Source: Crambe crambe (Eukaryota > Porifera > Demospongiae > Poecilosclerida > Crambeidae). Taken from it: a DNA stretch of 64,000 nucleotides. Made by a program: the position numbers and the translations under genes. Within the stretch, counting starts at the first letter, position 1, and each line of letters starts with the position of its first letter. Shown here piece by piece: positions 1 through 64,000 of this stretch. The stretch lies in assembly GCA_963924555.1 (NCBI GenBank), contig OZ004582.1, positions 5,952,001 through 6,016,000 on the forward strand, in the 5' to 3' direction. The notes beneath the pieces were generated by a model. The model was not told the origin of the DNA, ran no database searches, and saw only the letters and a list, made by a program, of their open reading frames with translations.

Positions 1-465
1 GTGGTCTTCTTGTGCATGTGCATGAATTAGAAATCAATGATGTAATGATAAGAGATTAAGTTATAGATATGATGTATCAAGTTATTATAGTGTAATGTGG
101 CCGACTTGCGGAATATCTCGCAATCAGAGTAGGAGGTTTACAGCAGCAAATATTATCTTATAACTCACAATTTTAGCACACTAACAACTGACAAGACTAC
201 TACTTATATATACTAGACAGAAAGATGATGACCTAATGTATGATGTGTGTATGCAGTGATCCATTGATGTGAATGCATGGTAGAGCTTACAGTCAGTCGT
301 GGACTATGACACAAAATACAACTAAACCTCAGACACAACACATGACATCATTCTGTAGCTAAACTGTCACTATCCACAATCAATGGATGGCTAGGCCACA
401 AAATGATTAACACTTATTAAAACTACTTAACACTGTTACAATAGTTATAAATATCATCATTACAG
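1..465. other. Non-coding, AT-rich DNA
   Basis: No exon-like open frame with splice borders was recognised here. It is probably an intron or the 5' flank of the ZU5-type gene whose first visible exon starts at 466. Confidence 0.5.
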
Positions 466-3400
466 TATCCACAGCCATCCCTGAGCTCAAAAGTGAAATC
501 GCAGAAATCAAGTTGGAATTGCAGCATGTCAAACAGTTTATCATGTCTCAGCAATTGAAGGAAAGGTCAAATGTATTATTATCCCACACCAATGCAGGTG
601 ACTGGCTGTTATAGTATAGCTAAAAGCCTCTTAGGTACTTAACGAATGTTTGAGGCACATTGGCATTGGTGGAGCCAAATGTAGAGTATGCAAATGTCTG
701 ATGCATGCATGTATCATTTAGATCTGTGGATAAGGTATACATAATTTAGCATAGCTCTCTGGATTCTGACAGAATTACAACCTCTAATTCCTCTCCATAC
801 GTAATAAGTCCATGGTTTAATCAGGATTGTAAAGAAAACTTAACTCAAGGGATCAACTGATATAAACATCTTTGTGTAGAAATTGTACGCAGCATCTTGC
901 TTTCTAACATTTTATGATGATGGCTCTCTGTGATCATTATGATTATAGTAGCTATATGCTTATATCTTGCTAGCTAGTCAACCTCCAGGACACTCCCAAA
1001 AGGGCAAATTATAACTCTCAACAAGGAAAATCTATATTGTATCAGAGGCTTCACTAATGTGATACCAATGAAGCAATTATATGAATACCTATTGGAGCTC
1101 TATCTCATGAAACAATATCTATGTATATTTATTGTAGCATCTACCATATTATGTCAACAAAGCCTGATGATCACTAATAAGGGTGAAACATATATCTGGA
1201 AAGGAGCTGGTATGAGGATAACAGTTCCTGAGAACATACTACCAGAAAATGTACAACAAGGACAGATTCGTGTCCGTTTATCAATGTTTGATAACCTTGG
1301 GAATGGAAGTGAGAATCAATTTGTTAGTCCTACTTATTGGATCACACCAAATTTCCAAATGACGAAGCCAATCAACATTCAACTTCAGCACTGTGCAGCT
1401 AATTCCCAACAAGAACTATTTTTTATAAAAATACCTGACGACCATGGGGAAGTTACAAAGTTGGATCAAGGTGTTTTCAGCAAAGTAACTGGCTCTGTCG
1501 AAAGAAATGAATTTTCTGGGCTGGTAATCGCAGCACCAAGAGGCGTTAAAATGGAAATGTTAGGCAGAGTGTTTTACAAAGTTTCAGGGCAGAATCTGAC
1601 ATGCATTGAATTTATTGTAACTCTGAAGTTGGATATTTTACTATTGGTATAATGTTTAGTTAAAAGATTATGCTAGAGTGTTAGCTATAGTTATAGCTAA
1701 TTGATAGGGGCGGGGGGGGGGGGTAGTTCACTCCTTTTCTTCACCCTTGCTATAAGCTATAATTATGTTGTATCCAATCAGCAGCTAGCATAGTTATTAT
1801 GTGATAGCTAAACACATGACTGTCCATCAGGGGTGTATCCACGTCCACCACTCCAGTTTAGTCCAGTTTTCACCGGACCACTTTTATACGAAATTCACAC
1901 TAGCATAACTTTACTGATCAAAAAGTGGGCATGGCCATCTGAAAATTTCCACACACAAGCACACCAGACCACTCAAAATTCTGTGGATACACCCCTGTCC
2001 ATGTATGTACAGCTACACTAAAAGCAACTTGACACACACTCAAACTTGCTATCGTTGCAGAGACTGGATTTGGAATACAAAGAATGGAAAGAAGGAAAAG
2101 AATTGCCTATAGAATTTGAGGAAGAGTCTTCACACATTATGCTAGATATACCATCAACTGGAAAGGAAATAGAAGACTTCATAATCGTCCCTGCTTCTGC
2201 ACCATCAGTAAGTTACACTATTGGCAAGTGAAGCAAACCAATCATGTTAGTTATAATGTCCATACATGTATGAGCATGCACATTATACAAACCTTCTCTC
2301 TACAAAGGACAAAAGGCTGGATCCCAAGTATGTCCATTATTTGGAAGTACAACTAAGTTATAATTATATGCATACATACTTTAGTATCTATTGATCTAGC
2401 TATCTATTTAATCTAGTAGATCGCTGGCCATAAACAATTTAATGCAGCCATTCCCAGTGAAGCACTCAGACACTGGGCATGCATGGGCTTTGCTCACCAA
2501 CATGCATGCTAAGCGAGAAATAACAAACTAGTTTTTTTAAAATTAATCTAGATTTCCAAAGACAGTGTAATGGATTTATTAATATCATCAGAACAATGGC
2601 AATTTCCAGTCTGCCACCTTGATGTTAATCGAATTCCTGCTTGTCAACTGTTATCCAGGCCTGTGAGTACCACCAAAGAGAGGATCGTACATATCATTGG
2701 TGCATGTGCCCCAAATAATTACATCATTCTTGGAAGTGAAGAGTATCGTGACAAAGGTACCAATAATTTTATTGCTATAGGCAGTTGATAAGCCAGTTAC
2801 AGAAATGGTACCACCATAGAACCTTATTATTATTCATAGATCATAGCTATTTATTGCTATAGGTGACAGTGCTTGGGAAAAGGTACCTTTTCGCGCACAA
2901 AAATTCATAATTGAGTTATTGGTATCATTTTAAAGCTCTTAATCTGGAGATTTACATGGCTTTTAAATCAAATTTATACACCACTTTGTTCCTGCACATT
3001 TTATATGTAGCTTGTAAACTTTACAAGTGTTTAACAGCTTTTAATGTTTTGCGTGAAAAGGTACCTTTTCCCAAGTACTGTCACAATTCATTTATTATTA
3101 GGCAGTTGCAGAAATATTATGTATCTGTACCACCATAGAACCTTATTATTATTTCATGGACCATATTACCCTCAGTTCACTTTCATTGATGTCTCTGAAA
3201 TACTAGTCTGGCATTGTCAGCCCCTGAGAGCTGTGTTTTAATAAAGAGCCTGGCCTGAAGCTTGAACAGCTAGAAGTTGTATCAGTGATTTTCAAGGGCG
3301 ATGTGTTCGCAATTCTACCGACTGGCTTCGGAAAATTATTCAACACGGATATTTTTGAGAGCGTGCACGGGTGTCACAAGTAGAGCTTCCAGACCACTTT

Positions 3401-5424
3401 TCTTCCCCCTCCCCCAAATAGAAGAAAAGCTGGGCTGGTGATGCCAGACTAGTGAATAGAGAATTTCATTTCAGCCAATGCAATGATGAACTGTAGCTGC
3501 ATGGCTAATGATATGTATATGAATCAATGGTTAGCAGTAATTTTCATCCCCCATGATTCAGAACGTCCTTTGAGATATAAATCAAAGATCATATACACAC
3601 CAGTGGATGCGAATGAATGTGTCATATGCATTACAATCAAGGAGGTAGGTTTGGAAGTAGGTACATTATACAGCGTTTACCGTATGGTTGTATATTTGTA
3701 TAGTGTAGTGTAGTAATGGCGGAAATATCACATTTATATATTACAGTGGAACCTCTAAATGCGGACACCCTTGGGACCAGCGAAAAGTGTCCTGATTAGA
3801 GAGGTCTCCCTATTTTAGGGGTTAAAGTATACACATATATAATTATTGTGTTGGGAGAAGAAAAAATGTCCTGATTAGAGAGGTTTTTGCATTTCAGGGA
3901 GTCCACATTTAGGGGTTCCACTGTAATGATTAAAAGGGTTCTCCTCCCAATACTATCTAGAATATACATTTCAGGGAGTCCACATTTAGGGGTTCCACTG
4001 TATAGGGAAATGTGGTTAGTGAAGCTTTAGCTAATGACATCACCTTATCGATCTGGAACCAGAAGAATACATAATAGCACCCGACCCCTAGTGGTTCGCT
4101 AACTAAATCCCAGGCAATCGTACATAGCCAGCTCATGACATGATTATAATGGAGATAGGGTGGCGTGATGACATTTGATCTCTTGACATGACTACAATTA
4201 TAATGAGGATATTTGATGCTAATCTAGTTTATCTCATGACTATTATTGCAAGCGAAGCCACTAGGGGGTCGAATTAGAAGGCGTTAGTATTATCGTACAT
4301 ACGTTCTTCCGGTTCTGTCCTTTGCAATACAGTGATATAGTTTCATTCGCCACAATGCTTTGCATTTCCCTAGTAATGGAGATAGGGTGGCATGATTAAT
4401 CTATATTCTATGTATGTATATGTTATAGGCTTCAATAATTTCCCAAAATATCTATGAGGAAGATACATCACACCTCACTGCTATTCAGGACGTTGAATTC
4501 CTTGATAAGTCAATCAGTATCGATCTGCCACTCACTCTTGGAGACTGGGAATTGGAAGCAATGAATCATGCTGAGGTACAAATTATAGTAGCAAGATGTA
4601 CGTAGCTAGGATTAATTATTGCTTAAGCTAGCTACATGCACAGAGGCAAAGAACCCTATGGAATTCGGGTGTAGAGGCCGAGCATAACAAGGCAATATAC
4701 TAGTCTAGTCATTAGACCCTTCTTCATTCATTCTTTCTTTCTTTCTTTCTTTCTTTCTTCTTTCTTTCTTTCTCTCCTTCTTTCTTTCCAGATTCAATTG
4801 AAATCTTGCACTCATCCTGAAAATTCTCATACAATCAAAATAAGAGCCATGCGAAAGGATAGAGACTCTGTCAGTCCACTACGTGGCATAGTATTCCTGA
4901 AGGGGGCCGCCTCTCCATGCAATTATTTTAATATTGTTTATACAGGAGGTACATAACCATAACTACCTGTAGCTGCAGTGTGTAAGTCTCTCAGGTGATA
5001 TAGGCAATATTATTACGTATGTATTTACCTTTATAGTTTTAAAAAAAGTGTTAATATCAATTATACAGTCTATTAATTTATTTTTACTTTCATTATAGTA
5101 TCACCCTTATCTTGTGATCAGCATGAGGAACCTTCACACACCAAAGAGATTGAGAAACAAAACAAAGGAATAAAAAAGAAGCCTGGCCTTTCAAGTACTC
5201 TTAAGAAACAAGAGAAAATTCCTGACATTTTATATGTAAGTGCTATACAGAAGCAGAAAAAATTCCAGAAGGAAATTCTTTCGAAATCAGAGATGCTAAC
5301 TGCTATAGAACAAAAGAATCAAGGCTCAACAAGTTTAGTCGTGAATGAATCATTAAAAAATACTTATAGAAAGCGTGGAGAACTTAAAAGTACAAGAAAA
5401 AGTTGGCACAGGCAGAGTATGTGA
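466..5424 (+). CDS. ZU5-type multi-exon gene, copy 1 (5' partial)
   Basis: Eight exons join with consistent phase: 466-597, 1138-1646, 2061-2207, 2552-2756, 3475-3644, 4429-4575, 4792-4948 and 5099-5424 (stop TGA). Exon 466-597 encodes a charged helix that looks like a coiled coil. Exon 1138-1646 encodes a ZU5-like beta fold (GAGMRITVPENILPE, then VSPTYWITP); ZU5 occurs in UNC5, ankyrin and PIDD-type scaffolds. Exon 2061-2207 (YKEWKEGKELPIEFEEE) may be a UPA-like continuation. The middle exons (LISSEQWQFPVCHLDV onward) match no family I know. The last exon is Lys/Gln-rich and helical. Exon 2 has an alternative in-phase donor at 1617. No initiator Met is visible, so the start lies upstream of 466 or outside the window. 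Compared with unit 2, the last exon has a 39-nt in-frame deletion. The product is probably a cytoplasmic signalling scaffold; that is inference. Confidence 0.6.
1712..1723 (+). repeat. Poly-G tract (12 G)
   Basis: Twelve uninterrupted G residues in an intron. It is the shortest of four long G runs in the window. Confidence 0.9.
1828..1997. mobile_element. 170-bp MITE with perfect 15-bp inverted ends
   Basis: The ends CAGGGGTGTATCCAC and GTGGATACACCCCTG are exact inverted repeats, flanked by a direct TCCAT on both sides that fits a 5-bp target duplication. The CAGGGGTG end resembles hAT-type termini, although hAT normally makes an 8-bp duplication. It sits in the intron between the ZU5 and UPA-like exons and has no coding capacity. 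Confidence 0.75.
2864..3083. mobile_element. MITE with about 30-bp inverted ends (unit 1)
   Basis: The left end TGACAGTGCTTGGGAAAAGG and the right end (complement of CCTTTTCCCAAGTACTGTCA) form inverted termini that each contain the palindrome AAAAGGTACCTTTT. It is intronic in the ZU5-type gene. The unit 2 copy at 27223-27475 is longer by about 30 bp inside, so the two have diverged by an indel. Confidence 0.7.
3742..4002. repeat. GGTTCCACTGTA-family repeat plus solo end
   Basis: 3742-3925 begins TACAGTGGAACCTCTAAATG and ends with the inverted equivalent TTTAGGGGTTCCACTGTA. A second solo end lies at about 3966-4002. Related ends recur at 10820-10846, 13154-13300, 13615-13660, 21600-21680, 37775-37790, 38805-38865, 45650-45770 and 58000-58145, so this is a dispersed non-autonomous family. 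A matching pair is at 28125-28382 in unit 2. Confidence 0.7.
4003..4372. repeat. Foldback (inverted-repeat) element
   Basis: The interval starts TAGGGAAATG and ends CATTTCCCTA. Internally, GCACCCGACCCCTAGTGG near 4078 pairs with the inverted CCACTAGGGGGTCGAATT near 4258. No open frame was seen. The same structure is in unit 2 at about 28384-28754. Confidence 0.6.
4731..4788. repeat. (CTTT)n microsatellite
   Basis: An imperfect CTTT run that merges into the pyrimidine tract of the acceptor at 4791. The unit 2 counterpart at about 29100-29194 is longer, so array length differs between units directly upstream of the same exon. Confidence 0.85.
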
Positions 5425-5429
5425 AATGG

Positions 5430-5920
5430 TAGTTGTATCCAACTTTATATTATAGTCAAGTATTCTATGTAGCTTTCACTGTGTAGCTAAATTTGTGGGG
5501 TAAAATTTGTGGTTTTTGTTTTGAAATGTGCACCACATAAATTCTTGTTTCTGTTATCACAACCATGACACTATACATAATGATTGGTATTTGCCCATTT
5601 ATATAAGTTTGTTACCATTGATTGGAGTTGGATAGCTGTACATAATATGCTAGCTAGACCTGGTATAATACTGAAATAGCTGATATCACACAGGTGAAAA
5701 AATTTTTCTAGCTATTCTATCCTTCTGCCTCTTTCGGCTATCACCCTCTTCAACTAGGTGATGGCCACATCAAGTGTGATTGATTTTGAGGGCAATTCAC
5801 TAGAGAATACATACATGCACAGTAGGAAGTATAATTTAATTAATGGTTCAGAGTTCAAGTGATAACTTACATAGCAGATCTGTAGAGAAAAAGGCTTAAG
5901 TTACGAGGCTACTGCTTTGC
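5430..5920. other. Intergenic spacer and copied GMC 5' flank
   Basis: The part from about 5500 to 5920 is similar to the sequence directly upstream of the full GMC gene (about 8300-8740), so the GMC fragment was copied together with its presumed promoter. No independent gene was seen. Confidence 0.6.
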
Positions 5921-5923
5921 AGG

Positions 5924-6238
5924 ATGGAGCGATTTCTTCAGTCCATGGTAGTGCTTCTCTTGGCTTTCATAGCTGTGAAGTTTTGGACGTGGGACCCGAG
6001 CAACTACCCCTACCGCCCTGTCGAAGACTCCGAGTATGACTACATCATTGTGGGTGGAGGATCTGCTGGCTGTGTGCTCGCTAACAGGCTGAGTGAGATC
6101 CAAAACGCTACTGTTCTCCTAATAGAAGCAGGAGATCCAGATGACAAGAAAGAAATCCACATTCCACTTGCTTATATCAAACTCCAGAAGTCTGAAATTG
6201 ATTGGCAGTTTTTAACAGTGCCTCAGAAACACTCCTGA
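5924..6238 (+). pseudogene. GMC oxidoreductase 5' fragment, unit 1
   Basis: Encodes the first 104 residues of the GMC protein at 8745: hydrophobic N-terminal anchor, [16 protein letters not shown]-binding loop and LLIEAG. Similarity stops after QKHS, where a TGA follows and the sequence becomes unrelated. It therefore lacks the GMC signatures, substrate domain and catalytic His/Asn, and cannot be a functional oxidoreductase. The frame is intact up to the stop and the 5' flank matches the full gene, so a short peptide could still be made. This is probably a partial local duplication that predates the large one, because unit 2 has it too. Confidence 0.85.
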
Positions 6239-6240
6239 AC

Positions 6241-6890
6241 ATGTAGTAGTGAGTAAGCAAGACTACGGTTCCATCTTGATTCTACTCAAAAGTTAGGTAT
6301 GTATTGCTGTACTCTTGTCAGCCACAAGCTGCCACATAATACTTTAATGTCGTAATTAAAAATTAATTTAATTATAATAATTACAATAAGTATTTAATTT
6401 ACAATAAGTATTTAATTAGAAATTAAATACTAAAATACTTTAGTGCTTGTCAGCCACAAGTTGATAGTGAATGAGTGATGAGAATGAATAAGTGTGATTA
6501 GCTAGCTACAGTTTGTGACAAGATCTGCACAGTTTAAAATAGGAGTCTAGAAGGTCTTGAACAGAGCAGATCTGATTCTCCTATGGAGTGTTGCAATTGA
6601 GGTAATTGTGTAATTTTAAGTGCTAACCCTCAGTGCAGGAGCTGATTAGAACACTACTGTATTTCCTCTAATAAAAGCCAGGGCCTCTGTTTCCTTTATG
6701 AAACATCAACTGCTAGTCATACACTTAGTGAATGACCTTTTGATTACAGGAGGTACATAACCATAACTAGCTGTAGCTGCAGTGTGCAATAGTTATAGTC
6801 TCTCAGGTGATATACGTAGGCAATATTATTATGTATCTTACCTTTACAGTTTAAAAAGGGTTAGCTAATATCAATTATATTTTTACTTTC
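6241..6890. other. Non-coding spacer
   Basis: AT-rich and including repeated AATTAAAT-type runs near 6355-6440. A copy of the end of the penultimate ZU5-gene exon (ACAGGAGGTACATAACC) appears near 6747, marking where the local duplication of the last exon begins. Confidence 0.6.
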
Positions 6891-6897
6891 ATTATAG

Positions 6898-7254
6898 TAT
6901 CACCTGTGTCTTGTGATCAGCATGAGGAACCTTCACACACCAAAGAAATATTCAATTTTGAGGACTTGAAGGAATCATTAAGAGACATTGAGAAACAAAA
7001 CAAAGAATTAAAAAAGAAGCCTGGCCTTGAACAAGAGAATGTTCCTAACATTTTACATATAAGTGCTATACAGAAACAGAAAAAATTCCAAAGGAAATTC
7101 TTTTGAAATCAGAGATGCTAACTACTTTAGAACAAAAGAATCAAACCTCTACAAGTTTAGTTGTGAACGAATCATTAAAAAACACTTATACAAAGCTCGG
7201 AGAACTGAAAAGTACAAGAAAAAGTTGGCACAGGCAGAGTATGTGAAACGGTAG
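6898..7254 (+). pseudogene. Decayed duplicate of the last ZU5-gene exon, unit 1
   Basis: After an intact acceptor (TTCATTATAG) this matches the terminal exon at 5099-5424 and keeps the FNFEDLKESLRD segment lost there. A 1-nt deletion (TTCCAAAGGAAA for TTCCAGAAGGAAA) shifts the frame to an early TGA at about 7106. Unit 2 has the same frameshift (31380-31736), so decay preceded the large duplication. It could still act as an alternative last exon giving a shorter tail. Confidence 0.75.
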
Positions 7255-7364
7255 CTGTATCCAACTTCATATTATAGCCAAGTTCTTTTGTTATTCTCTG
7301 TGTGTAGCTAACACCTAGGGCATGGTATAGGGAACAGTGTGTTGAATTAAATTTCCCATAACCA

Positions 7365-7810
7365 TGTTATGATGGTTATGATGGTTATGATTTCATTGGA
7401 GAATTATACACTGTGTTAGCTATTACATATCTTACACAAGGATGGATGAATAATTTCATTGAAGAAAGCTATTCCATATCTTGCACATACTGGCTATTAT
7501 TTTATACGGTTATAATTGTACACTATGGTGATGGTTATGAAAAATCGTACATCATGGTTATGGTGGTTATAATTGGTTATACATGGTTATTGGTGACATA
7601 TTCAGTTTCATGCATGGTTATTGATAGTACATTAGTAGCCTATTATTGACGGTTATTATGGTTATTGATGGTTTATACATGGTTAAGGAATTATACAATG
7701 TCATGCATAATATTATGATTATTGATGGTAGTTAGTTGCTTATACATGGTTATTATGGTTAATTATATATGGTTATCGATGGTTATTGATGGTTTATACA
7801 TGGTTAAGAA
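7365..7810. repeat. Degenerate ATGGTTAT-rich array, unit 1
   Basis: Dozens of variants of ATGGTTAT, TGGTTATTGATGG and TTTATACATGGTT follow one another without a fixed period. Open frames inside it are by-products of the repeat. The unit 2 copy is at about 31847-32292. Confidence 0.8.
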
Positions 7811-7854
7811 CAGTCAAATGATGTGAAGGAGATTGAAATTGTTACTATCTATAG

Positions 7855-8040
7855 AAGAGTAATAGAAATGCAAAAGAAATATGTCCACAGGATGTATGCA
7901 GAATGAAACGGGAAAATAAACGATCATGGTGGGTGCAGTGCATTGAATGTGAACAATGGTACCACATTAGATGTGTCAAGATTACTAAAAAGGAGGCTGA
8001 GGAACATGATTTTACATGCCTTAAATGTACTGAAGTTTAA
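7855..8040 (+). CDS. Orphan PHD-finger terminal exon, unit 1
   Basis: After a good acceptor (TTACTATCTATAG) the frame runs 61 residues to TAA and encodes one C4HC3 zinc finger: C10-x4-C15, C29-x2-C32, H37-x2-C40 and C55-x2-C58, with the W-Y-H core (ECEQWYHIRC). PHD fingers bind histone H3 tails or act as E3-like modules. The protein would end two residues after the last zinc ligand pair. No upstream exon with matching phase was identified: joining to the ZU5-type last exon or its decayed copy does not give an open frame. The exon is the same by eye in unit 2 (32337-32522). It may be the tail of a gene whose 5' part was lost, or part of a transposon-borne protein. Confidence 0.65.
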   Translation, partial: KSNRNAKEICPQDVCRMKRENKRSWWVQCIECEQWYHIRCVKITKKEAEEHDFTCLKCTEV

Positions 8041-8744
8041 TTCTCTACACTTTCACAACCATTTTATGTTCATAATCATTCATAATACAATAAATAATAC
8101 AATAATAATTGGTGTGTGCCATGCATGGCCGCTGGCTTCTGGTGTTTTAAAACACTGGTGTCAATGGTTTGTAATCCTTGTAATGAGTGCATGAAATACT
8201 TTTAATTAATTATGTGCTCGTGGTCTATATTATATACCCTACCTTCAACTTGTTTCCTCTAACCTGCCAATGCAGTTAAATTCAAAAAAAAAATTGTGGG
8301 GTAAGGTTCTTTGTTTTGAAATATGCACCACATAAATTCTGTTATCATAACCATGACACTATACATGATTGGTATTTGCCCATTTATATAAGTTTGTTAC
8401 CACTGTTATTATTAGACTGGAGTTGGATAGCTGTACATAGCTATATGCTAGCTAGCTACCTGGTATATATAATATTGAATAATATAGCTGAAATCACACA
8501 GGTGAAACATATTTTTCTACCTATTCTATCCATCTTCCTCTTTCGGCTATCACTAGGAGATGACCACATCAAGTGTCATTGATTTTGAGGTATGATAATA
8601 GGCTGCCTTCAATTCACTGGAGAATACATGCATGCACAGGAAGTATAATTTAATTAATAGTTCAGAGTTCAAGTGATAACTTATATGATATAGCAGATCT
8701 GCTAGAGAAAAAGGGTTTAAGTTACGAGATTACTGCTTTGCAGG
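8041..8744. other. Spacer and 5' flank of the GMC gene
   Basis: No further gene seen. A 3' splice-site-like TGCTTTGCAG ends one base before the GMC ATG, and ATGACC...GATTTTGAG followed by GTATGA lies at about 8561-8590. A spliced 5' leader exon is therefore plausible; joining that short frame directly would not be in phase with the GMC frame. Confidence 0.5.
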
Positions 8745-10580
8745 ATGGAGCGATTTCTTCAGTCCATGATAGTGCTTCTCTTGGCTTTCATAGCTGTGAA
8801 ATTTTGGACGTGGGACCCGAGCAGCTACCCCTACCGCCCTGTCGAAGACTCCGAGTATGACTACATCATCGTAGGTGGAGGATCTGCTGGCTGTGTGCTC
8901 GCTAACAGGCTGAGTGAGATCCAAAACGCTACTGTTCTCCTAATAGAAGCAGGAGAGCCAGATTATAAGAAAGAAATCCACATTCCACTTGCTTATATCA
9001 CACTCCAGAAGTCTGAAATCGATTGGCAGTTTTTGACTGTGCCTCAGAAACACTCTTGCTCTTTACTTGATTCCAAGCGATCGTGCTGGCCTAGAGGTAA
9101 AGTATTAGGTGGAACAAGTGCTATTAATGCTATGGTGTACACTAGAGGAAATAAACAAGATTATGAAAGATGGGAACGTGTTTACGGAGCTGATGGGTGG
9201 GGCTGGGACGATGTTTTTCCTTATTTTTTGAAATCCGAAGACTTCCAAACAGACGGTGATGAAGGTTATCACACTCAGGGAGGGCCTTTGATCGTCACTA
9301 AATCTTCTTATGTGACACCAGCCTCACATGCCTTTGTTGAAGCCGGCAAGGAATTAGGGTTTAGGGAACTTGACTATAATGGAGCTTCTCAGATAGGTAT
9401 TAGTTTGACACAGCATACGATAAATAGGAGAGGCATTCGCTGGAGTACTGCAAAGGCATTTCTGCATCCTGTCCGACACCGGTCAAACCTGTTTGTCTGG
9501 ACTGGTAAATCAGTGACAAGTTTAGTGTTAGACGGAGATAGAGTTACTGGTGTTAAAGTTGTAGATACTAATGGATTGAATAGCAAAGAAGTCGTCATAA
9601 GAGGGAGAAAAGAAGTAATTTTATCTGCCGGTACTATAGGTTCTCCATACATCCTCTTGCTCTCTGGGATTGGTCCTGCTGATCACCTTAAAGAGGTAGG
9701 AATACCACTGAAAAAAGACCTTCCTGTAGGTAAGAATTTGCAAGATCATGTGATGATACCACTAAATTTCGTGACTGAGATTTCAATAGATAGTGAATTA
9801 TGCTTTACGAGACGCATGGCAGAATCTAAAAGTAGCCTCATGCAGTATTTGCTGTATGGAGCTGGTCCTTTGGCAGCCACAGTGCAAGAAGCTCATGCAT
9901 TTTATCAATCAGGTCTCCAGGCTAAAGGAGATGAAAGACCTGATTTGCACATGGTTTTTACAGCAGCTGGGAGTGATGCTACTATAGTGGGCAAGTATTG
10001 TTACACCATTGACATGTCACGACAAATATTTGGGGGAAAATCAGTGAACGATGAAGATTCAATCAATGGAGTTTTTGTACCTGGATTACTGCATCCCAAA
10101 AGTCGGGGAGAGATTCGTCTTGATCAAAAGGAGGTCAAGAATCCCCCCCTCATTGACCCTAATTATTTAAGTGATCCTGATGACGTTGAAGTTCTTCTAC
10201 AGGGAGTAAAGTATGCTGAGAGAATGTTGAACACTTCAGCTTTTGATACTTTTCGAACCGAAGGTGAAATTTCACTCTTGAATAGATTCACTTATAAGTC
10301 TCCCCATTCAAAAGGTTCCGATGAATTTTGGCGTTGGTACATTCGTGGAACCCCTTTGACAATCTACCACCCTGTTGGCACGTGCAAAATGGGAGGGGAA
10401 CAAGACTCTTCTCGTGTTGTCAATCCAAGATTATTGGTGGATGGTTTCAAGAATTTGAGAGTGGTCGATGCCTCTATCATGCCTGAGGTTACTAGCGGGA
10501 ATACCAATGCACCTGTCATCATGATTGCAGAAAAGGCAGCTGACATGATCAAGCAAGACAATAGTGAGATTGAATTGTAG
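8745..10580 (+). CDS. GMC-family FAD oxidoreductase (choline dehydrogenase-like), unit 1
   Basis: A single uninterrupted 611-residue frame. Residues 7-20 form a hydrophobic anchor or signal. GGGSAG at 44-49 and IEAG at 67-70 make the Rossmann FAD site. [20 protein letters not shown] at 116-135 is GMC signature 1, and [16 protein letters not shown] is signature 2. HPVGTCKMG (His about 542) and [16 protein letters not shown] (Asn about 588) carry the catalytic pair. Length is normal for glucose/choline dehydrogenase-type GMC enzymes, which oxidise an alcohol group using FAD. The substrate cannot be told from sequence. The start is the first Met, just after an acceptor-like TTTGCAG. The coding part has no intron, unlike the neighbours, which suggests an origin by retroposition or transfer. 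It differs from the unit 2 copy by three residues (H/L, G/E, N/D). Confidence 0.93.
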
Positions 10581-11188
10581 CTAGATTTGTCCTGTTAGCA
10601 TAAAATATTTAGAAAAAAAAAATCTTATAAATATTTTTTTAAGAATTTTTATTTTTGATATTTTTTTATTAAAAAAATTATTTCATTTTTGTTTTTTTAT
10701 ATAGAAATTTTTATGAAGGGTGTGTGATTCTATATAAAATATATTGTAAATAGCTAGAGAGGTTGTCCTCTGTATAGTAGATTGCCCTTAATGTTGAGAG
10801 GTTTGTCCTCTTTCAAAGTGTCCTTTATTGGAGGTTGCACTGTTGCTATTAAAGTAATGAACTGCATTGCAACTTCCTAGGCCCAGCTGTATGTAGCTAT
10901 GCCAACTATTATTGGGAGAGCCAGATATTCATTCATTGCTTGCTACCATAATAGGAACTTGAGGATACAATGATAGAATCCTGCAAAATAGACCTAAGAA
11001 TAAAGGAAAATATACTAGCTCAGTAGCACTGCAGTCAAGTGTTCAAATTTTATTATCCAAATCAAGAGTTTAGCTCAGGCGGTAGCTATTCAATTATTTC
11101 AAGGGTGCGAATCTTACGGTGAACTTTGCATAGTGATAAATAATTATGACTGTATTCAGTCTATGATTCAGTGGAGCCAGTCGTATTC
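10581..11188. other. 3' flank of the GMC gene and spacer
   Basis: A very A/T-rich 3' UTR-like part (10600-10740), then remnants of the GGTTCCACTGTA repeat family (10755-10846). Near identity with unit 2 ends at about 10930, after which the two copies differ strongly. Confidence 0.6.
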
Positions 11189-11203
11189 GGTAAAGGGTCG
11201 ACT
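11189..11203 (+). promoter_or_regulatory. GGTAAAGGGTCGACT promoter-proximal motif, mini-Delta A
   Basis: Lies about 100 bp before the ATG of mini-Delta A. The same core precedes mini-Deltas B (20027), C (35654, as GGTAAAGGGTCGGTT) and D (43512), and in reverse orientation the hydratase gene (60351-60365). Its role as an initiator or factor site is inference. Confidence 0.5.
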
Positions 11204-11301
11204 ACGCCAGACTATTGACGACTGCGCATACTCGTTTTTTTTTTGTTGTTGTTTTTTTGTGTATTTGCCCACTCAATGGCGGACAGATTCGAGAAATAAA
11301 C

Positions 11302-14300
11302 ATGGAGTTTCAGACTTGTGTTTTCCTCACTATTATTACGACATCTTTGGTGAGCAAACTAGCTAATTATCCGCTAAGGGGTCACCGGTGCATTCCAATA
11401 GTCTGGGCCTGTCTGGCATAGCTATCTTATTTGAAACACTGCAGTGTGCCGGCTAGTTTGTTTATTGGCTAGGTCACCGTGTAATCTTTACTTTCACAGT
11501 TTATGCTGGTTGATGCAAATTACCAGCTTGAGATTGACCTCCGGTCTTATAGCAACCCCAGTAGACGAGTTATGGATCCAAACACTGGTGGAAATGGAGC
11601 ATGTTGTGATACTACAGATCCCAGAGATGGATCATGTATTCCACAGGATACATGTGATGTAATTTTCAACATCAGAGCTAGGAATTTTCGTCGAAGAAAT
11701 ATAGTACTTGGTTCAGTAGTGCAACTGGGAACCTTTGAGAATACAACAGACTCGATTAATTTTATGAATTGCAGCTTGATAATGGGAACAAGAAATCCCT
11801 TAACCATAACTTTTCCTGCATCAAGTTACTCACCATCTGCAAGGGTAAGTTTCATTCAATAATAAAAGTAATATGAGACAATTTGAGGTCTACTGATCGA
11901 ATGTGCACTCTAGAAATCTTTTTCAGGCCATTTTCTGTTGTAGTTAATTCATGCTTAGTGCAATATTACGCATTTGAGTAGTAGCTATAGTGTAAATCTT
12001 TGTGAAATGTTCTTTCATTATACAGGAACAGATTCGTTTAACTATAGAAATCTCAGACGAAGATATAGATCTTAACACTGGAGCACGTTCACTCACTCGT
12101 ATACAGAACTTCATTTATGAGATTCCTCGTTCTCAAACTACTAGTTCAGCCTTCAGCTCACTTCAATCACTGGAGTCCTCACACACCCCATCTCTCCGTC
12201 TCACCTTCAGATTCAGACTCACATGCACTCCAGGGTCGTGTGGAAGTGATTGTACTCAGACATCAAACTGTACACCATTTCCCAATGCATGTGAACTCGA
12301 GTGTAACAATGCCATGCAATGCCAGAATGGAGGAGTGTGTATGGTAAAGAAGTACACTTAAAGAAGGATAAATCTCTCAGCATGCAAAGAAATTAAATAT
12401 AATTAGCTACATAGGTACTCTCACAAAAAGTTAACTTCCAAAAGAGGACAACCTCTCTACAAAGGACAAAAACCTGGGTCCCAAGTGTGTCCATTGCTCA
12501 GAGTACATACAGGACTGTGCAAATTGGTTGCAGATTCAGACTCAAATGTAAACTTATTATGCATGTAGCTATAACTCACTAGGCTTGTAAGTTGTTTTCG
12601 TAGAATTTGGCTGCAAGCTTGGGTCTGAGTCTGCCGAACCAACTTGCTAAGTCCCTGTTATAAAACATAATAGCTAGCTGCTGTATAATGTCTATAGAGC
12701 TAATATTATGTTTCAGATATAGAGAAATCAAGTGTACATTAGTCCCATGTAGAAACCAGATATTAGGCACATTAATTTCGGCCAGAATAAACTTTCTTTG
12801 AGCGTGTAATAGCTATCTCTGAATGTTTTATACAAAGTTGATAGTTGGGCTACACTGTAGCTAACAGTATTTATCACAATAAGAAGATACAGAAATCAAC
12901 AGCAACCAGTTGGCTAGTATAGTGATTGTACAAAACTGGAAGATACATATGAGCCATAACAATCAGAAGATTACTATGATTAACAAATTATGAATACATA
13001 AATTGATCATCATAACACTTATAATATCAATTATTTAGGAAGATTTTTGTACATGTCCCCCTGGATTTACTGGTAAGTGAGTCATAAATCCCAAAATTAG
13101 CTTGCTGGCATTGGTCGCCTAGTTATTTCTAAGAAGGGGGTCTGTGCTTCAATCAGTGGAACCTCCAAGAGGACAAACCTCTCAACAAACTTAAGGACAT
13201 TGTAAAAGTACCTTTGTATAGCATTCTATCTGAAAAGAGGACAACCTCTCTGCAAAGGACTGGGTCAGTCAGTGTGTCCATTATTTGGAGGTTCCACTGC
13301 ATAGAAAGAGAGAGAGAGTGATTGGCTTAGTGGTTTGTCTACCAGTCCACCCCTCCCTCCCCCCTTTCCCTCCAGATCATACTTGTAAGGTCCTCATAAA
13401 ATCCAATGCCATGGTTTTCAACTTTTGGTACTCCCACCATGCACCATTGCTGTTGTACATAGAAGTTTGGGGGGTGAGGGAGGAATAAGAGGAGGAGTTT
13501 ACTCCTACTAATAATAATCATGCATGCCAGCATTTGAAACCTTTTTGCACGTGTACCACTCACACCTTAAAATTCAAAATGGCTGCCTAGCAATAGCTAG
13601 CTACTTTTAGATTGTCCTTTGTTAAGAGGTTTGTCCTCTTTAGCTTTTGGAGTGTCCACTGTATTTCTCCTCTTTGTAGGTATTAGATGTTCCATTCAAC
13701 TCAATCAAATGACAACTCCACCCTCAACTCAACCCCCTACAATGACAGTCTGGACCCTGCCCCCCTCAACAACCTTCTCAATGCCCCCCTCAAATCAAAT
13801 TCCTAACATAACGGCAACACTGTTAACTCCTGCCACTGCTGATGAAATAACGGCTACATCTCATGGTAAAGTTATGTATAACCTGTGATAGTCCACAGAT
13901 TAAATTAATACAGTGGCCCAGTAGTGTCATTCTTATTACTTATATGCTACGTATTTGCATATTTCAATTTCTAATTTCCAAAATACTTTCCATACTATAT
14001 AAAATGCAAAAAGAATGTCAAACTTTAGACTATGGTGTGTAGCTAGCTACCTTTTAATGGCAGCAATGAAACTCGAGTGCTATAGAGTTATTAAATGTGT
14101 TACTTTGTGTATGCCCATATTATGTAAGAAAACATTTCAGCTCTCGTTAGCCATACCCGACTTATCATTTTCTATATTATACATCTAGCTATAATGTCGG
14201 TGATTTAGTATATGAATTTTGTTTTCTAAATATACTTTTACATAATCTTAGAAAACAAAATGTTTTGAAATTCATATAGCTATACTAAACCTCTTTGTTG

Positions 14301-16063
14301 CTAGTATTATTTCTTATGTGCATGATGCCATAAGATACGTAGCTATGCCTATCTAATTTTGGTAGCCTTTGGCGATATTTTCCTATGCCATGGAAGTTGG
14401 ATCAGCAATCAATTAATTATTGAGTGACTCTTTTTTGATTCTTGCATTAATTACTGTTCTTGTGGCACCTGGGTTAGAAGAGATCCTCCAGTGGTGGATT
14501 CAGTGAGTATACAACCTAACACAGCAGCATTCACTATGTGTGAATGTCATGATCATATAATATAGCTAGTTGTGGAGTTGATTGATGTAATCTTGACTTA
14601 CGTATATGTGCTGCTTTGTATGTGATGGTAGTGTATATAATGCTGGCTGCTGTTTTTGTTTGCTTGTTGTTTGTTGTTGTTTTTTTGCTGCTCCATGCTT
14701 AAAATTAATTCAACGAGAGGTCTACACTCCAAAATTCCCTGAATAGTAGCACAGCATGTGCATAATGTGCATATTGTAATTGCCTTGATTGTTAATAGCC
14801 TCATCCCCAGGCTCTAAAATTTTGTGGAGTTGGACAAAAGAGCCTGGTACCCACTGTTAGTGCATGCACCAAAAATCCCCCATGATTTGGTGAATTTGTA
14901 ATCTCTCAGTAATTTTCCATGATGCATGATGCACTATTGCTGAATCAGCACTGCAACAGACAGCTAGCTCTAGTTCATTTCATGTACGTACCAGTTCTTC
15001 TTTGCAGACAGTGTGTCCATTAGTAATTTTTTACAAAAGTAAGCCTGAAATTATCCAGCCATACAGGATATATAAGTTAGTATACAACTTATGCAGATCA
15101 ATCAAAGAACACATGTGAAAGAAATATTACAATAGCTGTGGTTGTGACCTTCTTCTTGACCATTATAGTATCTACTATAATGACCATTATAGTATCTACT
15201 ATAATGACCATTATAGTATCTACTATAATTCATCTTTATATCATCAAGAAAAAGAACCAGTGAGTAGCTATCATACAATAACTATAATAATCATAGTTGC
15301 TATAGCTAGCTATAAATTAATGGCTAGAAAGTATACTGGCAGCCTATAGTTATCTTTTGGTTTACTAATAATCAGTCAAGTTTGAATTGTAGGACTTTAG
15401 ATTTAGGTGCTAGCAAGTCAGCATTCACAAGCCTGCATGTTGTTGTTGTTGTTTTTGTTTTTGATTTTGTTTTTGTTGTTGTTGTCATTATCATCATTGT
15501 TGCTGTTATAGTCATGTTATTACTTTGTGCAGGAAAAAGTTTAATGTGGAACACATCTATGAAACAACAACTGAGTAATAATACTACAGTAGCTACGTAC
15601 TAACTATAGCTTATGGGGAACTATCTATTTGGCGGTATATTATACCCTTGCAGAATGCATGCTAGACCACATTGTTTACATTAGCAGTGCAGATCAAGGC
15701 TACAAGAAGGCTACTGATCAGTGATCACTGCAAACCTGCATGGATACCATTTCTGAATGTGGTAGAGCTATGAAAATTTCCAGACTAGAAGTAGCTGTGC
15801 ACTATGCGGCCACATCATTAGGATTTAATTCTCGGTGGTTTATATACTTTACTTCCTAATGTGCAAGTTCAACCCTCAACCTTTATCCAGCCTTTGCTAC
15901 GTATGACAGGCAAATTCAGAGAATATAAAATTATTACTATACTGTAAGAATTTTTTTTATTCATCTATTTAATTTTTTTTTTTATAGAATGGATACCACC
16001 GAGAAAATAAATATGGTAACATGTGAAGCATATGAAAAAGTCCAGCCTAGTAGGCACAGCTAG
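11302..16063 (+). CDS. Mini-Delta A: Notch-ligand-like membrane protein
   Basis: Exons 11302-11349, 11500-11844, 12026-12343, 13039-13072, 13680-13865, 15097-15259 and then either 15533-15578 or 15988-16063 join without frame breaks (379 residues with the first tail). Order: signal peptide (MEFQTCVFLTIITTSL), MNNL-like region (YQLEIDLRSYSNPSRR, GACCDTT, CDVIFNIRA), a shortened five-cysteine stub where DSL would be (LTCTPGSCGSDCTQ), one EGF module (CNNAMQCQNGGVC plus EDFCTCPPGFTGIRC), a Thr/Pro stalk of about 60 residues, a transmembrane helix and a KKKNQ cytoplasmic start. Known Delta/Jagged proteins have a full DSL and several EGFs, so this is a reduced relative. The membrane helix carries three tandem copies of an 8-residue unit. 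Intron 6 lacks about 750 bp found in B and C. Confidence 0.75.
13154..13300. mobile_element. GGTTCCACTG-family MITE, complete copy
   Basis: Starts CAGTGGAACCTCCAAGAGGA and ends with the inverted TTATTTGGAGGTTCCACTGC. It is the clearest full-length member in the window of the dispersed family, inside intron 4 of mini-Delta A. No open frame. Confidence 0.7.
14798..14870. repeat. AGGCTCT...AGAGCCTGG palindromic repeat
   Basis: CCCCAGGCTCTAAAATTTTG is followed by GAGCCTGGTACC, a short inverted repeat. It recurs in mini-Delta B (23517-23565) and in reverse orientation in C (39545-39600), which shows a small dispersed hairpin element in the equivalent intron. Confidence 0.55.
15159..15230 (+). repeat. 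Three 24-bp tandem repeats inside the transmembrane exon of mini-Delta A
   Basis: Three head-to-tail copies of a 24-nt unit starting ACCATTATAGTATCTACTAT, in frame, adding TIIVSTIM-type octapeptides. Mini-Deltas B and C have a single unit. Confidence 0.95.
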
Positions 16064-16069
16064 ATAGCT

Positions 16070-17240
16070 AGTTGTGTCATCAACAACAGTAATTTCTGAT
16101 AACTTGTTTAGTAGCTAAGTATTAATACTTGAAACTTATTGTACCATCATAATTGATTAACCCTCAGTGTGCATGTGCCAGAGGGTTAATATGTACATGT
16201 ACATCCATGCAGAAATCCTTTGCCCTTAAAAAATCTAACAGTGAAATAGCGGAATCGATGCATACTGGGGTTGTTGGTTGTTGTGCTACATCCAACATAA
16301 TAGTTACTTGAACTACAAGCTGTCGTGCTAATAAGTGCCTTCATTGATGGTGGGAGGAGCATGCAACATGTGGCTAGCTCTGACTCTGGCAGCTACAGTA
16401 GTCTTTCATTGACTAGCCCAGCCAGCAACCATGCCAGCTAGTTGCATTGTATGTTTTGTCGTTATTTTCACTCAAGGATGTTCTTGTGCTTGTGTTTTTA
16501 CCCATCTTATTAGGAATTTGTTACTAAAATGGGAGTCAAGAGTACATAACTAGGAAGGACTGACCAATCACGTTTGTGGAAATGAAATAGTTTTTGCATG
16601 TTGCCTTGGCACTAAACCTATGCCCTGAGAGCAAGGGCTACTAGGCTGGCACTAAGTGCCCTGCAACTGACCAATCAGATTGCTCTATTCAGCAGAGCTA
16701 TGTTCTAATTTGTGTCACTGCCTTAGAAGAAAATACTTTCAGCGGATCTTGAAAATGTACCTCACTGAAATGAAGATGAGTCAGCTGGAACCACTGAAAT
16801 TTTTTCAATTACCTGGGGGACTTGGCAATGTCAGTACAGTAAAAGCTATGTAGCCAAAAGACTTAAATTTAATTGTTCCAAGCAAATTAAATTATATAGA
16901 GAGCACAGTATAGCTATTAGTAAGGCTACACAAATTGTTAGAAGATTTTCCATGAGGGAGGGAGGTTAATGTTCAATGTCTTCCAATAAAATTCAAGGGA
17001 ATAGCTAAATGCTTCACCAAAATAATTCATGTTACTGCTATTAAGAGGTCAGATTAAGTTTCCTTGGCCTCATAGCTACGTATAAGAGGAACCCAATCCT
17101 GTACATAACATGACCGTCCCGATTATCAATAGCTAACAACAGTAACAATAACAAAAACAGGCATGGACACTCTAGCTAGCTATGGCAATTTATAAACACA
17201 CAACAACAACAACAACGACAAAAACAAAAAACAACTAGCT
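16070..17240. other. Spacer between mini-Delta A and NHL-like remnant
   Basis: No gene recognised. From about 16200 it is nearly identical to 41820-42880 in unit 2. Local inverted pairs such as TTGCCTTGGCAC and CTGAGAGCAAGGGC near 16600-16680 do not make a clear element. Confidence 0.5.
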
Positions 17241-17249
17241 ACTAGCTAG

Positions 17250-17692
17250 CTAGTCCAAAGGATAATCAAACTCTCCTGGTTCCTGTCTCTTTCCACCAAA
17301 TGAGGTCACAAACTGACCTCGATCAGGCACGAATGCAAAGATCATAATGATTGCAAGTATATCACAGTATCATTTTTGTATTAGCTAATTGGAAATGAGG
17401 TATATAGCTACCTGCCGCACAAAATAATTGAGTGTCCTAGCTTTATCAGACTGGAGGTTCCACTGTTGGCAATGAACTGTGTTGCATCTTCTTGGACCAG
17501 TTGTATACCAGAACCAGCATAGGCTTTTCCTTTAACCACTTGTTTACTTGAATGTATATAGATTCGGTGGACTGGAAATGGTCTGTCCTGTTTGAAGAAT
17601 TTTTTTTCAAGAGTCAACCGCATACCAAGTAGGTTTTTTGAGTAGAAAAAAATAGTTTGCATATTTACAATGGATGTATCACTGAGAGGCAA
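17250..17692 (-). pseudogene. NHL-repeat-like remnant, unit 1
   Basis: On the minus strand, 17363-17250 encodes VPDRGQFVTSFGG and EPGEFDYPLD before a stop. This fits one NHL beta-propeller blade (DxxxFVxSFGxxGxxPGxFxxP) as in TRIM-NHL proteins. Upstream, 17692-17408 holds a minus-strand frame (FPVHRIYIHSSKQ) that is also kept in unit 2; its end overlaps a GGTTCCACTG-family sequence. No complete propeller, RING or B-box is seen, so this is probably a gene remnant or isolated terminal exons. The exon borders are uncertain. Confidence 0.4.
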
Positions 17693-17872
17693 TAATTATT
17701 TTGATCATTCAGTAAAATTGTTATTTTGCTAGTAAGTAAGAAACAGGTGAAAGGTCAGGAAGCACAACTCTACTCTCTCACTAGTGTCCCGATTATTGAA
17801 GCTCGAAGGCCATAACCAGATAAAGATAGGAACATTTCCATAATACAAGCAGCCGTGTCAAAACACATACGA

Positions 17873-17876
17873 CCGG
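17873..17876. repeat. Target-site duplication CCGG, left
   Basis: CCGG directly precedes the 2.14-kb element and is repeated at 20015-20018. The unit 2 empty site (ACGACCGGACTAG, 43496-43508) has one CCGG. Confidence 0.85.
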
Positions 17877-18099
17877 TGTCACAGTTTATTTTGTCGCTGG
17901 GAGATTCTGTCGCGGCGACAAAATATCCTAGGAAATTCTGTCGCGAGCGACATAATCTCCTAGGATATTTCGTCGCCGCCAGGATATATTGTCGCTGCAT
18001 ATAAAGTACCTATCGGAGAGGTGGTAGGCCTATAGCTATATCTGATTATATAAAAGACAATCGGTCACCAACAAATTGCTCTCCTAGTAATAAAGGCCA

Positions 18100-18737
18100 C
18101 TTGTCCTAAAATTAGACAGAAGGCTATTGAGACTGTGTCCTTCATCAAGCACCTAGGAATCTCTCCTGGGTTGGTAAGAGTACGCCGCTATGCCAGACTA
18201 GGACGTCTGCACACCTGCTGTCAGGCAAAATGCATTATTGGCTTCTTATATCGGCACTTTCACCTAGCAGACTCCAATTGCCTTACCCGCCTCTACTATG
18301 CAATCCTAGACTACGGTGCCAGTATCTGGGATCCACATCACAACAGGCTGACTAGATTATGGACTCTCTGCCACCAATCGATATAACCAACCTTAGGTGC
18401 TCCTACCATCAAATCCAAACTCACAGATTACCTTTGGTCAGTTATTCTGAGAAGTTTTGAAGCCAATAACATGCACTTGCACATTCCATCTTGTTTGCCC
18501 TTGCCGAAAATGTATGTCAAATCCCAAGCCACCCAATTATAATTATAGGACATGTAACCATTAACCAATCTTTTTTCTGTTGTTGTTTTTCGTTTGATTG
18601 TTTGTTTGTTGTGTTGTTTTTTTTTAAATCCTCTCCTGGTCGCCAGGCCAGTCTGGATCCTCAGCCTGCTCTAATTGCCCCATCCTCTTTTTTGTTGTTT
18701 CTTAAACGTCATCTTGTGCTGTAAATCAATAATAATA

Positions 18738-18814
<77 letters not shown>
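18100..18814 (+). mobile_element. Truncated LINE 3' end with (TAA)n tail
   Basis: The frame at 18135-18386 encodes FIKHLGISPG, GFLYRHFHLADSN and LYYAILDYGASIWDPHH, which is the C-terminal (thumb) part of a non-LTR retrotransposon reverse transcriptase. The frame then breaks. The segment ends in about 86 bp of TAA repeats (18729-18814), a usual 3' tail for such elements. It lies inside the inverted-repeat element. Confidence 0.75.
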
Positions 18815-19464
18815 GAGATAAAATCTCCTCAATCTCCTAGGATTATTGCTCACTATAGCTATAGCTAGCTATTATCTACTATAGCTAGTAATAAAATCTC
18901 CTGTGCACGGTAATAAAATCTCCCAGGATATCTTGTCTCTTACTTATCAAGCTCTATACTATATTAGCTAGTTATAGCTATATAGGTATGACTAGCTATA
19001 TCGCTCACTTGAGCTATGTTATAGCAGTATATATATAAAGAACTATATGTAGAATAATTTTTTACTTTCTATAGTAGCTAAGAGACATGTTGCTCTGTAG
19101 CATCAAGCTAGCTATTATACGCAAGTAGATATTTTCCAATACTGATTTGTATAAAGCTCTATCATGCATTCACATCAATATAGATCAGTTAATAATAATT
19201 TGCTGCTATAAACCAGTGAAATATTCCATCGTTACACACTTGCAAAAAATATAAGATACTAGAAAAAAACATGCTCCTTTGAAGTACGAGTGATATATAC
19301 ATAATATACACCCAACTATAAAGGTGAATAGCTAACAAGCTTGAGATTTTGATGCACCTATAAATAGCATTGCTCTATCTCTCATTTTATTTATAGAAAT
19401 AACTAGTGAAAAAAACTAGAAAAAAATCCCATTATAGAAAAGATTTATCACCAAGACAGAAATA

Positions 19465-19788
19465 GGGACTGGCACATTATGCTTTTTTGCTTCCCTATTA
19501 TTCTATTCTTCAATTCCAACTTTATAAAGTCATTATTCTTTTTTTACTGATCTATTATTCTTTAATTATGCTCTTACATGATGTCATCATGTATTGAAAG
19601 ACTACGTAAATAGCTATTTGCTATCTCACTAGCAGACAAGTTTGGTCAAGCTAGGCTAGCTAGTGTAGGCACACATGATAAATACATTCAAGATCAACAA
19701 TGGAGTTCACTTTCGATAGCCTATTATGCCAGCATTATGCTTCCTGCTTTGATAGACCAAAACTATGCTGGTAGAATGTGCCAGTCCT
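19465..19788. mobile_element. TA-flanked MITE (GGGACTGGCACATT family), copy 1
   Basis: Ends GGGACTGGCACATT and AATGTGCCAGTCCT are inverted repeats with TA on both sides, as for Tc1/mariner-type elements. Two related copies lie at 47046 and 56289. No coding capacity; nested inside the 2.14-kb element. Confidence 0.8.
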
Positions 19789-20014
19789 TAGACAGAAACG
19801 ATCTAGGATATGTTTTATTGCTAGGAGAGCAATTCGTTGGTGACCGATTGTCTTTGTATAATCATACCACCTCTCCGATAGGTACTTTATATGCAGCGAC
19901 AATATATCCTGGCGGCGACAAAATATCCTAGGAAATTATGTCGCTCGCGACAGAATTTCCTAGGATATTTTGTCGCCGCGACAGAATCTCCCAGCGACAA
20001 AATAAACTGTGACA

Positions 20015-20018
20015 CCGG
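20015..20018. repeat. Target-site duplication CCGG, right
   Basis: Second copy of the CCGG that flanks the 17877-20014 element. Confidence 0.85.
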
Positions 20019-20026
20019 ACTAGTAT

Positions 20027-20040
20027 GGTAAAGGGTCGAC
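20027..20040 (+). promoter_or_regulatory. GGTAAAGGGTCGAC promoter-proximal motif, mini-Delta B
   Basis: About 107 bp before the mini-Delta B ATG and only 12 bp downstream of the inserted 2.14-kb element. The insertion therefore separates this core from whatever upstream control region unit 2 still has. Confidence 0.5.
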
Positions 20041-20146
20041 TGCGCATGTAAAGGTACTGCGCATGCTCGATTGATTGGGCGTGTCTCTTTAAGCATGCGC
20101 ATCTTGCCACGCCCCCTCCTATAGTGGACAGGCTCGAGAAATAAGC

Positions 20147-23100
20147 ATGGAGTTTCAGACTTGTGTCTTCTTCACTGTTCTTACGGCATCTTTGGTGAGC
20201 AAGCTAGCTAATTATCAATAGTCTGGGCCTGTCTGGTGGCGTAGCTAGCATAGTTATCTTGCTTGAAACACTGCAGTGTGCCGGCTAGTTTGTTTATTGG
20301 CTAGGTCACCGTGTAAGTTATGATTATCTTTACTTTCACAGTTTATGCTGGTTGATGCAAACTACCAGCTTGAGATTGACCTCCAGTCTTATAGCAACCC
20401 CAGTAGACGAGTTATGGATCCGAACACTGGTGGAAATGGAGCATGTTGTGATACTACAGATCCCAGAGATGGATCATGTATTCTACAGGACACATGTGAT
20501 GTAATTTTCAACATCAGAGCTGTGAATTTTCGTCGAAGAAATTTAGAACTTGGTTCAGCAGTGCAACTGGGAACCTTTGAGAACTCTGACTCAATTACTT
20601 TTATGAATTGCAGCTTGATAATGGGAGGAAGAAACCCTCTGCTTATATCTTTTCCTGCATCAAGTTACTCACCATCTGCAAGGGTAAGTTTCACTCAATA
20701 AAAAAGGAATCAGCGGTTTGTGAATGGAAAATAACCAATGGGACAATTGATGCCTTTTAGAGGTCTCAAGTACTGATAGAATGTGCACTCTAAATATCTT
20801 TGTCAGGCCATTTTCTGTTGTAGTAAGTGATGCTGTTGAGTAGCTAGCTAACTAGTGTAATTCTTTGTGAAATGCTCTTTCATTGTACAGGAAGAGATTC
20901 GTTTAAGCATAGAAATCTCAGACGAAGATATAGATCTTAACACTGGAGCACGTTCACTCATTCGTATACAGAACTTCATTTATGAGATTCCTCGTTCTCA
21001 ACCTACTAGTACTGCCTTCAGCTCACTTCAAACACTGGAGTCCTCACACACCCCACCTCTCCGTCTCACCTTTAGATTCAGACTCACATGCACTCCAGGG
21101 TCATGTGGAAGTGATTGTACTCAGACATCAAACTGTACACCATTTCCCAACGCATGTGAACTCGAGTGTAACAATGCCATGCAATGCCAAAATGGAGGAA
21201 GATGTATGGTAAGGAAGTACACTGAAAAGGACATTCCAAAAGAGAATGTTTATCTTCAAATATTTTGTCCAAAGTTGAAACTGTTTATCCATCCATAGCT
21301 GTAACAGTATATGATTATAGGAATCAACAGTTACCAGTAATTATACAAACTTGAGGATATGAGCTATATAATAACCAGAAGACTCGATGATAAACAATTA
21401 ACAAACTGTGAATAGTCTTAGTGCATGAATAAAAAAATGTTTATGATGATCATCATAACACTTAGCTATATCATCATGTAACAATGTGATTGTTATGATT
21501 GTAGTTTTAATTCTTTAGGAAGGTTTTTGTGCGTGTCCCCCTGGATTTACTGGTAAGTTAATTGAGTTGCTCAATAATTATTGGGGGGAGTTAGTATACT
21601 CCAAAAAAAGGACAAACCTCTCAACAAACTAAACTAAACCTTTCTACAAAGGACAAAAGGCTGTGTTAGGTTCCACTGTACAGAGAAACAAACCACTAAG
21701 CACAGTGGTTTGTCTCTCTGTATAACCATACTGTTGCCTTATAAAGATCTATGCCCTTGCATACAGGTGCACGCAAGCCATGTGGGTAATAACATTTCAA
21801 AGAATAGGATTATGCTATATTATGCATACATGTGATTAAAAATTTGCAAGAAGACAAGATGGAAGTAAATAAACTTACCTGTGACCTGTACTCAACTCAC
21901 ATAAATCACATTTAGAAATGGCTGTCCATAGGCCCCTTTTTGTATTGTGTATATACCACTCCAAGAAAAAAAATGGGCCTGCATGGGTATGAGGCAAGGT
22001 AGCTACGTAGTTCCTATTGAGAGCCCCTTTTCTCTCTTAATTGTGGAACATACGTGGTTTTGTAACCTCTGAATAACATTTGGACACACTTGGGACCCTG
22101 GAGGTTATTGTGCATGCAGAGAGTATACATGTGTGACAATCCCATGTAGCATGTAGACATCAAATAGTCATTAGACTCATTTTTGGACCACGTCTAACCA
22201 TTACACTGTGAAAATGGGGGTGTCATGGTAACACCGGTGTATATTTTGTGCGAAAATGGCACCAGTGTTGTCATAACACCATCAGTGTAGCTACGTATAA
22301 CACCTTTTAGTAGCTATCACTTCTTTGGCACCCCAATGTGTTATAGCTGCCATATTTTCCCTCTTGTATGTAGGTGTTCGATGTTCCATTCAAATGACAA
22401 CATCACCTCCAACACAACCCATAACTCCACCCTCAACTTCACCCCCTACAATGACAGTCTGGACCCTGCCCCCCTCAACGACCTTCTCAATGCCCCCCTC
22501 AAATCAAATTCCTAACATAACAGCAACACTGTTAACTCCTGCTATTACTGATGAAATAATGGCTACATCTCATGGTAAAGTTATGTATAATCTGTGATAG
22601 TCCACAGATTAAATAGCTACAGTGGCACAGTAGTGTACTTATTTACTATTTGCATATTTCAATTTCTAATTTCCAAATTTCCAATAGCTATAGCTAATAT
22701 AATTCCATACTATATAAAATGCAAAAAAGAATGTCAAACTTTAGACTATGGTGTGTAGCTACCTTTTAATGGCAGCAATGAAACTACAGTGCTAGAGTTA
22801 TTAAAAATTATTTTGTGTATGCCCATAATTATTATGTAAGAAAACATTTCAGCTCTCATTAGCCATACCCGACTTATCATTTTCTATTATTAGCTATACA
22901 TCTAGCTATAATGTCGGTGATTTAGTATATGAATTTTGTTTTCTTTTACATAATCTTAGAAAACAAAATGTTTTGAAATTCATATAGCTATACTAACCCC
23001 TCTTTGTTGTTAAATTCCACTAGTATTATTTCTTATGTGCATGATGCCATAAGATACGTAGTTATGCCTATCTAATTTTGGTAGCCTTTGGGATATTTTC

Positions 23101-25395
23101 CTATGCCATGGAAGTTGGATCAGCAATCAATTAATTATTGAGTGACTCTTTTTTGATTCTTGCATTAATTACTGTTCTTGTGGCACCTGAGATCCTCCAG
23201 TGGTGGATTCAGTGAGTATACAACCTAACACAGCAGCATTCACGTGTGAATGTCATGATTATATAATATAGCTAGTTGTGGAGTTGATTGATGTAATCTT
23301 GACTTACGTATATGTGCTGCTTTGTATGTGATGGTAGTGTATATAATGCTGGCTGCTGTTTTTTGTTTGCTTGTTGTTTGTTTGTCTTGTTTGTTGCTCC
23401 ATGCTTAAAATTAATTCAACAAGAGGTCTACACTCCAAAATTCCCTGAATAGTAGCACAGCATGTGCATAATGTGCATGTTGTAATTGCCTTGTTTCTAC
23501 AGTCTTAATAGCCTCGTCCCCAGGCTCTAAAATTTTGTGGAGGTGGACAAAGGAGCCTGGTATCCACTGTTAGCACATGTGCCAAAAATTCTTCATGATT
23601 CGGTGAATTTGTAATCTCTCAGTAATCTTTCATGATGCATGATGCAATACTGCTGAATCAGCACTGCAACAGACAGCTAGCTCTAGTTCATTTCATGTAC
23701 CAGTTCTTCTTTGCAGACGAATAATTTTTTTACAAAAGTAAATTATCCAGCTATACGTTTGTGTACAGATCAATCAAAGAACACATGTGGAAGAAATATT
23801 ACAATAGCTGTGGTTGTGACCTTCTTCTTGACCATTATACTATCTACTATAATTCATCTTTTGATATTTTACATCATCAAGAAAAAGAACCAGTGAGTAT
23901 ATACAATAACTATAATAATCATAGTTGCTATTCTATGTGTAGTTAGCTATAAATTAATGGCATACAGCAAAGGGTTAAGCAGTTGTGAATAGCTATTTCA
24001 TTTTCCCCCCAAAATATCAGACAATTATCCCACCATTGAAAGAGTTCCATGCATGGGTATTAACTAGGGAATTTATACGTAAATGGCACATAAAATCTCT
24101 CATTCAGGCTCATGAAATCCATTTAATAAGCTAAATAGCTACTCTTTTAATCAGATTGCTCAGTTTATCCTTAGCTAGAGTTCGTGTGCAGAAATAAGCC
24201 TGTTGCTAGAATATTTAATGCCAATGTCATCCCAGCAAAATAAGCACTAGCTAGTTAGTCAGTAGCTATCATAATACCGTATACGTAGCTAGCACTTAAT
24301 TTTCAAGGGATTCATATCGGCTCAAATTTTCTTTTCGCAGAATGTAATTTCACAAAATGACAACAATAAAGGAGTCAGTCTTTGCACTCCAGGCCTGCCT
24401 AGCTAGCTAGGGGATTGAGCTCTGACAGATGAGGTTGAGATGTGATAACTTGCTTGAAGAATGGAGCACCATCACAAATCTAGTTAGCAGCTAGCTAAAT
24501 TAGTAAGTTTGCTAGTTAGCTAATTAGGTGACCTTGTCAGAGTAGCTAAATCAGGCTACTCCTCTCTCCACAGTATGTTATGAGACTAGCTAACTGGCCA
24601 CACCTTACCTCATTCTGCAGATCTTTTTCTGAAGATTGCAATTTTCACGATGTACTCTCCTTTCGTGAAATTCGTGAAATATAAATCCCTCAAAAATTAA
24701 GTGCTATACTGCAATATAGGGCTAGAAAGGATACTGGCAGCCTATAGTTATCTTTTGGTTTACTAATAATCAGTCAAGTTTGAAATTGTAGGACTTTAGA
24801 TTTTAGTGCTAGCTAGTCAGCATTCACAAGCCTGCATGTTGTTGTTGTTGTTGTTGTTGTTGTCATTATCATCATTGTTGCTGTTATAGTCATGTTATTA
24901 CTTTGTGCAGGAAAAAGTTTAATGTGGAACACATCTATGAAACAGCAACTGAGTAATAATGATACAGTAGCTACGTTCTAGCTATAGCTTATGGGGAACT
25001 ATTTAAATAAGGTGGTGGTATATATACCCTTGCAGAATGCATGCTAGACCACATTGTTTACATTAGCTATCGAGAGGGTACAGATCAAGGCTACAAGAAG
25101 GCTACTGATCAGTGATCACTGCAAACCTGCATGGAGAAGTATAGCTGTGCACTATGCGGCCACATCATTAGGATTAAATTCTTGGTGGTTTATATCCTAA
25201 TGTGCAAGTTCAACCCTCAACCTTTGTCCAGTCTTTGCTATGACAGCCTTTCAGAGAATATAAAATTACTATACTGTAAGAATTTTTTTTATTCATCTAT
25301 TTAATTTTTTTTTTTTTTATAGAATGGATACCGAGAAAATAAATATGGTAACATGTGAAGCATATGAAAAAGTCCAGCCTAGTAGGCACAGCTAG
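20147..25395 (+). CDS. Mini-Delta B: Notch-ligand-like membrane protein
   Basis: Exons 20147-20194, 20342-20683, 20891-21208, 21519-21552, 22374-22574, 23769-23892 and then 24911-24956 or 25323-25395 join in phase (370 residues with the first tail). Architecture as in A. All MNNL-like, stub and EGF cysteines are present (CNNAMQCQNGGRC, EGFCACPPGFTGVRC). The stalk is 67 residues and the transmembrane helix is of ordinary length (ITIAVVVTFFLTIILSTIIH...IIKKKNQ). Exons 1-5 are closest to D, whereas the 3' part from exon 5 on is closest to A, so the gene looks like a recombinant of two family members. Of the four it is the best candidate for an intact, typical gene. Confidence 0.78.
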
Positions 25396-26549
25396 ATAGC
25401 TAGTTGTGTCATCAACAACAGTAATTTCTGATAACTTGTTTAGTAGCTAAGTATTAATACTTGAAACTTATTGTACCATCATAATTGATTAACCCTCAGT
25501 GTGCATGTGCCAGAGGGTTAATATGTACATCCATGCAGTGAATGTACGTAAATGTAGGGATTGTTTTCATACGAGGCTGCAGTACATTATACAGAGGCTA
25601 TTTTTGCACTCACTTGTAATAAGGATAATAAATAATAAGATAAACCCCCGACTTACTGGTTATAGTCATCATATAGGCTTTGGCCATCTGTTAGAGCGGC
25701 ACCTAGAGGCTGATCTTTTGCTATTAGTTTTTACTAAGGCTCTACTTCACTATTCGATACTAGCACTTGGCACTTTCTACGCCATTTTGAAGCGCACGTC
25801 GGTAGGGGGCGGGGCCTATGGGCGGAGCCACGAAAACTTCAAACTGTTCAGTAGCTCTGCTAGCTAGGCTTAGGTCTTCAGTTTAATCGTTTAGCTAGCT
25901 ATTTATTCTTATCTGATGATGTTCCAGTCACTCCTTACTGAATTACAGTACAGATACTCATCCTATAGTAGTATTATAGCCAGTAGAGTAAGCAATCGAT
26001 TTCCGGCCACTATGGATATTCGGACGCCTCCCTAAAAACAGGGTACAGGCAGGCTTCAAAATTTTTATATGAGCATGGGCCTCTATCCAAGTTGTACTTC
26101 ACCCTGCACTGTTGTAGCCGTGCTCCTTGAAACGGGGACGCTACAGCACAAAGAACGGTGCCGCCTGACAATACGTTTTAACGGACTTTTCGATCTACTC
26201 CCGTACAAGAAGAGAGAAAAGCTATGAAATGATGGACAATCCAACCCTCGCTGCACACGTAGGTAGCTTTGTCTTACAACTGCTAAATGCCAAATACTTA
26301 CATTCTACACTGTCATAGTTTTTGCGTGGCAGCTTGACAACCATCTGCAAGCTCAGTCAATCATTAATCGGCCACACTCCAGGCAATCTAACCTCTTGTA
26401 ATACAACCGGTAGCCTGTATTAAGCTATAAAATAGCACAACAAGATGCATTGTAGTTCATAGCAGCTGCACACAAACCACGCCCCCTAAAGTTTGCGCAT
26501 TGCGCATTATTATTGTGAGCCACGTGCAGCTAATTACTTGAAAGAATCT
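25396..26549. other. Spacer between the two units, with GC-rich patches
   Basis: Similarity to the mini-Delta A 3' flank ends at about 25536. Patches near 25790-25835 (GGGGGCGGGGCC) and 26475-26530 are richer in G+C than the surroundings. These could be promoter regions for the gene starting at 26550. No convincing gene; the frame at 25499-25867 shows no recognisable domain. Confidence 0.45.
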
Positions 26550-29139
26550 ATGCTTGAATTCCTCGAGGTAAAGCCTCTATTTAGATGTTTCTCTCATCGT
26601 TTTAACTTATGTTCACTCTTACAGATACTAAAAACTCCGCCAACATTTTGCTTTTTGGTCATGGCATCCAGAGTGAGCAGTCATCATAAGTATGTCCATT
26701 ATTTGGAAGTACAACTAAATTATAATTATATGCATACATACTTTAGTATCCATTGATCTAGCTATCTATTTAATCTAGTAGATCGCTGGCCATAAACAAT
26801 TTAATGCAGCCATCCCAGTGAAGCACTCAGACACTGGGCATGCATGGGCTTTGCTCACCAACATGCATGCTAAGCGAGAAATAACAAACTAGTTTTTTAA
26901 ATTAATCTAGATTTCCAAAGACAGTGTAATGGATTTATTAATATCATCAGAACAATGGCAATTTCCAGTCTGCCACCTTGATGTTAATCGAATTCCTGCT
27001 TGTCAACTGTTAGCCAGGCCTGTGAGTACCACCAAAGAGAGGATCGTACATATCATTGGTGCATGTGCCCCAAATAATTACATCATTCTTGGAAGTGAAG
27101 AGTATCGTGACAAAGGTACCAATAATTTTATTGCTATAGGCAGTTGATAAGCCAGTTACAGAAATGGTACCACCATAGAACCTTATTATTATTCATAGAT
27201 CATAGCTATTTATTGCTATAGGTGACAGTGCTTGGGAAAAGATACCTTTTCGCTCACAAAAAATTCATAATTGAGTTATTGGTATCATTTTAAAGCTCTT
27301 AATCTGGAGATTTACATGGCTTTTAAATCAAATTTATACACCACTTTGTTCCCGAGTTATACTTAATTGAATTTTACATCTCTTGTACATTTTATATGTA
27401 GCTTGTAAACTTTACAAGTGTTTAACAGCTTTTAATGTTTTGCGCCGAAAAAGTACCTTTTCCCAAGTACTGTCACAATTTATTTATTATTAGGCAGTTG
27501 CAGAAATATTATGTATCTGTACCACCATAGAACCTTATTATTATTTCATGGACCATATTACCCTCAGTTCACTTTCATTGATGTCTCTGAAATACTAGTC
27601 TGGCATTGTCAGCCCCTGAGAGCTGTGTTTTAATAAAGAGCCTGGCCTGAAGCTTGAACAGCTAGAAGTTGTATCAGTGATTTTCAAGGGCGATGTGTTC
27701 GCAATTCTACCGACTGGCTTCGGAAAATTATTCAACACGGATATTTTTGAGAGCGTGCACGGGTGTCACAAGTAGAGCTTCCAGACCACTTTTCTTCCCC
27801 CTCCCCCAAATAGAAGAAAAGCTGGGCTGGTGATGCCAGACTAGTGAATAGAGAATTTCATTTCAGCCAATGCAATGATGAACTGTAGCTGCATGGCTAA
27901 TGATATGTATATGAATCAATGGTTAGCAGTAATTTTCATCCCCCATGATTCAGAACGTCCTTTGAGATATAAATCAAAGATCATATACACACCAGTGGAT
28001 GCGAATGAATGTGTCATATGCATTACAATCAAGGAGGTAGGTTTGGAAGTAGGTACATTATACAGCGTTTACCGTATGGTTGTATATTTGTATAGTGTAG
28101 TGTAGTAATGGGGGAAATATATTACAGTGGAACCTCTAAATGCGGACACCCTTGGGACCAGCGAAAAGTGTCCTGATTAGAGAGGTGTCCCTATTTTAGG
28201 GGTTAAAGTATACACATATATAATTATTGTGTTGGGAGAAGAAAAAATGTCCTGATTAGAGAGGTTTTTGCATTTCAGGGAGTCCAAATTTAGGGGTTCC
28301 ACTGTAATGATTAAAAGGGTTCTCCTCCCAATACTATCTAGAATATACATTTCAGGGAGTCCACATTTAGGGGTTCCACTGTATAGGGAAATGTGGTTAG
28401 TGAAGCTTTAGCTAATGACATCACCTTATCGATCTGGAACCAGAAGAATACATAATAGCACCCGACCCCTAGTGGTTCGCTAACTAAATCCCAGGCAATC
28501 GTACATAGCCAGCTCATGACATGATTATAATGGAGATAGGGTGGCGTGATGACATTTGATCTCTTGACATGACTACAATTATAATGAGGATATTTGATGC
28601 TAATCTAGTTTATCTCATGACTATTATTGCAAGCGAAGCCACTAGGGGGTCGAATTAGAAGGCGTTAGTATTATCGTACATACGTTCTTCCGGTTCTGTC
28701 CTTTGCAATACAGTGATATAGTTTCATTCGCCACAATGCTTTGCATTTCCCTAGTAATGGAGATAGGGTGGCATGATTAATCTATATTCTATGTATGTAT
28801 ATGTTATAGGCTTCAATAATTTCCCAAAATATCTATGAGGAAGATACATCACACCTCACTGCTATTCAGGACGTTGAATTCCTTGATAAGTCAATCAGTA
28901 TCGATCTGCCACTCACTCTTGGAGACTGGGAATTGGAAGCAATGAATCATGCTGAGGTACAAACTATAGTAGCAAGATGTACGTAGCTAGGATTAATTAT
29001 GCTGCAAGTTAGCTAGCTACATAGAGGCAAAAAACCCTATGGGATTCGTGTGTAGAGGCTGAGCGTAAGGCAATAGTCATTAAATCATTTAGACATCTTT
29101 TTGCTTTTCTTTTTTTCCTTCCTTCTTTCTTTCTTTCCT

Positions 29140-29178
<39 letters not shown>

Positions 29179-29867
29179 CTCCTTCTTTCTTTCCAGATTC
29201 AATTGAAATCTTGCACTCATCCTGAAAATTCTCATACAATCAAAATAAGAGCAATGCGAAAGGATAGAGACTCTGTCAGTCCACTACGTGGCATAGTATT
29301 CCTGAAGGGGGCCGCCTCTCCATGCAATTATTTTAATATTGTTTATACAGGAGGTACATAACTGTAGCTGCAGTGTGTAGCCTCTCAGGTGATATAGGCA
29401 ATAATTATTATGTATTTACCTTTATAGTTTAAAAAAAAGTGTTACGTAATATCAATTATACAGCTGTACTTTTCTATTAATTTATTTTTACTTTCATTAT
29501 AGTATCACCCGTGTCTTGTGATCAGCATGAGGAACCTTCACACACCAAAGAGATACTCAATTTTGAGGACTTCAAGGAATCATTAAGAGAGATTGAGAAA
29601 CAAAACAAAGAAATAAAAAAGAAGCCTGGCCTTTCAAGTACTCTTAAGAAACAAGAGAAAATTCCTGACATTTTACATGTAAGTGCTATACAGAAGCAGA
29701 AAAAATTCCAGAAGGAAATTCTTTCGAAATCGGAGATGCTAACTACTATAGAACAAAAGAATCAAAGCTCAACAAGTTTAGTCGTGAACGAATCATTAAA
29801 AAATACTTATGGAAAGCTTGGAGAACTGAAAAGTACAAGAAAAAGTTGGCACAGGAAGAGTATGTGA
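26550..29867 (+). CDS. Chimeric ZU5-type gene derivative, copy 2
   Basis: The downstream exons 26911-27115, 27867-28036, 28810-28956, 29197-29353 and 29503-29867 match copy 1 exon for exon with the same phases. The coiled-coil, ZU5 and UPA-like exons are missing because the duplication starts in the intron before 26911. Upstream, unrelated sequence offers exons 26550-26567 (MLEFLE, donor GAG/GTAAAG) and 26625-26672 (ILKTPPTFCFLVMASR, donor AGA/GTGAGC). These splice in phase 0 onto ISKDSVMDLL. The short new N-terminus is hydrophobic. The last exon keeps the 13-residue segment deleted from copy 1. The joined body is well supported as exons; the new 5' exons are inferred from splice signals and phase alone. 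Confidence 0.5.
27223..27475. mobile_element. MITE with about 30-bp inverted ends (unit 2)
   Basis: Counterpart of 2864-3083 with the same TGACAGTGCTTGGGAAAA ends. The palindromic KpnI-like core is altered here (AAAAGATACCTTTT at the left end). It has about 30 extra internal bases. Confidence 0.7.
28384..28754. repeat. Foldback element (unit 2)
   Basis: Same inverted-repeat structure as at 4003-4372, between the same two exons. Confidence 0.6.
29100..29194. repeat. (CTTT)n microsatellite, unit 2
   Basis: Expanded relative to 4731-4788. It forms the pyrimidine tract of the acceptor at 29196. Confidence 0.85.
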
Positions 29868-30396
29868 AATGGTAGCTGTAGCCAACTTTATAATTATAGC
29901 CAAGTTATTATGTAGCTGTCAGTTATTTTACTGTGCAGCTTCAAAAAAAAATAATTTTTTTGTGGGGTAAAATTTGTGATTTTTGTTTTGAAATGTGAAC
30001 CACATGAATTCTTTGTTTCTCTTATCAAAAAACCATGACACTATACATGATTGGTATTTACCCATTTATATAAGTTTGTTACCATTGTTACTATTAGATT
30101 GGAGTTGGATAGCTATAATATGCTAGCTAGACCTGGTATAATACTGAAATAGCTGAAATCACACAGGTGAAAAAAATTTTCTAGCTATTCTATCCTTCTG
30201 CCTCTTTCGGCTATCACCCTCTTCAACTAGGTGATGGCCACATCAAGTGTGATTGATTTTGAGGGCAATCCACTAGAGAATACATACATGCACAGTAGGA
30301 AGTATAATTTAATTAATGGTTCAGAGTTCAAGTGATAACTTACATAGCAGATCTGTAGAGAAAAAGGCTTAAGTTACGAGGCTACTGCTTTGCAGG

Positions 30397-30720
30397 ATGG
30401 AGCGATTTCTTCAGTCCATGGTAGTGCTTCTCTTGGCTTTCATAGCTGTGAAGTTTTGGACGTGGGACCCGAGCAACTACCCCTACCGCCCTGTCGAAGA
30501 CTCCGAGTATGACTACATCATTGTGGGTGGAGGATCTGCTGGCTGTGTGCTCGCTAACAGGCTGAGTGAGATCCAAAACGCTACTGTTCTCCTAATAGAA
30601 GCAGGAGAGCCAGGAGAGCCAGATGACAAGAAAGAAATCCACATTCCACTTGCTTATATCAAACTCCAGAAGTCTGAAATTGATTGGCAGTTTTTAACAG
30701 TGCCTCAGAAACACTCCTGA
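30397..30720 (+). pseudogene. GMC oxidoreductase 5' fragment, unit 2
   Basis: As at 5924-6238, ending at the same TGA after QKHS. A 9-bp tandem duplication (GGAGAGCCA) adds three residues ([10 protein letters not shown]). It has the FAD loop but no catalytic part. Confidence 0.85.
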
Positions 30721-31379
30721 ACATGTAGTAGTGAGTAAGCAAGACTACGGTTCCATCTTGATTCTACTCAAAAGTTAGGTATGTATTGCTGTACTCTTGT
30801 CAGCCACAAGCTGCCACATAATACTTTAATGTCGTAATTAAAAATTAATTTAATTATAATAATTACAATAAGTATTTAATTTACAACAAGTATTTAATTA
30901 GAAATTAAATACTAAAATACTTTAGTGCTTGTCAGCCACAAGTTGATAGTGAATGAGTGATGAGAATGAATAAGTGTGATTAGCTAGCTACAGTTTGTGA
31001 CAAGATCTGCACAGTTTAAAATAGGAGTCTAGAAGGTCTTGAACAGAGCAGATCTGATTCTCCTATGGAGTGTTGCAATTGAGGTAATTGTGTAATTTTA
31101 AGTGCTAACCCTCAGTGCAGGAGCTGATTAGAACACTACTGTATTTCCTCTAATAAAAGCCAGGGCCTCTGTTTCCTTTATGAAACATCAACTGCTAGTC
31201 ATACACTTAGTGAATGACCTTTTGATCACAGGAGGTACATAACCATAACTAGCTGTAGCTGCAGTGTGCAATAATTATAGTCTCTCAGGTGATATACGTA
31301 GGCAATATTATTATGTATCTTACCTTTACAGTTTAAAAAGGGTTAGCTAATATCAATTATATTTTTACTTTCATTATAG

Positions 31380-31736
31380 TATCACCTGTGTCTTGTGATC
31401 AGCATGAGGAACCTTCACACACCAAAGAAATATTCAATTTTGAGGACTTGAAGGAATCATTAAGAGACATTGAGAAACAAAACAAAGAATTAAAAAAGAA
31501 GCCTGGCCTTGAACAAGAGAATGTTCCTAACATTTTACATATAAGTGCTATACAGAAACAGAAAGAATTCCAAAGGAAATTCTTTCGAAATCAGAGATGC
31601 TAACTACTTTAGAACAAAAGAATCAAACCTCTACAAGTTTAGTTGTGAACGAATCATTAAAAAACACTTATACAAAGCTCGGAGAACTGAAAAGTACAAG
31701 AAAAAGTTGGCACAGGCAGAGTATGTGAAACGGTAG
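31380..31736 (+). pseudogene. Decayed duplicate of the last ZU5-gene exon, unit 2
   Basis: Shares the 1-nt deletion of the unit 1 copy. A point difference (TTTCGA for TTTTGA) removes the early stop, so the shifted frame ends slightly later, at about 31603. The shared lesion dates decay to before the large duplication. Confidence 0.75.
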
Positions 31737-31846
31737 CTGTATCCAACTTCACATTATAGCCAAGTTCTTTTGTTATTCTATGTGTGTAGCTAACACCTAG
31801 GGCATGGTATAGGGAACAGTGTGTTGAATTAAATTTCCCATAACCA

Positions 31847-32292
31847 TGTTATGATGGTTATGATGGTTATGATTTCATTGGAGAATTATACACTGTGTTA
31901 GCTATTACATATCTTACACAAGGATGGATGAATAATTTCATTGAAGAAAGCTATTCCATATCTTGCACATACTGGCTATTATTTTATACGGTTATAATTG
32001 TACACTATGGTGATGGTTATGAAAAATCGTACATCATGGTTATGGTGGTTATAATTGGTTATACATGGTTATTGGTGACATATTCAGTTTCATGCATGGT
32101 TATTGATAGTACATTAGTAGCCTATTATTGACGGTTATTATGGTTATTGATGGTTTATACATGGTTAAGGAATTATACAATGTCATGCATAATATTATGA
32201 TTATTGATGGTAGTTAGTTGCTTATACATGGTTATTATGGTTAATTATATATGGTTATCGATGGTTATTGATGGTTTATACATGGTTAAGAA
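31847..32292. repeat. Degenerate ATGGTTAT-rich array, unit 2
   Basis: Nearly the same as 7365-7810. Its length is conserved, which is unusual for an unstable array and fits a recent duplication or homogenisation. Confidence 0.8.
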
Positions 32293-32336
32293 CAGTCAAA
32301 TGATGTGAAGGAGATTGAAATTGTTACTATCTATAG

Positions 32337-32522
32337 AAGAGTAATAGAAATGCAAAAGAAATATGTCCACAGGATGTATGCAGAATGAAACGGGAAAATA
32401 AACGATCATGGTGGGTGCAGTGCATTGAATGTGAACAATGGTACCACATTAGATGTGTCAAGATTACTAAAAAGGAGGCTGAGGAACATGATTTTACATG
32501 CCTTAAATGTACTGAAGTTTAA
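32337..32522 (+). CDS. Orphan PHD-finger terminal exon, unit 2
   Basis: Same 61-codon exon as 7855-8040, with acceptor CTATCTATAG and all eight zinc ligands intact. I see no base difference from unit 1 in the exon. No in-phase upstream exon found here either. Confidence 0.65.
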   Translation, partial: KSNRNAKEICPQDVCRMKRENKRSWWVQCIECEQWYHIRCVKITKKEAEEHDFTCLKCTEV

Positions 32523-33223
32523 TTCTCTACACTTTCACAACCATTTTATGTTCATAATCATTCATAATACAATAAATAATACAATAATAATTGGTGTGTG
32601 CCATGCATGGCCGCTGGCTTCTGGTGTTTTAAAACACTGGTGTCAATGGTTTGTAATCCTTGTAATGAGTGCATGAAATACTTTTAATTAATTATGTGCT
32701 CGTGGTCTATATTATATACCCTACCTTCAACTTGTTTCCTCTAACCTGCCAATGCAGTTAAATTCAAAAAAAAAATTGTGGGGTAAGGTTCTTTGTTTTG
32801 AAATATGCACCACATAAATTCTGTTATCATAACCATGACACTATACATGATTGGTATTTGCCCGTTTATATAAGTTTGTTACCACTGTTATTATTAGACT
32901 GGAGTTGGATAGCTGTACATAGCTATATGTTAGCTAGCTACCTGGTATATATAATATTGAATATAGCTGAAATCACACAGGTGAAACATATTTTTCTACC
33001 TATTCTATCCATCTTCCTCTTTTGGCTATCACTAGGAGATGACCACATCAAGTGTCATTGATTTTGAGGTATGATAATAGGCTGCCTTCAATTCACTAGA
33101 GAATACATGCATGCACAGGAAGTATAATTTAATTAATAGTTCAGAGTTCAAGTGATAACTTATATGATATAGCAGATCTGCTAGAGAAAAAGGATTTAAG
33201 TTACGAGATTACTACTTTGCAGG

Positions 33224-35059
33224 ATGGAGCGATTTCTTCAGTCCATGATAGTGCTTCTCTTGGCTTTCATAGCTGTGAAATTTTGGACGTGGGACCCGAG
33301 CAGCTACCCCTACCGCCCTGTCGAAGACTCCGAGTATGACTACATCATCGTAGGTGGAGGATCTGCTGGCTGTGTGCTCGCTAACAGGCTGAGTGAGATC
33401 CAAAACGCTACTGTTCTCCTAATAGAAGCAGGAGAGCCAGATTATAAGAAAGAAATCCACATTCCACTTGCTTATATCACACTCCAGAAGTCTGAAATCG
33501 ATTGGCAGTTTTTGACTGTGCCTCAGAAACACTCTTGCTCTTTACTTGATTCCAAGCGATCGTGCTGGCCTAGAGGTAAAGTATTAGGTGGAACAAGTGC
33601 TATTAATGCTATGGTGTACACTAGAGGAAATAAACAAGATTATGAAAGATGGGAACGTGTTTACGGAGCTGATGGGTGGGGCTGGGACGATGTTTTTCCT
33701 TATTTTTTGAAATCCGAAGACTTCCAAACAGACGGTGATGAAGGTTATCACACTCAGGGAGGGCCTTTGATCGTCACTAAATCTTCTTATGTGACACCAG
33801 CCTCACTTGCCTTTGTTGAAGCCGGCAAGGAATTAGGGTTTAGGGAACTTGACTATAATGGAGCTTCTCAGATAGGTATTAGTTTGACACAGCATACGAT
33901 AAATAGGAGAGGCATTCGCTGGAGTACTGCAAAGGCATTTCTGCATCCTGTCCGACACCGGTCAAACCTGTTTGTCTGGACTGGTAAATCAGTGACAAGT
34001 TTGGTGTTAGACGGAGATAGAGTTACTGGTGTTAAAGTTGTAGATACTAATGGATTGAATAGCAAAGAAGTCGTCATAAGAGGGAGAAAAGAAGTAATTT
34101 TATCTGCCGGTACTATAGGTTCTCCATACATCCTCTTGCTCTCTGGGATTGGTCCTGCTGATCACCTTAAAGAGGTAGGAATACCACTGAAAAAAGACCT
34201 TCCTGTAGGTAAGAATTTGCAAGATCATGTGATGATACCACTAAATTTCGTGACTGAGATTTCAATAGATAGTGAATTATGCTTTACGAGACGCATGGCA
34301 GAATCTAAAAGTAGCCTCATGCAGTATTTGCTGTATGGAGCTGGTCCTTTGGCAGCCACAGTGCAAGAAGCTCATGCATTTTATCAATCAGGTCTCCAGG
34401 CTAAAGGAGATGAAAGACCTGATTTGCACATGGTTTTTACAGCAGCCGGGAGTGATGCTACTATAGTGGGCAAGTATTGTTACACCATTGACATGTCACG
34501 ACAAATATTTGGGGAAAAATCAGTGAACGATGAAGATTCAATCGATGGAGTTTTTGTACCTGGATTACTGCATCCCAAAAGTCGGGGTGAGATTCGTCTT
34601 GATCAAAAGGAGGTCAAGAATCCCCCCCTCATTGACCCTAATTATTTAAGTGATCCTGATGACGTTGAAGTTCTTCTACAGGGAGTAAAGTATGCTGAGA
34701 GAATGTTGAACACTTCAGCTTTTGATACTTTTCGAACTGAAGGTGAAATTTCACTCTTGAATAGATTCACTTATAAGTCTCCCCATTCAAAAGGTTCCGA
34801 TGAATTTTGGCGTTGGTACATTCGTGGAACCCCTTTGACAATCTACCACCCTGTTGGCACATGCAAAATGGGAGGGGAACAAGACTCTTCTCGTGTTGTC
34901 AATCCAAGATTATTGGTGGATGGTTTCAAGAATTTGAGAGTGGTTGATGCCTCTATCATGCCTGAGGTTACTAGCGGGAATACCAATGCACCTGTCATCA
35001 TGATTGCAGAAAAGGCAGCTGACATGATCAAGCAAGACAATAGTGAGATTGAATTGTAG
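33224..35059 (+). CDS. GMC-family FAD oxidoreductase (choline dehydrogenase-like), unit 2
   Basis: An intact 611-residue intronless frame with the same FAD loop, GMC signatures and catalytic His and Asn as the unit 1 protein. The three residue changes ([27 protein letters not shown]) are outside these motifs, and a few silent changes are visible. Both copies therefore look functional. The 5' flank, including the acceptor-like sequence one base before the ATG, is also kept. Confidence 0.93.
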
Positions 35060-35653
35060 CTAGATTTGTCCTGTTAGCATAAAATATTTAGAGAAAAAAA
35101 ATCTTATAAATATTTTTTTAAGAATTTTTATTTTTGATAATTTTTTATTAAAAAAATTATTTCATTTTTATTTTTTTAATATAGAAATTTTTATGAAGGG
35201 TGTGTGATTCTATATAAAATATATTGTAAATAGCTAGAGAGGTTGTCCTCTGTATAGTAGATTGCCCTTAATGTTGAGAGGTTTATCCTCTTTCAAAGTG
35301 TCCTTTATTGGAGGTTGCACTGTTGCTATTAAAGTAATGAACTGCATTGCAACTTCCTAGGCCCAGCTGTATGTAGCTATGCCAACTATTATTGGAAGAG
35401 CCAGATATTCATTCATTGCTTGATTATGTGAACAGTCTTACTCCCTTCAACTAGCTACCATACAATAGGAACTTGAGGATACAATGATAGAATCCTGAAA
35501 AATAGACCTAAGAATAAAGGAAAATACACTAGCCCTGCAGTCAAGTGTTCAAATTTTATCATCAAAAATCAAGAGTTTAGCTTAGGCAGTAGCTATTCAA
35601 TTCAAATAATTATTTGGTGGTGCTATTTACTTTACAGTGGGCCTGCCGTATTT
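35060..35653. other. 3' flank of GMC gene and spacer, unit 2
   Basis: A/T-rich 3' UTR-like sequence, then GGTTCCACTG-family remnants. No gene seen. Similarity to unit 1 falls sharply after about 35410. Confidence 0.6.
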
Positions 35654-35669
35654 GGTAAAGGGTCGGTTA
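35654..35669 (+). promoter_or_regulatory. GGTAAAGGGTCGGTTA promoter-proximal motif, mini-Delta C
   Basis: Variant of the shared motif, about 90 bp before the mini-Delta C ATG. Confidence 0.45.
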
Positions 35670-38653
35670 CGCCGGTTTAATGACTGGGCGCGCAGCATCG
35701 ATTGATTGGGTGTTTTTTCGCCCACTCCTATAGTGGACAGATTCGAGATATAAACATGGAGTTTCAGACTTGTGTTTTCCTCACTGTTCTTACGGCATCT
35801 TTGGTGAGCAAACTAGCTAATTATCCGCTAACGGTGCATTCCCATAGTCTGGGCCTGTCTGGCATAGCTATCTTGCTTGAAACACTGCAGTGTGCCGGCT
35901 AGTTTGTTTATTAATAGCTATAGGTCACTGTGTAAGTGTTGATTATAATTTTCACAGTTTATGCTGGTTAATGCAAACTACCAGCTTGAGATTGACCTCC
36001 AGTCTTATAGCAACCCCAGTAGACGAGTTTGGGATCAGAACACTGGTGGAAATGGAGCATGTTGTGATACTACAGATCCCAGAGATGGATCATGTATTCC
36101 ACAGGACACATGTGATGTAATTTTCAACATCAGAGCTAGGAATTTTCGTCGAAGAAATATAGTACTTGGTTCAGCAGTGCAACTGGGAACCTTTGAGGAC
36201 TCTGACTTGATTACTTTTATGAATTCCAGCTTGATAATGGGAGGAAGAAATCCTCTGATTATAACTTTTCCTGCATCAAGTTACTCACCATCTGCAAGCG
36301 TAAGTTTCACTCAATAATGAAAGGAATCAGTTTGTGAATGGAAGATAGTCAATGGGACAATTGATGCCTTTTAGAGGTCTCGAATACTGATCGAATGTGC
36401 ACGCTAAATATCTTTGTCAGGCCATTTTCTGTTGTAGTAAATGATGCTGTTGAGTAGCTAGCTAACTAGTGTAATTCTTTATGGAAATGCTCTTTCATTG
36501 TACAGGAACAGATTCGTTTAACCATAGAAATCTCAGACGAAGATATACTTAACACTGGAGGACGTTCACTCACTCCTATACAGAACTTTATTTTTGAGAT
36601 TCCTCGTTCTCAACCTACTAGTTCAGCCTTCAGCTCACTTCAAACACTGGAGTCCCCACACACCCCACCTCTCCGTCTCACCTTTAGATTCAGACTCGCA
36701 TGCACTCCAGGGTCATGTGTAAGTGATTATACTCAGACATCAAACTGTACACCATTTCTCAATGCATGTGAACTCGAGTGTAACAATGCCATTGTAATGC
36801 CAGAACAGAGGAGTGTGTATGGTAAAGAAGTACACTTTAAATCTGATAAAGAAGGACAAATCTCTCAGCATGCAGATATATAATAATTATATAGGTATAC
36901 TCTCACAAAAAGTTAACTCCCAAAAGAGGACAACCACTCTACAAAGGACAAAAGTCCCAAGTATGTCCATTGTTCAGAGTACATACAAACTGTTTGCAGA
37001 TTCAGACTCAAATGTATGCATGTGTAGCTACGTATAACTCACTAGGCATGTAAGTTGTTTTTGTAGAATTTGGCTGCAAGCTTAGGTCTGAGTCTGCCGA
37101 ACCAACTTGCTAAGTCCCTGTTATAAATAGTCTATAGAGCTAATATATGTTTCAGGTAGCTATAGAGAAATCAAGTGTACATTAGTCCCATGTAGAAACC
37201 AGATATTAGGCACATTCATAAACTTTTCTTTGAGCGTATCTCTGAATGTTTCCAGATGTTTATACAAAGTTGATAGGGCTACACTGTAGCTAACAGTAAT
37301 CATAGTAAGATAAATCAACAGCAATTAGTTGGCTAGTAGGTATAGTGATTGTACAAAACTGGGAGATATGAGCCGTAACAATCAGAAGATTACTATTGTA
37401 ATGGCCTTGTAATGGCCTTAGTTATAATATAATAACACTCACAGCTCAAGATAGTATAACTGACTAAATGATTACAGAACACAGTCTATTATAAAGACTA
37501 TATAGTATGATGTAATGACTATATAGTATGAGCATGCTCAGTCCAGTACAACTATGATTAACAAACTATGAATACATAAATTGATTATGATGTCATCATA
37601 ACACTTATAATATCAATGTGTAAGTCATGATTGTTGTTTTAATTCTTTAGGGAGATTTTTGTACATGTCCCCCTGGATTTACTGGTATGTTGAGTCACAA
37701 ATCCCAAAATTAGCTTGCTGGCATTGTTTGCCTAGTTATTTCTAAGAAGGGGGTCAGTCTGTGCTTAATCAGTGGAACCTCCAAGTCTCAACAATCGATG
37801 GTGTGTGTGTAGGGCCATCTTTACTATGCTAGTTGATGGTCCTGGTGTTGAACACCAAATTGTTTACAAAAAACCAAAACAACAACAATAACAACAACAA
37901 CAACAAACAAACAAACTTAAGGACATTACTAGGGCAATGTTCAACATTCAGTTGACAGCAAGCGAGCAAGCAAGTATTCTTCAACGATTTTCATTTGCTG
38001 TTGAGTATCTGTAGCAATGTGCAGCATTTGATAGTGAGCAATTAAAGTAGCTGATAGGCTTCAGTGCTTGATATTGCTAGAGTCATGTAAGTGGTGGCAG
38101 GCAGCTGCATACATGCTTACCTCAAAGCACTTAGATAAGCCTAGTGCCTACAAGCCGCTTAGATAAGCCTCTTGTGCCTGCTGCCCAAAAGGCTGTAGAA
38201 ATGTTGAGCTGATAGTTCATTTGTGCTTTGCTGTAGCTAAGTGGCAGGCAGTTGCATGCCGATAACCTTGATGGGGTGGGGGCTATCATGGGTTATAATA
38301 TGCATGCCAATATGGCTGCATAAGCAGCTGCAGGAGGTGGAAGTGCCTCCTCCCACAGACAGAGTGAGGAGGCCAAAAAAAAACAACAACATAGCTATCT
38401 TCTTGGCTTCAGATATGCAGAATGTTAGCTAATTAAATAACATGAAACATGCACATTGGTCAGAAATATGTAGTAGCTAGCTATAGCTATCACATGATCC
38501 TCTTGGTACACATGGGCATCCTGAAACAAAGAGAGTGCTTCTAAACCAGGTGAATCATCTGGTATCAGCAATCATTGAATTCATTTATCGTAACAGTAGT
38601 AGCTAGAATGCATATAGAACAATTTGTTTTCAATAATTATTATTGCTAAAAAT

Positions 38654-38676
38654 GGGGGGGGGGGGGGGGGGGGGGG
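38654..38676 (+). repeat. Poly-G tract (23 G)
   Basis: Uninterrupted G run in intron 4 of mini-Delta C, preceding the GGTTCCACTG-family remnant at 38805. Confidence 0.9.
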
Positions 38677-39252
38677 CAAAGCCACCCCTTATCTATGTCA
38701 TGCATGCCAGCATTTGAAATGGCTACCCAGGCCCTTTTTGCATGTGTACCACTCCACCAAAAATTTTGAAATGGCTGCCTAGCTAGCTACTTTTAGATTG
38801 TCCTTTGTTGAGAGGTTTGTCCTCTTTAGCTTTTGGAGTGTCCTTCATTGGAGGTTCCACTGTATTTCTCCTCTTTGTAGGTATTAGATGTTCCATTCAA
38901 GTGACAACCCCACCTCTAACTCAAACCTCAACTCCACCCCCTACAATGACAGTCCCCTCAAATCAAACGGCAACACCTGCTACTACTGATGAAATAATGG
39001 CTACGTCTCATGGTAAAGTTATGTATATTCTGTGATAGCAATTTCTAATTTCCTATAATATGAATATATCTAGCTAGTTATGGAGTTGTTTGATGTAATC
39101 TTGACTTATATGTGCTGCTTGGTATCACTACCAACACACCATGCTTAAAATTAATTCAGTAGGTCTACACTCCAAAATCCCCCAGGTACATGCCATGAAT
39201 AGTAGCACAGCATGTGCATAATGTGCATGTGCCTTGATTGATTTCTACAGTA

Positions 39253-39354
39253 ACCCTCACCAACTACAAGCTAACTATTCCTACTTCACTCCCTTCTCAT
39301 CTTGGCCTGTCATGGGAGTGTAGTAGGAATAGTTAGCTTGTAGTTGGTGATGGG
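39253..39354. mobile_element. 102-bp hairpin MITE
   Basis: Two arms of about 40 bp, starting ACCCTCACCAACTACAAG and ending CTTGTAGTTGGTGATGGG, pair almost perfectly around a 20-bp loop. TA lies on each side. It is absent from the equivalent intron of mini-Deltas A and B. Confidence 0.8.
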
Positions 39355-41108
39355 TAAGGGATTATTTGACTGAAGTTCACTCTGTCGTTGCTGAACTGCA
39401 CACAGCCATCCCTACTTTTCTTTTCTATTTAGAATAATCCTTTATTGTCTTGTTCATAAACGTAGTTACATACTATGACATCACATACCGTCAAAGTGTA
39501 ATAGGCGGGAATTTTGCATGAAATTTTTGGCGCATGTGCAAACAGTGGGTACCAGGTTCTATTTTCCGCCTCCACATAATTTTAGAGCCTGGGTACGAGG
39601 CTACAGTCTTAGGCGTTAGGCTGCTAGGCTAGGCGATTGGCACTAGGCCTAAGTGGATAGGCATTCTACATGTATAAGCATTACTATGTATGCAGCTGTC
39701 TGCCACTTACATAACTCAACAGCAAAATCTTCTAAGTAGCACAAGGAGTTGAAGCACAAATGAATATCAGCTCAAAAAGCATAATATTATAGGAATACTA
39801 GCTTGTTGTGTAACTCAAATGTTGCTATAGTTATAGCTAGTCCTAAAACTAACATGGTAGGTGCATGTACATTCACTATGGTTCAGTCAAACTATGTGCC
39901 CTTTTTCATGTAGAGAGCTATAAGGCTAGCTACGCATTATTAGACTACTAACTGGTAATAATTATTGCTAGCAATTAAGTCATAGCTAATCACTAAATCA
40001 ATAGAAATTTTTCTAAGCAAAATAGCCACACAAAAATTATCCAGCCATATACAGGATATAAGTTTGTACAACTTGTGCAGATCAATCAAAGAACACATGT
40101 GGAAGAAATATTTCAATAGCTGTGGTTGTGACCTTCTTCTTGACCATTATACTATCTACTATAATTCATCTTTTGATATTTTACATCATCAAGAAAAAGA
40201 ACCAGTGAGTATATAATAATCATAGTTGCTATAAATTAATGCCATACTGAAAAGGGTTAAATAGTCGTGAATAGCTATTTCATTTTTTCTCTCCAAAATA
40301 TCAGACAATGATCCCACCATTGAAAGAGTTCCATGGGTATTAACTGTCAATCTAGGGATTTTATACGTACGTAAATGGCACAAAATCTGTCATTCAGGCT
40401 CATGAAATCCATCTAGCTAATAGCTAAATACTCTTTTAATCAGATTGCTCAGTTTATCCATCATTGTAGTCATGCATTAGCTAGAGTTTGTGTGCAGAAA
40501 TGAGTTAACTAGAACATTTAATGCCAATGTCATCCCAGCAAGTAGTTAGAAGCAAAAAATAAGCATTAGCTAGTTAGTCAGTATCATAATACCGTATATA
40601 TACGTAGCTAGCACTTAATTTTCAAAGGGGCTCAAATTTTCTTTTCGTAGAATGTAATTTCATGAATGATAGCAATGAAGGATGCACTCCAGGCCTGCCT
40701 TGCTAGCTGATTGAGCTCTGACAGATGAGGTTGAGATGTGATAACTTGCTTGAAGAATGGAGCACCATCACAAATCACTAACTAAACTAGTTAGCAGCTA
40801 GCTAAATTAGTTTCCTAGTTAGGTGACCATGCGCTACTCCTCTCCACAGTACATTATGAGACTAGCTAGCTGGCTACACCTTACTTCATTCTGCAGATCT
40901 TTTTCTGAAGATTACAATTTTCACTCCTTTCGTGAAATTCGTGAAATATAAATCCCTCGAACATTTAGTGTTATATGGCAATATTATAGGGCTAGAAAGG
41001 ATGCTGGCAGCCTATAGTTATCTTTTGGTTTATGGTCAAGTTTGAAATTGTAGGACTTTACATTTAGGTGCTAGCAAGTCAGCATTCACAAGCCTGCATG
41101 TTGTTATT

Positions 41109-41110
<2 letters not shown>

Positions 41111-41157
<47 letters not shown>
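41111..41157. repeat. (GTT)n microsatellite before tail exon 7 of mini-Delta C
   Basis: GTT run upstream of the acceptor at 41204. Shorter versions are at 15438-15484 (A, interrupted) and 24838-24863 (B), so length differs between family members. Confidence 0.85.
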
Positions 41158-41829
41158 CATTATCGTCATTGTTGCTGTTATAGTCATGTTATTACTTTAT
41201 GCAGGAAAAAGTTTAACGTGGAACACATCTATGAAACAACAACTGAGTAATAATAATGCTACAGTAGCTACGTACTAACTATAGCTTATGGGGAACTATT
41301 TAAATAAGGTGGTGGTATAATACCCTTGCAGAATGCATGCTAGACCACATTGTTTACATTAGCTATAATAGAGAGGGTGCAGATCAAGGCTACAAGAAGG
41401 GTACTGATCAGTGATCACTGCAAACCTGCATGGATACCACTTCTGAATGTGGTAGAGCTATGAAAATTTCCAGACTAGACTATGCGGCCACATCATTAGG
41501 ATTAGCTAAATTCTTGGTGGTTTATATACTTTACTTCCTAATGTGCAAGTTCAACCCTCAACCTTTATTCAGCCTTTGCTATGACAGGCAAATTCAGAGA
41601 AAATATAATTATTACTATACATCTTTTTTTTTTTATAGAATGGATGCTGAGAAAATAAATATGGTAACATGTGAAGCATATAAAAAAGTCCAGGTGTCAC
41701 ATCAACAACAATAACTTGTTTAGTATGTATTATCACTTGAAACTTATAATATTGTACGTACACTATATATAATTCCTTCCCCTCAGTGTGCATGTGCCAG
41801 AGGGTTAATATGTACATCCATGCGGAAAT

Positions 41830-42870
41830 CTTGATTTCCTTTGCCCTTAAAAAATCTAACAGCGAAATAGCGGAATCGATGCATACTGGGGTTGTTGGTT
41901 GTCATGCTACATCCAACATAATAGTTACTTGAACTACAAGTTGTCATGCTAGTAAGTGCCTTCATTGATGGTGGGAGGAGCATGCAACATGTGGCTAGCT
42001 CTGACTCTGGCAGCTACAGTAGTCTTTCATTGACTAGCCCAGCCAGCAACCATGCCAGCTAGTTGCATTATATTTCTTGTCGTTATTTTCACTCAGGATG
42101 TTCTTTGTGCTTGTGTATTCACTCACCATCTTGATTAGGAATTTGTTTACTAAAATGGGAGTCAAGAGTAACTAGGAAGGACTGACCAATCACGTTTGTG
42201 GAAATGAAATAGTTTTTGCATGTTGCCTTGGCACTAAACCTATGCCCTGAGAGCAAGGGCTACTAGGCTGGCACTAAGTGCCCTGCAACTGACCAATCAG
42301 ATTGCTCTATTCAGCAGAGCTATGTTCTAATTTGTGTCACTGCCTTAGAAGAAAATACTTTCAGCGGATCTTGAAAATATACCTCACTGAAATGAAGATG
42401 AGTCAGCTGGAACCACTGAAATTTTTTCAATCACTTGGGGGACTTGGCAGTGTCAGTACAGTAAAAATTATGTAGCCAAAAGACTTAAATTTGTTCCAAG
42501 CAAATTAAGTTATATAGAGAGCACAGTATAGCTATTAGTAAGGCTACACAAATTGTTAGAAGATTTTCCATGAGGGAGGGAGGTTAATGTTCAATGTCTT
42601 CCAATAAAATTCAAGGGAATAGCTAAATGCTTCACCAAAATAATTCATGTTACTGCTATTAAGAGGTCAGATTAAGTTTCCTTGGCCTCATAGCTACGTA
42701 TAAGAGGTGTACATAACATGACCTTCCCGATTATCAATAGCTAACAACAGTAGCAATAACAAAAACAGGCATGGACACTCTAGCTAGCTATGGCAATTTA
42801 TAAACACACAATAACAACAACAACGACAAAAACAAAAACAAAAAACAACTAGCTACTAGCTAGCTAGTCT
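41830..42870. other. Spacer between mini-Delta C and NHL-like remnant
   Basis: Nearly identical to 16205-17240. No gene recognised. Confidence 0.5.
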
Positions 42871-43235
42871 AAAGGATAATCAAACTCTCCTGGTTCCTGT
42901 CTCTTTCCACCAAATGAGGTCACAAACTGACCTCGATCAGGCACGAATGCAAAGATCATAATGATTGCAAGTATCACAATATCATTTTTGTATTAGCTAA
43001 TTGGAAATGAGGTATATAGCTACCTGCCGCACAAAATAATTGAGTGTCCTAGCTTTATCAGACTGAAGGTTCCACTGTTGGCAATGAACTGTGTTGCATC
43101 TTCTTGGACCAGTTGTATACCAGAACCAGCATAGGCTTTTCCTTTAACCACTTGTTTACTTGAATGTATATAGATTCGGTGGACTGGAAATGGTCTGTCC
43201 TGTTTGAAGAATTTTTTTTCAAGAGTCAACCGCAT
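42871..43235 (-). pseudogene. NHL-repeat-like remnant, unit 2
   Basis: Counterpart of 17250-17692, with the same minus-strand FVTSFGG and PGEFDYPLD-type segment and the upstream FPVHRIYIHSSKQ frame. An extra insertion near 43243 repeats a GTAGAAAAAAATAGG-like stretch. Confidence 0.4.
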
Positions 43236-43495
43236 ACCAAGTAGAAAAAAATAGGTTTTTTGAGTAGAAAAAAATAGTTTGCATATTTACAATGTATGCA
43301 TACAGATGTATCACTGAGAGGCAATAATTATTTTGATCATTCAGTAAAATTATTATTTTGCTAGTAAGTAAACAGGTGAAAGGTCAGGAAGCACAACTCT
43401 ACTCTCTCAAGTGTCCCAAATCACGAAGCTCGAAGGCCATAACCAGATAAAGATAGGAACATTTCCATAATACAAGCAGCCGTGTCAAAACACGT

Positions 43496-43508
43496 ACGAC
43501 CGGACTAG
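43496..43508. other. Empty integration site of the 2.14-kb element
   Basis: ACGACCGGACTAG is continuous here. In unit 1 the same flanks are separated by the element, with CCGG doubled. This is direct evidence of insertion in unit 1 rather than deletion. Confidence 0.9.
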
Positions 43509-43511
43509 TAT

Positions 43512-43526
43512 GGTAAAGGGTCGACT
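43512..43526 (+). promoter_or_regulatory. GGTAAAGGGTCGACT promoter-proximal motif, mini-Delta D
   Basis: Same motif as for A and B, here 146 bp before the ATG because about 40 bp (ATATAAGAGG-containing) are added between. Confidence 0.5.
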
Positions 43527-43671
43527 GCGCATGCAAGGCCTAAGGGTACTGCGCATGCTCGCTTGATTGGGCGTGTCTCTTTAAGCATAGATATAAGAGG
43601 TTTTACTTATGCTTTAAGCATGCGCATCTTGCCACGCCCCCTTCTATAGTGGACAGGCTCGAGAAATAAGC

Positions 43672-46600
43672 ATGGAGTTTCAGACTTGTGTCTTCCTCAC
43701 TGTTCTTACGGCATCTTTGGTGAGCAAGCTAGCTAATAGCTAATTATCTAATAGTCTGGGCCTGTCTGGTGGCGTAGCTAGCATAGCTATCTTGCTTGAA
43801 ACACTGCAGTGTGCCGGCTAGTTTGTTTATTGGCTAGGTCACCGTGTAAGTTATGATTATCTTTACTTTCACAGTTTATGCTGGTTGATGCAAACTACCA
43901 GCTTGAGATTGACCTCCGGTCTTATAGCAACCCCAGTAGACGAGTTATGGATCCAAACACTGGTGGAAATGGAGCATGTTGTGACACTACAGATCCCAGA
44001 GATGGATCATGTATTCCACAGGACACATGTGATATAATTTTAAACATCAGAGCTATGAATTTTCGTCGAAATTTAGAACTTGGTTCAGCAGTGCAACTGG
44101 GAACCTTTGAGAACTCTGACTCGATTACTTTTATGAATTGCAGCTTGATAATGGGAGGAAGAAACCCTCTGCTTATAACTTTTCCTGCATCAAGTTACTC
44201 ACCATCTGCAAGGGTAAGTTTCACTCAATAATAAAAGGAATCAGTTTGTGAATGGAAAATAGCCAATGCGACAATTGATGCCTTTTAGAGGTCTCGAGTA
44301 CTGATAGAATGTGCACTCTAAATATCTTTGTCAGGCCATTTTCTGTTGTAGTAAAATTAATGATGCTGTTGAGTAGCTACGTAACTATAGCTAGTGTAAT
44401 TTGTGAAATGCTCTTTCATTGTACAGGAAGAGATTCGTTTAAGCATAGAAATCTCAGACGAAGATATAGATCTTAACACTGGAGCACGTTCACTCACTCG
44501 TATACAGAACTTCATTTATGAGATTCCTCGTTCTCAACCTACTAGTTCAGCCTTCAGCTCACTTCAAACACTGGAGTCCTCACACACCCCACCTCTCCAC
44601 CTCACCTTTAGATTCAGACTCGCATGCACTCCAGGGTCGTGTGGAAGTGATTGTACTCAGACATCAAACTGTACACCATTTCCTAATGCATGTGAACTCG
44701 AGTGTAACAATGCCATGCAATGCCAAAATGGAGGAAGATGTATGGTAAGGAAGTACACTGGAACCTCTGATAAAGGACATTCCAAAAGAGAACAAACTTC
44801 TCAACATACATGCATGCAAAGGAACCTACGTACACTCTATACGAAATGACAGAGGACAACCTTTATACAAGGGATGAAAGTCGGGGTCCCGAGTGTCCAT
44901 TATTCAGAGGTTCTGCTGTAAATGCACATTATCTACATACATGCATGCATGATGCCTCAGGTGTATGCATGCATTTTAGATACAGAAATTCGGACTCAAG
45001 TTTGTAGTTGTATAGCTACAGTATTATGCATGTTTTGTACATGTAAATTGTTTTGACTGCAAGCTAGGGTCTGAATCTGCCAACCAAAGTCCTGTATATA
45101 TTTTAATCGTAGCTACTTCATTTCACTAGTTAATAAACACTGTGTGCATTAGTCATCAGTCCCAAGTAGAAATCAGAATTCATTTTGGCCAGAATAAACT
45201 CTTCTTTGAGTGTGTGATATCTCTGAATGTTTATCTTCAAATGTTTATCCAAAGTTGAAACTGTTTATCCATCCATAGCTGTAACAGTATGTTTATCATG
45301 ATAAGATATAGAAATCAACAGCTACGTACCAGTAATATTATGTGATTATAAAAACTTGAGGATATGAGCCGTAACAACCAGACTAAATAATAAACATTAC
45401 TACAATTAACAAACTGTGAATAGTCTTAGTACATAAATAAAATATTATGATGATCATCATAACACTTATGTAATGATGTGATTGTTACATGTATGATTGT
45501 TGTTTTAATTCTTTAGGAAGGTTTTTGTGCATGTCCCCCTGGATTTACTGGTAAGTTGATTGAGTTGATGAAGTCACAAATCCCGAAGTAGCTTAGCTCA
45601 ATAATTATTGGGGGGGGGGGGGGGGGGGGGGGGTTAGGATACTCCGAAAAAGGACAAACCTCTCATCAAACTAAACCTTTACTTATTCTATATACCTCCA
45701 AATAGGACAACCTCTCTACAAAAGACAAAAGGCTGAGCCGGTCCCAAGTGTGTTAGGTTCCACTGTGTGGTTTGTCTCTCTGTATAACCCCCTAATACTG
45801 TTGCCATATAAGTCAAACTAGAGTAAGATCCTTTTTAGGAATACCATATAAAGATCTATGCCCTCCCACCTTATTCGCATACAGGTGCATGCAAGCCATG
45901 TAAGTAATAACATTTCAAAGAATTGTGATTTATGCATAAGTTATTGTGATTAAAAATTTGCAAGGAGACAAGATGGAAATAAAATTAATGAATTTCCATG
46001 TGTACACCTGTGACCTGTACTCACATAAATCACATTTTAAAATGGCTATCCGTTGTTATTAATCAATCCGTTGTTATTAATCATATACCATACCAGTTTT
46101 AATCACATTTACCTTCCCTTTTTTGTATTGATAAAGATCTATGCCCTCCCACCTTATTCGCATACAAGTGCATGCAAGCCATGTACGTAAGTAATAACAT
46201 TTCCATTTCAAAGAATTATGATTTATGCATATTATGCATGTGATTAAAAATTTGCAAGGAGAAGTAAATGTGTACACCTGTGACCTGTACTCACATAAAT
46301 CACATTTTAAAATGGCCCCTTTCTTGTATTGTGTGCCACTCCAAGAAAAAAATAGGCCTGCATGGGCATGAGGCAAGGTAGCTACATAGTTCCTATTGAG
46401 AGCCCCTTTTCTCTCTTAATTGTGGAACATAGTTTAGTCAACATTTGGACACATTTGGGACCTTGGAGGTTATGGTGCAGAGAGTATACATGTGTGACAA
46501 TCACCAAGTAGACAATCAAATAATTATTAGACACATTCATTTTGGGCCACTTTGATAGTCTAACTATTATAGAACATGTGACAGAAGTTAGGAACAATTC

Positions 46601-47029
46601 ATTAATCTAAGCTAACAAAATACATGAGACTGTGACATGTGTAATTAATTATTAACTGTCCTTGGCCTTTGTTGAGAGGTTTGTCCTCTTAGTCATATTT
46701 TTCCTCTTGTACGTATAGGTGTTCGATGTTCCATTCGAGTGACAACATCACCTCCAACCCCACCCATAACTCCACCTCCTACAATGACAGTCCGGTCCCC
46801 GTCATCAATGACCCCCTCAATAACCCTCTCCTCAATGAACCCCTCAATGATCACCTCAACAGTCCCCTCAAATATGAATACTAACACAACAATGACACTA
46901 ATGAATCGTGTTACTACTTCTAAAATGACATCTACATCTCGTGGTAAAGTCAATAATAATAATTATGTGATTAAATTAGCCATAGCTAATTATCTCAAAT
47001 ATGAAACTCATGGTAAGATTACTCCATAG
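43672..47029 (+). CDS. Mini-Delta D: Notch-ligand-like protein lacking membrane exons
   Basis: Exons 43672-43719, 43875-44213, 44427-44744, 45517-45550 and 46719-46943 are open and in phase. They give signal peptide, MNNL-like region (one residue shorter: MNFRRNLEL), cysteine stub, EGF module (EGFCACPPGFTGVRC) and the longest Thr/Pro/Ser stalk (about 75 residues). No counterpart of the transmembrane or tail exons is found up to 49.3 kb. Without a further splice, the frame reads through the exon 5 donor for about 28 residues to a stop at 47029. The product would be a soluble ectodomain if expressed, or D may be a truncated gene at the end of the duplication. Confidence 0.6.
45610..45633 (+). 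repeat. Poly-G tract (24 G)
   Basis: Uninterrupted G run 60 bp after exon 4 of mini-Delta D. B has only a short GGGGGG at the same place (about 21582). Confidence 0.9.
45860..46310. repeat. Local duplication in intron 4 of mini-Delta D
   Basis: About 45855-46050 and 46135-46315 share AAGATCTATGCCCTCCCACC, CATACA(G/A)GTGCATGCAAGCC and ACACCTGTGACCTGTACTCA. This is a direct duplication of about 280-bp period that mini-Delta B lacks. Confidence 0.7.
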
Positions 47030-47045
47030 CTACTGGATATTAGTA

Positions 47046-47345
47046 GGGACTGGCACATTATTTTTGCTTTCCTATTATTCTATTTTTAAATTTCAGCTGT
47101 ATAAAGTCATTATTCTTTTTTTCTTTTTCTTTTTTACTGACCTATTATTTAATTATGCTTCAAAGACTACATAGCTATTTGCAATCTCACTAGCAGACTA
47201 GTTTGGTCTAGCTAGGCTAGCTAGTGTAGGCACACATGGTAAATACATTCAAGATCAACCATTGAGTTCACTTTCGATCATAGCCTATTATGCCAGCATT
47301 ATTCGATGGACCTATTATTCCCAAAACTATGCTGGCAGAATGTGC
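47046..47345. mobile_element. TA-flanked MITE (GGGACTGGCACATT family), copy 2, end damaged
   Basis: Starts after TA with GGGACTGGCACATT and is similar throughout to 19465-19788. The right end stops at AATGTGC, so the terminal bases are lost. It lies right after the truncated end of mini-Delta D. Confidence 0.75.
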
Positions 47346-47349
47346 ATAT

Positions 47350-49385
47350 TAGCTGGCTACAGTATAGGATCCATAATTATAGGGGCATTAATCCTTTGTG
47401 TTCTGACATGACACGATGGGTGGTTTTGTGATATTATAATTGCTTTCTATAAACCTATAATGTAGGTTGTTCCATTTCTGATTCGCTGATGATGAGTCTT
47501 GTTCTGTTGTTATATTCATCAAGTGTTGTGTTCATCTAAAAATGCAGGAGAGTGAGAATTTATTTCTTTGAGTCATAAAAATTACAACCTTTAAAATTAT
47601 TATTTTTATTAATTAAAAAAAATTTTTTTATCAGAGTTAGCTGTCACTGTTCTCTTCCAGAAAATGCTTAGAGGCATAATTTGTGAATAAGCCCCTTGAA
47701 TGAGATTGTTAATATAGCTATATAAGTAGGCTAAGGTCGAATTGATAGTTATGTTGCATGGTTGATGATCAGGTTTGAGCTAGATCAGTGAATAAGTGTC
47801 CCTAGATTTACCACACATGTTAAAATTACCACAATCATGAATACCTATTGAGAATTACCACAATTATTTACATACCTGTTCTCTACACATGTATACATCA
47901 CCTGTAGCTATTGTCTTATCAGGCGGCGCTATGGTAACGGGTATTATGTAATGTCATCATCATTAGACTATAGCTCAGCAGCTAATCTGAGGCCATGATT
48001 GGAAGCCACACGCAAGTCATCTCAGTCTCTGCACTGATTAAGATGTTAATCCCAACCAGGTTGGGAATTGGCAAGTTCCCTCAGGCCAAATGAGAGGTAA
48101 GGCTTCTAATGATTACCAACATAGGCAAAGTATTCCAGAGCCTTTACTGTGACGAGTATAAGGGAAATATATGATATTGACACTGCATATGATTTTATAG
48201 TTATGGAACACACTGAGTAGTTTATCACAACCACCAACATGTCAGATCCTCTCTGACCTCACATACTAAAAATGGAAAGATCTAGCTATAGAATTTCATA
48301 TTTTAATAGAGTCTTGAAACACATTTGTTCAGCTGCTGAAGGCCTACTAGCTACTATCTATTTTATTCTACTAGCAACATCTACTTTACGTAGATATCGA
48401 CGAGCTCAACCAATACATCTTCTCCAACAACGGGATCCTCACTATGTACAACTTTCCCTAGGGATTAATAAATCAGTTTTTATTCTTGCAAGCCCACACT
48501 GTATGCAGCCTTGCTGAACCATATTCCTCATGCACATGGGTGGAAGAATGGTGATGTTTTAGTGGTACATGGTACAAGCTAGAATATCACGGGTTGGTTG
48601 GTGGGACTGTAGACTTCAGGATGGTATGCTGTCCAATGAAACTAGCTATAGCTGAGAATTAACCTTGACCTATATATGTAGCTATAAAGAATAACAAGTA
48701 ATTGAGTGTCCCAAACCTTCTGACAGCCAACCTGCATGTAAGTAGACTGATATAATAAGCATGCAGTTTTAAAATATTGCCACTTAGCTATAGGGTAGAA
48801 GTTCAGTCCACAGAACTTCTCCTGGACCAGCCAATGACCCACCTCTTGATGTGGGTCCAACCAGATTAAGCCATGCATGCCGTAAACAACTGCACCAGGA
48901 TTGAAAGTTATGGCTCTGTTGGTTGTGGTCTGTGGTATAATCATTTCTATGATCAGCTCCATGACCAATCTCTAGGGTATGCTTGTCAGGCTGTCTGCAC
49001 TACCATAAATAAAACTTTACTCCACGAATCCCTCCATCACAGACTTTGAGGAATGCCATGGCAGACAACTGGCTGGTCCCTGAATGATGAAGCTGATTGC
49101 TACTGTAAGGAGTGGCTAACTAAACAGTCACCATGTCTTACATAAGTATATACACACATGTACGTAACTGTAGTTCAAAAATTTTTTTGTCAACCCTGTA
49201 ACGGCACTGTTGCTATAAAAGTCATAATTGAATGTAGCAAATACTGAAACCTACATACATAGTAGTTACAAAACAACAACAACAACAACAAAAAACAAAA
49301 ACAAAAGTAGCTACAAAAACAATAACAACAAAACAACATTAACAATAACTACAATAAAAAAAAAGTACTGGTAAATAAACAATAG
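47350..49385. other. Spacer without recognised gene
   Basis: Frames at 48272-48517 (+) and 48642-48968 (-) have no recognisable domain and no clear splice context. Coding-looking fragments between 48240 and 49120 might be decayed transposon sequence. Near 49275-49355 there is an A/C-rich CAACAA-type stretch. Confidence 0.45.
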
Positions 49386-52220
49386 CTAGTAATATTGTTG
49401 CATGTTGATCAAACTGTACTCATCTAAGAGCTGAATAATGCCTTCATAAGTCAACTTGCTTCTTTTGTGCCAAGATGAAAGTGATGAGTACATGTCATCA
49501 GCATTAGGATGAGTTGCACTCAACGACAGTATTGAACAGAAAATTTCAAACTCCTTAGCATTACAGAGAATTGTTGATTCTGCCATTGATCTAAGAAAAT
49601 CGTTAGAAACAGGATCATGTTTTCCATCTTTAGAAAACGTAGCCAAACATTTACTGCCAATCAGCACATACGGTTCGAACGCTAGTAGTTCATTTAGCTT
49701 CATTTCCACTCCACCTTCAGATTTGATGATTGGACAGCCACACAAGATCGAACTAGTGATGTTAGAGAGATTGAAAAGAGTAAGAAACTTTCGAGATTCC
49801 AAGGGATACTGTCTTGTGTCAAAAGGATCCATGACGAATTCATCAAATTTAGTACAGCTGTATTGATTGTTGATGCTTTCACGAATGCTCTTAATAACAG
49901 TGGAACGGTATCTGAAGCATGGAAGGTTGAGCTTCTGAGCTCGCATGATGAGAGACACGAATTCGGATGATGTTTCAATGAGCACTTCAAATGTCGTGCT
50001 TCGGAAGCGGATGCCATTCTTCCACAATGTTAAGTTTTTATGATTAGTGAATGGCATGGACACTGAAAAACAACCGAGTAATATAACATGTAACGATTGT
50101 AACGAAAAGCTCAACCCACTTTGCACAGGCTCTGCTCTCCAACCGAAGGTGAAATTATATTGTGATTCAAAATCCCATATATCCTTCGGTGAAGGAATAT
50201 TTGATAGCAAACCTGGGATATAGAACTTACGATTCTCTTTTTCTGCCTGGTTTTCAGCACGCATGTCACTGCTGTAACTACACAGCTTAAAGTGGGCAAG
50301 AAGGCGTGAAATGATATCCAAATCTTGACCAGGAAATAAAGTTGATAGATCGGAGAACGCTACCAAATTCTGATTTCGATTCTTGGAGAGTAGGATCAAT
50401 TTTTGGTCGTAGTTTGATATTTTTATAAGTTCAGAGTACAGCTCAGACACATCAACTATAATAATACTCTTTTTATTATTGTTTTCATCTTTTAGGAATA
50501 AAATATGACCATTTTCATTTAGAGTGTCGAGTGATTGGATGAGTATTGAAGGATCATCCGATAAAAAGAATCGGACATCGAATATTGGGCCCTCTTCACA
50601 AACATATGATTGCACATCGGTCAACACAGCTTCGAGATCAACAGCGAGAGAAGAACTCAGTTTATTATGGAGATAAGTGGACAAGCAAGAAGCATTGAAA
50701 CTGCTGACATTCTTGCCTTCCATTTGATCACAGAGGGTGCTTATTTGCTTGCGAAGCATGCTAATCCCAGAATGCTCAGATTTCAGACTGTCCACTAGGA
50801 TTTTTGCAGTGATATCGAATTTATCGAAAGATTTGAAATTATCTAAAGATATGGACTTCCACCCTTCATTCTTCAGCGATTTAGGAAGTTTAAGGATACT
50901 TGCATGACTGCCTACGATCAGGACTTTGAGTTTTTGAGGGATTTTATTGCAAGATCTGGTCAAGAGAGTAAGAGATTGATGAAGCACAGTGTTTATTTCT
51001 TGAGCAGTTTTTGAAAAATCGACTACTATAATGAATATGCTGAATATTGGATGCACCAGATTCTGTAGCATCACTTGTTGAGTGCACTCGACTTCAGAGG
51101 AGTTTTCGAAATCATAAAACACTACATTGCCAAAGAGCTTGTTCTCAAAATGCGAGACAGTCAGTTCTGGAGTTGAAGGAGTGGGAGGAGGAGATATATG
51201 GGTTTGACTTGAGAAGGAGAGCGAAAAGGAGGAACAAAAGGATGATTGAGTTTCCTTTTGTAGTGATCGTATGACAGCTGTTTTACCAGAATTTGAGTCG
51301 CCCACCACAAATATCCGAACACGCGCATCCAGATGTGGCTTGATTCCTAATGAAAGTGCATATTTGTTGTACAGTTTCTCGTCTTTTACTTGAAAGCGAG
51401 TGAGTATGAGACGAAATAGTTCAGGTTTTGCTAAATCTAATGGCGTAGCATTATTGACATTCCTTGAATTCACAAGCACATTTGAGTCTTCAGAGTCAAG
51501 AATCAACCTGCATATATCCAAACTCGAGTTTGCAACGGCAGCCATGTGAAGGATGTTGTTACCCTGATTATTAACACACTTCAAATCCAATACGTTCCTG
51601 TCTATAATGTATTTCACAACTTCGAAATTGTTGCTGAAAGAAACAGCCAAATGAAGTGCATTGTTTCCCTTGTAATCCATGTCAGTGAGACTACACTTCA
51701 GCTCTTCGATGAAATACTTTAGCACCAAAAGAAATCCTTTTTCGCAAGTATGTAAGACTCCATTCTTTCCGTTAACATCCTTCCCATTGGGATCGCATTT
51801 GGCATTGCCCACTAAAAAACGAGAGACTTCTAAAGCTCTTTCGTCCGTACATTCACTTAGCCACCCACATGCATGATGGAGTGGAGTCTGGTTCTCAATA
51901 TCGAGATAATCGGGATCGCAACGTTTCTGTTTGATCAAATAACGGATGAAATCAAGATGCCCATGCTGACAAGAAATATGGAGTGGCGTGCGTCCTTCTT
52001 TGTCTTCGACTTGGGGTTGACACCTATAGTGGGTAATCAGAGTTTTAGCAAAATCGAGTCGTCCTTGCTGAGCGGTATAGTGGAGGGGAGACCAGTTGAA
52101 GTAGCCTGCTCGGGACGTGACGGGGTCGGCTCCTGCGGCCAAGAGTTCCCTGACACGGTCGTAGTCACCCTCAGAGCATACGGCAGCTAGATCATTTCTT
52201 GACATGTCGGATGATTCCAT
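49386..52220 (-). CDS. Ankyrin-Roc-COR (DAPK/ROCO-like) protein
   Basis: One uninterrupted 944-residue exon. Residues about 8-280 hold six to eight ankyrin repeats (WSPLHYTAQQGRLDFAKTLI, GRTPLHISCQHGHLDFIRYL, NNALHLAVSF). VRIFVVGDSNSGKTAV (P-loop 307-314) opens a Roc-type GTPase, with a DxxG-equivalent at VVFYDFENSSE. Residues about 520-760 look like a COR dimerisation domain with a winged helix (NENGHILFLKD...SELYSELI; FYIPGLLSNIPS). The last 30 residues (WHKRSKLTYEGIIQLLDEYS) resemble the end of a death domain, although the earlier helices are not clear. The layout matches the C-terminal two thirds of DAPK1 without a kinase, fitting a GTP-regulated signalling scaffold. The start has a good context (AAACCATGG) directly after an acceptor-like CTCTTTAG, so an upstream leader exon is likely. 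Confidence 0.85.
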   Translation of the reverse strand: MESSDMSRNDLAAVCSEGDYDRVRELLAAGADPVTSRAGYFNWSPLHYTAQQGRLDFAKTLITHYRCQPQVEDKEGRTPLHISCQHGHLDFIRYLIKQKRCDPDYLDIENQTPLHHACGWLSECTDERALEVSRFLVGNAKCDPNGKDVNGKNGVLHTCEKGFLLVLKYFIEELKCSLTDMDYKGNNALHLAVSFSNNFEVVKYIIDRNVLDLKCVNNQGNNILHMAAVANSSLDICRLILDSEDSNVLVNSRNVNNATPLDLAKPELFRLILTRFQVKDEKLYNKYALSLGIKPHLDARVRIFVVGDSNSGKTAVIRSLQKETQSSFCSSFSLSFSSQTHISPPPTPSTPELTVSHFENKLFGNVVFYDFENSSEVECTQQVMLQNLVHPIFSIFIIVVDFSKTAQEINTVLHQSLTLLTRSCNKIPQKLKVLIVGSHASILKLPKSLKNEGWKSISLDNFKSFDKFDITAKILVDSLKSEHSGISMLRKQISTLCDQMEGKNVSSFNASCLSTYLHNKLSSSLAVDLEAVLTDVQSYVCEEGPIFDVRFFLSDDPSILIQSLDTLNENGHILFLKDENNNKKSIIIVDVSELYSELIKISNYDQKLILLSKNRNQNLVAFSDLSTLFPGQDLDIISRLLAHFKLCSYSSDMRAENQAEKENRKFYIPGLLSNIPSPKDIWDFESQYNFTFGWRAEPVQSGLSFSLQSLHVILLGCFSVSMPFTNHKNLTLWKNGIRFRSTTFEVLIETSSEFVSLIMRAQKLNLPCFRYRSTVIKSIRESINNQYSCTKFDEFVMDPFDTRQYPLESRKFLTLFNLSNITSSILCGCPIIKSEGGVEMKLNELLAFEPYVLIGSKCLATFSKDGKHDPVSNDFLRSMAESTILCNAKEFEIFCSILSLSATHPNADDMYSSLSSWHKRSKLTYEGIIQLLDEYSLINMQQYY

Positions 52221-52488
52221 GGTTTCTAAAGAGGATTAAAAGTATTAGTGACTTCCTTGAATGTCTTAATATATACTGTACCAGAGATTTTCTAGAAGAA
52301 AAGGGGGGAGGATAAAATCATTTTAGGGGGCCCCCTTGCCCCCTCCTAAAATGTTCACTCGCGTTTTCTCAATTTGCAATACAGTTAAAACTGAAGCAGT
52401 GTTCACTCTACTCACTTTGGGGGTACACAAAACAGTTGACACTCCTAATCTTGAAAAAAAAAACCCACAAAAATTTCCCCTCACCAAA

Positions 52489-52744
52489 CATAAACTTTGA
52501 CCCTACTAGAGTACACACCTTCGGCACATCCTTATAAGGATATGACTATCATCATAAACTTTGACCCTACTAGAGTACACACCTTCGGCACATCCTTATA
52601 AGGATATGACTATCATCATAAACTTTGATCCTACTAGAGTACACACCTTCGGCACATCCTTATAAGGATATGACTATCATCATAAACTTTGACCCTACTA
52701 GAGTACACACCTTCAGCACATCCTTATAAGGATATGACTATCAT
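52489..52744. repeat. Four 64-bp tandem repeats
   Basis: Four near-identical copies of a 64-bp unit (starts CATAAACTTTGACCCTACTA) with a central TCCTTATAAGGA palindrome. Differences are single bases (GACC/GATC, TTCGGC/TTCAGC). It is just upstream of the ankyrin-Roc-COR gene. Confidence 0.95.
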
Positions 52745-52803
52745 TGAATTGACAGTGTCTAGTTGTGTTGTGCTGTTGGATGGTGTGTGTTGGGCGTGCA
52801 TAC

Positions 52804-54626
52804 CTCTTTAATAAAACGTATGGGGTTTAGTGCTACCAAGTTCAACCATTTACAAGACCCCCATAACTCAATCAACTGTATCTGTTTTGGAGTGGCCTTA
52901 ATTAATTGAGAGGTAGACGTGTACATCTGCTTAGTAACCGTAAGCACTAAATCCTGTAAGGCAAAAAATTAATCAGACGAATTGGAACATTATGTAAACA
53001 TGAATTGATATCACAAAGCCATTTACCACCGACCATCGCAAACTACTAATACATATGACATATGCCATTTACCACCGACCATTGCAAACTACTAATACAT
53101 ATGACATATGCCATTTACCACCGACCATCGCAAACTACTAATACATATGACATATGCCATTTACCACCGACCATCGCAAACTACTAATACATATGACATA
53201 TTGATGTCAGAAAGCACTGGTATAATAATTATATGACCAAAGTTTCCAAGCAAGAAAGCCAAAAAACAAAACAAAAAATTTCTGTTGCTTAAATCCTGCA
53301 TGAAACCCTGGTGATATATTAATGTCCTATGATCAGTGCTTATAAAAACTGATGGGATGCAGACTCCCTCTAATCAGGACCCCCTGAAATGAGGCCACCC
53401 CTGTAATCAGGACACTTTGAAAAATCTCAATGTAATACTTCATAATAATACCAGTAGTTTGGCAATATTTCATGTCCATGTTAATTTAATTTCAGATATG
53501 TAGCTTGCTTTTAACACTAGATTAATACAATTATTGTAATATTTTCAGATAGTAACTTGCATCCGAAAATATGAAAAAAAAACAAAAAACAACCAAATTC
53601 ACCCCAGAAATGAGGGCACCCCTAGCCCTGTATGTACACTTTGAAAAGTCTCAATGTAATACTTCATAATATAAATCCACCCCTGAAATGAGGCCACCCC
53701 TGTATTCAGAACACTTATTAAAAAGTCTCAATATGATATAAATCCATCCCCACCCCTGTATTCAGGACACTTTAATACATCTCAATGTAATAATATACTT
53801 CATACACCCCTGAAATGAAGCCACCTGGACACTTCAAAGGTGGCCAGATTAGAGCGAGTCCACTGTATTACGAATGTAGTAAACATAACAAAGATAAAAT
53901 CTCCCTTTACCAAATCAGAAAGGCACAACCTTCAGTGTTATTGAAACTGACATTGCACCACTATATATAGATCTACAGTGATTACCATAAGATTATTGTT
54001 ATGTAGCAAAAACGCTTTCACTTGAAACTGTTTGATGTCATACTCTACTAAGATTGTGATATCTATGGACGTCTCGTTTTCATGATGGGAAAACGTAGAG
54101 ATACCTTTTTCTGTGTCAAATACAGAATTGTTCTTCCTTCTTTTGTACAAGCTTACTGTAAATTTGTTGTTAAATAACATTCAGTTGTCTTGTTAATTAC
54201 ATGAAAATTAACTTTCTCAGCTTGTCTAAATTATTATGGATGGTTATGACATTAGTAGTAAAGCTTAACCTCTCCTCTGCTGAAGCCATTAAAAATGTTA
54301 ATCTTATATGTTCCCTACAACAGTGACATTATTATAAGAGTGTGCTAATATACAGTTCATATCTCCTTACTTCCACTAAAGAACTGCAGCAGTGACCTTA
54401 CTGCATGACCATGTATGCATGCAGTGCAGTTTTGAGAACAGTGAATAGTGGTACTCTCCCACTATACTTATAATAATTATTATGTATGTCTGAAGTTACA
54501 CTATAAAAATAGGAGATGTCACCTGAAGGAAATTTGACAAGGAAATTCATAAGATACACAAGGGCACGGCATGTTTCCTTGTTTTCTATTTGAAATATCA
54601 CGAAATACGCCATGCCCTCATGTATC
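52804..54626 (-). CDS. Three-exon minus-strand gene of unknown function (partial)
   Basis: In transcription order: 54626-54523 (HEGMAYFVIFQIENKETCRA...LVKFPS), 54155-53986 (SLYKRRKNNSVFDTEKG...LLHNNNLM) and 52953-52804 (DLVLTVTKQMYTSTSQ...IRFIKE). Each has AG acceptor and GT donor sequences, and the phases 1 and 0 match across both introns. No domain is recognised. The next exon could be the ankyrin-Roc-COR exon, but the phase 0 end at 52804 does not fit its apparent acceptor (which would need phase 1). Either an exon is missed or they are separate genes. Tandem repeat arrays fill both the second intron and the gap to the next gene. Confidence 0.5.
53019..53200. repeat. Four 46-bp tandem repeats
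   Basis: Four copies of a 46-bp unit (CCATTTACCACCGACCATCG onward), ending in ACATATGACATATG. It lies in an intron of the minus-strand three-exon gene. Confidence 0.95.
53360..53865. repeat. Repeated CCACCCCTG...TCAGGACACTTT segments
   Basis: At least four degenerate copies of CCCCTGAAATGAGGCCACC and TCAGGACACTTTGAAAAATC, closing with GAGTCCACTGTATTA. This is a scrambled or nested set of elements of the GGTTCCACTGTA type. Confidence 0.6.
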
Positions 54627-54734
54627 CTACAAAAAAAAAACACTGTGTTTCCTTCAAGTTTCTCTCGGAAACACAAGGGAAATCTCTTTTTTTCATAGTG
54701 TTAATAAATAATCATTTATTTCAAGGGGATAAGA

Positions 54735-54790
54735 GGGGGGGGGGGAGGTTTCTGTCCCCTCTGAACGATGATTTGCCCCCCCCCTCCCCT
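54735..54790. repeat. G-rich/C-rich inverted pair
   Basis: AAGAGGGGGGGGGGGAGG (54730-54747) is followed within 30 bp by CCCCCCCCCTCCCCT (54776-54790), so a short GC hairpin is possible. Confidence 0.6.
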
Positions 54791-54799
54791 AGGAATTAG

Positions 54800-55425
54800 C
54801 TAGCTTTTGTAATGAGATAATCATAGCATTCCACATACATGTACTGGTTTGTAGTTGCCCCTCAAATTTTTCACTAGGGATTTGACCTTCCTCGAGCAAA
54901 ATCCTGAATTAAACCCAGAATGATTGAAAACTAAGAACAATCATAGATTTCATATCAAATTTTTAAAAAAATTTTTTTAGCTCCTCATATAATATTATAC
55001 AAGTAACTGAAATTTGATGTAGAGCAGGGTTACTGGTCGACAGTGGTACACCCATAATAACCAGATAGCCAATTTTCATTTTTTACAATGGCAACCAAAT
55101 AGCTAGCTACCAAATAGAAAAGTGATAAGGGAAAAAAAAAACATTTCTAAGATGTAGGGATGAGTAGACTGCTCATAAGCAAACAAGATGAAGAAAGGAA
55201 ATGGGGTCAATCTTTGTTCTGCATATCCAGCCAACAATCATAAATCATAGTTGGTGCCGTTTTTGGCTACATCATTATACTTAGCTGTAGGCTTGTACTT
55301 ATCAAGGATTTCTTGAGTGGCCGCTGAAATTATTTGCCACGCCCCACTTTTATGTTCATTTAAGGTAGGGGTGTCCTTTTGGATAATCAAAACCATCACT
55401 GATATGTAGTACAAGTCTAAAGTTA
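54800..55425. other. Spacer without recognised gene
   Basis: AT-rich; no exon-like frame with splice borders was seen on either strand. The minus frame that overlaps its right end is driven by the minisatellite. Confidence 0.5.
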
Positions 55426-55430
55426 CTGCA

Positions 55431-55935
55431 GCTGAGTATAATGAGTGGTGGCCAAAATAGCCCAAGTGGTGGCCTAAAGCTGAGTATAATGAGTAGTGGC
55501 CAAAATAGCCCAAGTGGTGGCCTAAAGCTGAGTATAATGAGTGGTGGCCAAAATAGCCTGAGTGGTGGCCTAAAGGAGTGGTGGCCAAAATAGCCCAAGT
55601 GGTGGCCTAAAGCTGAGTATAATGAGTGGTGGCCAAAATAGCCTGAGTGGTGGCCTAAAGGAGTGGTGGCCAAAATAGCCCAAGTGGTGGCCTAAAGCTG
55701 AGTATAATGAGTGGTGGCCAAAATAGCCCAAGTGGTGGCCTAAAGCTGAGTATAATGAGTGGTGGCCAAAATAGCCTGAGTGGTGGCCAAAATAGCCCAA
55801 GTGGTGGCCTAAAGCTGAGTATAATGAGTGGTGGCCAAAATAGCCCAAGTGGTGGCCTAAAGCTGAGTATAATGAGTGGTGGCCAAAATAGCCCAAGTGG
55901 TGGCCGAAATAGTCGAGTGGTGGCCCAAATGGCCA
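55431..55935. repeat. 48-bp minisatellite (GTGGTGGCC-rich)
   Basis: Unit GCTGAGTATAATGAGTGGTG followed by GCCAAAATAGCCCAAGTGGTGGCCTAAA (split here). About ten to eleven full or partial units in mixed order, some lacking the GCTGAGTATAAT part. Because 48 is a multiple of three, long open frames appear on both strands; these are repeat artefacts, not genes. Confidence 0.95.
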
Positions 55936-56288
55936 CTGTTGACCAGTGTGAGCAGAACCCTGACTTATAGTTTCAATCATTCAAAGGGACACCCTATATG
56001 AACATAGTTATATAAAGTGGGCATGGAAAAATCAATTTCGGCCACCACTCTTTTAATCCTGGGAAGAACCCCGGTAGAGATAGTCCTTCCAATTGGAAGA
56101 CATGACAGGAAGTTGGGTACAGTTTCATCAAAGCATGCTTAAGAACCGGCTAATCAATTTTTAGTCACAACGAACTTCTAGAAACCTATAGTTACTAAAT
56201 TAACTGGGTTTTTGAAGGTTTCACGACCTTAATGGCAGACTTTGGGTATTTCATTTTGTGATAAACAGAGACCTACAATATGAGCCTA

Positions 56289-56560
56289 GGGACTGGCACA
56301 TTATGCTTTCTTGCTTCCCTTTTTAATTCCAGCTTTATAAAGTCATCATTTTCACTGACCTATTATTCTTTAATTATGCTCGTAGCTGATGTCATTATTG
56401 AAAAACTATGTAAATAGTTATTTGGTCCAGCTAGGCTAGGCACATAATGATACAATCAACCATGGAGTTCACTTTCGATAGCCTATTATGCCAGCATTAT
56501 GCTTCCTGCTTTGATGGACCTATTATTCCCGAAACTATGCTGGCAGAATGTGCCAGTCTC
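56289..56560. mobile_element. TA-flanked MITE (GGGACTGGCACATT family), copy 3
   Basis: Bounded by TA at 56287-56288 and 56561-56562. Ends GGGACTGGCACATT and AATGTGCCAGTCTC. 272 bp and similar to the copy at 19465, with internal deletions. Confidence 0.85.
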
Positions 56561-56879
56561 TATTGAACCTTTAATTCCATCCTGCAGGGCTCACAGTAAC
56601 ACTCTAGTGTTGTCCGGACACGATTATCTACTAGCAACTTTAAGAGTATAGATATAATAGAAAAATAAGTCAGAGAAAGGCAGAAAATGACCGGACAAAA
56701 TGAAGAAATTCACTGGAAAATATCCTGTGACTGTGAGCATTGATCCTGTGGCAGTAGTTTATCCTCATCTCATTACAGATTTGGGAAGATCCACTGGTCC
56801 ATTGGGAATAACATAATATTTTGAATATTTCAGCTATTTCCAGGTAGAACTGATCAGGGGGTAATTATTAAATTATTCA

Positions 56880-57130
56880 CAGCGAAAAATCTACAACTTG
56901 TAAGCATTCTGTAACAGGTATGTAACAGAACAAAAATCCGTAAATCCTAGGCAACCAGAAGTACTAATTTTTGATCTGTAGGCAGTTGGTGGGGCAGCAG
57001 GTCTGATACAGTCCAAAAATACGACCTGTTACAGACTTGTAGATTTCACTGACCCGTTACAGACCTGTGTACAAGTCATAACTGTATGTGGGGCAGTCCA
57101 GACTTGTTACAAGTTGTAGATTTTTTTTTC
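56880..57130. repeat. GTAACAGGT / ACAGACTTGTAG repeats
   Basis: Several direct and inverted copies of ACCTGTTACAGACTTGTAGA-like text and its complement (AAAATCTACAACTTGTAAGC), suggesting a decayed foldback element. No coding signal. Confidence 0.5.
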
Positions 57131-57205
57131 TGCTGTGTAGCTATCCCCAGTGGTGTCAATATTGACTGGAGGGAGGGGGCTAAATTTGTTATTCTTATGG
57201 GGTCA

Positions 57206-57206
<1 letters not shown>

Positions 57207-57240
<34 letters not shown>
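57207..57240 (+). repeat. Poly-G tract (34 G)
   Basis: The longest uninterrupted G run in the window. It could form G-quadruplex structures and its true length is prone to sequencing error. Confidence 0.9.
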
Positions 57241-57243
<3 letters not shown>

Positions 57244-57567
57244 GGCAATACTTCATTGGCTGACAATTTTCTGGTTGTGACTTGTTATAACTGGTCCTGC
57301 AATTTGATTGGTCATAAGTGGAATTACCCCATAATGAAAAACACTGAAAAGGTTGGGAAATGATCAGTGACTAATGTTATTTTTTTAGTTCCACAAACCT
57401 GAAATGGTCAAATGGTCTACTTGGCAAGCTACATACGAATGTTGTTCCAATCCCTTCCAAAAGATGTTCTGATTATTAGAAGCTTTCTCCACCCTAGCCT
57501 TATTAATTTTATTCAGAATTCTTATAACTAGGTCCAGATCCCATAGCAACCACCCACATGAAGGCAA

Positions 57568-57570
<3 letters not shown>

Positions 57571-57633
<63 letters not shown>
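57571..57633. repeat. (CT)n microsatellite
   Basis: About 63 bp of CT dinucleotides inserted next to a partial unit of the 76-bp tandem repeat. Confidence 0.95.
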
Positions 57634-57636
<3 letters not shown>

Positions 57637-57714
57637 TGACAGTAAAGGTGATCAAGCATGGTCAGATAGAGAGTGATGAAGTGACCGACTGAGTTAGAGA
57701 CTTGGTGTTCGAGC

Positions 57715-57975
57715 AATTTAACAAGCACACCAGGCCTTTTGTTAGGTAAAAAAAAATACCATGGTAACCACCCAGATGAAGGCAAGTTTATAGTTAACAA
57801 GCACACCAGGCCTTTTGTTAGGTAAAAAAAAGTACCATGGTAACCACCCACATGAAGGCAAGCTTATAGTTAACAAGCACACCAGGCCTTTTGTCAGGTA
57901 AAAGAATACCATGGTAACCACCCACATGAAGGCAAGTTTATAGTTAATAAGCACACCAAGCCTTTTTGTTAGGTA
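57715..57975. repeat. 76-bp tandem repeats
   Basis: GCACACCAGGCCTTTTGTTA starts at 57725, 57801, 57877 and 57951. Each unit also has ACCATGGTAACCACCCA and a poly-A stretch. A partial unit is at 57541-57566. Frames across it are artefacts. Confidence 0.9.
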
Positions 57976-57999
57976 AAAAATACTAGCTGAAATTGTAGA

Positions 58000-58145
58000 G
58001 TGGAACCTCCAAATAGTGACACTTGGGACCCCAAGACTCTAGAGAAGTTTTCCACTTTTTGAGGTTATTTGATACAAAGATATTTTTAGATTGTACTTTG
58101 TTGAAAGGTTTGTGTAGTGTCCTTTGTTAGAGGCTCCACTGCAGT
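58000..58145. repeat. GGTTCCACTG-family remnant
   Basis: AGTGGAACCTCCAAATAGTG at 58001 and the inverted TTAGAGGCTCCACTGCAG at 58127 are the decayed ends of one element. Confidence 0.6.
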
Positions 58146-58574
58146 ATCCTAAGACCACTATCAGCCATTCTGTCAGAAACAATATTAAGGTAAGGGGTCA
58201 TTTTGAACAGCAGGGCTATTCCGAATGGTCAAATATTTTCAAAACTCCTCGAGCTTATGAGCTCTATTTTGAAAGATATATTCTACTATTATAGTAGATT
58301 ATATCCTCCAACATTGAGCTCAGAAGTCTCAGTAGTTTCAGAAATATTTGAACTATTACCAGAATAGCCCTGCTTTGCCTTATATGGCTGGATTTCATGG
58401 CACAAAGGTACAAAATTATTCTCTTGCCCCCAGGTATGATATTTTCATGGACAGAAAGGTACAAGGCTATATTATAGCACCCAGCTATGATACAATATGC
58501 TCAAGTGAAGCCTTCATTTGGCTTCACCTAATAATCACAGCTAGCAGTAAGCTACACAACTGTACACACATAAT

Positions 58575-58935
58575 GCAATCCTGGGCTTACTATCTTTCTC
58601 CACCAACTAGCTAGCTATCAAACTTGCAATCCTGAGCTTTCTATCTTTCTCCACTAACTAGCTAGCTATCAAACTTGCAATCCTGAGCTTTCCATCTTTC
58701 TCCACTAAATAGCTGGCAATCCTGGGCTTACTATCTTTCTCCACCAACTAGCTAGCTATCAAACAAGCAATCCTGAGCTTTCCATCTTTCTCCAGGCTCT
58801 AAAACTTGCAATCCTGGGCTTTCCACCTTTCTCCACCAACTAGAAACTTGGAATCTTTCTCCACCGACTAGGTGGCTATCAAACTTGGAATGAATAACAA
58901 TCAGGGCTTACCAACTTTCTCCCTAACTAGCTCAA
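58575..58935. repeat. About 51-bp degenerate tandem repeats
   Basis: GCAATCCTGAGCTTTC and CTTTCTCCACTAACTAGCTA recur at 58575, 58626, 58677, 58716 and 58767 and then more weakly. Some units are shortened to 39 bp. Confidence 0.85.
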
Positions 58936-58939
58936 TAGC

Positions 58940-60328
58940 TACCTACACTCAGTGATGTAGCTACCTTTAAGAATAAACTCACGAGTTGATCTTGGATATC
59001 AGCCAAAATTTTTCCCGGTAGAAATATAAGGTTGCCTCTTTGTATTGGAAAGCCGTAGTTACTTGTAAATGAACAAGATTCTACTTTGGTCACACCTAAA
59101 TAAACTACTAGATATTTTGGAAAGGGTCGTCAATAACGCAACCACGCGCGCGCGTGGTGGCTTCTGCATGCTCATGCGCATTATGACTCTAGCTATATAT
59201 AATTGGTAGTGAAATAATAAAAAAGTATGATTTTGTACTAATGCCTGTGATCAGTTTACCTCAGCCAGCTTGATGAAAAAGCTGTTACATGTAGTGTAAT
59301 GATTGTGACATTACAATTGATCATGAAGGATTTGCCTTCATGACGGCATGGGTACAAATGCCTGTGATCAGTTTAGTCACTTCAATTCAGCTAGAAGCTG
59401 GCTATTATTAGCTATAGTGTTAGTGAACTAATTATAAATTGTGGAGAACGTGAGTCGCCTGTACGACGGCTCAGTTTACCTCAGCCAGCTTGACAAAGAA
59501 GCTGTTATCATAGTGGCAGTGAAATAACGGATGTAAAGAATGTGAGTCGCCTTTATCAAGGCATAGTAAGAATGTCTGTCCTCAGCCAGCTTGACAAAGA
59601 AGCTGTTATCATAAACAACGTAATAATTGGACTATAATTATGGTTACAATTATATGATATGAAAAGTGGGCTTCTTGATGATGGAAGCTGTTAAGGCTCT
59701 GAAAGAGACACTGCATCTATCTCCAATGAAAATATTTTGTTATAAGCTTGTTATGGTGATGTAGTTTCCTCAAAAACATAGCTCTATAGGCAGAGTAGAT
59801 AATTGACTCCATTGCTAGCTATATAGAATTATTCGGCTAGTGTCATTTTAAGGAATCTTAGTGAGGTTGACATTCATATCTATTTTTAGCTAGTTCTAGC
59901 TAGCTAAGATGGGTGAATTTTTAATCAAGTACATGACTTGCCTTGGAAAATGCAAGAGGAATCATTATGGGATTACGCCCAATGGGACTTGGCCTGCTAG
60001 TCGCCAGAGGTGTTGGAAGCAAGATTCAATTGATTAGGCCTGAAATTAAATGTAATCCTCCAGATCACTGAAACTCTACAATTTGTTATATTTGAGCTTC
60101 ATTCGACACTTTCTTATTGATAGCCACTGAATTTAACATAATAAATTAACCCCTTAATTAACTTGTATTTCCCAAAATATTGGTCAGGCCTGGGCCTGAC
60201 TGGCCTGACCTGTTCCACCATCTATGGTCGCTTGACAGGTGTGACGTGTCAGTAAAACCATAATTTAAAAGAAGAAAAGAAGAAAGAAAAAAAAAAGAAA
60301 AAAAAAAAGAAGACATCTAGAGCTGCAC
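58940..60328. other. Spacer upstream of the hydratase gene
   Basis: Holds GGAAAGGGTCGTCAATAACGC (59119-59139), a relative of the promoter-proximal motif next to an alternating CG stretch (ACGCGCGCGCGT, 59143-59154). It also holds three imperfect copies of CAGTTTACCTCAGCCAGCTTG (59250, 59470, partial at 59580) followed by AAGCTGTTA. A purine-rich GAAGAAAAGAAG run lies at 60269-60313. No gene seen. Confidence 0.5.
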
Positions 60329-60350
60329 ATGCGCATTATGCGCACTCACT

Positions 60351-60365
60351 ATTCGACCCCTTACC
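60351..60365 (-). promoter_or_regulatory. Promoter-proximal motif (inverse of GGTAAGGGGTCGAAT)
   Basis: ATTCGACCCCTTACC, 24 bp before the ATG at 60389, is the reverse form of the motif found before the mini-Delta genes. If it is part of the promoter, the Met at 60389 is a better start than the upstream one at 60329. Confidence 0.4.
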
Positions 60366-60388
60366 ACATATCAGCAAGAAAGTTAGTT

Positions 60389-63300
60389 ATGTCGGGGTCT
60401 AAATCCTCACCTTGCGTCCATTATGAAGTGATTCAAGCCCTGGAAGGCCAAGGTACCATCAACATCTTTGTGATCTGTATGGACAAACCTGGCGTTGAGC
60501 ATAACGTCATAGATCGCCAGTTTGCTACTGACCTAGCCAAGGCAGTCTTCCTTGCCAGGGAGAAGGCCAAAGAGGGCGAAGTGGATATTGTGGTGCTATG
60601 CAGCGCTAAAATCCGGTCGTTTTTGGCTGGTGCTGGTATACAGACACAAATGGAGTTTATTGGCATGGCAGGAATGCAGAGGTATGAATTTTTCAAAGGT
60701 TTCCAAACATCAGGGATTGGGGGTGTACCAAATGCACAAACCTAGCTTTATGCACGTAAGCTGGGCAGGGGAAGGGATTGGTAAGTACTGCTATGCTATA
60801 GTCAGCTTCTTTGAAGCAGTAGAAGCCGCAGGGTAGTAGGCAAAGTCTGATACCATAATTACTTGTTATAAGGTGTAGCTCACTTATAAGCATATTAACT
60901 GTTAGGTGCTGGTTTTCTTGCTGTTCTAACCCTTCTCATAAGCTTTATCTCTGCTTCTTCTGGGTTCTTTTTGTTTTTCTTACAGGTTTAGCTTCTTTTC
61001 TAAATAATTATTTCAACTGCTGCTTCAGCATTATCACATGAGACCATCATCACATTAATTTTATAATTACAAGATTCTCTAATAATATGAAGATGCTCAC
61101 AGGTCTTTGGTAACTGATTAATACTGTATGGTGGGAGGGTGTTGTTATTTTTTGTTTTCATTTTGTTTATTTTCGTTGTTTTTTGTTTTGTTTTTGTGGA
61201 TTAAGTTTGGTTCACACTTCAAATTTTATCCCCAAATCACCATCTGTGTTTATATTCATTGTGTACAGAGCCTATGGGGATATTATAAACCTCCAGAGTG
61301 TTTTTTGTGGTGTGGAGAGTCTGCCTGTGCCTACTGTTGCGATGCTGAATGGCATAACACTGGGAGCAGGGCTGGAGCTTGCTCTGTCATGTGACTACAT
61401 AATTGCCGACTCTGCTTTTTGCAGTCAGATCGGTTTTCCGGAAGTGAAATTAGGAGTCTTGCCAGGTTCGTAAATATTCCTTAATCATTATGACACTGGT
61501 ATGAAACCCCATGATGGGCTCTAATTGAAAAACTTTGTTCCTTCATACTTTGGCATGTTGACCTCTGACCCTTACCATTGGCTCCAAGTGGTAATTATAC
61601 TGTGCATAGTGGCCTAATTTCCTGCATTCAAAAATGTTTCCTTTCCCCTTAGACCTAGCTTGGTATTGCAAGTTTTGGAGCAGTCAGGTCTATAGAAAAG
61701 TAGTTGATGTTTGCCAAATTTTATCTTAGCTGATCTCAATAATTCCCTTTTTAGGTGCAGGAGGATGTGCTCGGCTTCCCCGCCTGATTGGTTTCCGGCT
61801 GTCTCTCAAGATACTTATCACGGGCCAGTCCATCGACGGAAAGAAAGCTCTGAAATTGGGCATCGTCAATGAACTCTTCAATCAGACTCAAACTTTAGTT
61901 AAATCACCATCGAGAAAAGGTGAAGTTGCTTTATACGAATACGAATGGCTCTCAAGTATCCTCTCTTGTATTGATGATGGAAAAATCGGCAAGAAGAAAC
62001 TAGAAATCAAGAAGAGGGATGGAGTTACAGCTGTCAGTGCTTTGGTTAGTGAAAGCCAACTCTTAAACAGTATCACTGAGGAGACTTTGATCGAATCCTT
62101 CTCAGAGAACTGGAATGAGAACGAGAAGAAAGCTGAATTGAAATACCCAAGGGATGAGTTCGGTACTTTTAGATCTCTCTTTGAAGTGGTCCTCAATGGG
62201 ATTTATTACATGCTGGCAGTCTTTCAGGTGTGGAAAATGGTAGGCTTCAATATGATCGCACCTTATGCTTGCCTCCGTACAACATTCAGATGCTATTACT
62301 CTGGAAGTTGGTTTGAGGCCATGCTACTCAATGGTATGGGAATGGCATCCCTTATTGTGAGCGCCGAATCCAAGGGATTAATGTTTGTTTTCGTAATCGC
62401 ACGAAAACTCAAGAAACTCGCTCTTAACTTCGGTTTGAAGTCCGACGAGCAAGTGGTTCCCTTTTCCAAACAAAACTGTTCCATCATTATTTTTGTGACA
62501 AATGATCTATTGTACCTATCATCAGCATTCATTCAAGGTTTGCTCTATCATGACATCCCCACGCACGTCGTCATAGTCGAATCTTCGCTGAAGAAATCAA
62601 CTGTTTCTAAAGAAATCAAAGATCTTTTCGACTATTCTTTGCTGAGACATCACTTGTCTGTACAGGAAGTGAAGGAAAAGATGAATCTGATGACACTTCA
62701 CATGTATAATGCTGCAGAGTTTGGAGGTCATGTGAGGAAAATGAAGACCAGTTCAGCTATTGTTTTTAGTGCTGGCACCACGGAGTGTTCAATGAGAAGT
62801 ATCATGAAGCACTTCACCAAGGTACTTTTTTATGTACTTGAAGTGGTTCACACTGAGTATAATGAGGATACAGACGGTTAGCAATATAATATTATGGTGT
62901 GGACCACACTTAGACCAATGAATGAAAACTAGACCAGTGCTGGAAACAGACAGACACATTTTCCTGCCATCCGGTCAATTTCTGGTCAAATTCCTATCAT
63001 TTATAGTTATAGGGTGGAGACCACTGTATTGGTTTCAAGAATTTCCTTTACCTTGATCATTCCAGCTTATACGATTGGAAATTAAAACTAGCTAAGCTAT
63101 CTATGATACCTTTTGTACTTTGTTGCTCTTCTCTATGCTTTAGTTGGCACTTTGTAGCAAGAAACTAGCTTCTCTCTGACTCTTGTTCAAAACCCTGCCT
63201 CTTGCATGGCATAGTATCTTTTTATGGTTCTAAAATGCCTATCATTTTTCTACTTGGTATGTGGTTCCCCTCAAAAAACAACAAAAAAAAACAAACAACA

Positions 63301-63564
63301 ACAACAACAACAAAAAAACAACAAAAAAACAACAACAAAAAAAACAAAAACAACTCCATTAAATTTCAGTGACTGACTTTCCATCTGAGGTGTTCATTAT
63401 TTGGAGTTTATAGTAATATGCTGGGTGATTGCGTGTAGGTGGTATCTGTCTCCTTGGCCCCCAGTGCTGCCGAGTTCTCCATTCCATTCCCCATCATGAT
63501 GAACGCGGGTGACCCTCTCAGGAATAACACGCCTGCTGTTGAAATCACCCCACTGACTCAGCAG
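60389..63564 (+). CDS. Enoyl-CoA hydratase/3-hydroxyacyl-CoA dehydrogenase-like protein (3' partial)
   Basis: Exons 60389-60681, 61269-61465, 61755-62821 and 63439-63564 join in phases 2, 1 and 0; the gene runs past the window. Residues 1-200 are a crotonase domain: FLAGAGI is in the oxyanion-hole position (usual AGADI), and GAGLELALSCDY and IGFPEVKLGVLPG keep both glutamates used by hydratases. Then RLPRLIGFRLSLKILITGQS and KKALKLGIVNEL are typical of the fused FadB/HADHA/EHHADH family, as is ESKGLMFVFVIARKLKK in the linker. The following region sits where the NAD Rossmann fold should be (SIIIFVTNDLLYLSSAFIQG...VVIVESS) but has no GxGxxG, and the HFFNP motif is absent (VVSVSLAPSAAEF). The dehydrogenase half looks inactive. 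An upstream in-frame Met at 60329 (MRIMRTHYSTPYHISARK) would add a presequence-like, Arg-rich leader. Confidence 0.75.
62830..63438. other. Intron of the hydratase-like gene
   Basis: Contains an A/C-rich run (AAACAACAAAAA types) at about 63276-63355 and no coding signal. Confidence 0.55.
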
Positions 63565-63702
63565 GTATGTGTTGGTACAATGGTAATTAGCACATTATTC
63601 CAGGATGGTTGTCCTAAGGAGTAACTTGAAAGGACCACAAATTAGAAACCTGATGTTGATTTGTAGTTATTCCCCAAACCTTCTGAAAACCCACCAGTTC
63701 TG

Positions 63703-63873
63703 TACAGTGGATTGCAGTAATCCTGCAACATGAAATTCAGAACACCAAACAACAAAATTTACATAGCTTCCTTTCAAAGGACTTAATTGTGGCTTTAGAG
63801 TTGGGCTACTTCAAAGGAAGCTATGTAAATTTTGGTGTAGTGTTCTGTTGCAAGATCACTGCAATCCACTGTA
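63703..63873. mobile_element. 171-bp MITE with about 75-bp inverted repeats
   Basis: Left TACAGTGGATTGCAGTAATC and right inverse GATCACTGCAATCCACTGTA continue inward through AATTTACATAGCTTCCTTT. TA borders both sides. It is in the next intron of the hydratase-like gene. Confidence 0.85.
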
Positions 63874-64000
63874 CCATAGCTATTGCTATACTGTTTCTCT
63901 ATTCTTGACCACCAGCAGAGAGTTGATTAGACCACTCTCAATGAGCTTCTTTTCTAGAACACTAACGCCAATTTGGAGTCACCTACAGGGACTGGAAAGA

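Follow-up and report, generated by a model that had tools for sequence, protein, structure and literature searches.

Organization of the gene cluster

In our study, the window is a stretch of 64,000 nucleotides of the Crambe crambe genome (C3:5952001-6016000), and the genome searched with it comprises 143 Mb in 119 contigs. The window contains four genes, all on the + strand, which we designate A, B, C and D and whose starts lie at positions 11302, 20147, 35756 and 43672, respectively. According to the gene models, A, B and D share a common exon order, with phases 0,0,0,1,1 through exon 5 and consensus GT/AG splice signals; they encode, in this order, a signal peptide, an MNNL/C2-type domain, a five-cysteine remnant of the DSL domain, one EGF and a Thr/Pro stalk, to which A and B add a transmembrane (TM) exon and then a short tail exon. 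It is important to note that we infer the exon joins in these three genes, and in a related gene on contig C8 described below, from the gene models.

In gene A, exon 1 (11302-11349) encodes the signal peptide, exon 2 (11500-11844) the first part of the MNNL/C2-type domain, and exon 3 (12026-12343) the remaining C2, the DSL remnant and the start of the EGF, exons 2 and 3 being assigned from both the gene model and the profile comparisons. The end of the EGF lies in exon 4 (13039-13072), which has 34 nt as in the C8 relative, and its last cysteine in exon 5 (13680-13865), together with a Thr/Pro stalk; the TM exon (15097-15259) is followed by the tail exon, which runs to the stop codon (15533-15578), and the predicted protein has 379 aa. 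In this TM exon, a 24-nt unit is present about three times over and lengthens the hydrophobic stretch to about 40 residues. Gene B is arranged in the same way, with the signal peptide in exon 1 (20147-20194), the C2 domain divided between exon 2 (20342-20683) and exon 3 (20891-21208; also with the DSL remnant and EGF start, both exons again from gene model and profiles), the EGF end in exon 4 (21519-21552), the stalk in exon 5 (22374-22574), the TM exon at 23769-23892 and the tail exon to the stop codon at 24911-24956, for a predicted protein of 370 aa. Gene D comprises exon 1 with the signal peptide (43672-43719), exon 2 with the first part of C2 (43875-44213; gene model, Pfam scan and profiles), exon 3 with the C2 end, DSL remnant and EGF start (44427-44744; gene model and profiles), exon 4 with the EGF end (45517-45550) and the stalk exon 5 (46719-46943), up to whose end it encodes 321 aa; the open frame continues to a stop at 47029. 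In the genome-wide search for TM exons, which found the copies listed for A, B and C, no TM exon was identified downstream of D, whose product would be a secreted form unless the gene is on its way to loss.

An earlier note on this DNA had ascribed the above architecture to all four genes, and it holds for A, B and D at these coordinates but fails for C, which is out of frame before the EGF. The TM helix and short tail attributed there to three genes are encoded in A and B; C has both exons but is broken upstream. The remaining structural claims of that note were borne out: five cysteines stand N-terminal to the EGF where a DSL domain would be expected, the gene models of A, B and D have a single EGF on the stalk, the stalk exon varies in length (62 codons in A, 67 in B, 44 in C and 75 in D), and the membrane region varies through the repeat in A and the absence of a TM exon in D.

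Two other coding regions were observed in the window: an intronless gene for an ankyrin-repeat protein of 949 aa on the - strand (49386-52235) and a frame with a ZU5 domain (978-1652; 24.9 bits).

Tandem duplication and selection

Gene C (35756-41250, + strand) has its exon 3 at 36506-36821, stalk at 38881-39012, TM exon at 40081-40204 and tail exon from about 41205, the last two thus being retained. Its exon 3 has 316 nt instead of the 318 nt in A, B and D, so that the frame is lost before the EGF and the joined frame reaches stops, and two of its ectodomain cysteines are replaced. Because of this frameshift, the lost cysteines and the neutral evolution described below, C is probably a pseudogene.

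A comparison of the window with itself revealed two similar units, each with a GMC oxidoreductase gene followed by two genes of the cluster: the first (2326-21246) includes A and B, and the second (26688-44792) includes C and D, the similarity between them being interrupted. One block (2326-12977 against 26688-37396) has 10,940 aligned positions at 93.1% identity; further blocks, at 89.2 and 91.6%, extend up to 21246 and 44792, with poorly matching stretches in between. The gene starts are spaced 24.5 kb apart for A and C and 23.5 kb for B and D, and the intronless GMC oxidoreductase genes of the two units differ by a dS of 0.017 and a dN of 0.002. Taken together, the blocks, the spacing and the low divergence of the GMC genes indicate that part of the cluster, namely the A/C and B/D pairs, goes back to a tandem duplication that is recent and spans about 24 kb. 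Over exons 1-3 and their introns, C is closer to B (90.8% identity) than A is (84.7%), which suggests conversion or a mosaic origin within the cluster. Directly upstream of the window, at C3:5942500-5952000, a piece of the TM region of gene C (92%) is fused to GMC oxidoreductase fragments (96-97%), an arrangement that we read as debris of unequal exchange. The GMC gene had no matches in a comparison with phage records.

Selection was assessed by the Nei-Gojobori method on exons 2-3, with 208-220 codons per pair and with C cut before its frame break and thus without the EGF; a binomial test on rounded counts was used for too few amino-acid changes. The dN/dS values were 0.36 for A-B (p 0.0023), 0.33 for A-D (p 0.0015) and 0.28 for B-D (p 0.0063), while the three pairs that include C gave 0.58, 1.63 and 0.82 (p 0.13, 0.41 and 0.68 against neutrality), as would be expected if three of the genes were constrained and the fourth a pseudogene. 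Over exons 2-3, A, B and D are therefore under purifying, not diversifying, selection, and the diversification expected of a polymorphic allorecognition family was not found in these exons. The resemblance to fast-evolving recognition families proposed in the earlier note is seen in the variable stalk lengths and TM exons; for exons 2-3 it is not supported, and the copies are in part recent duplicates, one of them broken.

Relationship of the ectodomain to Notch ligands

The earlier note had also proposed an N-terminus like that of Notch ligands, to be examined with MNNL, DSL and EGF profiles. Single sequences compared with Pfam gave little: the best MNNL score among the 8 exon frames scanned was 14.0 bits (D exon 2; cut-off 22.5), the joined A, B and D proteins had no MNNL match, and no DSL match was obtained in them at E up to 10. 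The EGF scored near the cut-off in the window genes and exceeded it in D only. CLIP, Fer2_3 and other weak Pfam matches fell below cut-off and were set aside. Single-sequence searches with the window proteins thus returned EGF or chance matches only, and the MNNL domain does not emerge from them.

Comparisons between profiles gave a different result. Of the 25 matches of protein B in the genome, exons 2-3 of the four window genes account for 8 and window exon-1 regions for 2; the others include two in a single gene on C8 (41 and 47% identity in two exons), 12 weaker ones on C13 and one on C10. A profile of the window genes plus this C8 gene matched three complete Deltas of the same genome (prob 98.1, E 8e-14), and it matched nine other MNNL genes of the genome still better (prob 98.7, E 3.4e-16, score 101.7). 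In this latter comparison the window genes alone scored 93.0 and the C8 gene alone 80.5, against 23.2 for the best of 200 column shuffles and 33.4 for the reversed profile (prob 53.6). Against four solved bilaterian ligands (Drosophila Delta, Serrate, Jagged-1 and rat DLL4) the combined profile reached prob 96.2, E 2.3e-9 and score 62.6 (best of 200 shuffles 23.3, reversed 18.3), whereas the window genes alone matched them weakly (prob 34, score 30.8). The profile of the three complete Deltas, compared with the solved Delta, Serrate, Jagged and DLL chains, gave a best value of 1.7e-29. When the window plus C8 profile was run against the PDB, no Notch ligand was recovered, only EGF or chance matches.

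The profile match spans C2 and stops inside the remnant of DSL. The aligned sequences of the window genes and the C8 gene have neither the cysteine pair FCLR...C of MNNL nor the RPRDD..FGHY stretch of DSL, and the Notch-contact loop of DSL is absent from the window genes. The intron between exons 2 and 3 splits the C2 domain, with the boundary at the same domain point in the Deltas of the genome. A, B, D and the C8 gene have an aspartate at the column of Jagged-1 D140, which binds calcium (PMC3888931); this is a soft argument, since human DLL1 and DLL4 are described as missing the calcium aspartates (PMC5538765). The profile comparisons show that the predicted ectodomain of A, B and D is homologous to C2 (MNNL) and the first DSL cysteines of Notch ligands, followed by one EGF. 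The proposed Notch-ligand N-terminus accordingly finds support in the profile comparisons, well above shuffled controls, but not in single-sequence Pfam scans.

A related cassette on a predicted adhesion GPCR

On one strand, the C8 gene carries exons for a signal peptide, C2, the DSL remnant, an EGF and a long stalk of Thr/Pro repeats, and then HRM-like, GPS and 7TM exons. Its Pfam scores exceed the cut-offs for MNNL (25.2 bits; 22.5), GPS (34.6; 22.5) and 7tm_2 (51.0 and 32.3; 20.6), and the HRM-like exon, at 23.1 bits, remains under its cut-off of 26.2; no Pfam match to GAIN was found between HRM and GPS. Exons 1-5 have phases 0,0,0,1,1 and a 34-nt exon 4, equal to those of the window genes; exon 2 has a weak donor. 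Between the stalk exon and the HRM exon lie 398 nt, in which no TM exon was seen; the phases of the two exons are compatible, and we infer that they are joined across this intron. With GPS and 7TM downstream of the C2 cassette on the same strand, the gene model is that of an adhesion GPCR. A, B and D lack both GPS and 7TM and are not themselves adhesion GPCRs.

In a tree of 13 rows, a branch supported at 100/99 separates the window genes and the C8 gene from the other rows. By gene model, the nearest relative of the window genes in this genome, the one on C8, is an adhesion GPCR. Other candidates for this position were rejected: the C13 MNNL/DSL genes match protein B more weakly than C8, those on C15 are not among its matches, and the nine genes of this kind in the tree fall outside the window plus C8 group. 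A sequence at C8:5592451, with 69% identity to the C8 MNNL exon, has a frame with lost cysteines and was taken as a relic. Across the genome we found at least 166 matches to 7tm_2 (150 of 233 candidates scored), and those listed include none at C13 5.8-6.0 Mb or C15 6.0-6.5 Mb.

In the GPS exon of the C8 receptor, QLT stands in place of the canonical H-X-S/T site (PMC13062082), and self-cleavage may therefore be impaired.

Origin of the membrane anchor

The TM and tail region of B had 58 matches in the genome at E up to 1, distributed over C13 (39, at 3.14-4.52 Mb), C3 (8), C9 (7), C11 (2), C20 (1) and C12 (1). One of the C13 genes, L074, has four fn3 domains that exceed the cut-off, and its Ig match is weak. 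Its TM exon aligns with that of the window genes with a score of 102, compared with at most 56 in 5000 shuffles and at most 68 in 5000 class-preserving shuffles; the two exons also align at the DNA level, and both start in phase 1. For this one family member, the alignment shows the predicted TM exon of the window genes to be homologous to that of an Ig/Fn3 receptor family. L074 itself is an Ig/Fn3 single-pass receptor whose tail carries Tyr motifs. A near-identical TM piece follows a Sushi gene on C11 and may be a fragment only.

Interpretation of the cluster

The window genes combine features of several known systems. With Notch ligands (Delta/Serrate/Jagged and AmqDelta1-5) they have in common the signal peptide, a C2/MNNL domain recognizable by profile-profile comparison with the C8 relative, the DSL start and an EGF, and in A and B also the single TM and short tail; C is broken upstream of these and D has no TM exon. 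They differ in having a five-cysteine remnant without the receptor loop instead of a complete DSL, one EGF on a Thr/Pro stalk instead of several EGFs, no FCLR...C pair, and a TM exon from another receptor family. DNER, unlike the window genes, has many EGFs and no C2 head. Like them, it is a Notch-ligand-like protein without DSL, and it is described as not being a Notch ligand (PMC5021350). AmqDelta1-5 of Amphimedon are reported all to keep DSL, and AmqDelta4, which is called a ligand, has no EGF repeats (PMC3482393). The predicted adhesion GPCR (class B2) gene on C8 and the window genes have five N-terminal exons in common, phases included; HRM, GPS and 7TM are missing from the window genes. 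With the Ig/Fn3 single-pass gene L074 they share a homologous TM exon starting in phase 1; its ectodomain, four fn3 domains with a weak Ig match, and its tail are different.

We think there is about an even chance that Notch ligands have diverged relatives in A, B and probably D, with a C2 surface-recognition cassette placed on various anchors, and that these genes are not canonical Notch ligands. The cassette of C2, DSL remnant, EGF and stalk would have been shuffled as exons at a phase-1 intron onto different anchors, both single-pass and 7TM; its C2 head, with the aspartate at the D140 column, might recognize a lipid of the membrane or a binding partner on an adjacent cell, and the single-pass forms might be adhesion proteins, or competitors or partners of the C8 receptor. 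Canonical Notch switching would be absent without the DSL contact loop. The Notch-signalling role raised in the earlier note becomes less likely in its canonical form because this loop is missing, even as the homology to the ligand N-terminus is upheld; in Jagged-1, the F207A change in the Notch-binding face of DSL lowers binding to background (PMC3888931). A bolder proposal, which we regard as rather doubtful, is that a Notch-ligand C2 head on an adhesion GPCR and matching single-pass twins would compete for, or bind, one partner in a contact system that is assembled from pieces of Notch ligands but independent of Notch.

That the genes are reduced Notch ligands, with a C2 head that binds either Notch or the canonical Deltas, and act in cis or as decoys damping Notch signalling, we consider unlikely. 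The profile homology to the ligand N-terminus speaks for it, and loss of the loop is compatible with Notch binding because C2 is one of the two Notch contact sites (PMC5538765) and the Amphimedon Deltas, described as lacking the bilaterian DSL contact residues, are nevertheless regarded as ligands (PMC3482393). The genome also has LNR repeats on C16 and C17 (4 matches), consistent with a Notch gene, and many complete or partial DSL genes (37 places, E up to 1). Against this stand the missing DSL match and contact loop in A, B and D, a closest relative that by gene model is a GPCR, and a TM exon from a non-Delta family. It is quite unlikely that the cluster consists for the most part of decaying remains of tandem duplication in which little function is left: C is frameshifted and neutral, D lacks a TM exon, that of A is distorted by its repeat and fragments lie directly upstream of the window, but the open frames, splice signals and sub-neutral dN/dS (0.28-0.36) of A, B and D speak against this reading.

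If the genes formed a family with variable heads for allorecognition or immunity, this would account for the tandem copies, the variable stalk and the varying or missing TM exons, and for an anchor resembling the one found in a large Ig/Fn3 receptor family (39 of the 58 TM matches are on C13, of which one member was examined); with exons 2-3 conserved rather than diversified, and only four copies of which one is broken, we find such a family improbable. The failure of single-sequence searches and the prob of 53.6 for the reversed control would be expected if the MNNL likeness were a convergence of cysteine-rich sequence. This we hold to be very improbable, given two comparisons that score far beyond their shuffled and reversed controls, a C8 relative above the Pfam MNNL cut-off, and an intron at the same domain point in the Deltas of the genome.

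In Notch ligands, the C2 head is usually regarded as accessory to DSL. Under the preferred reading, that of a C2 cassette on various anchors, this head is found here beside a dismantled DSL, on anchors that are single-pass or, by gene model, seven-pass; an independent recognition job of the C2 head thereby becomes testable, and the cluster would be a concrete example of how exon shuffling rewires a signalling module in animals. Among the open-licence papers listed, judged by title and abstract start, we recognized no report of MNNL or DSL on adhesion GPCRs, or of sponge Delta expansions; the words DSL and MNNL are absent from the main texts of PMC4302439, which surveys 40 Amphimedon adhesion GPCRs, and of PMC12716839. 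MNNL together with DSL serves as the mark of Delta in one survey, which found both in a choanoflagellate (PMC6040629).

Other MNNL and DSL loci in the genome

Several further loci with MNNL or DSL sequences were observed. In one open frame on C5 (C5:3123262-3126459), the latter part of an MNNL is followed by a DSL-like remnant, EGFs and then the initial part of a further MNNL, which appears to make this frame a tandem double Notch-ligand head. On C15, ten DSL matches lie in two open frames of 286 and 273 aa (C15:6462611-6465414), predicted to encode multi-DSL proteins, and another region (C15:6023968-6027153) has frames for MNNL, a DSL remnant, a stalk of Ser/Thr and a TM helix, among which no EGF was seen, perhaps another short Delta-like form. 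At about 5.82-5.99 Mb, C13 carries an extensive array of exons for DSL and MNNL-like sequences, many of which have tandem repeats of the CLPGRDLSSNC type or long runs of EGFs, and at C13:5991975-5995166 a frame that by eye resembles a retroelement gag lies directly behind an MNNL exon.
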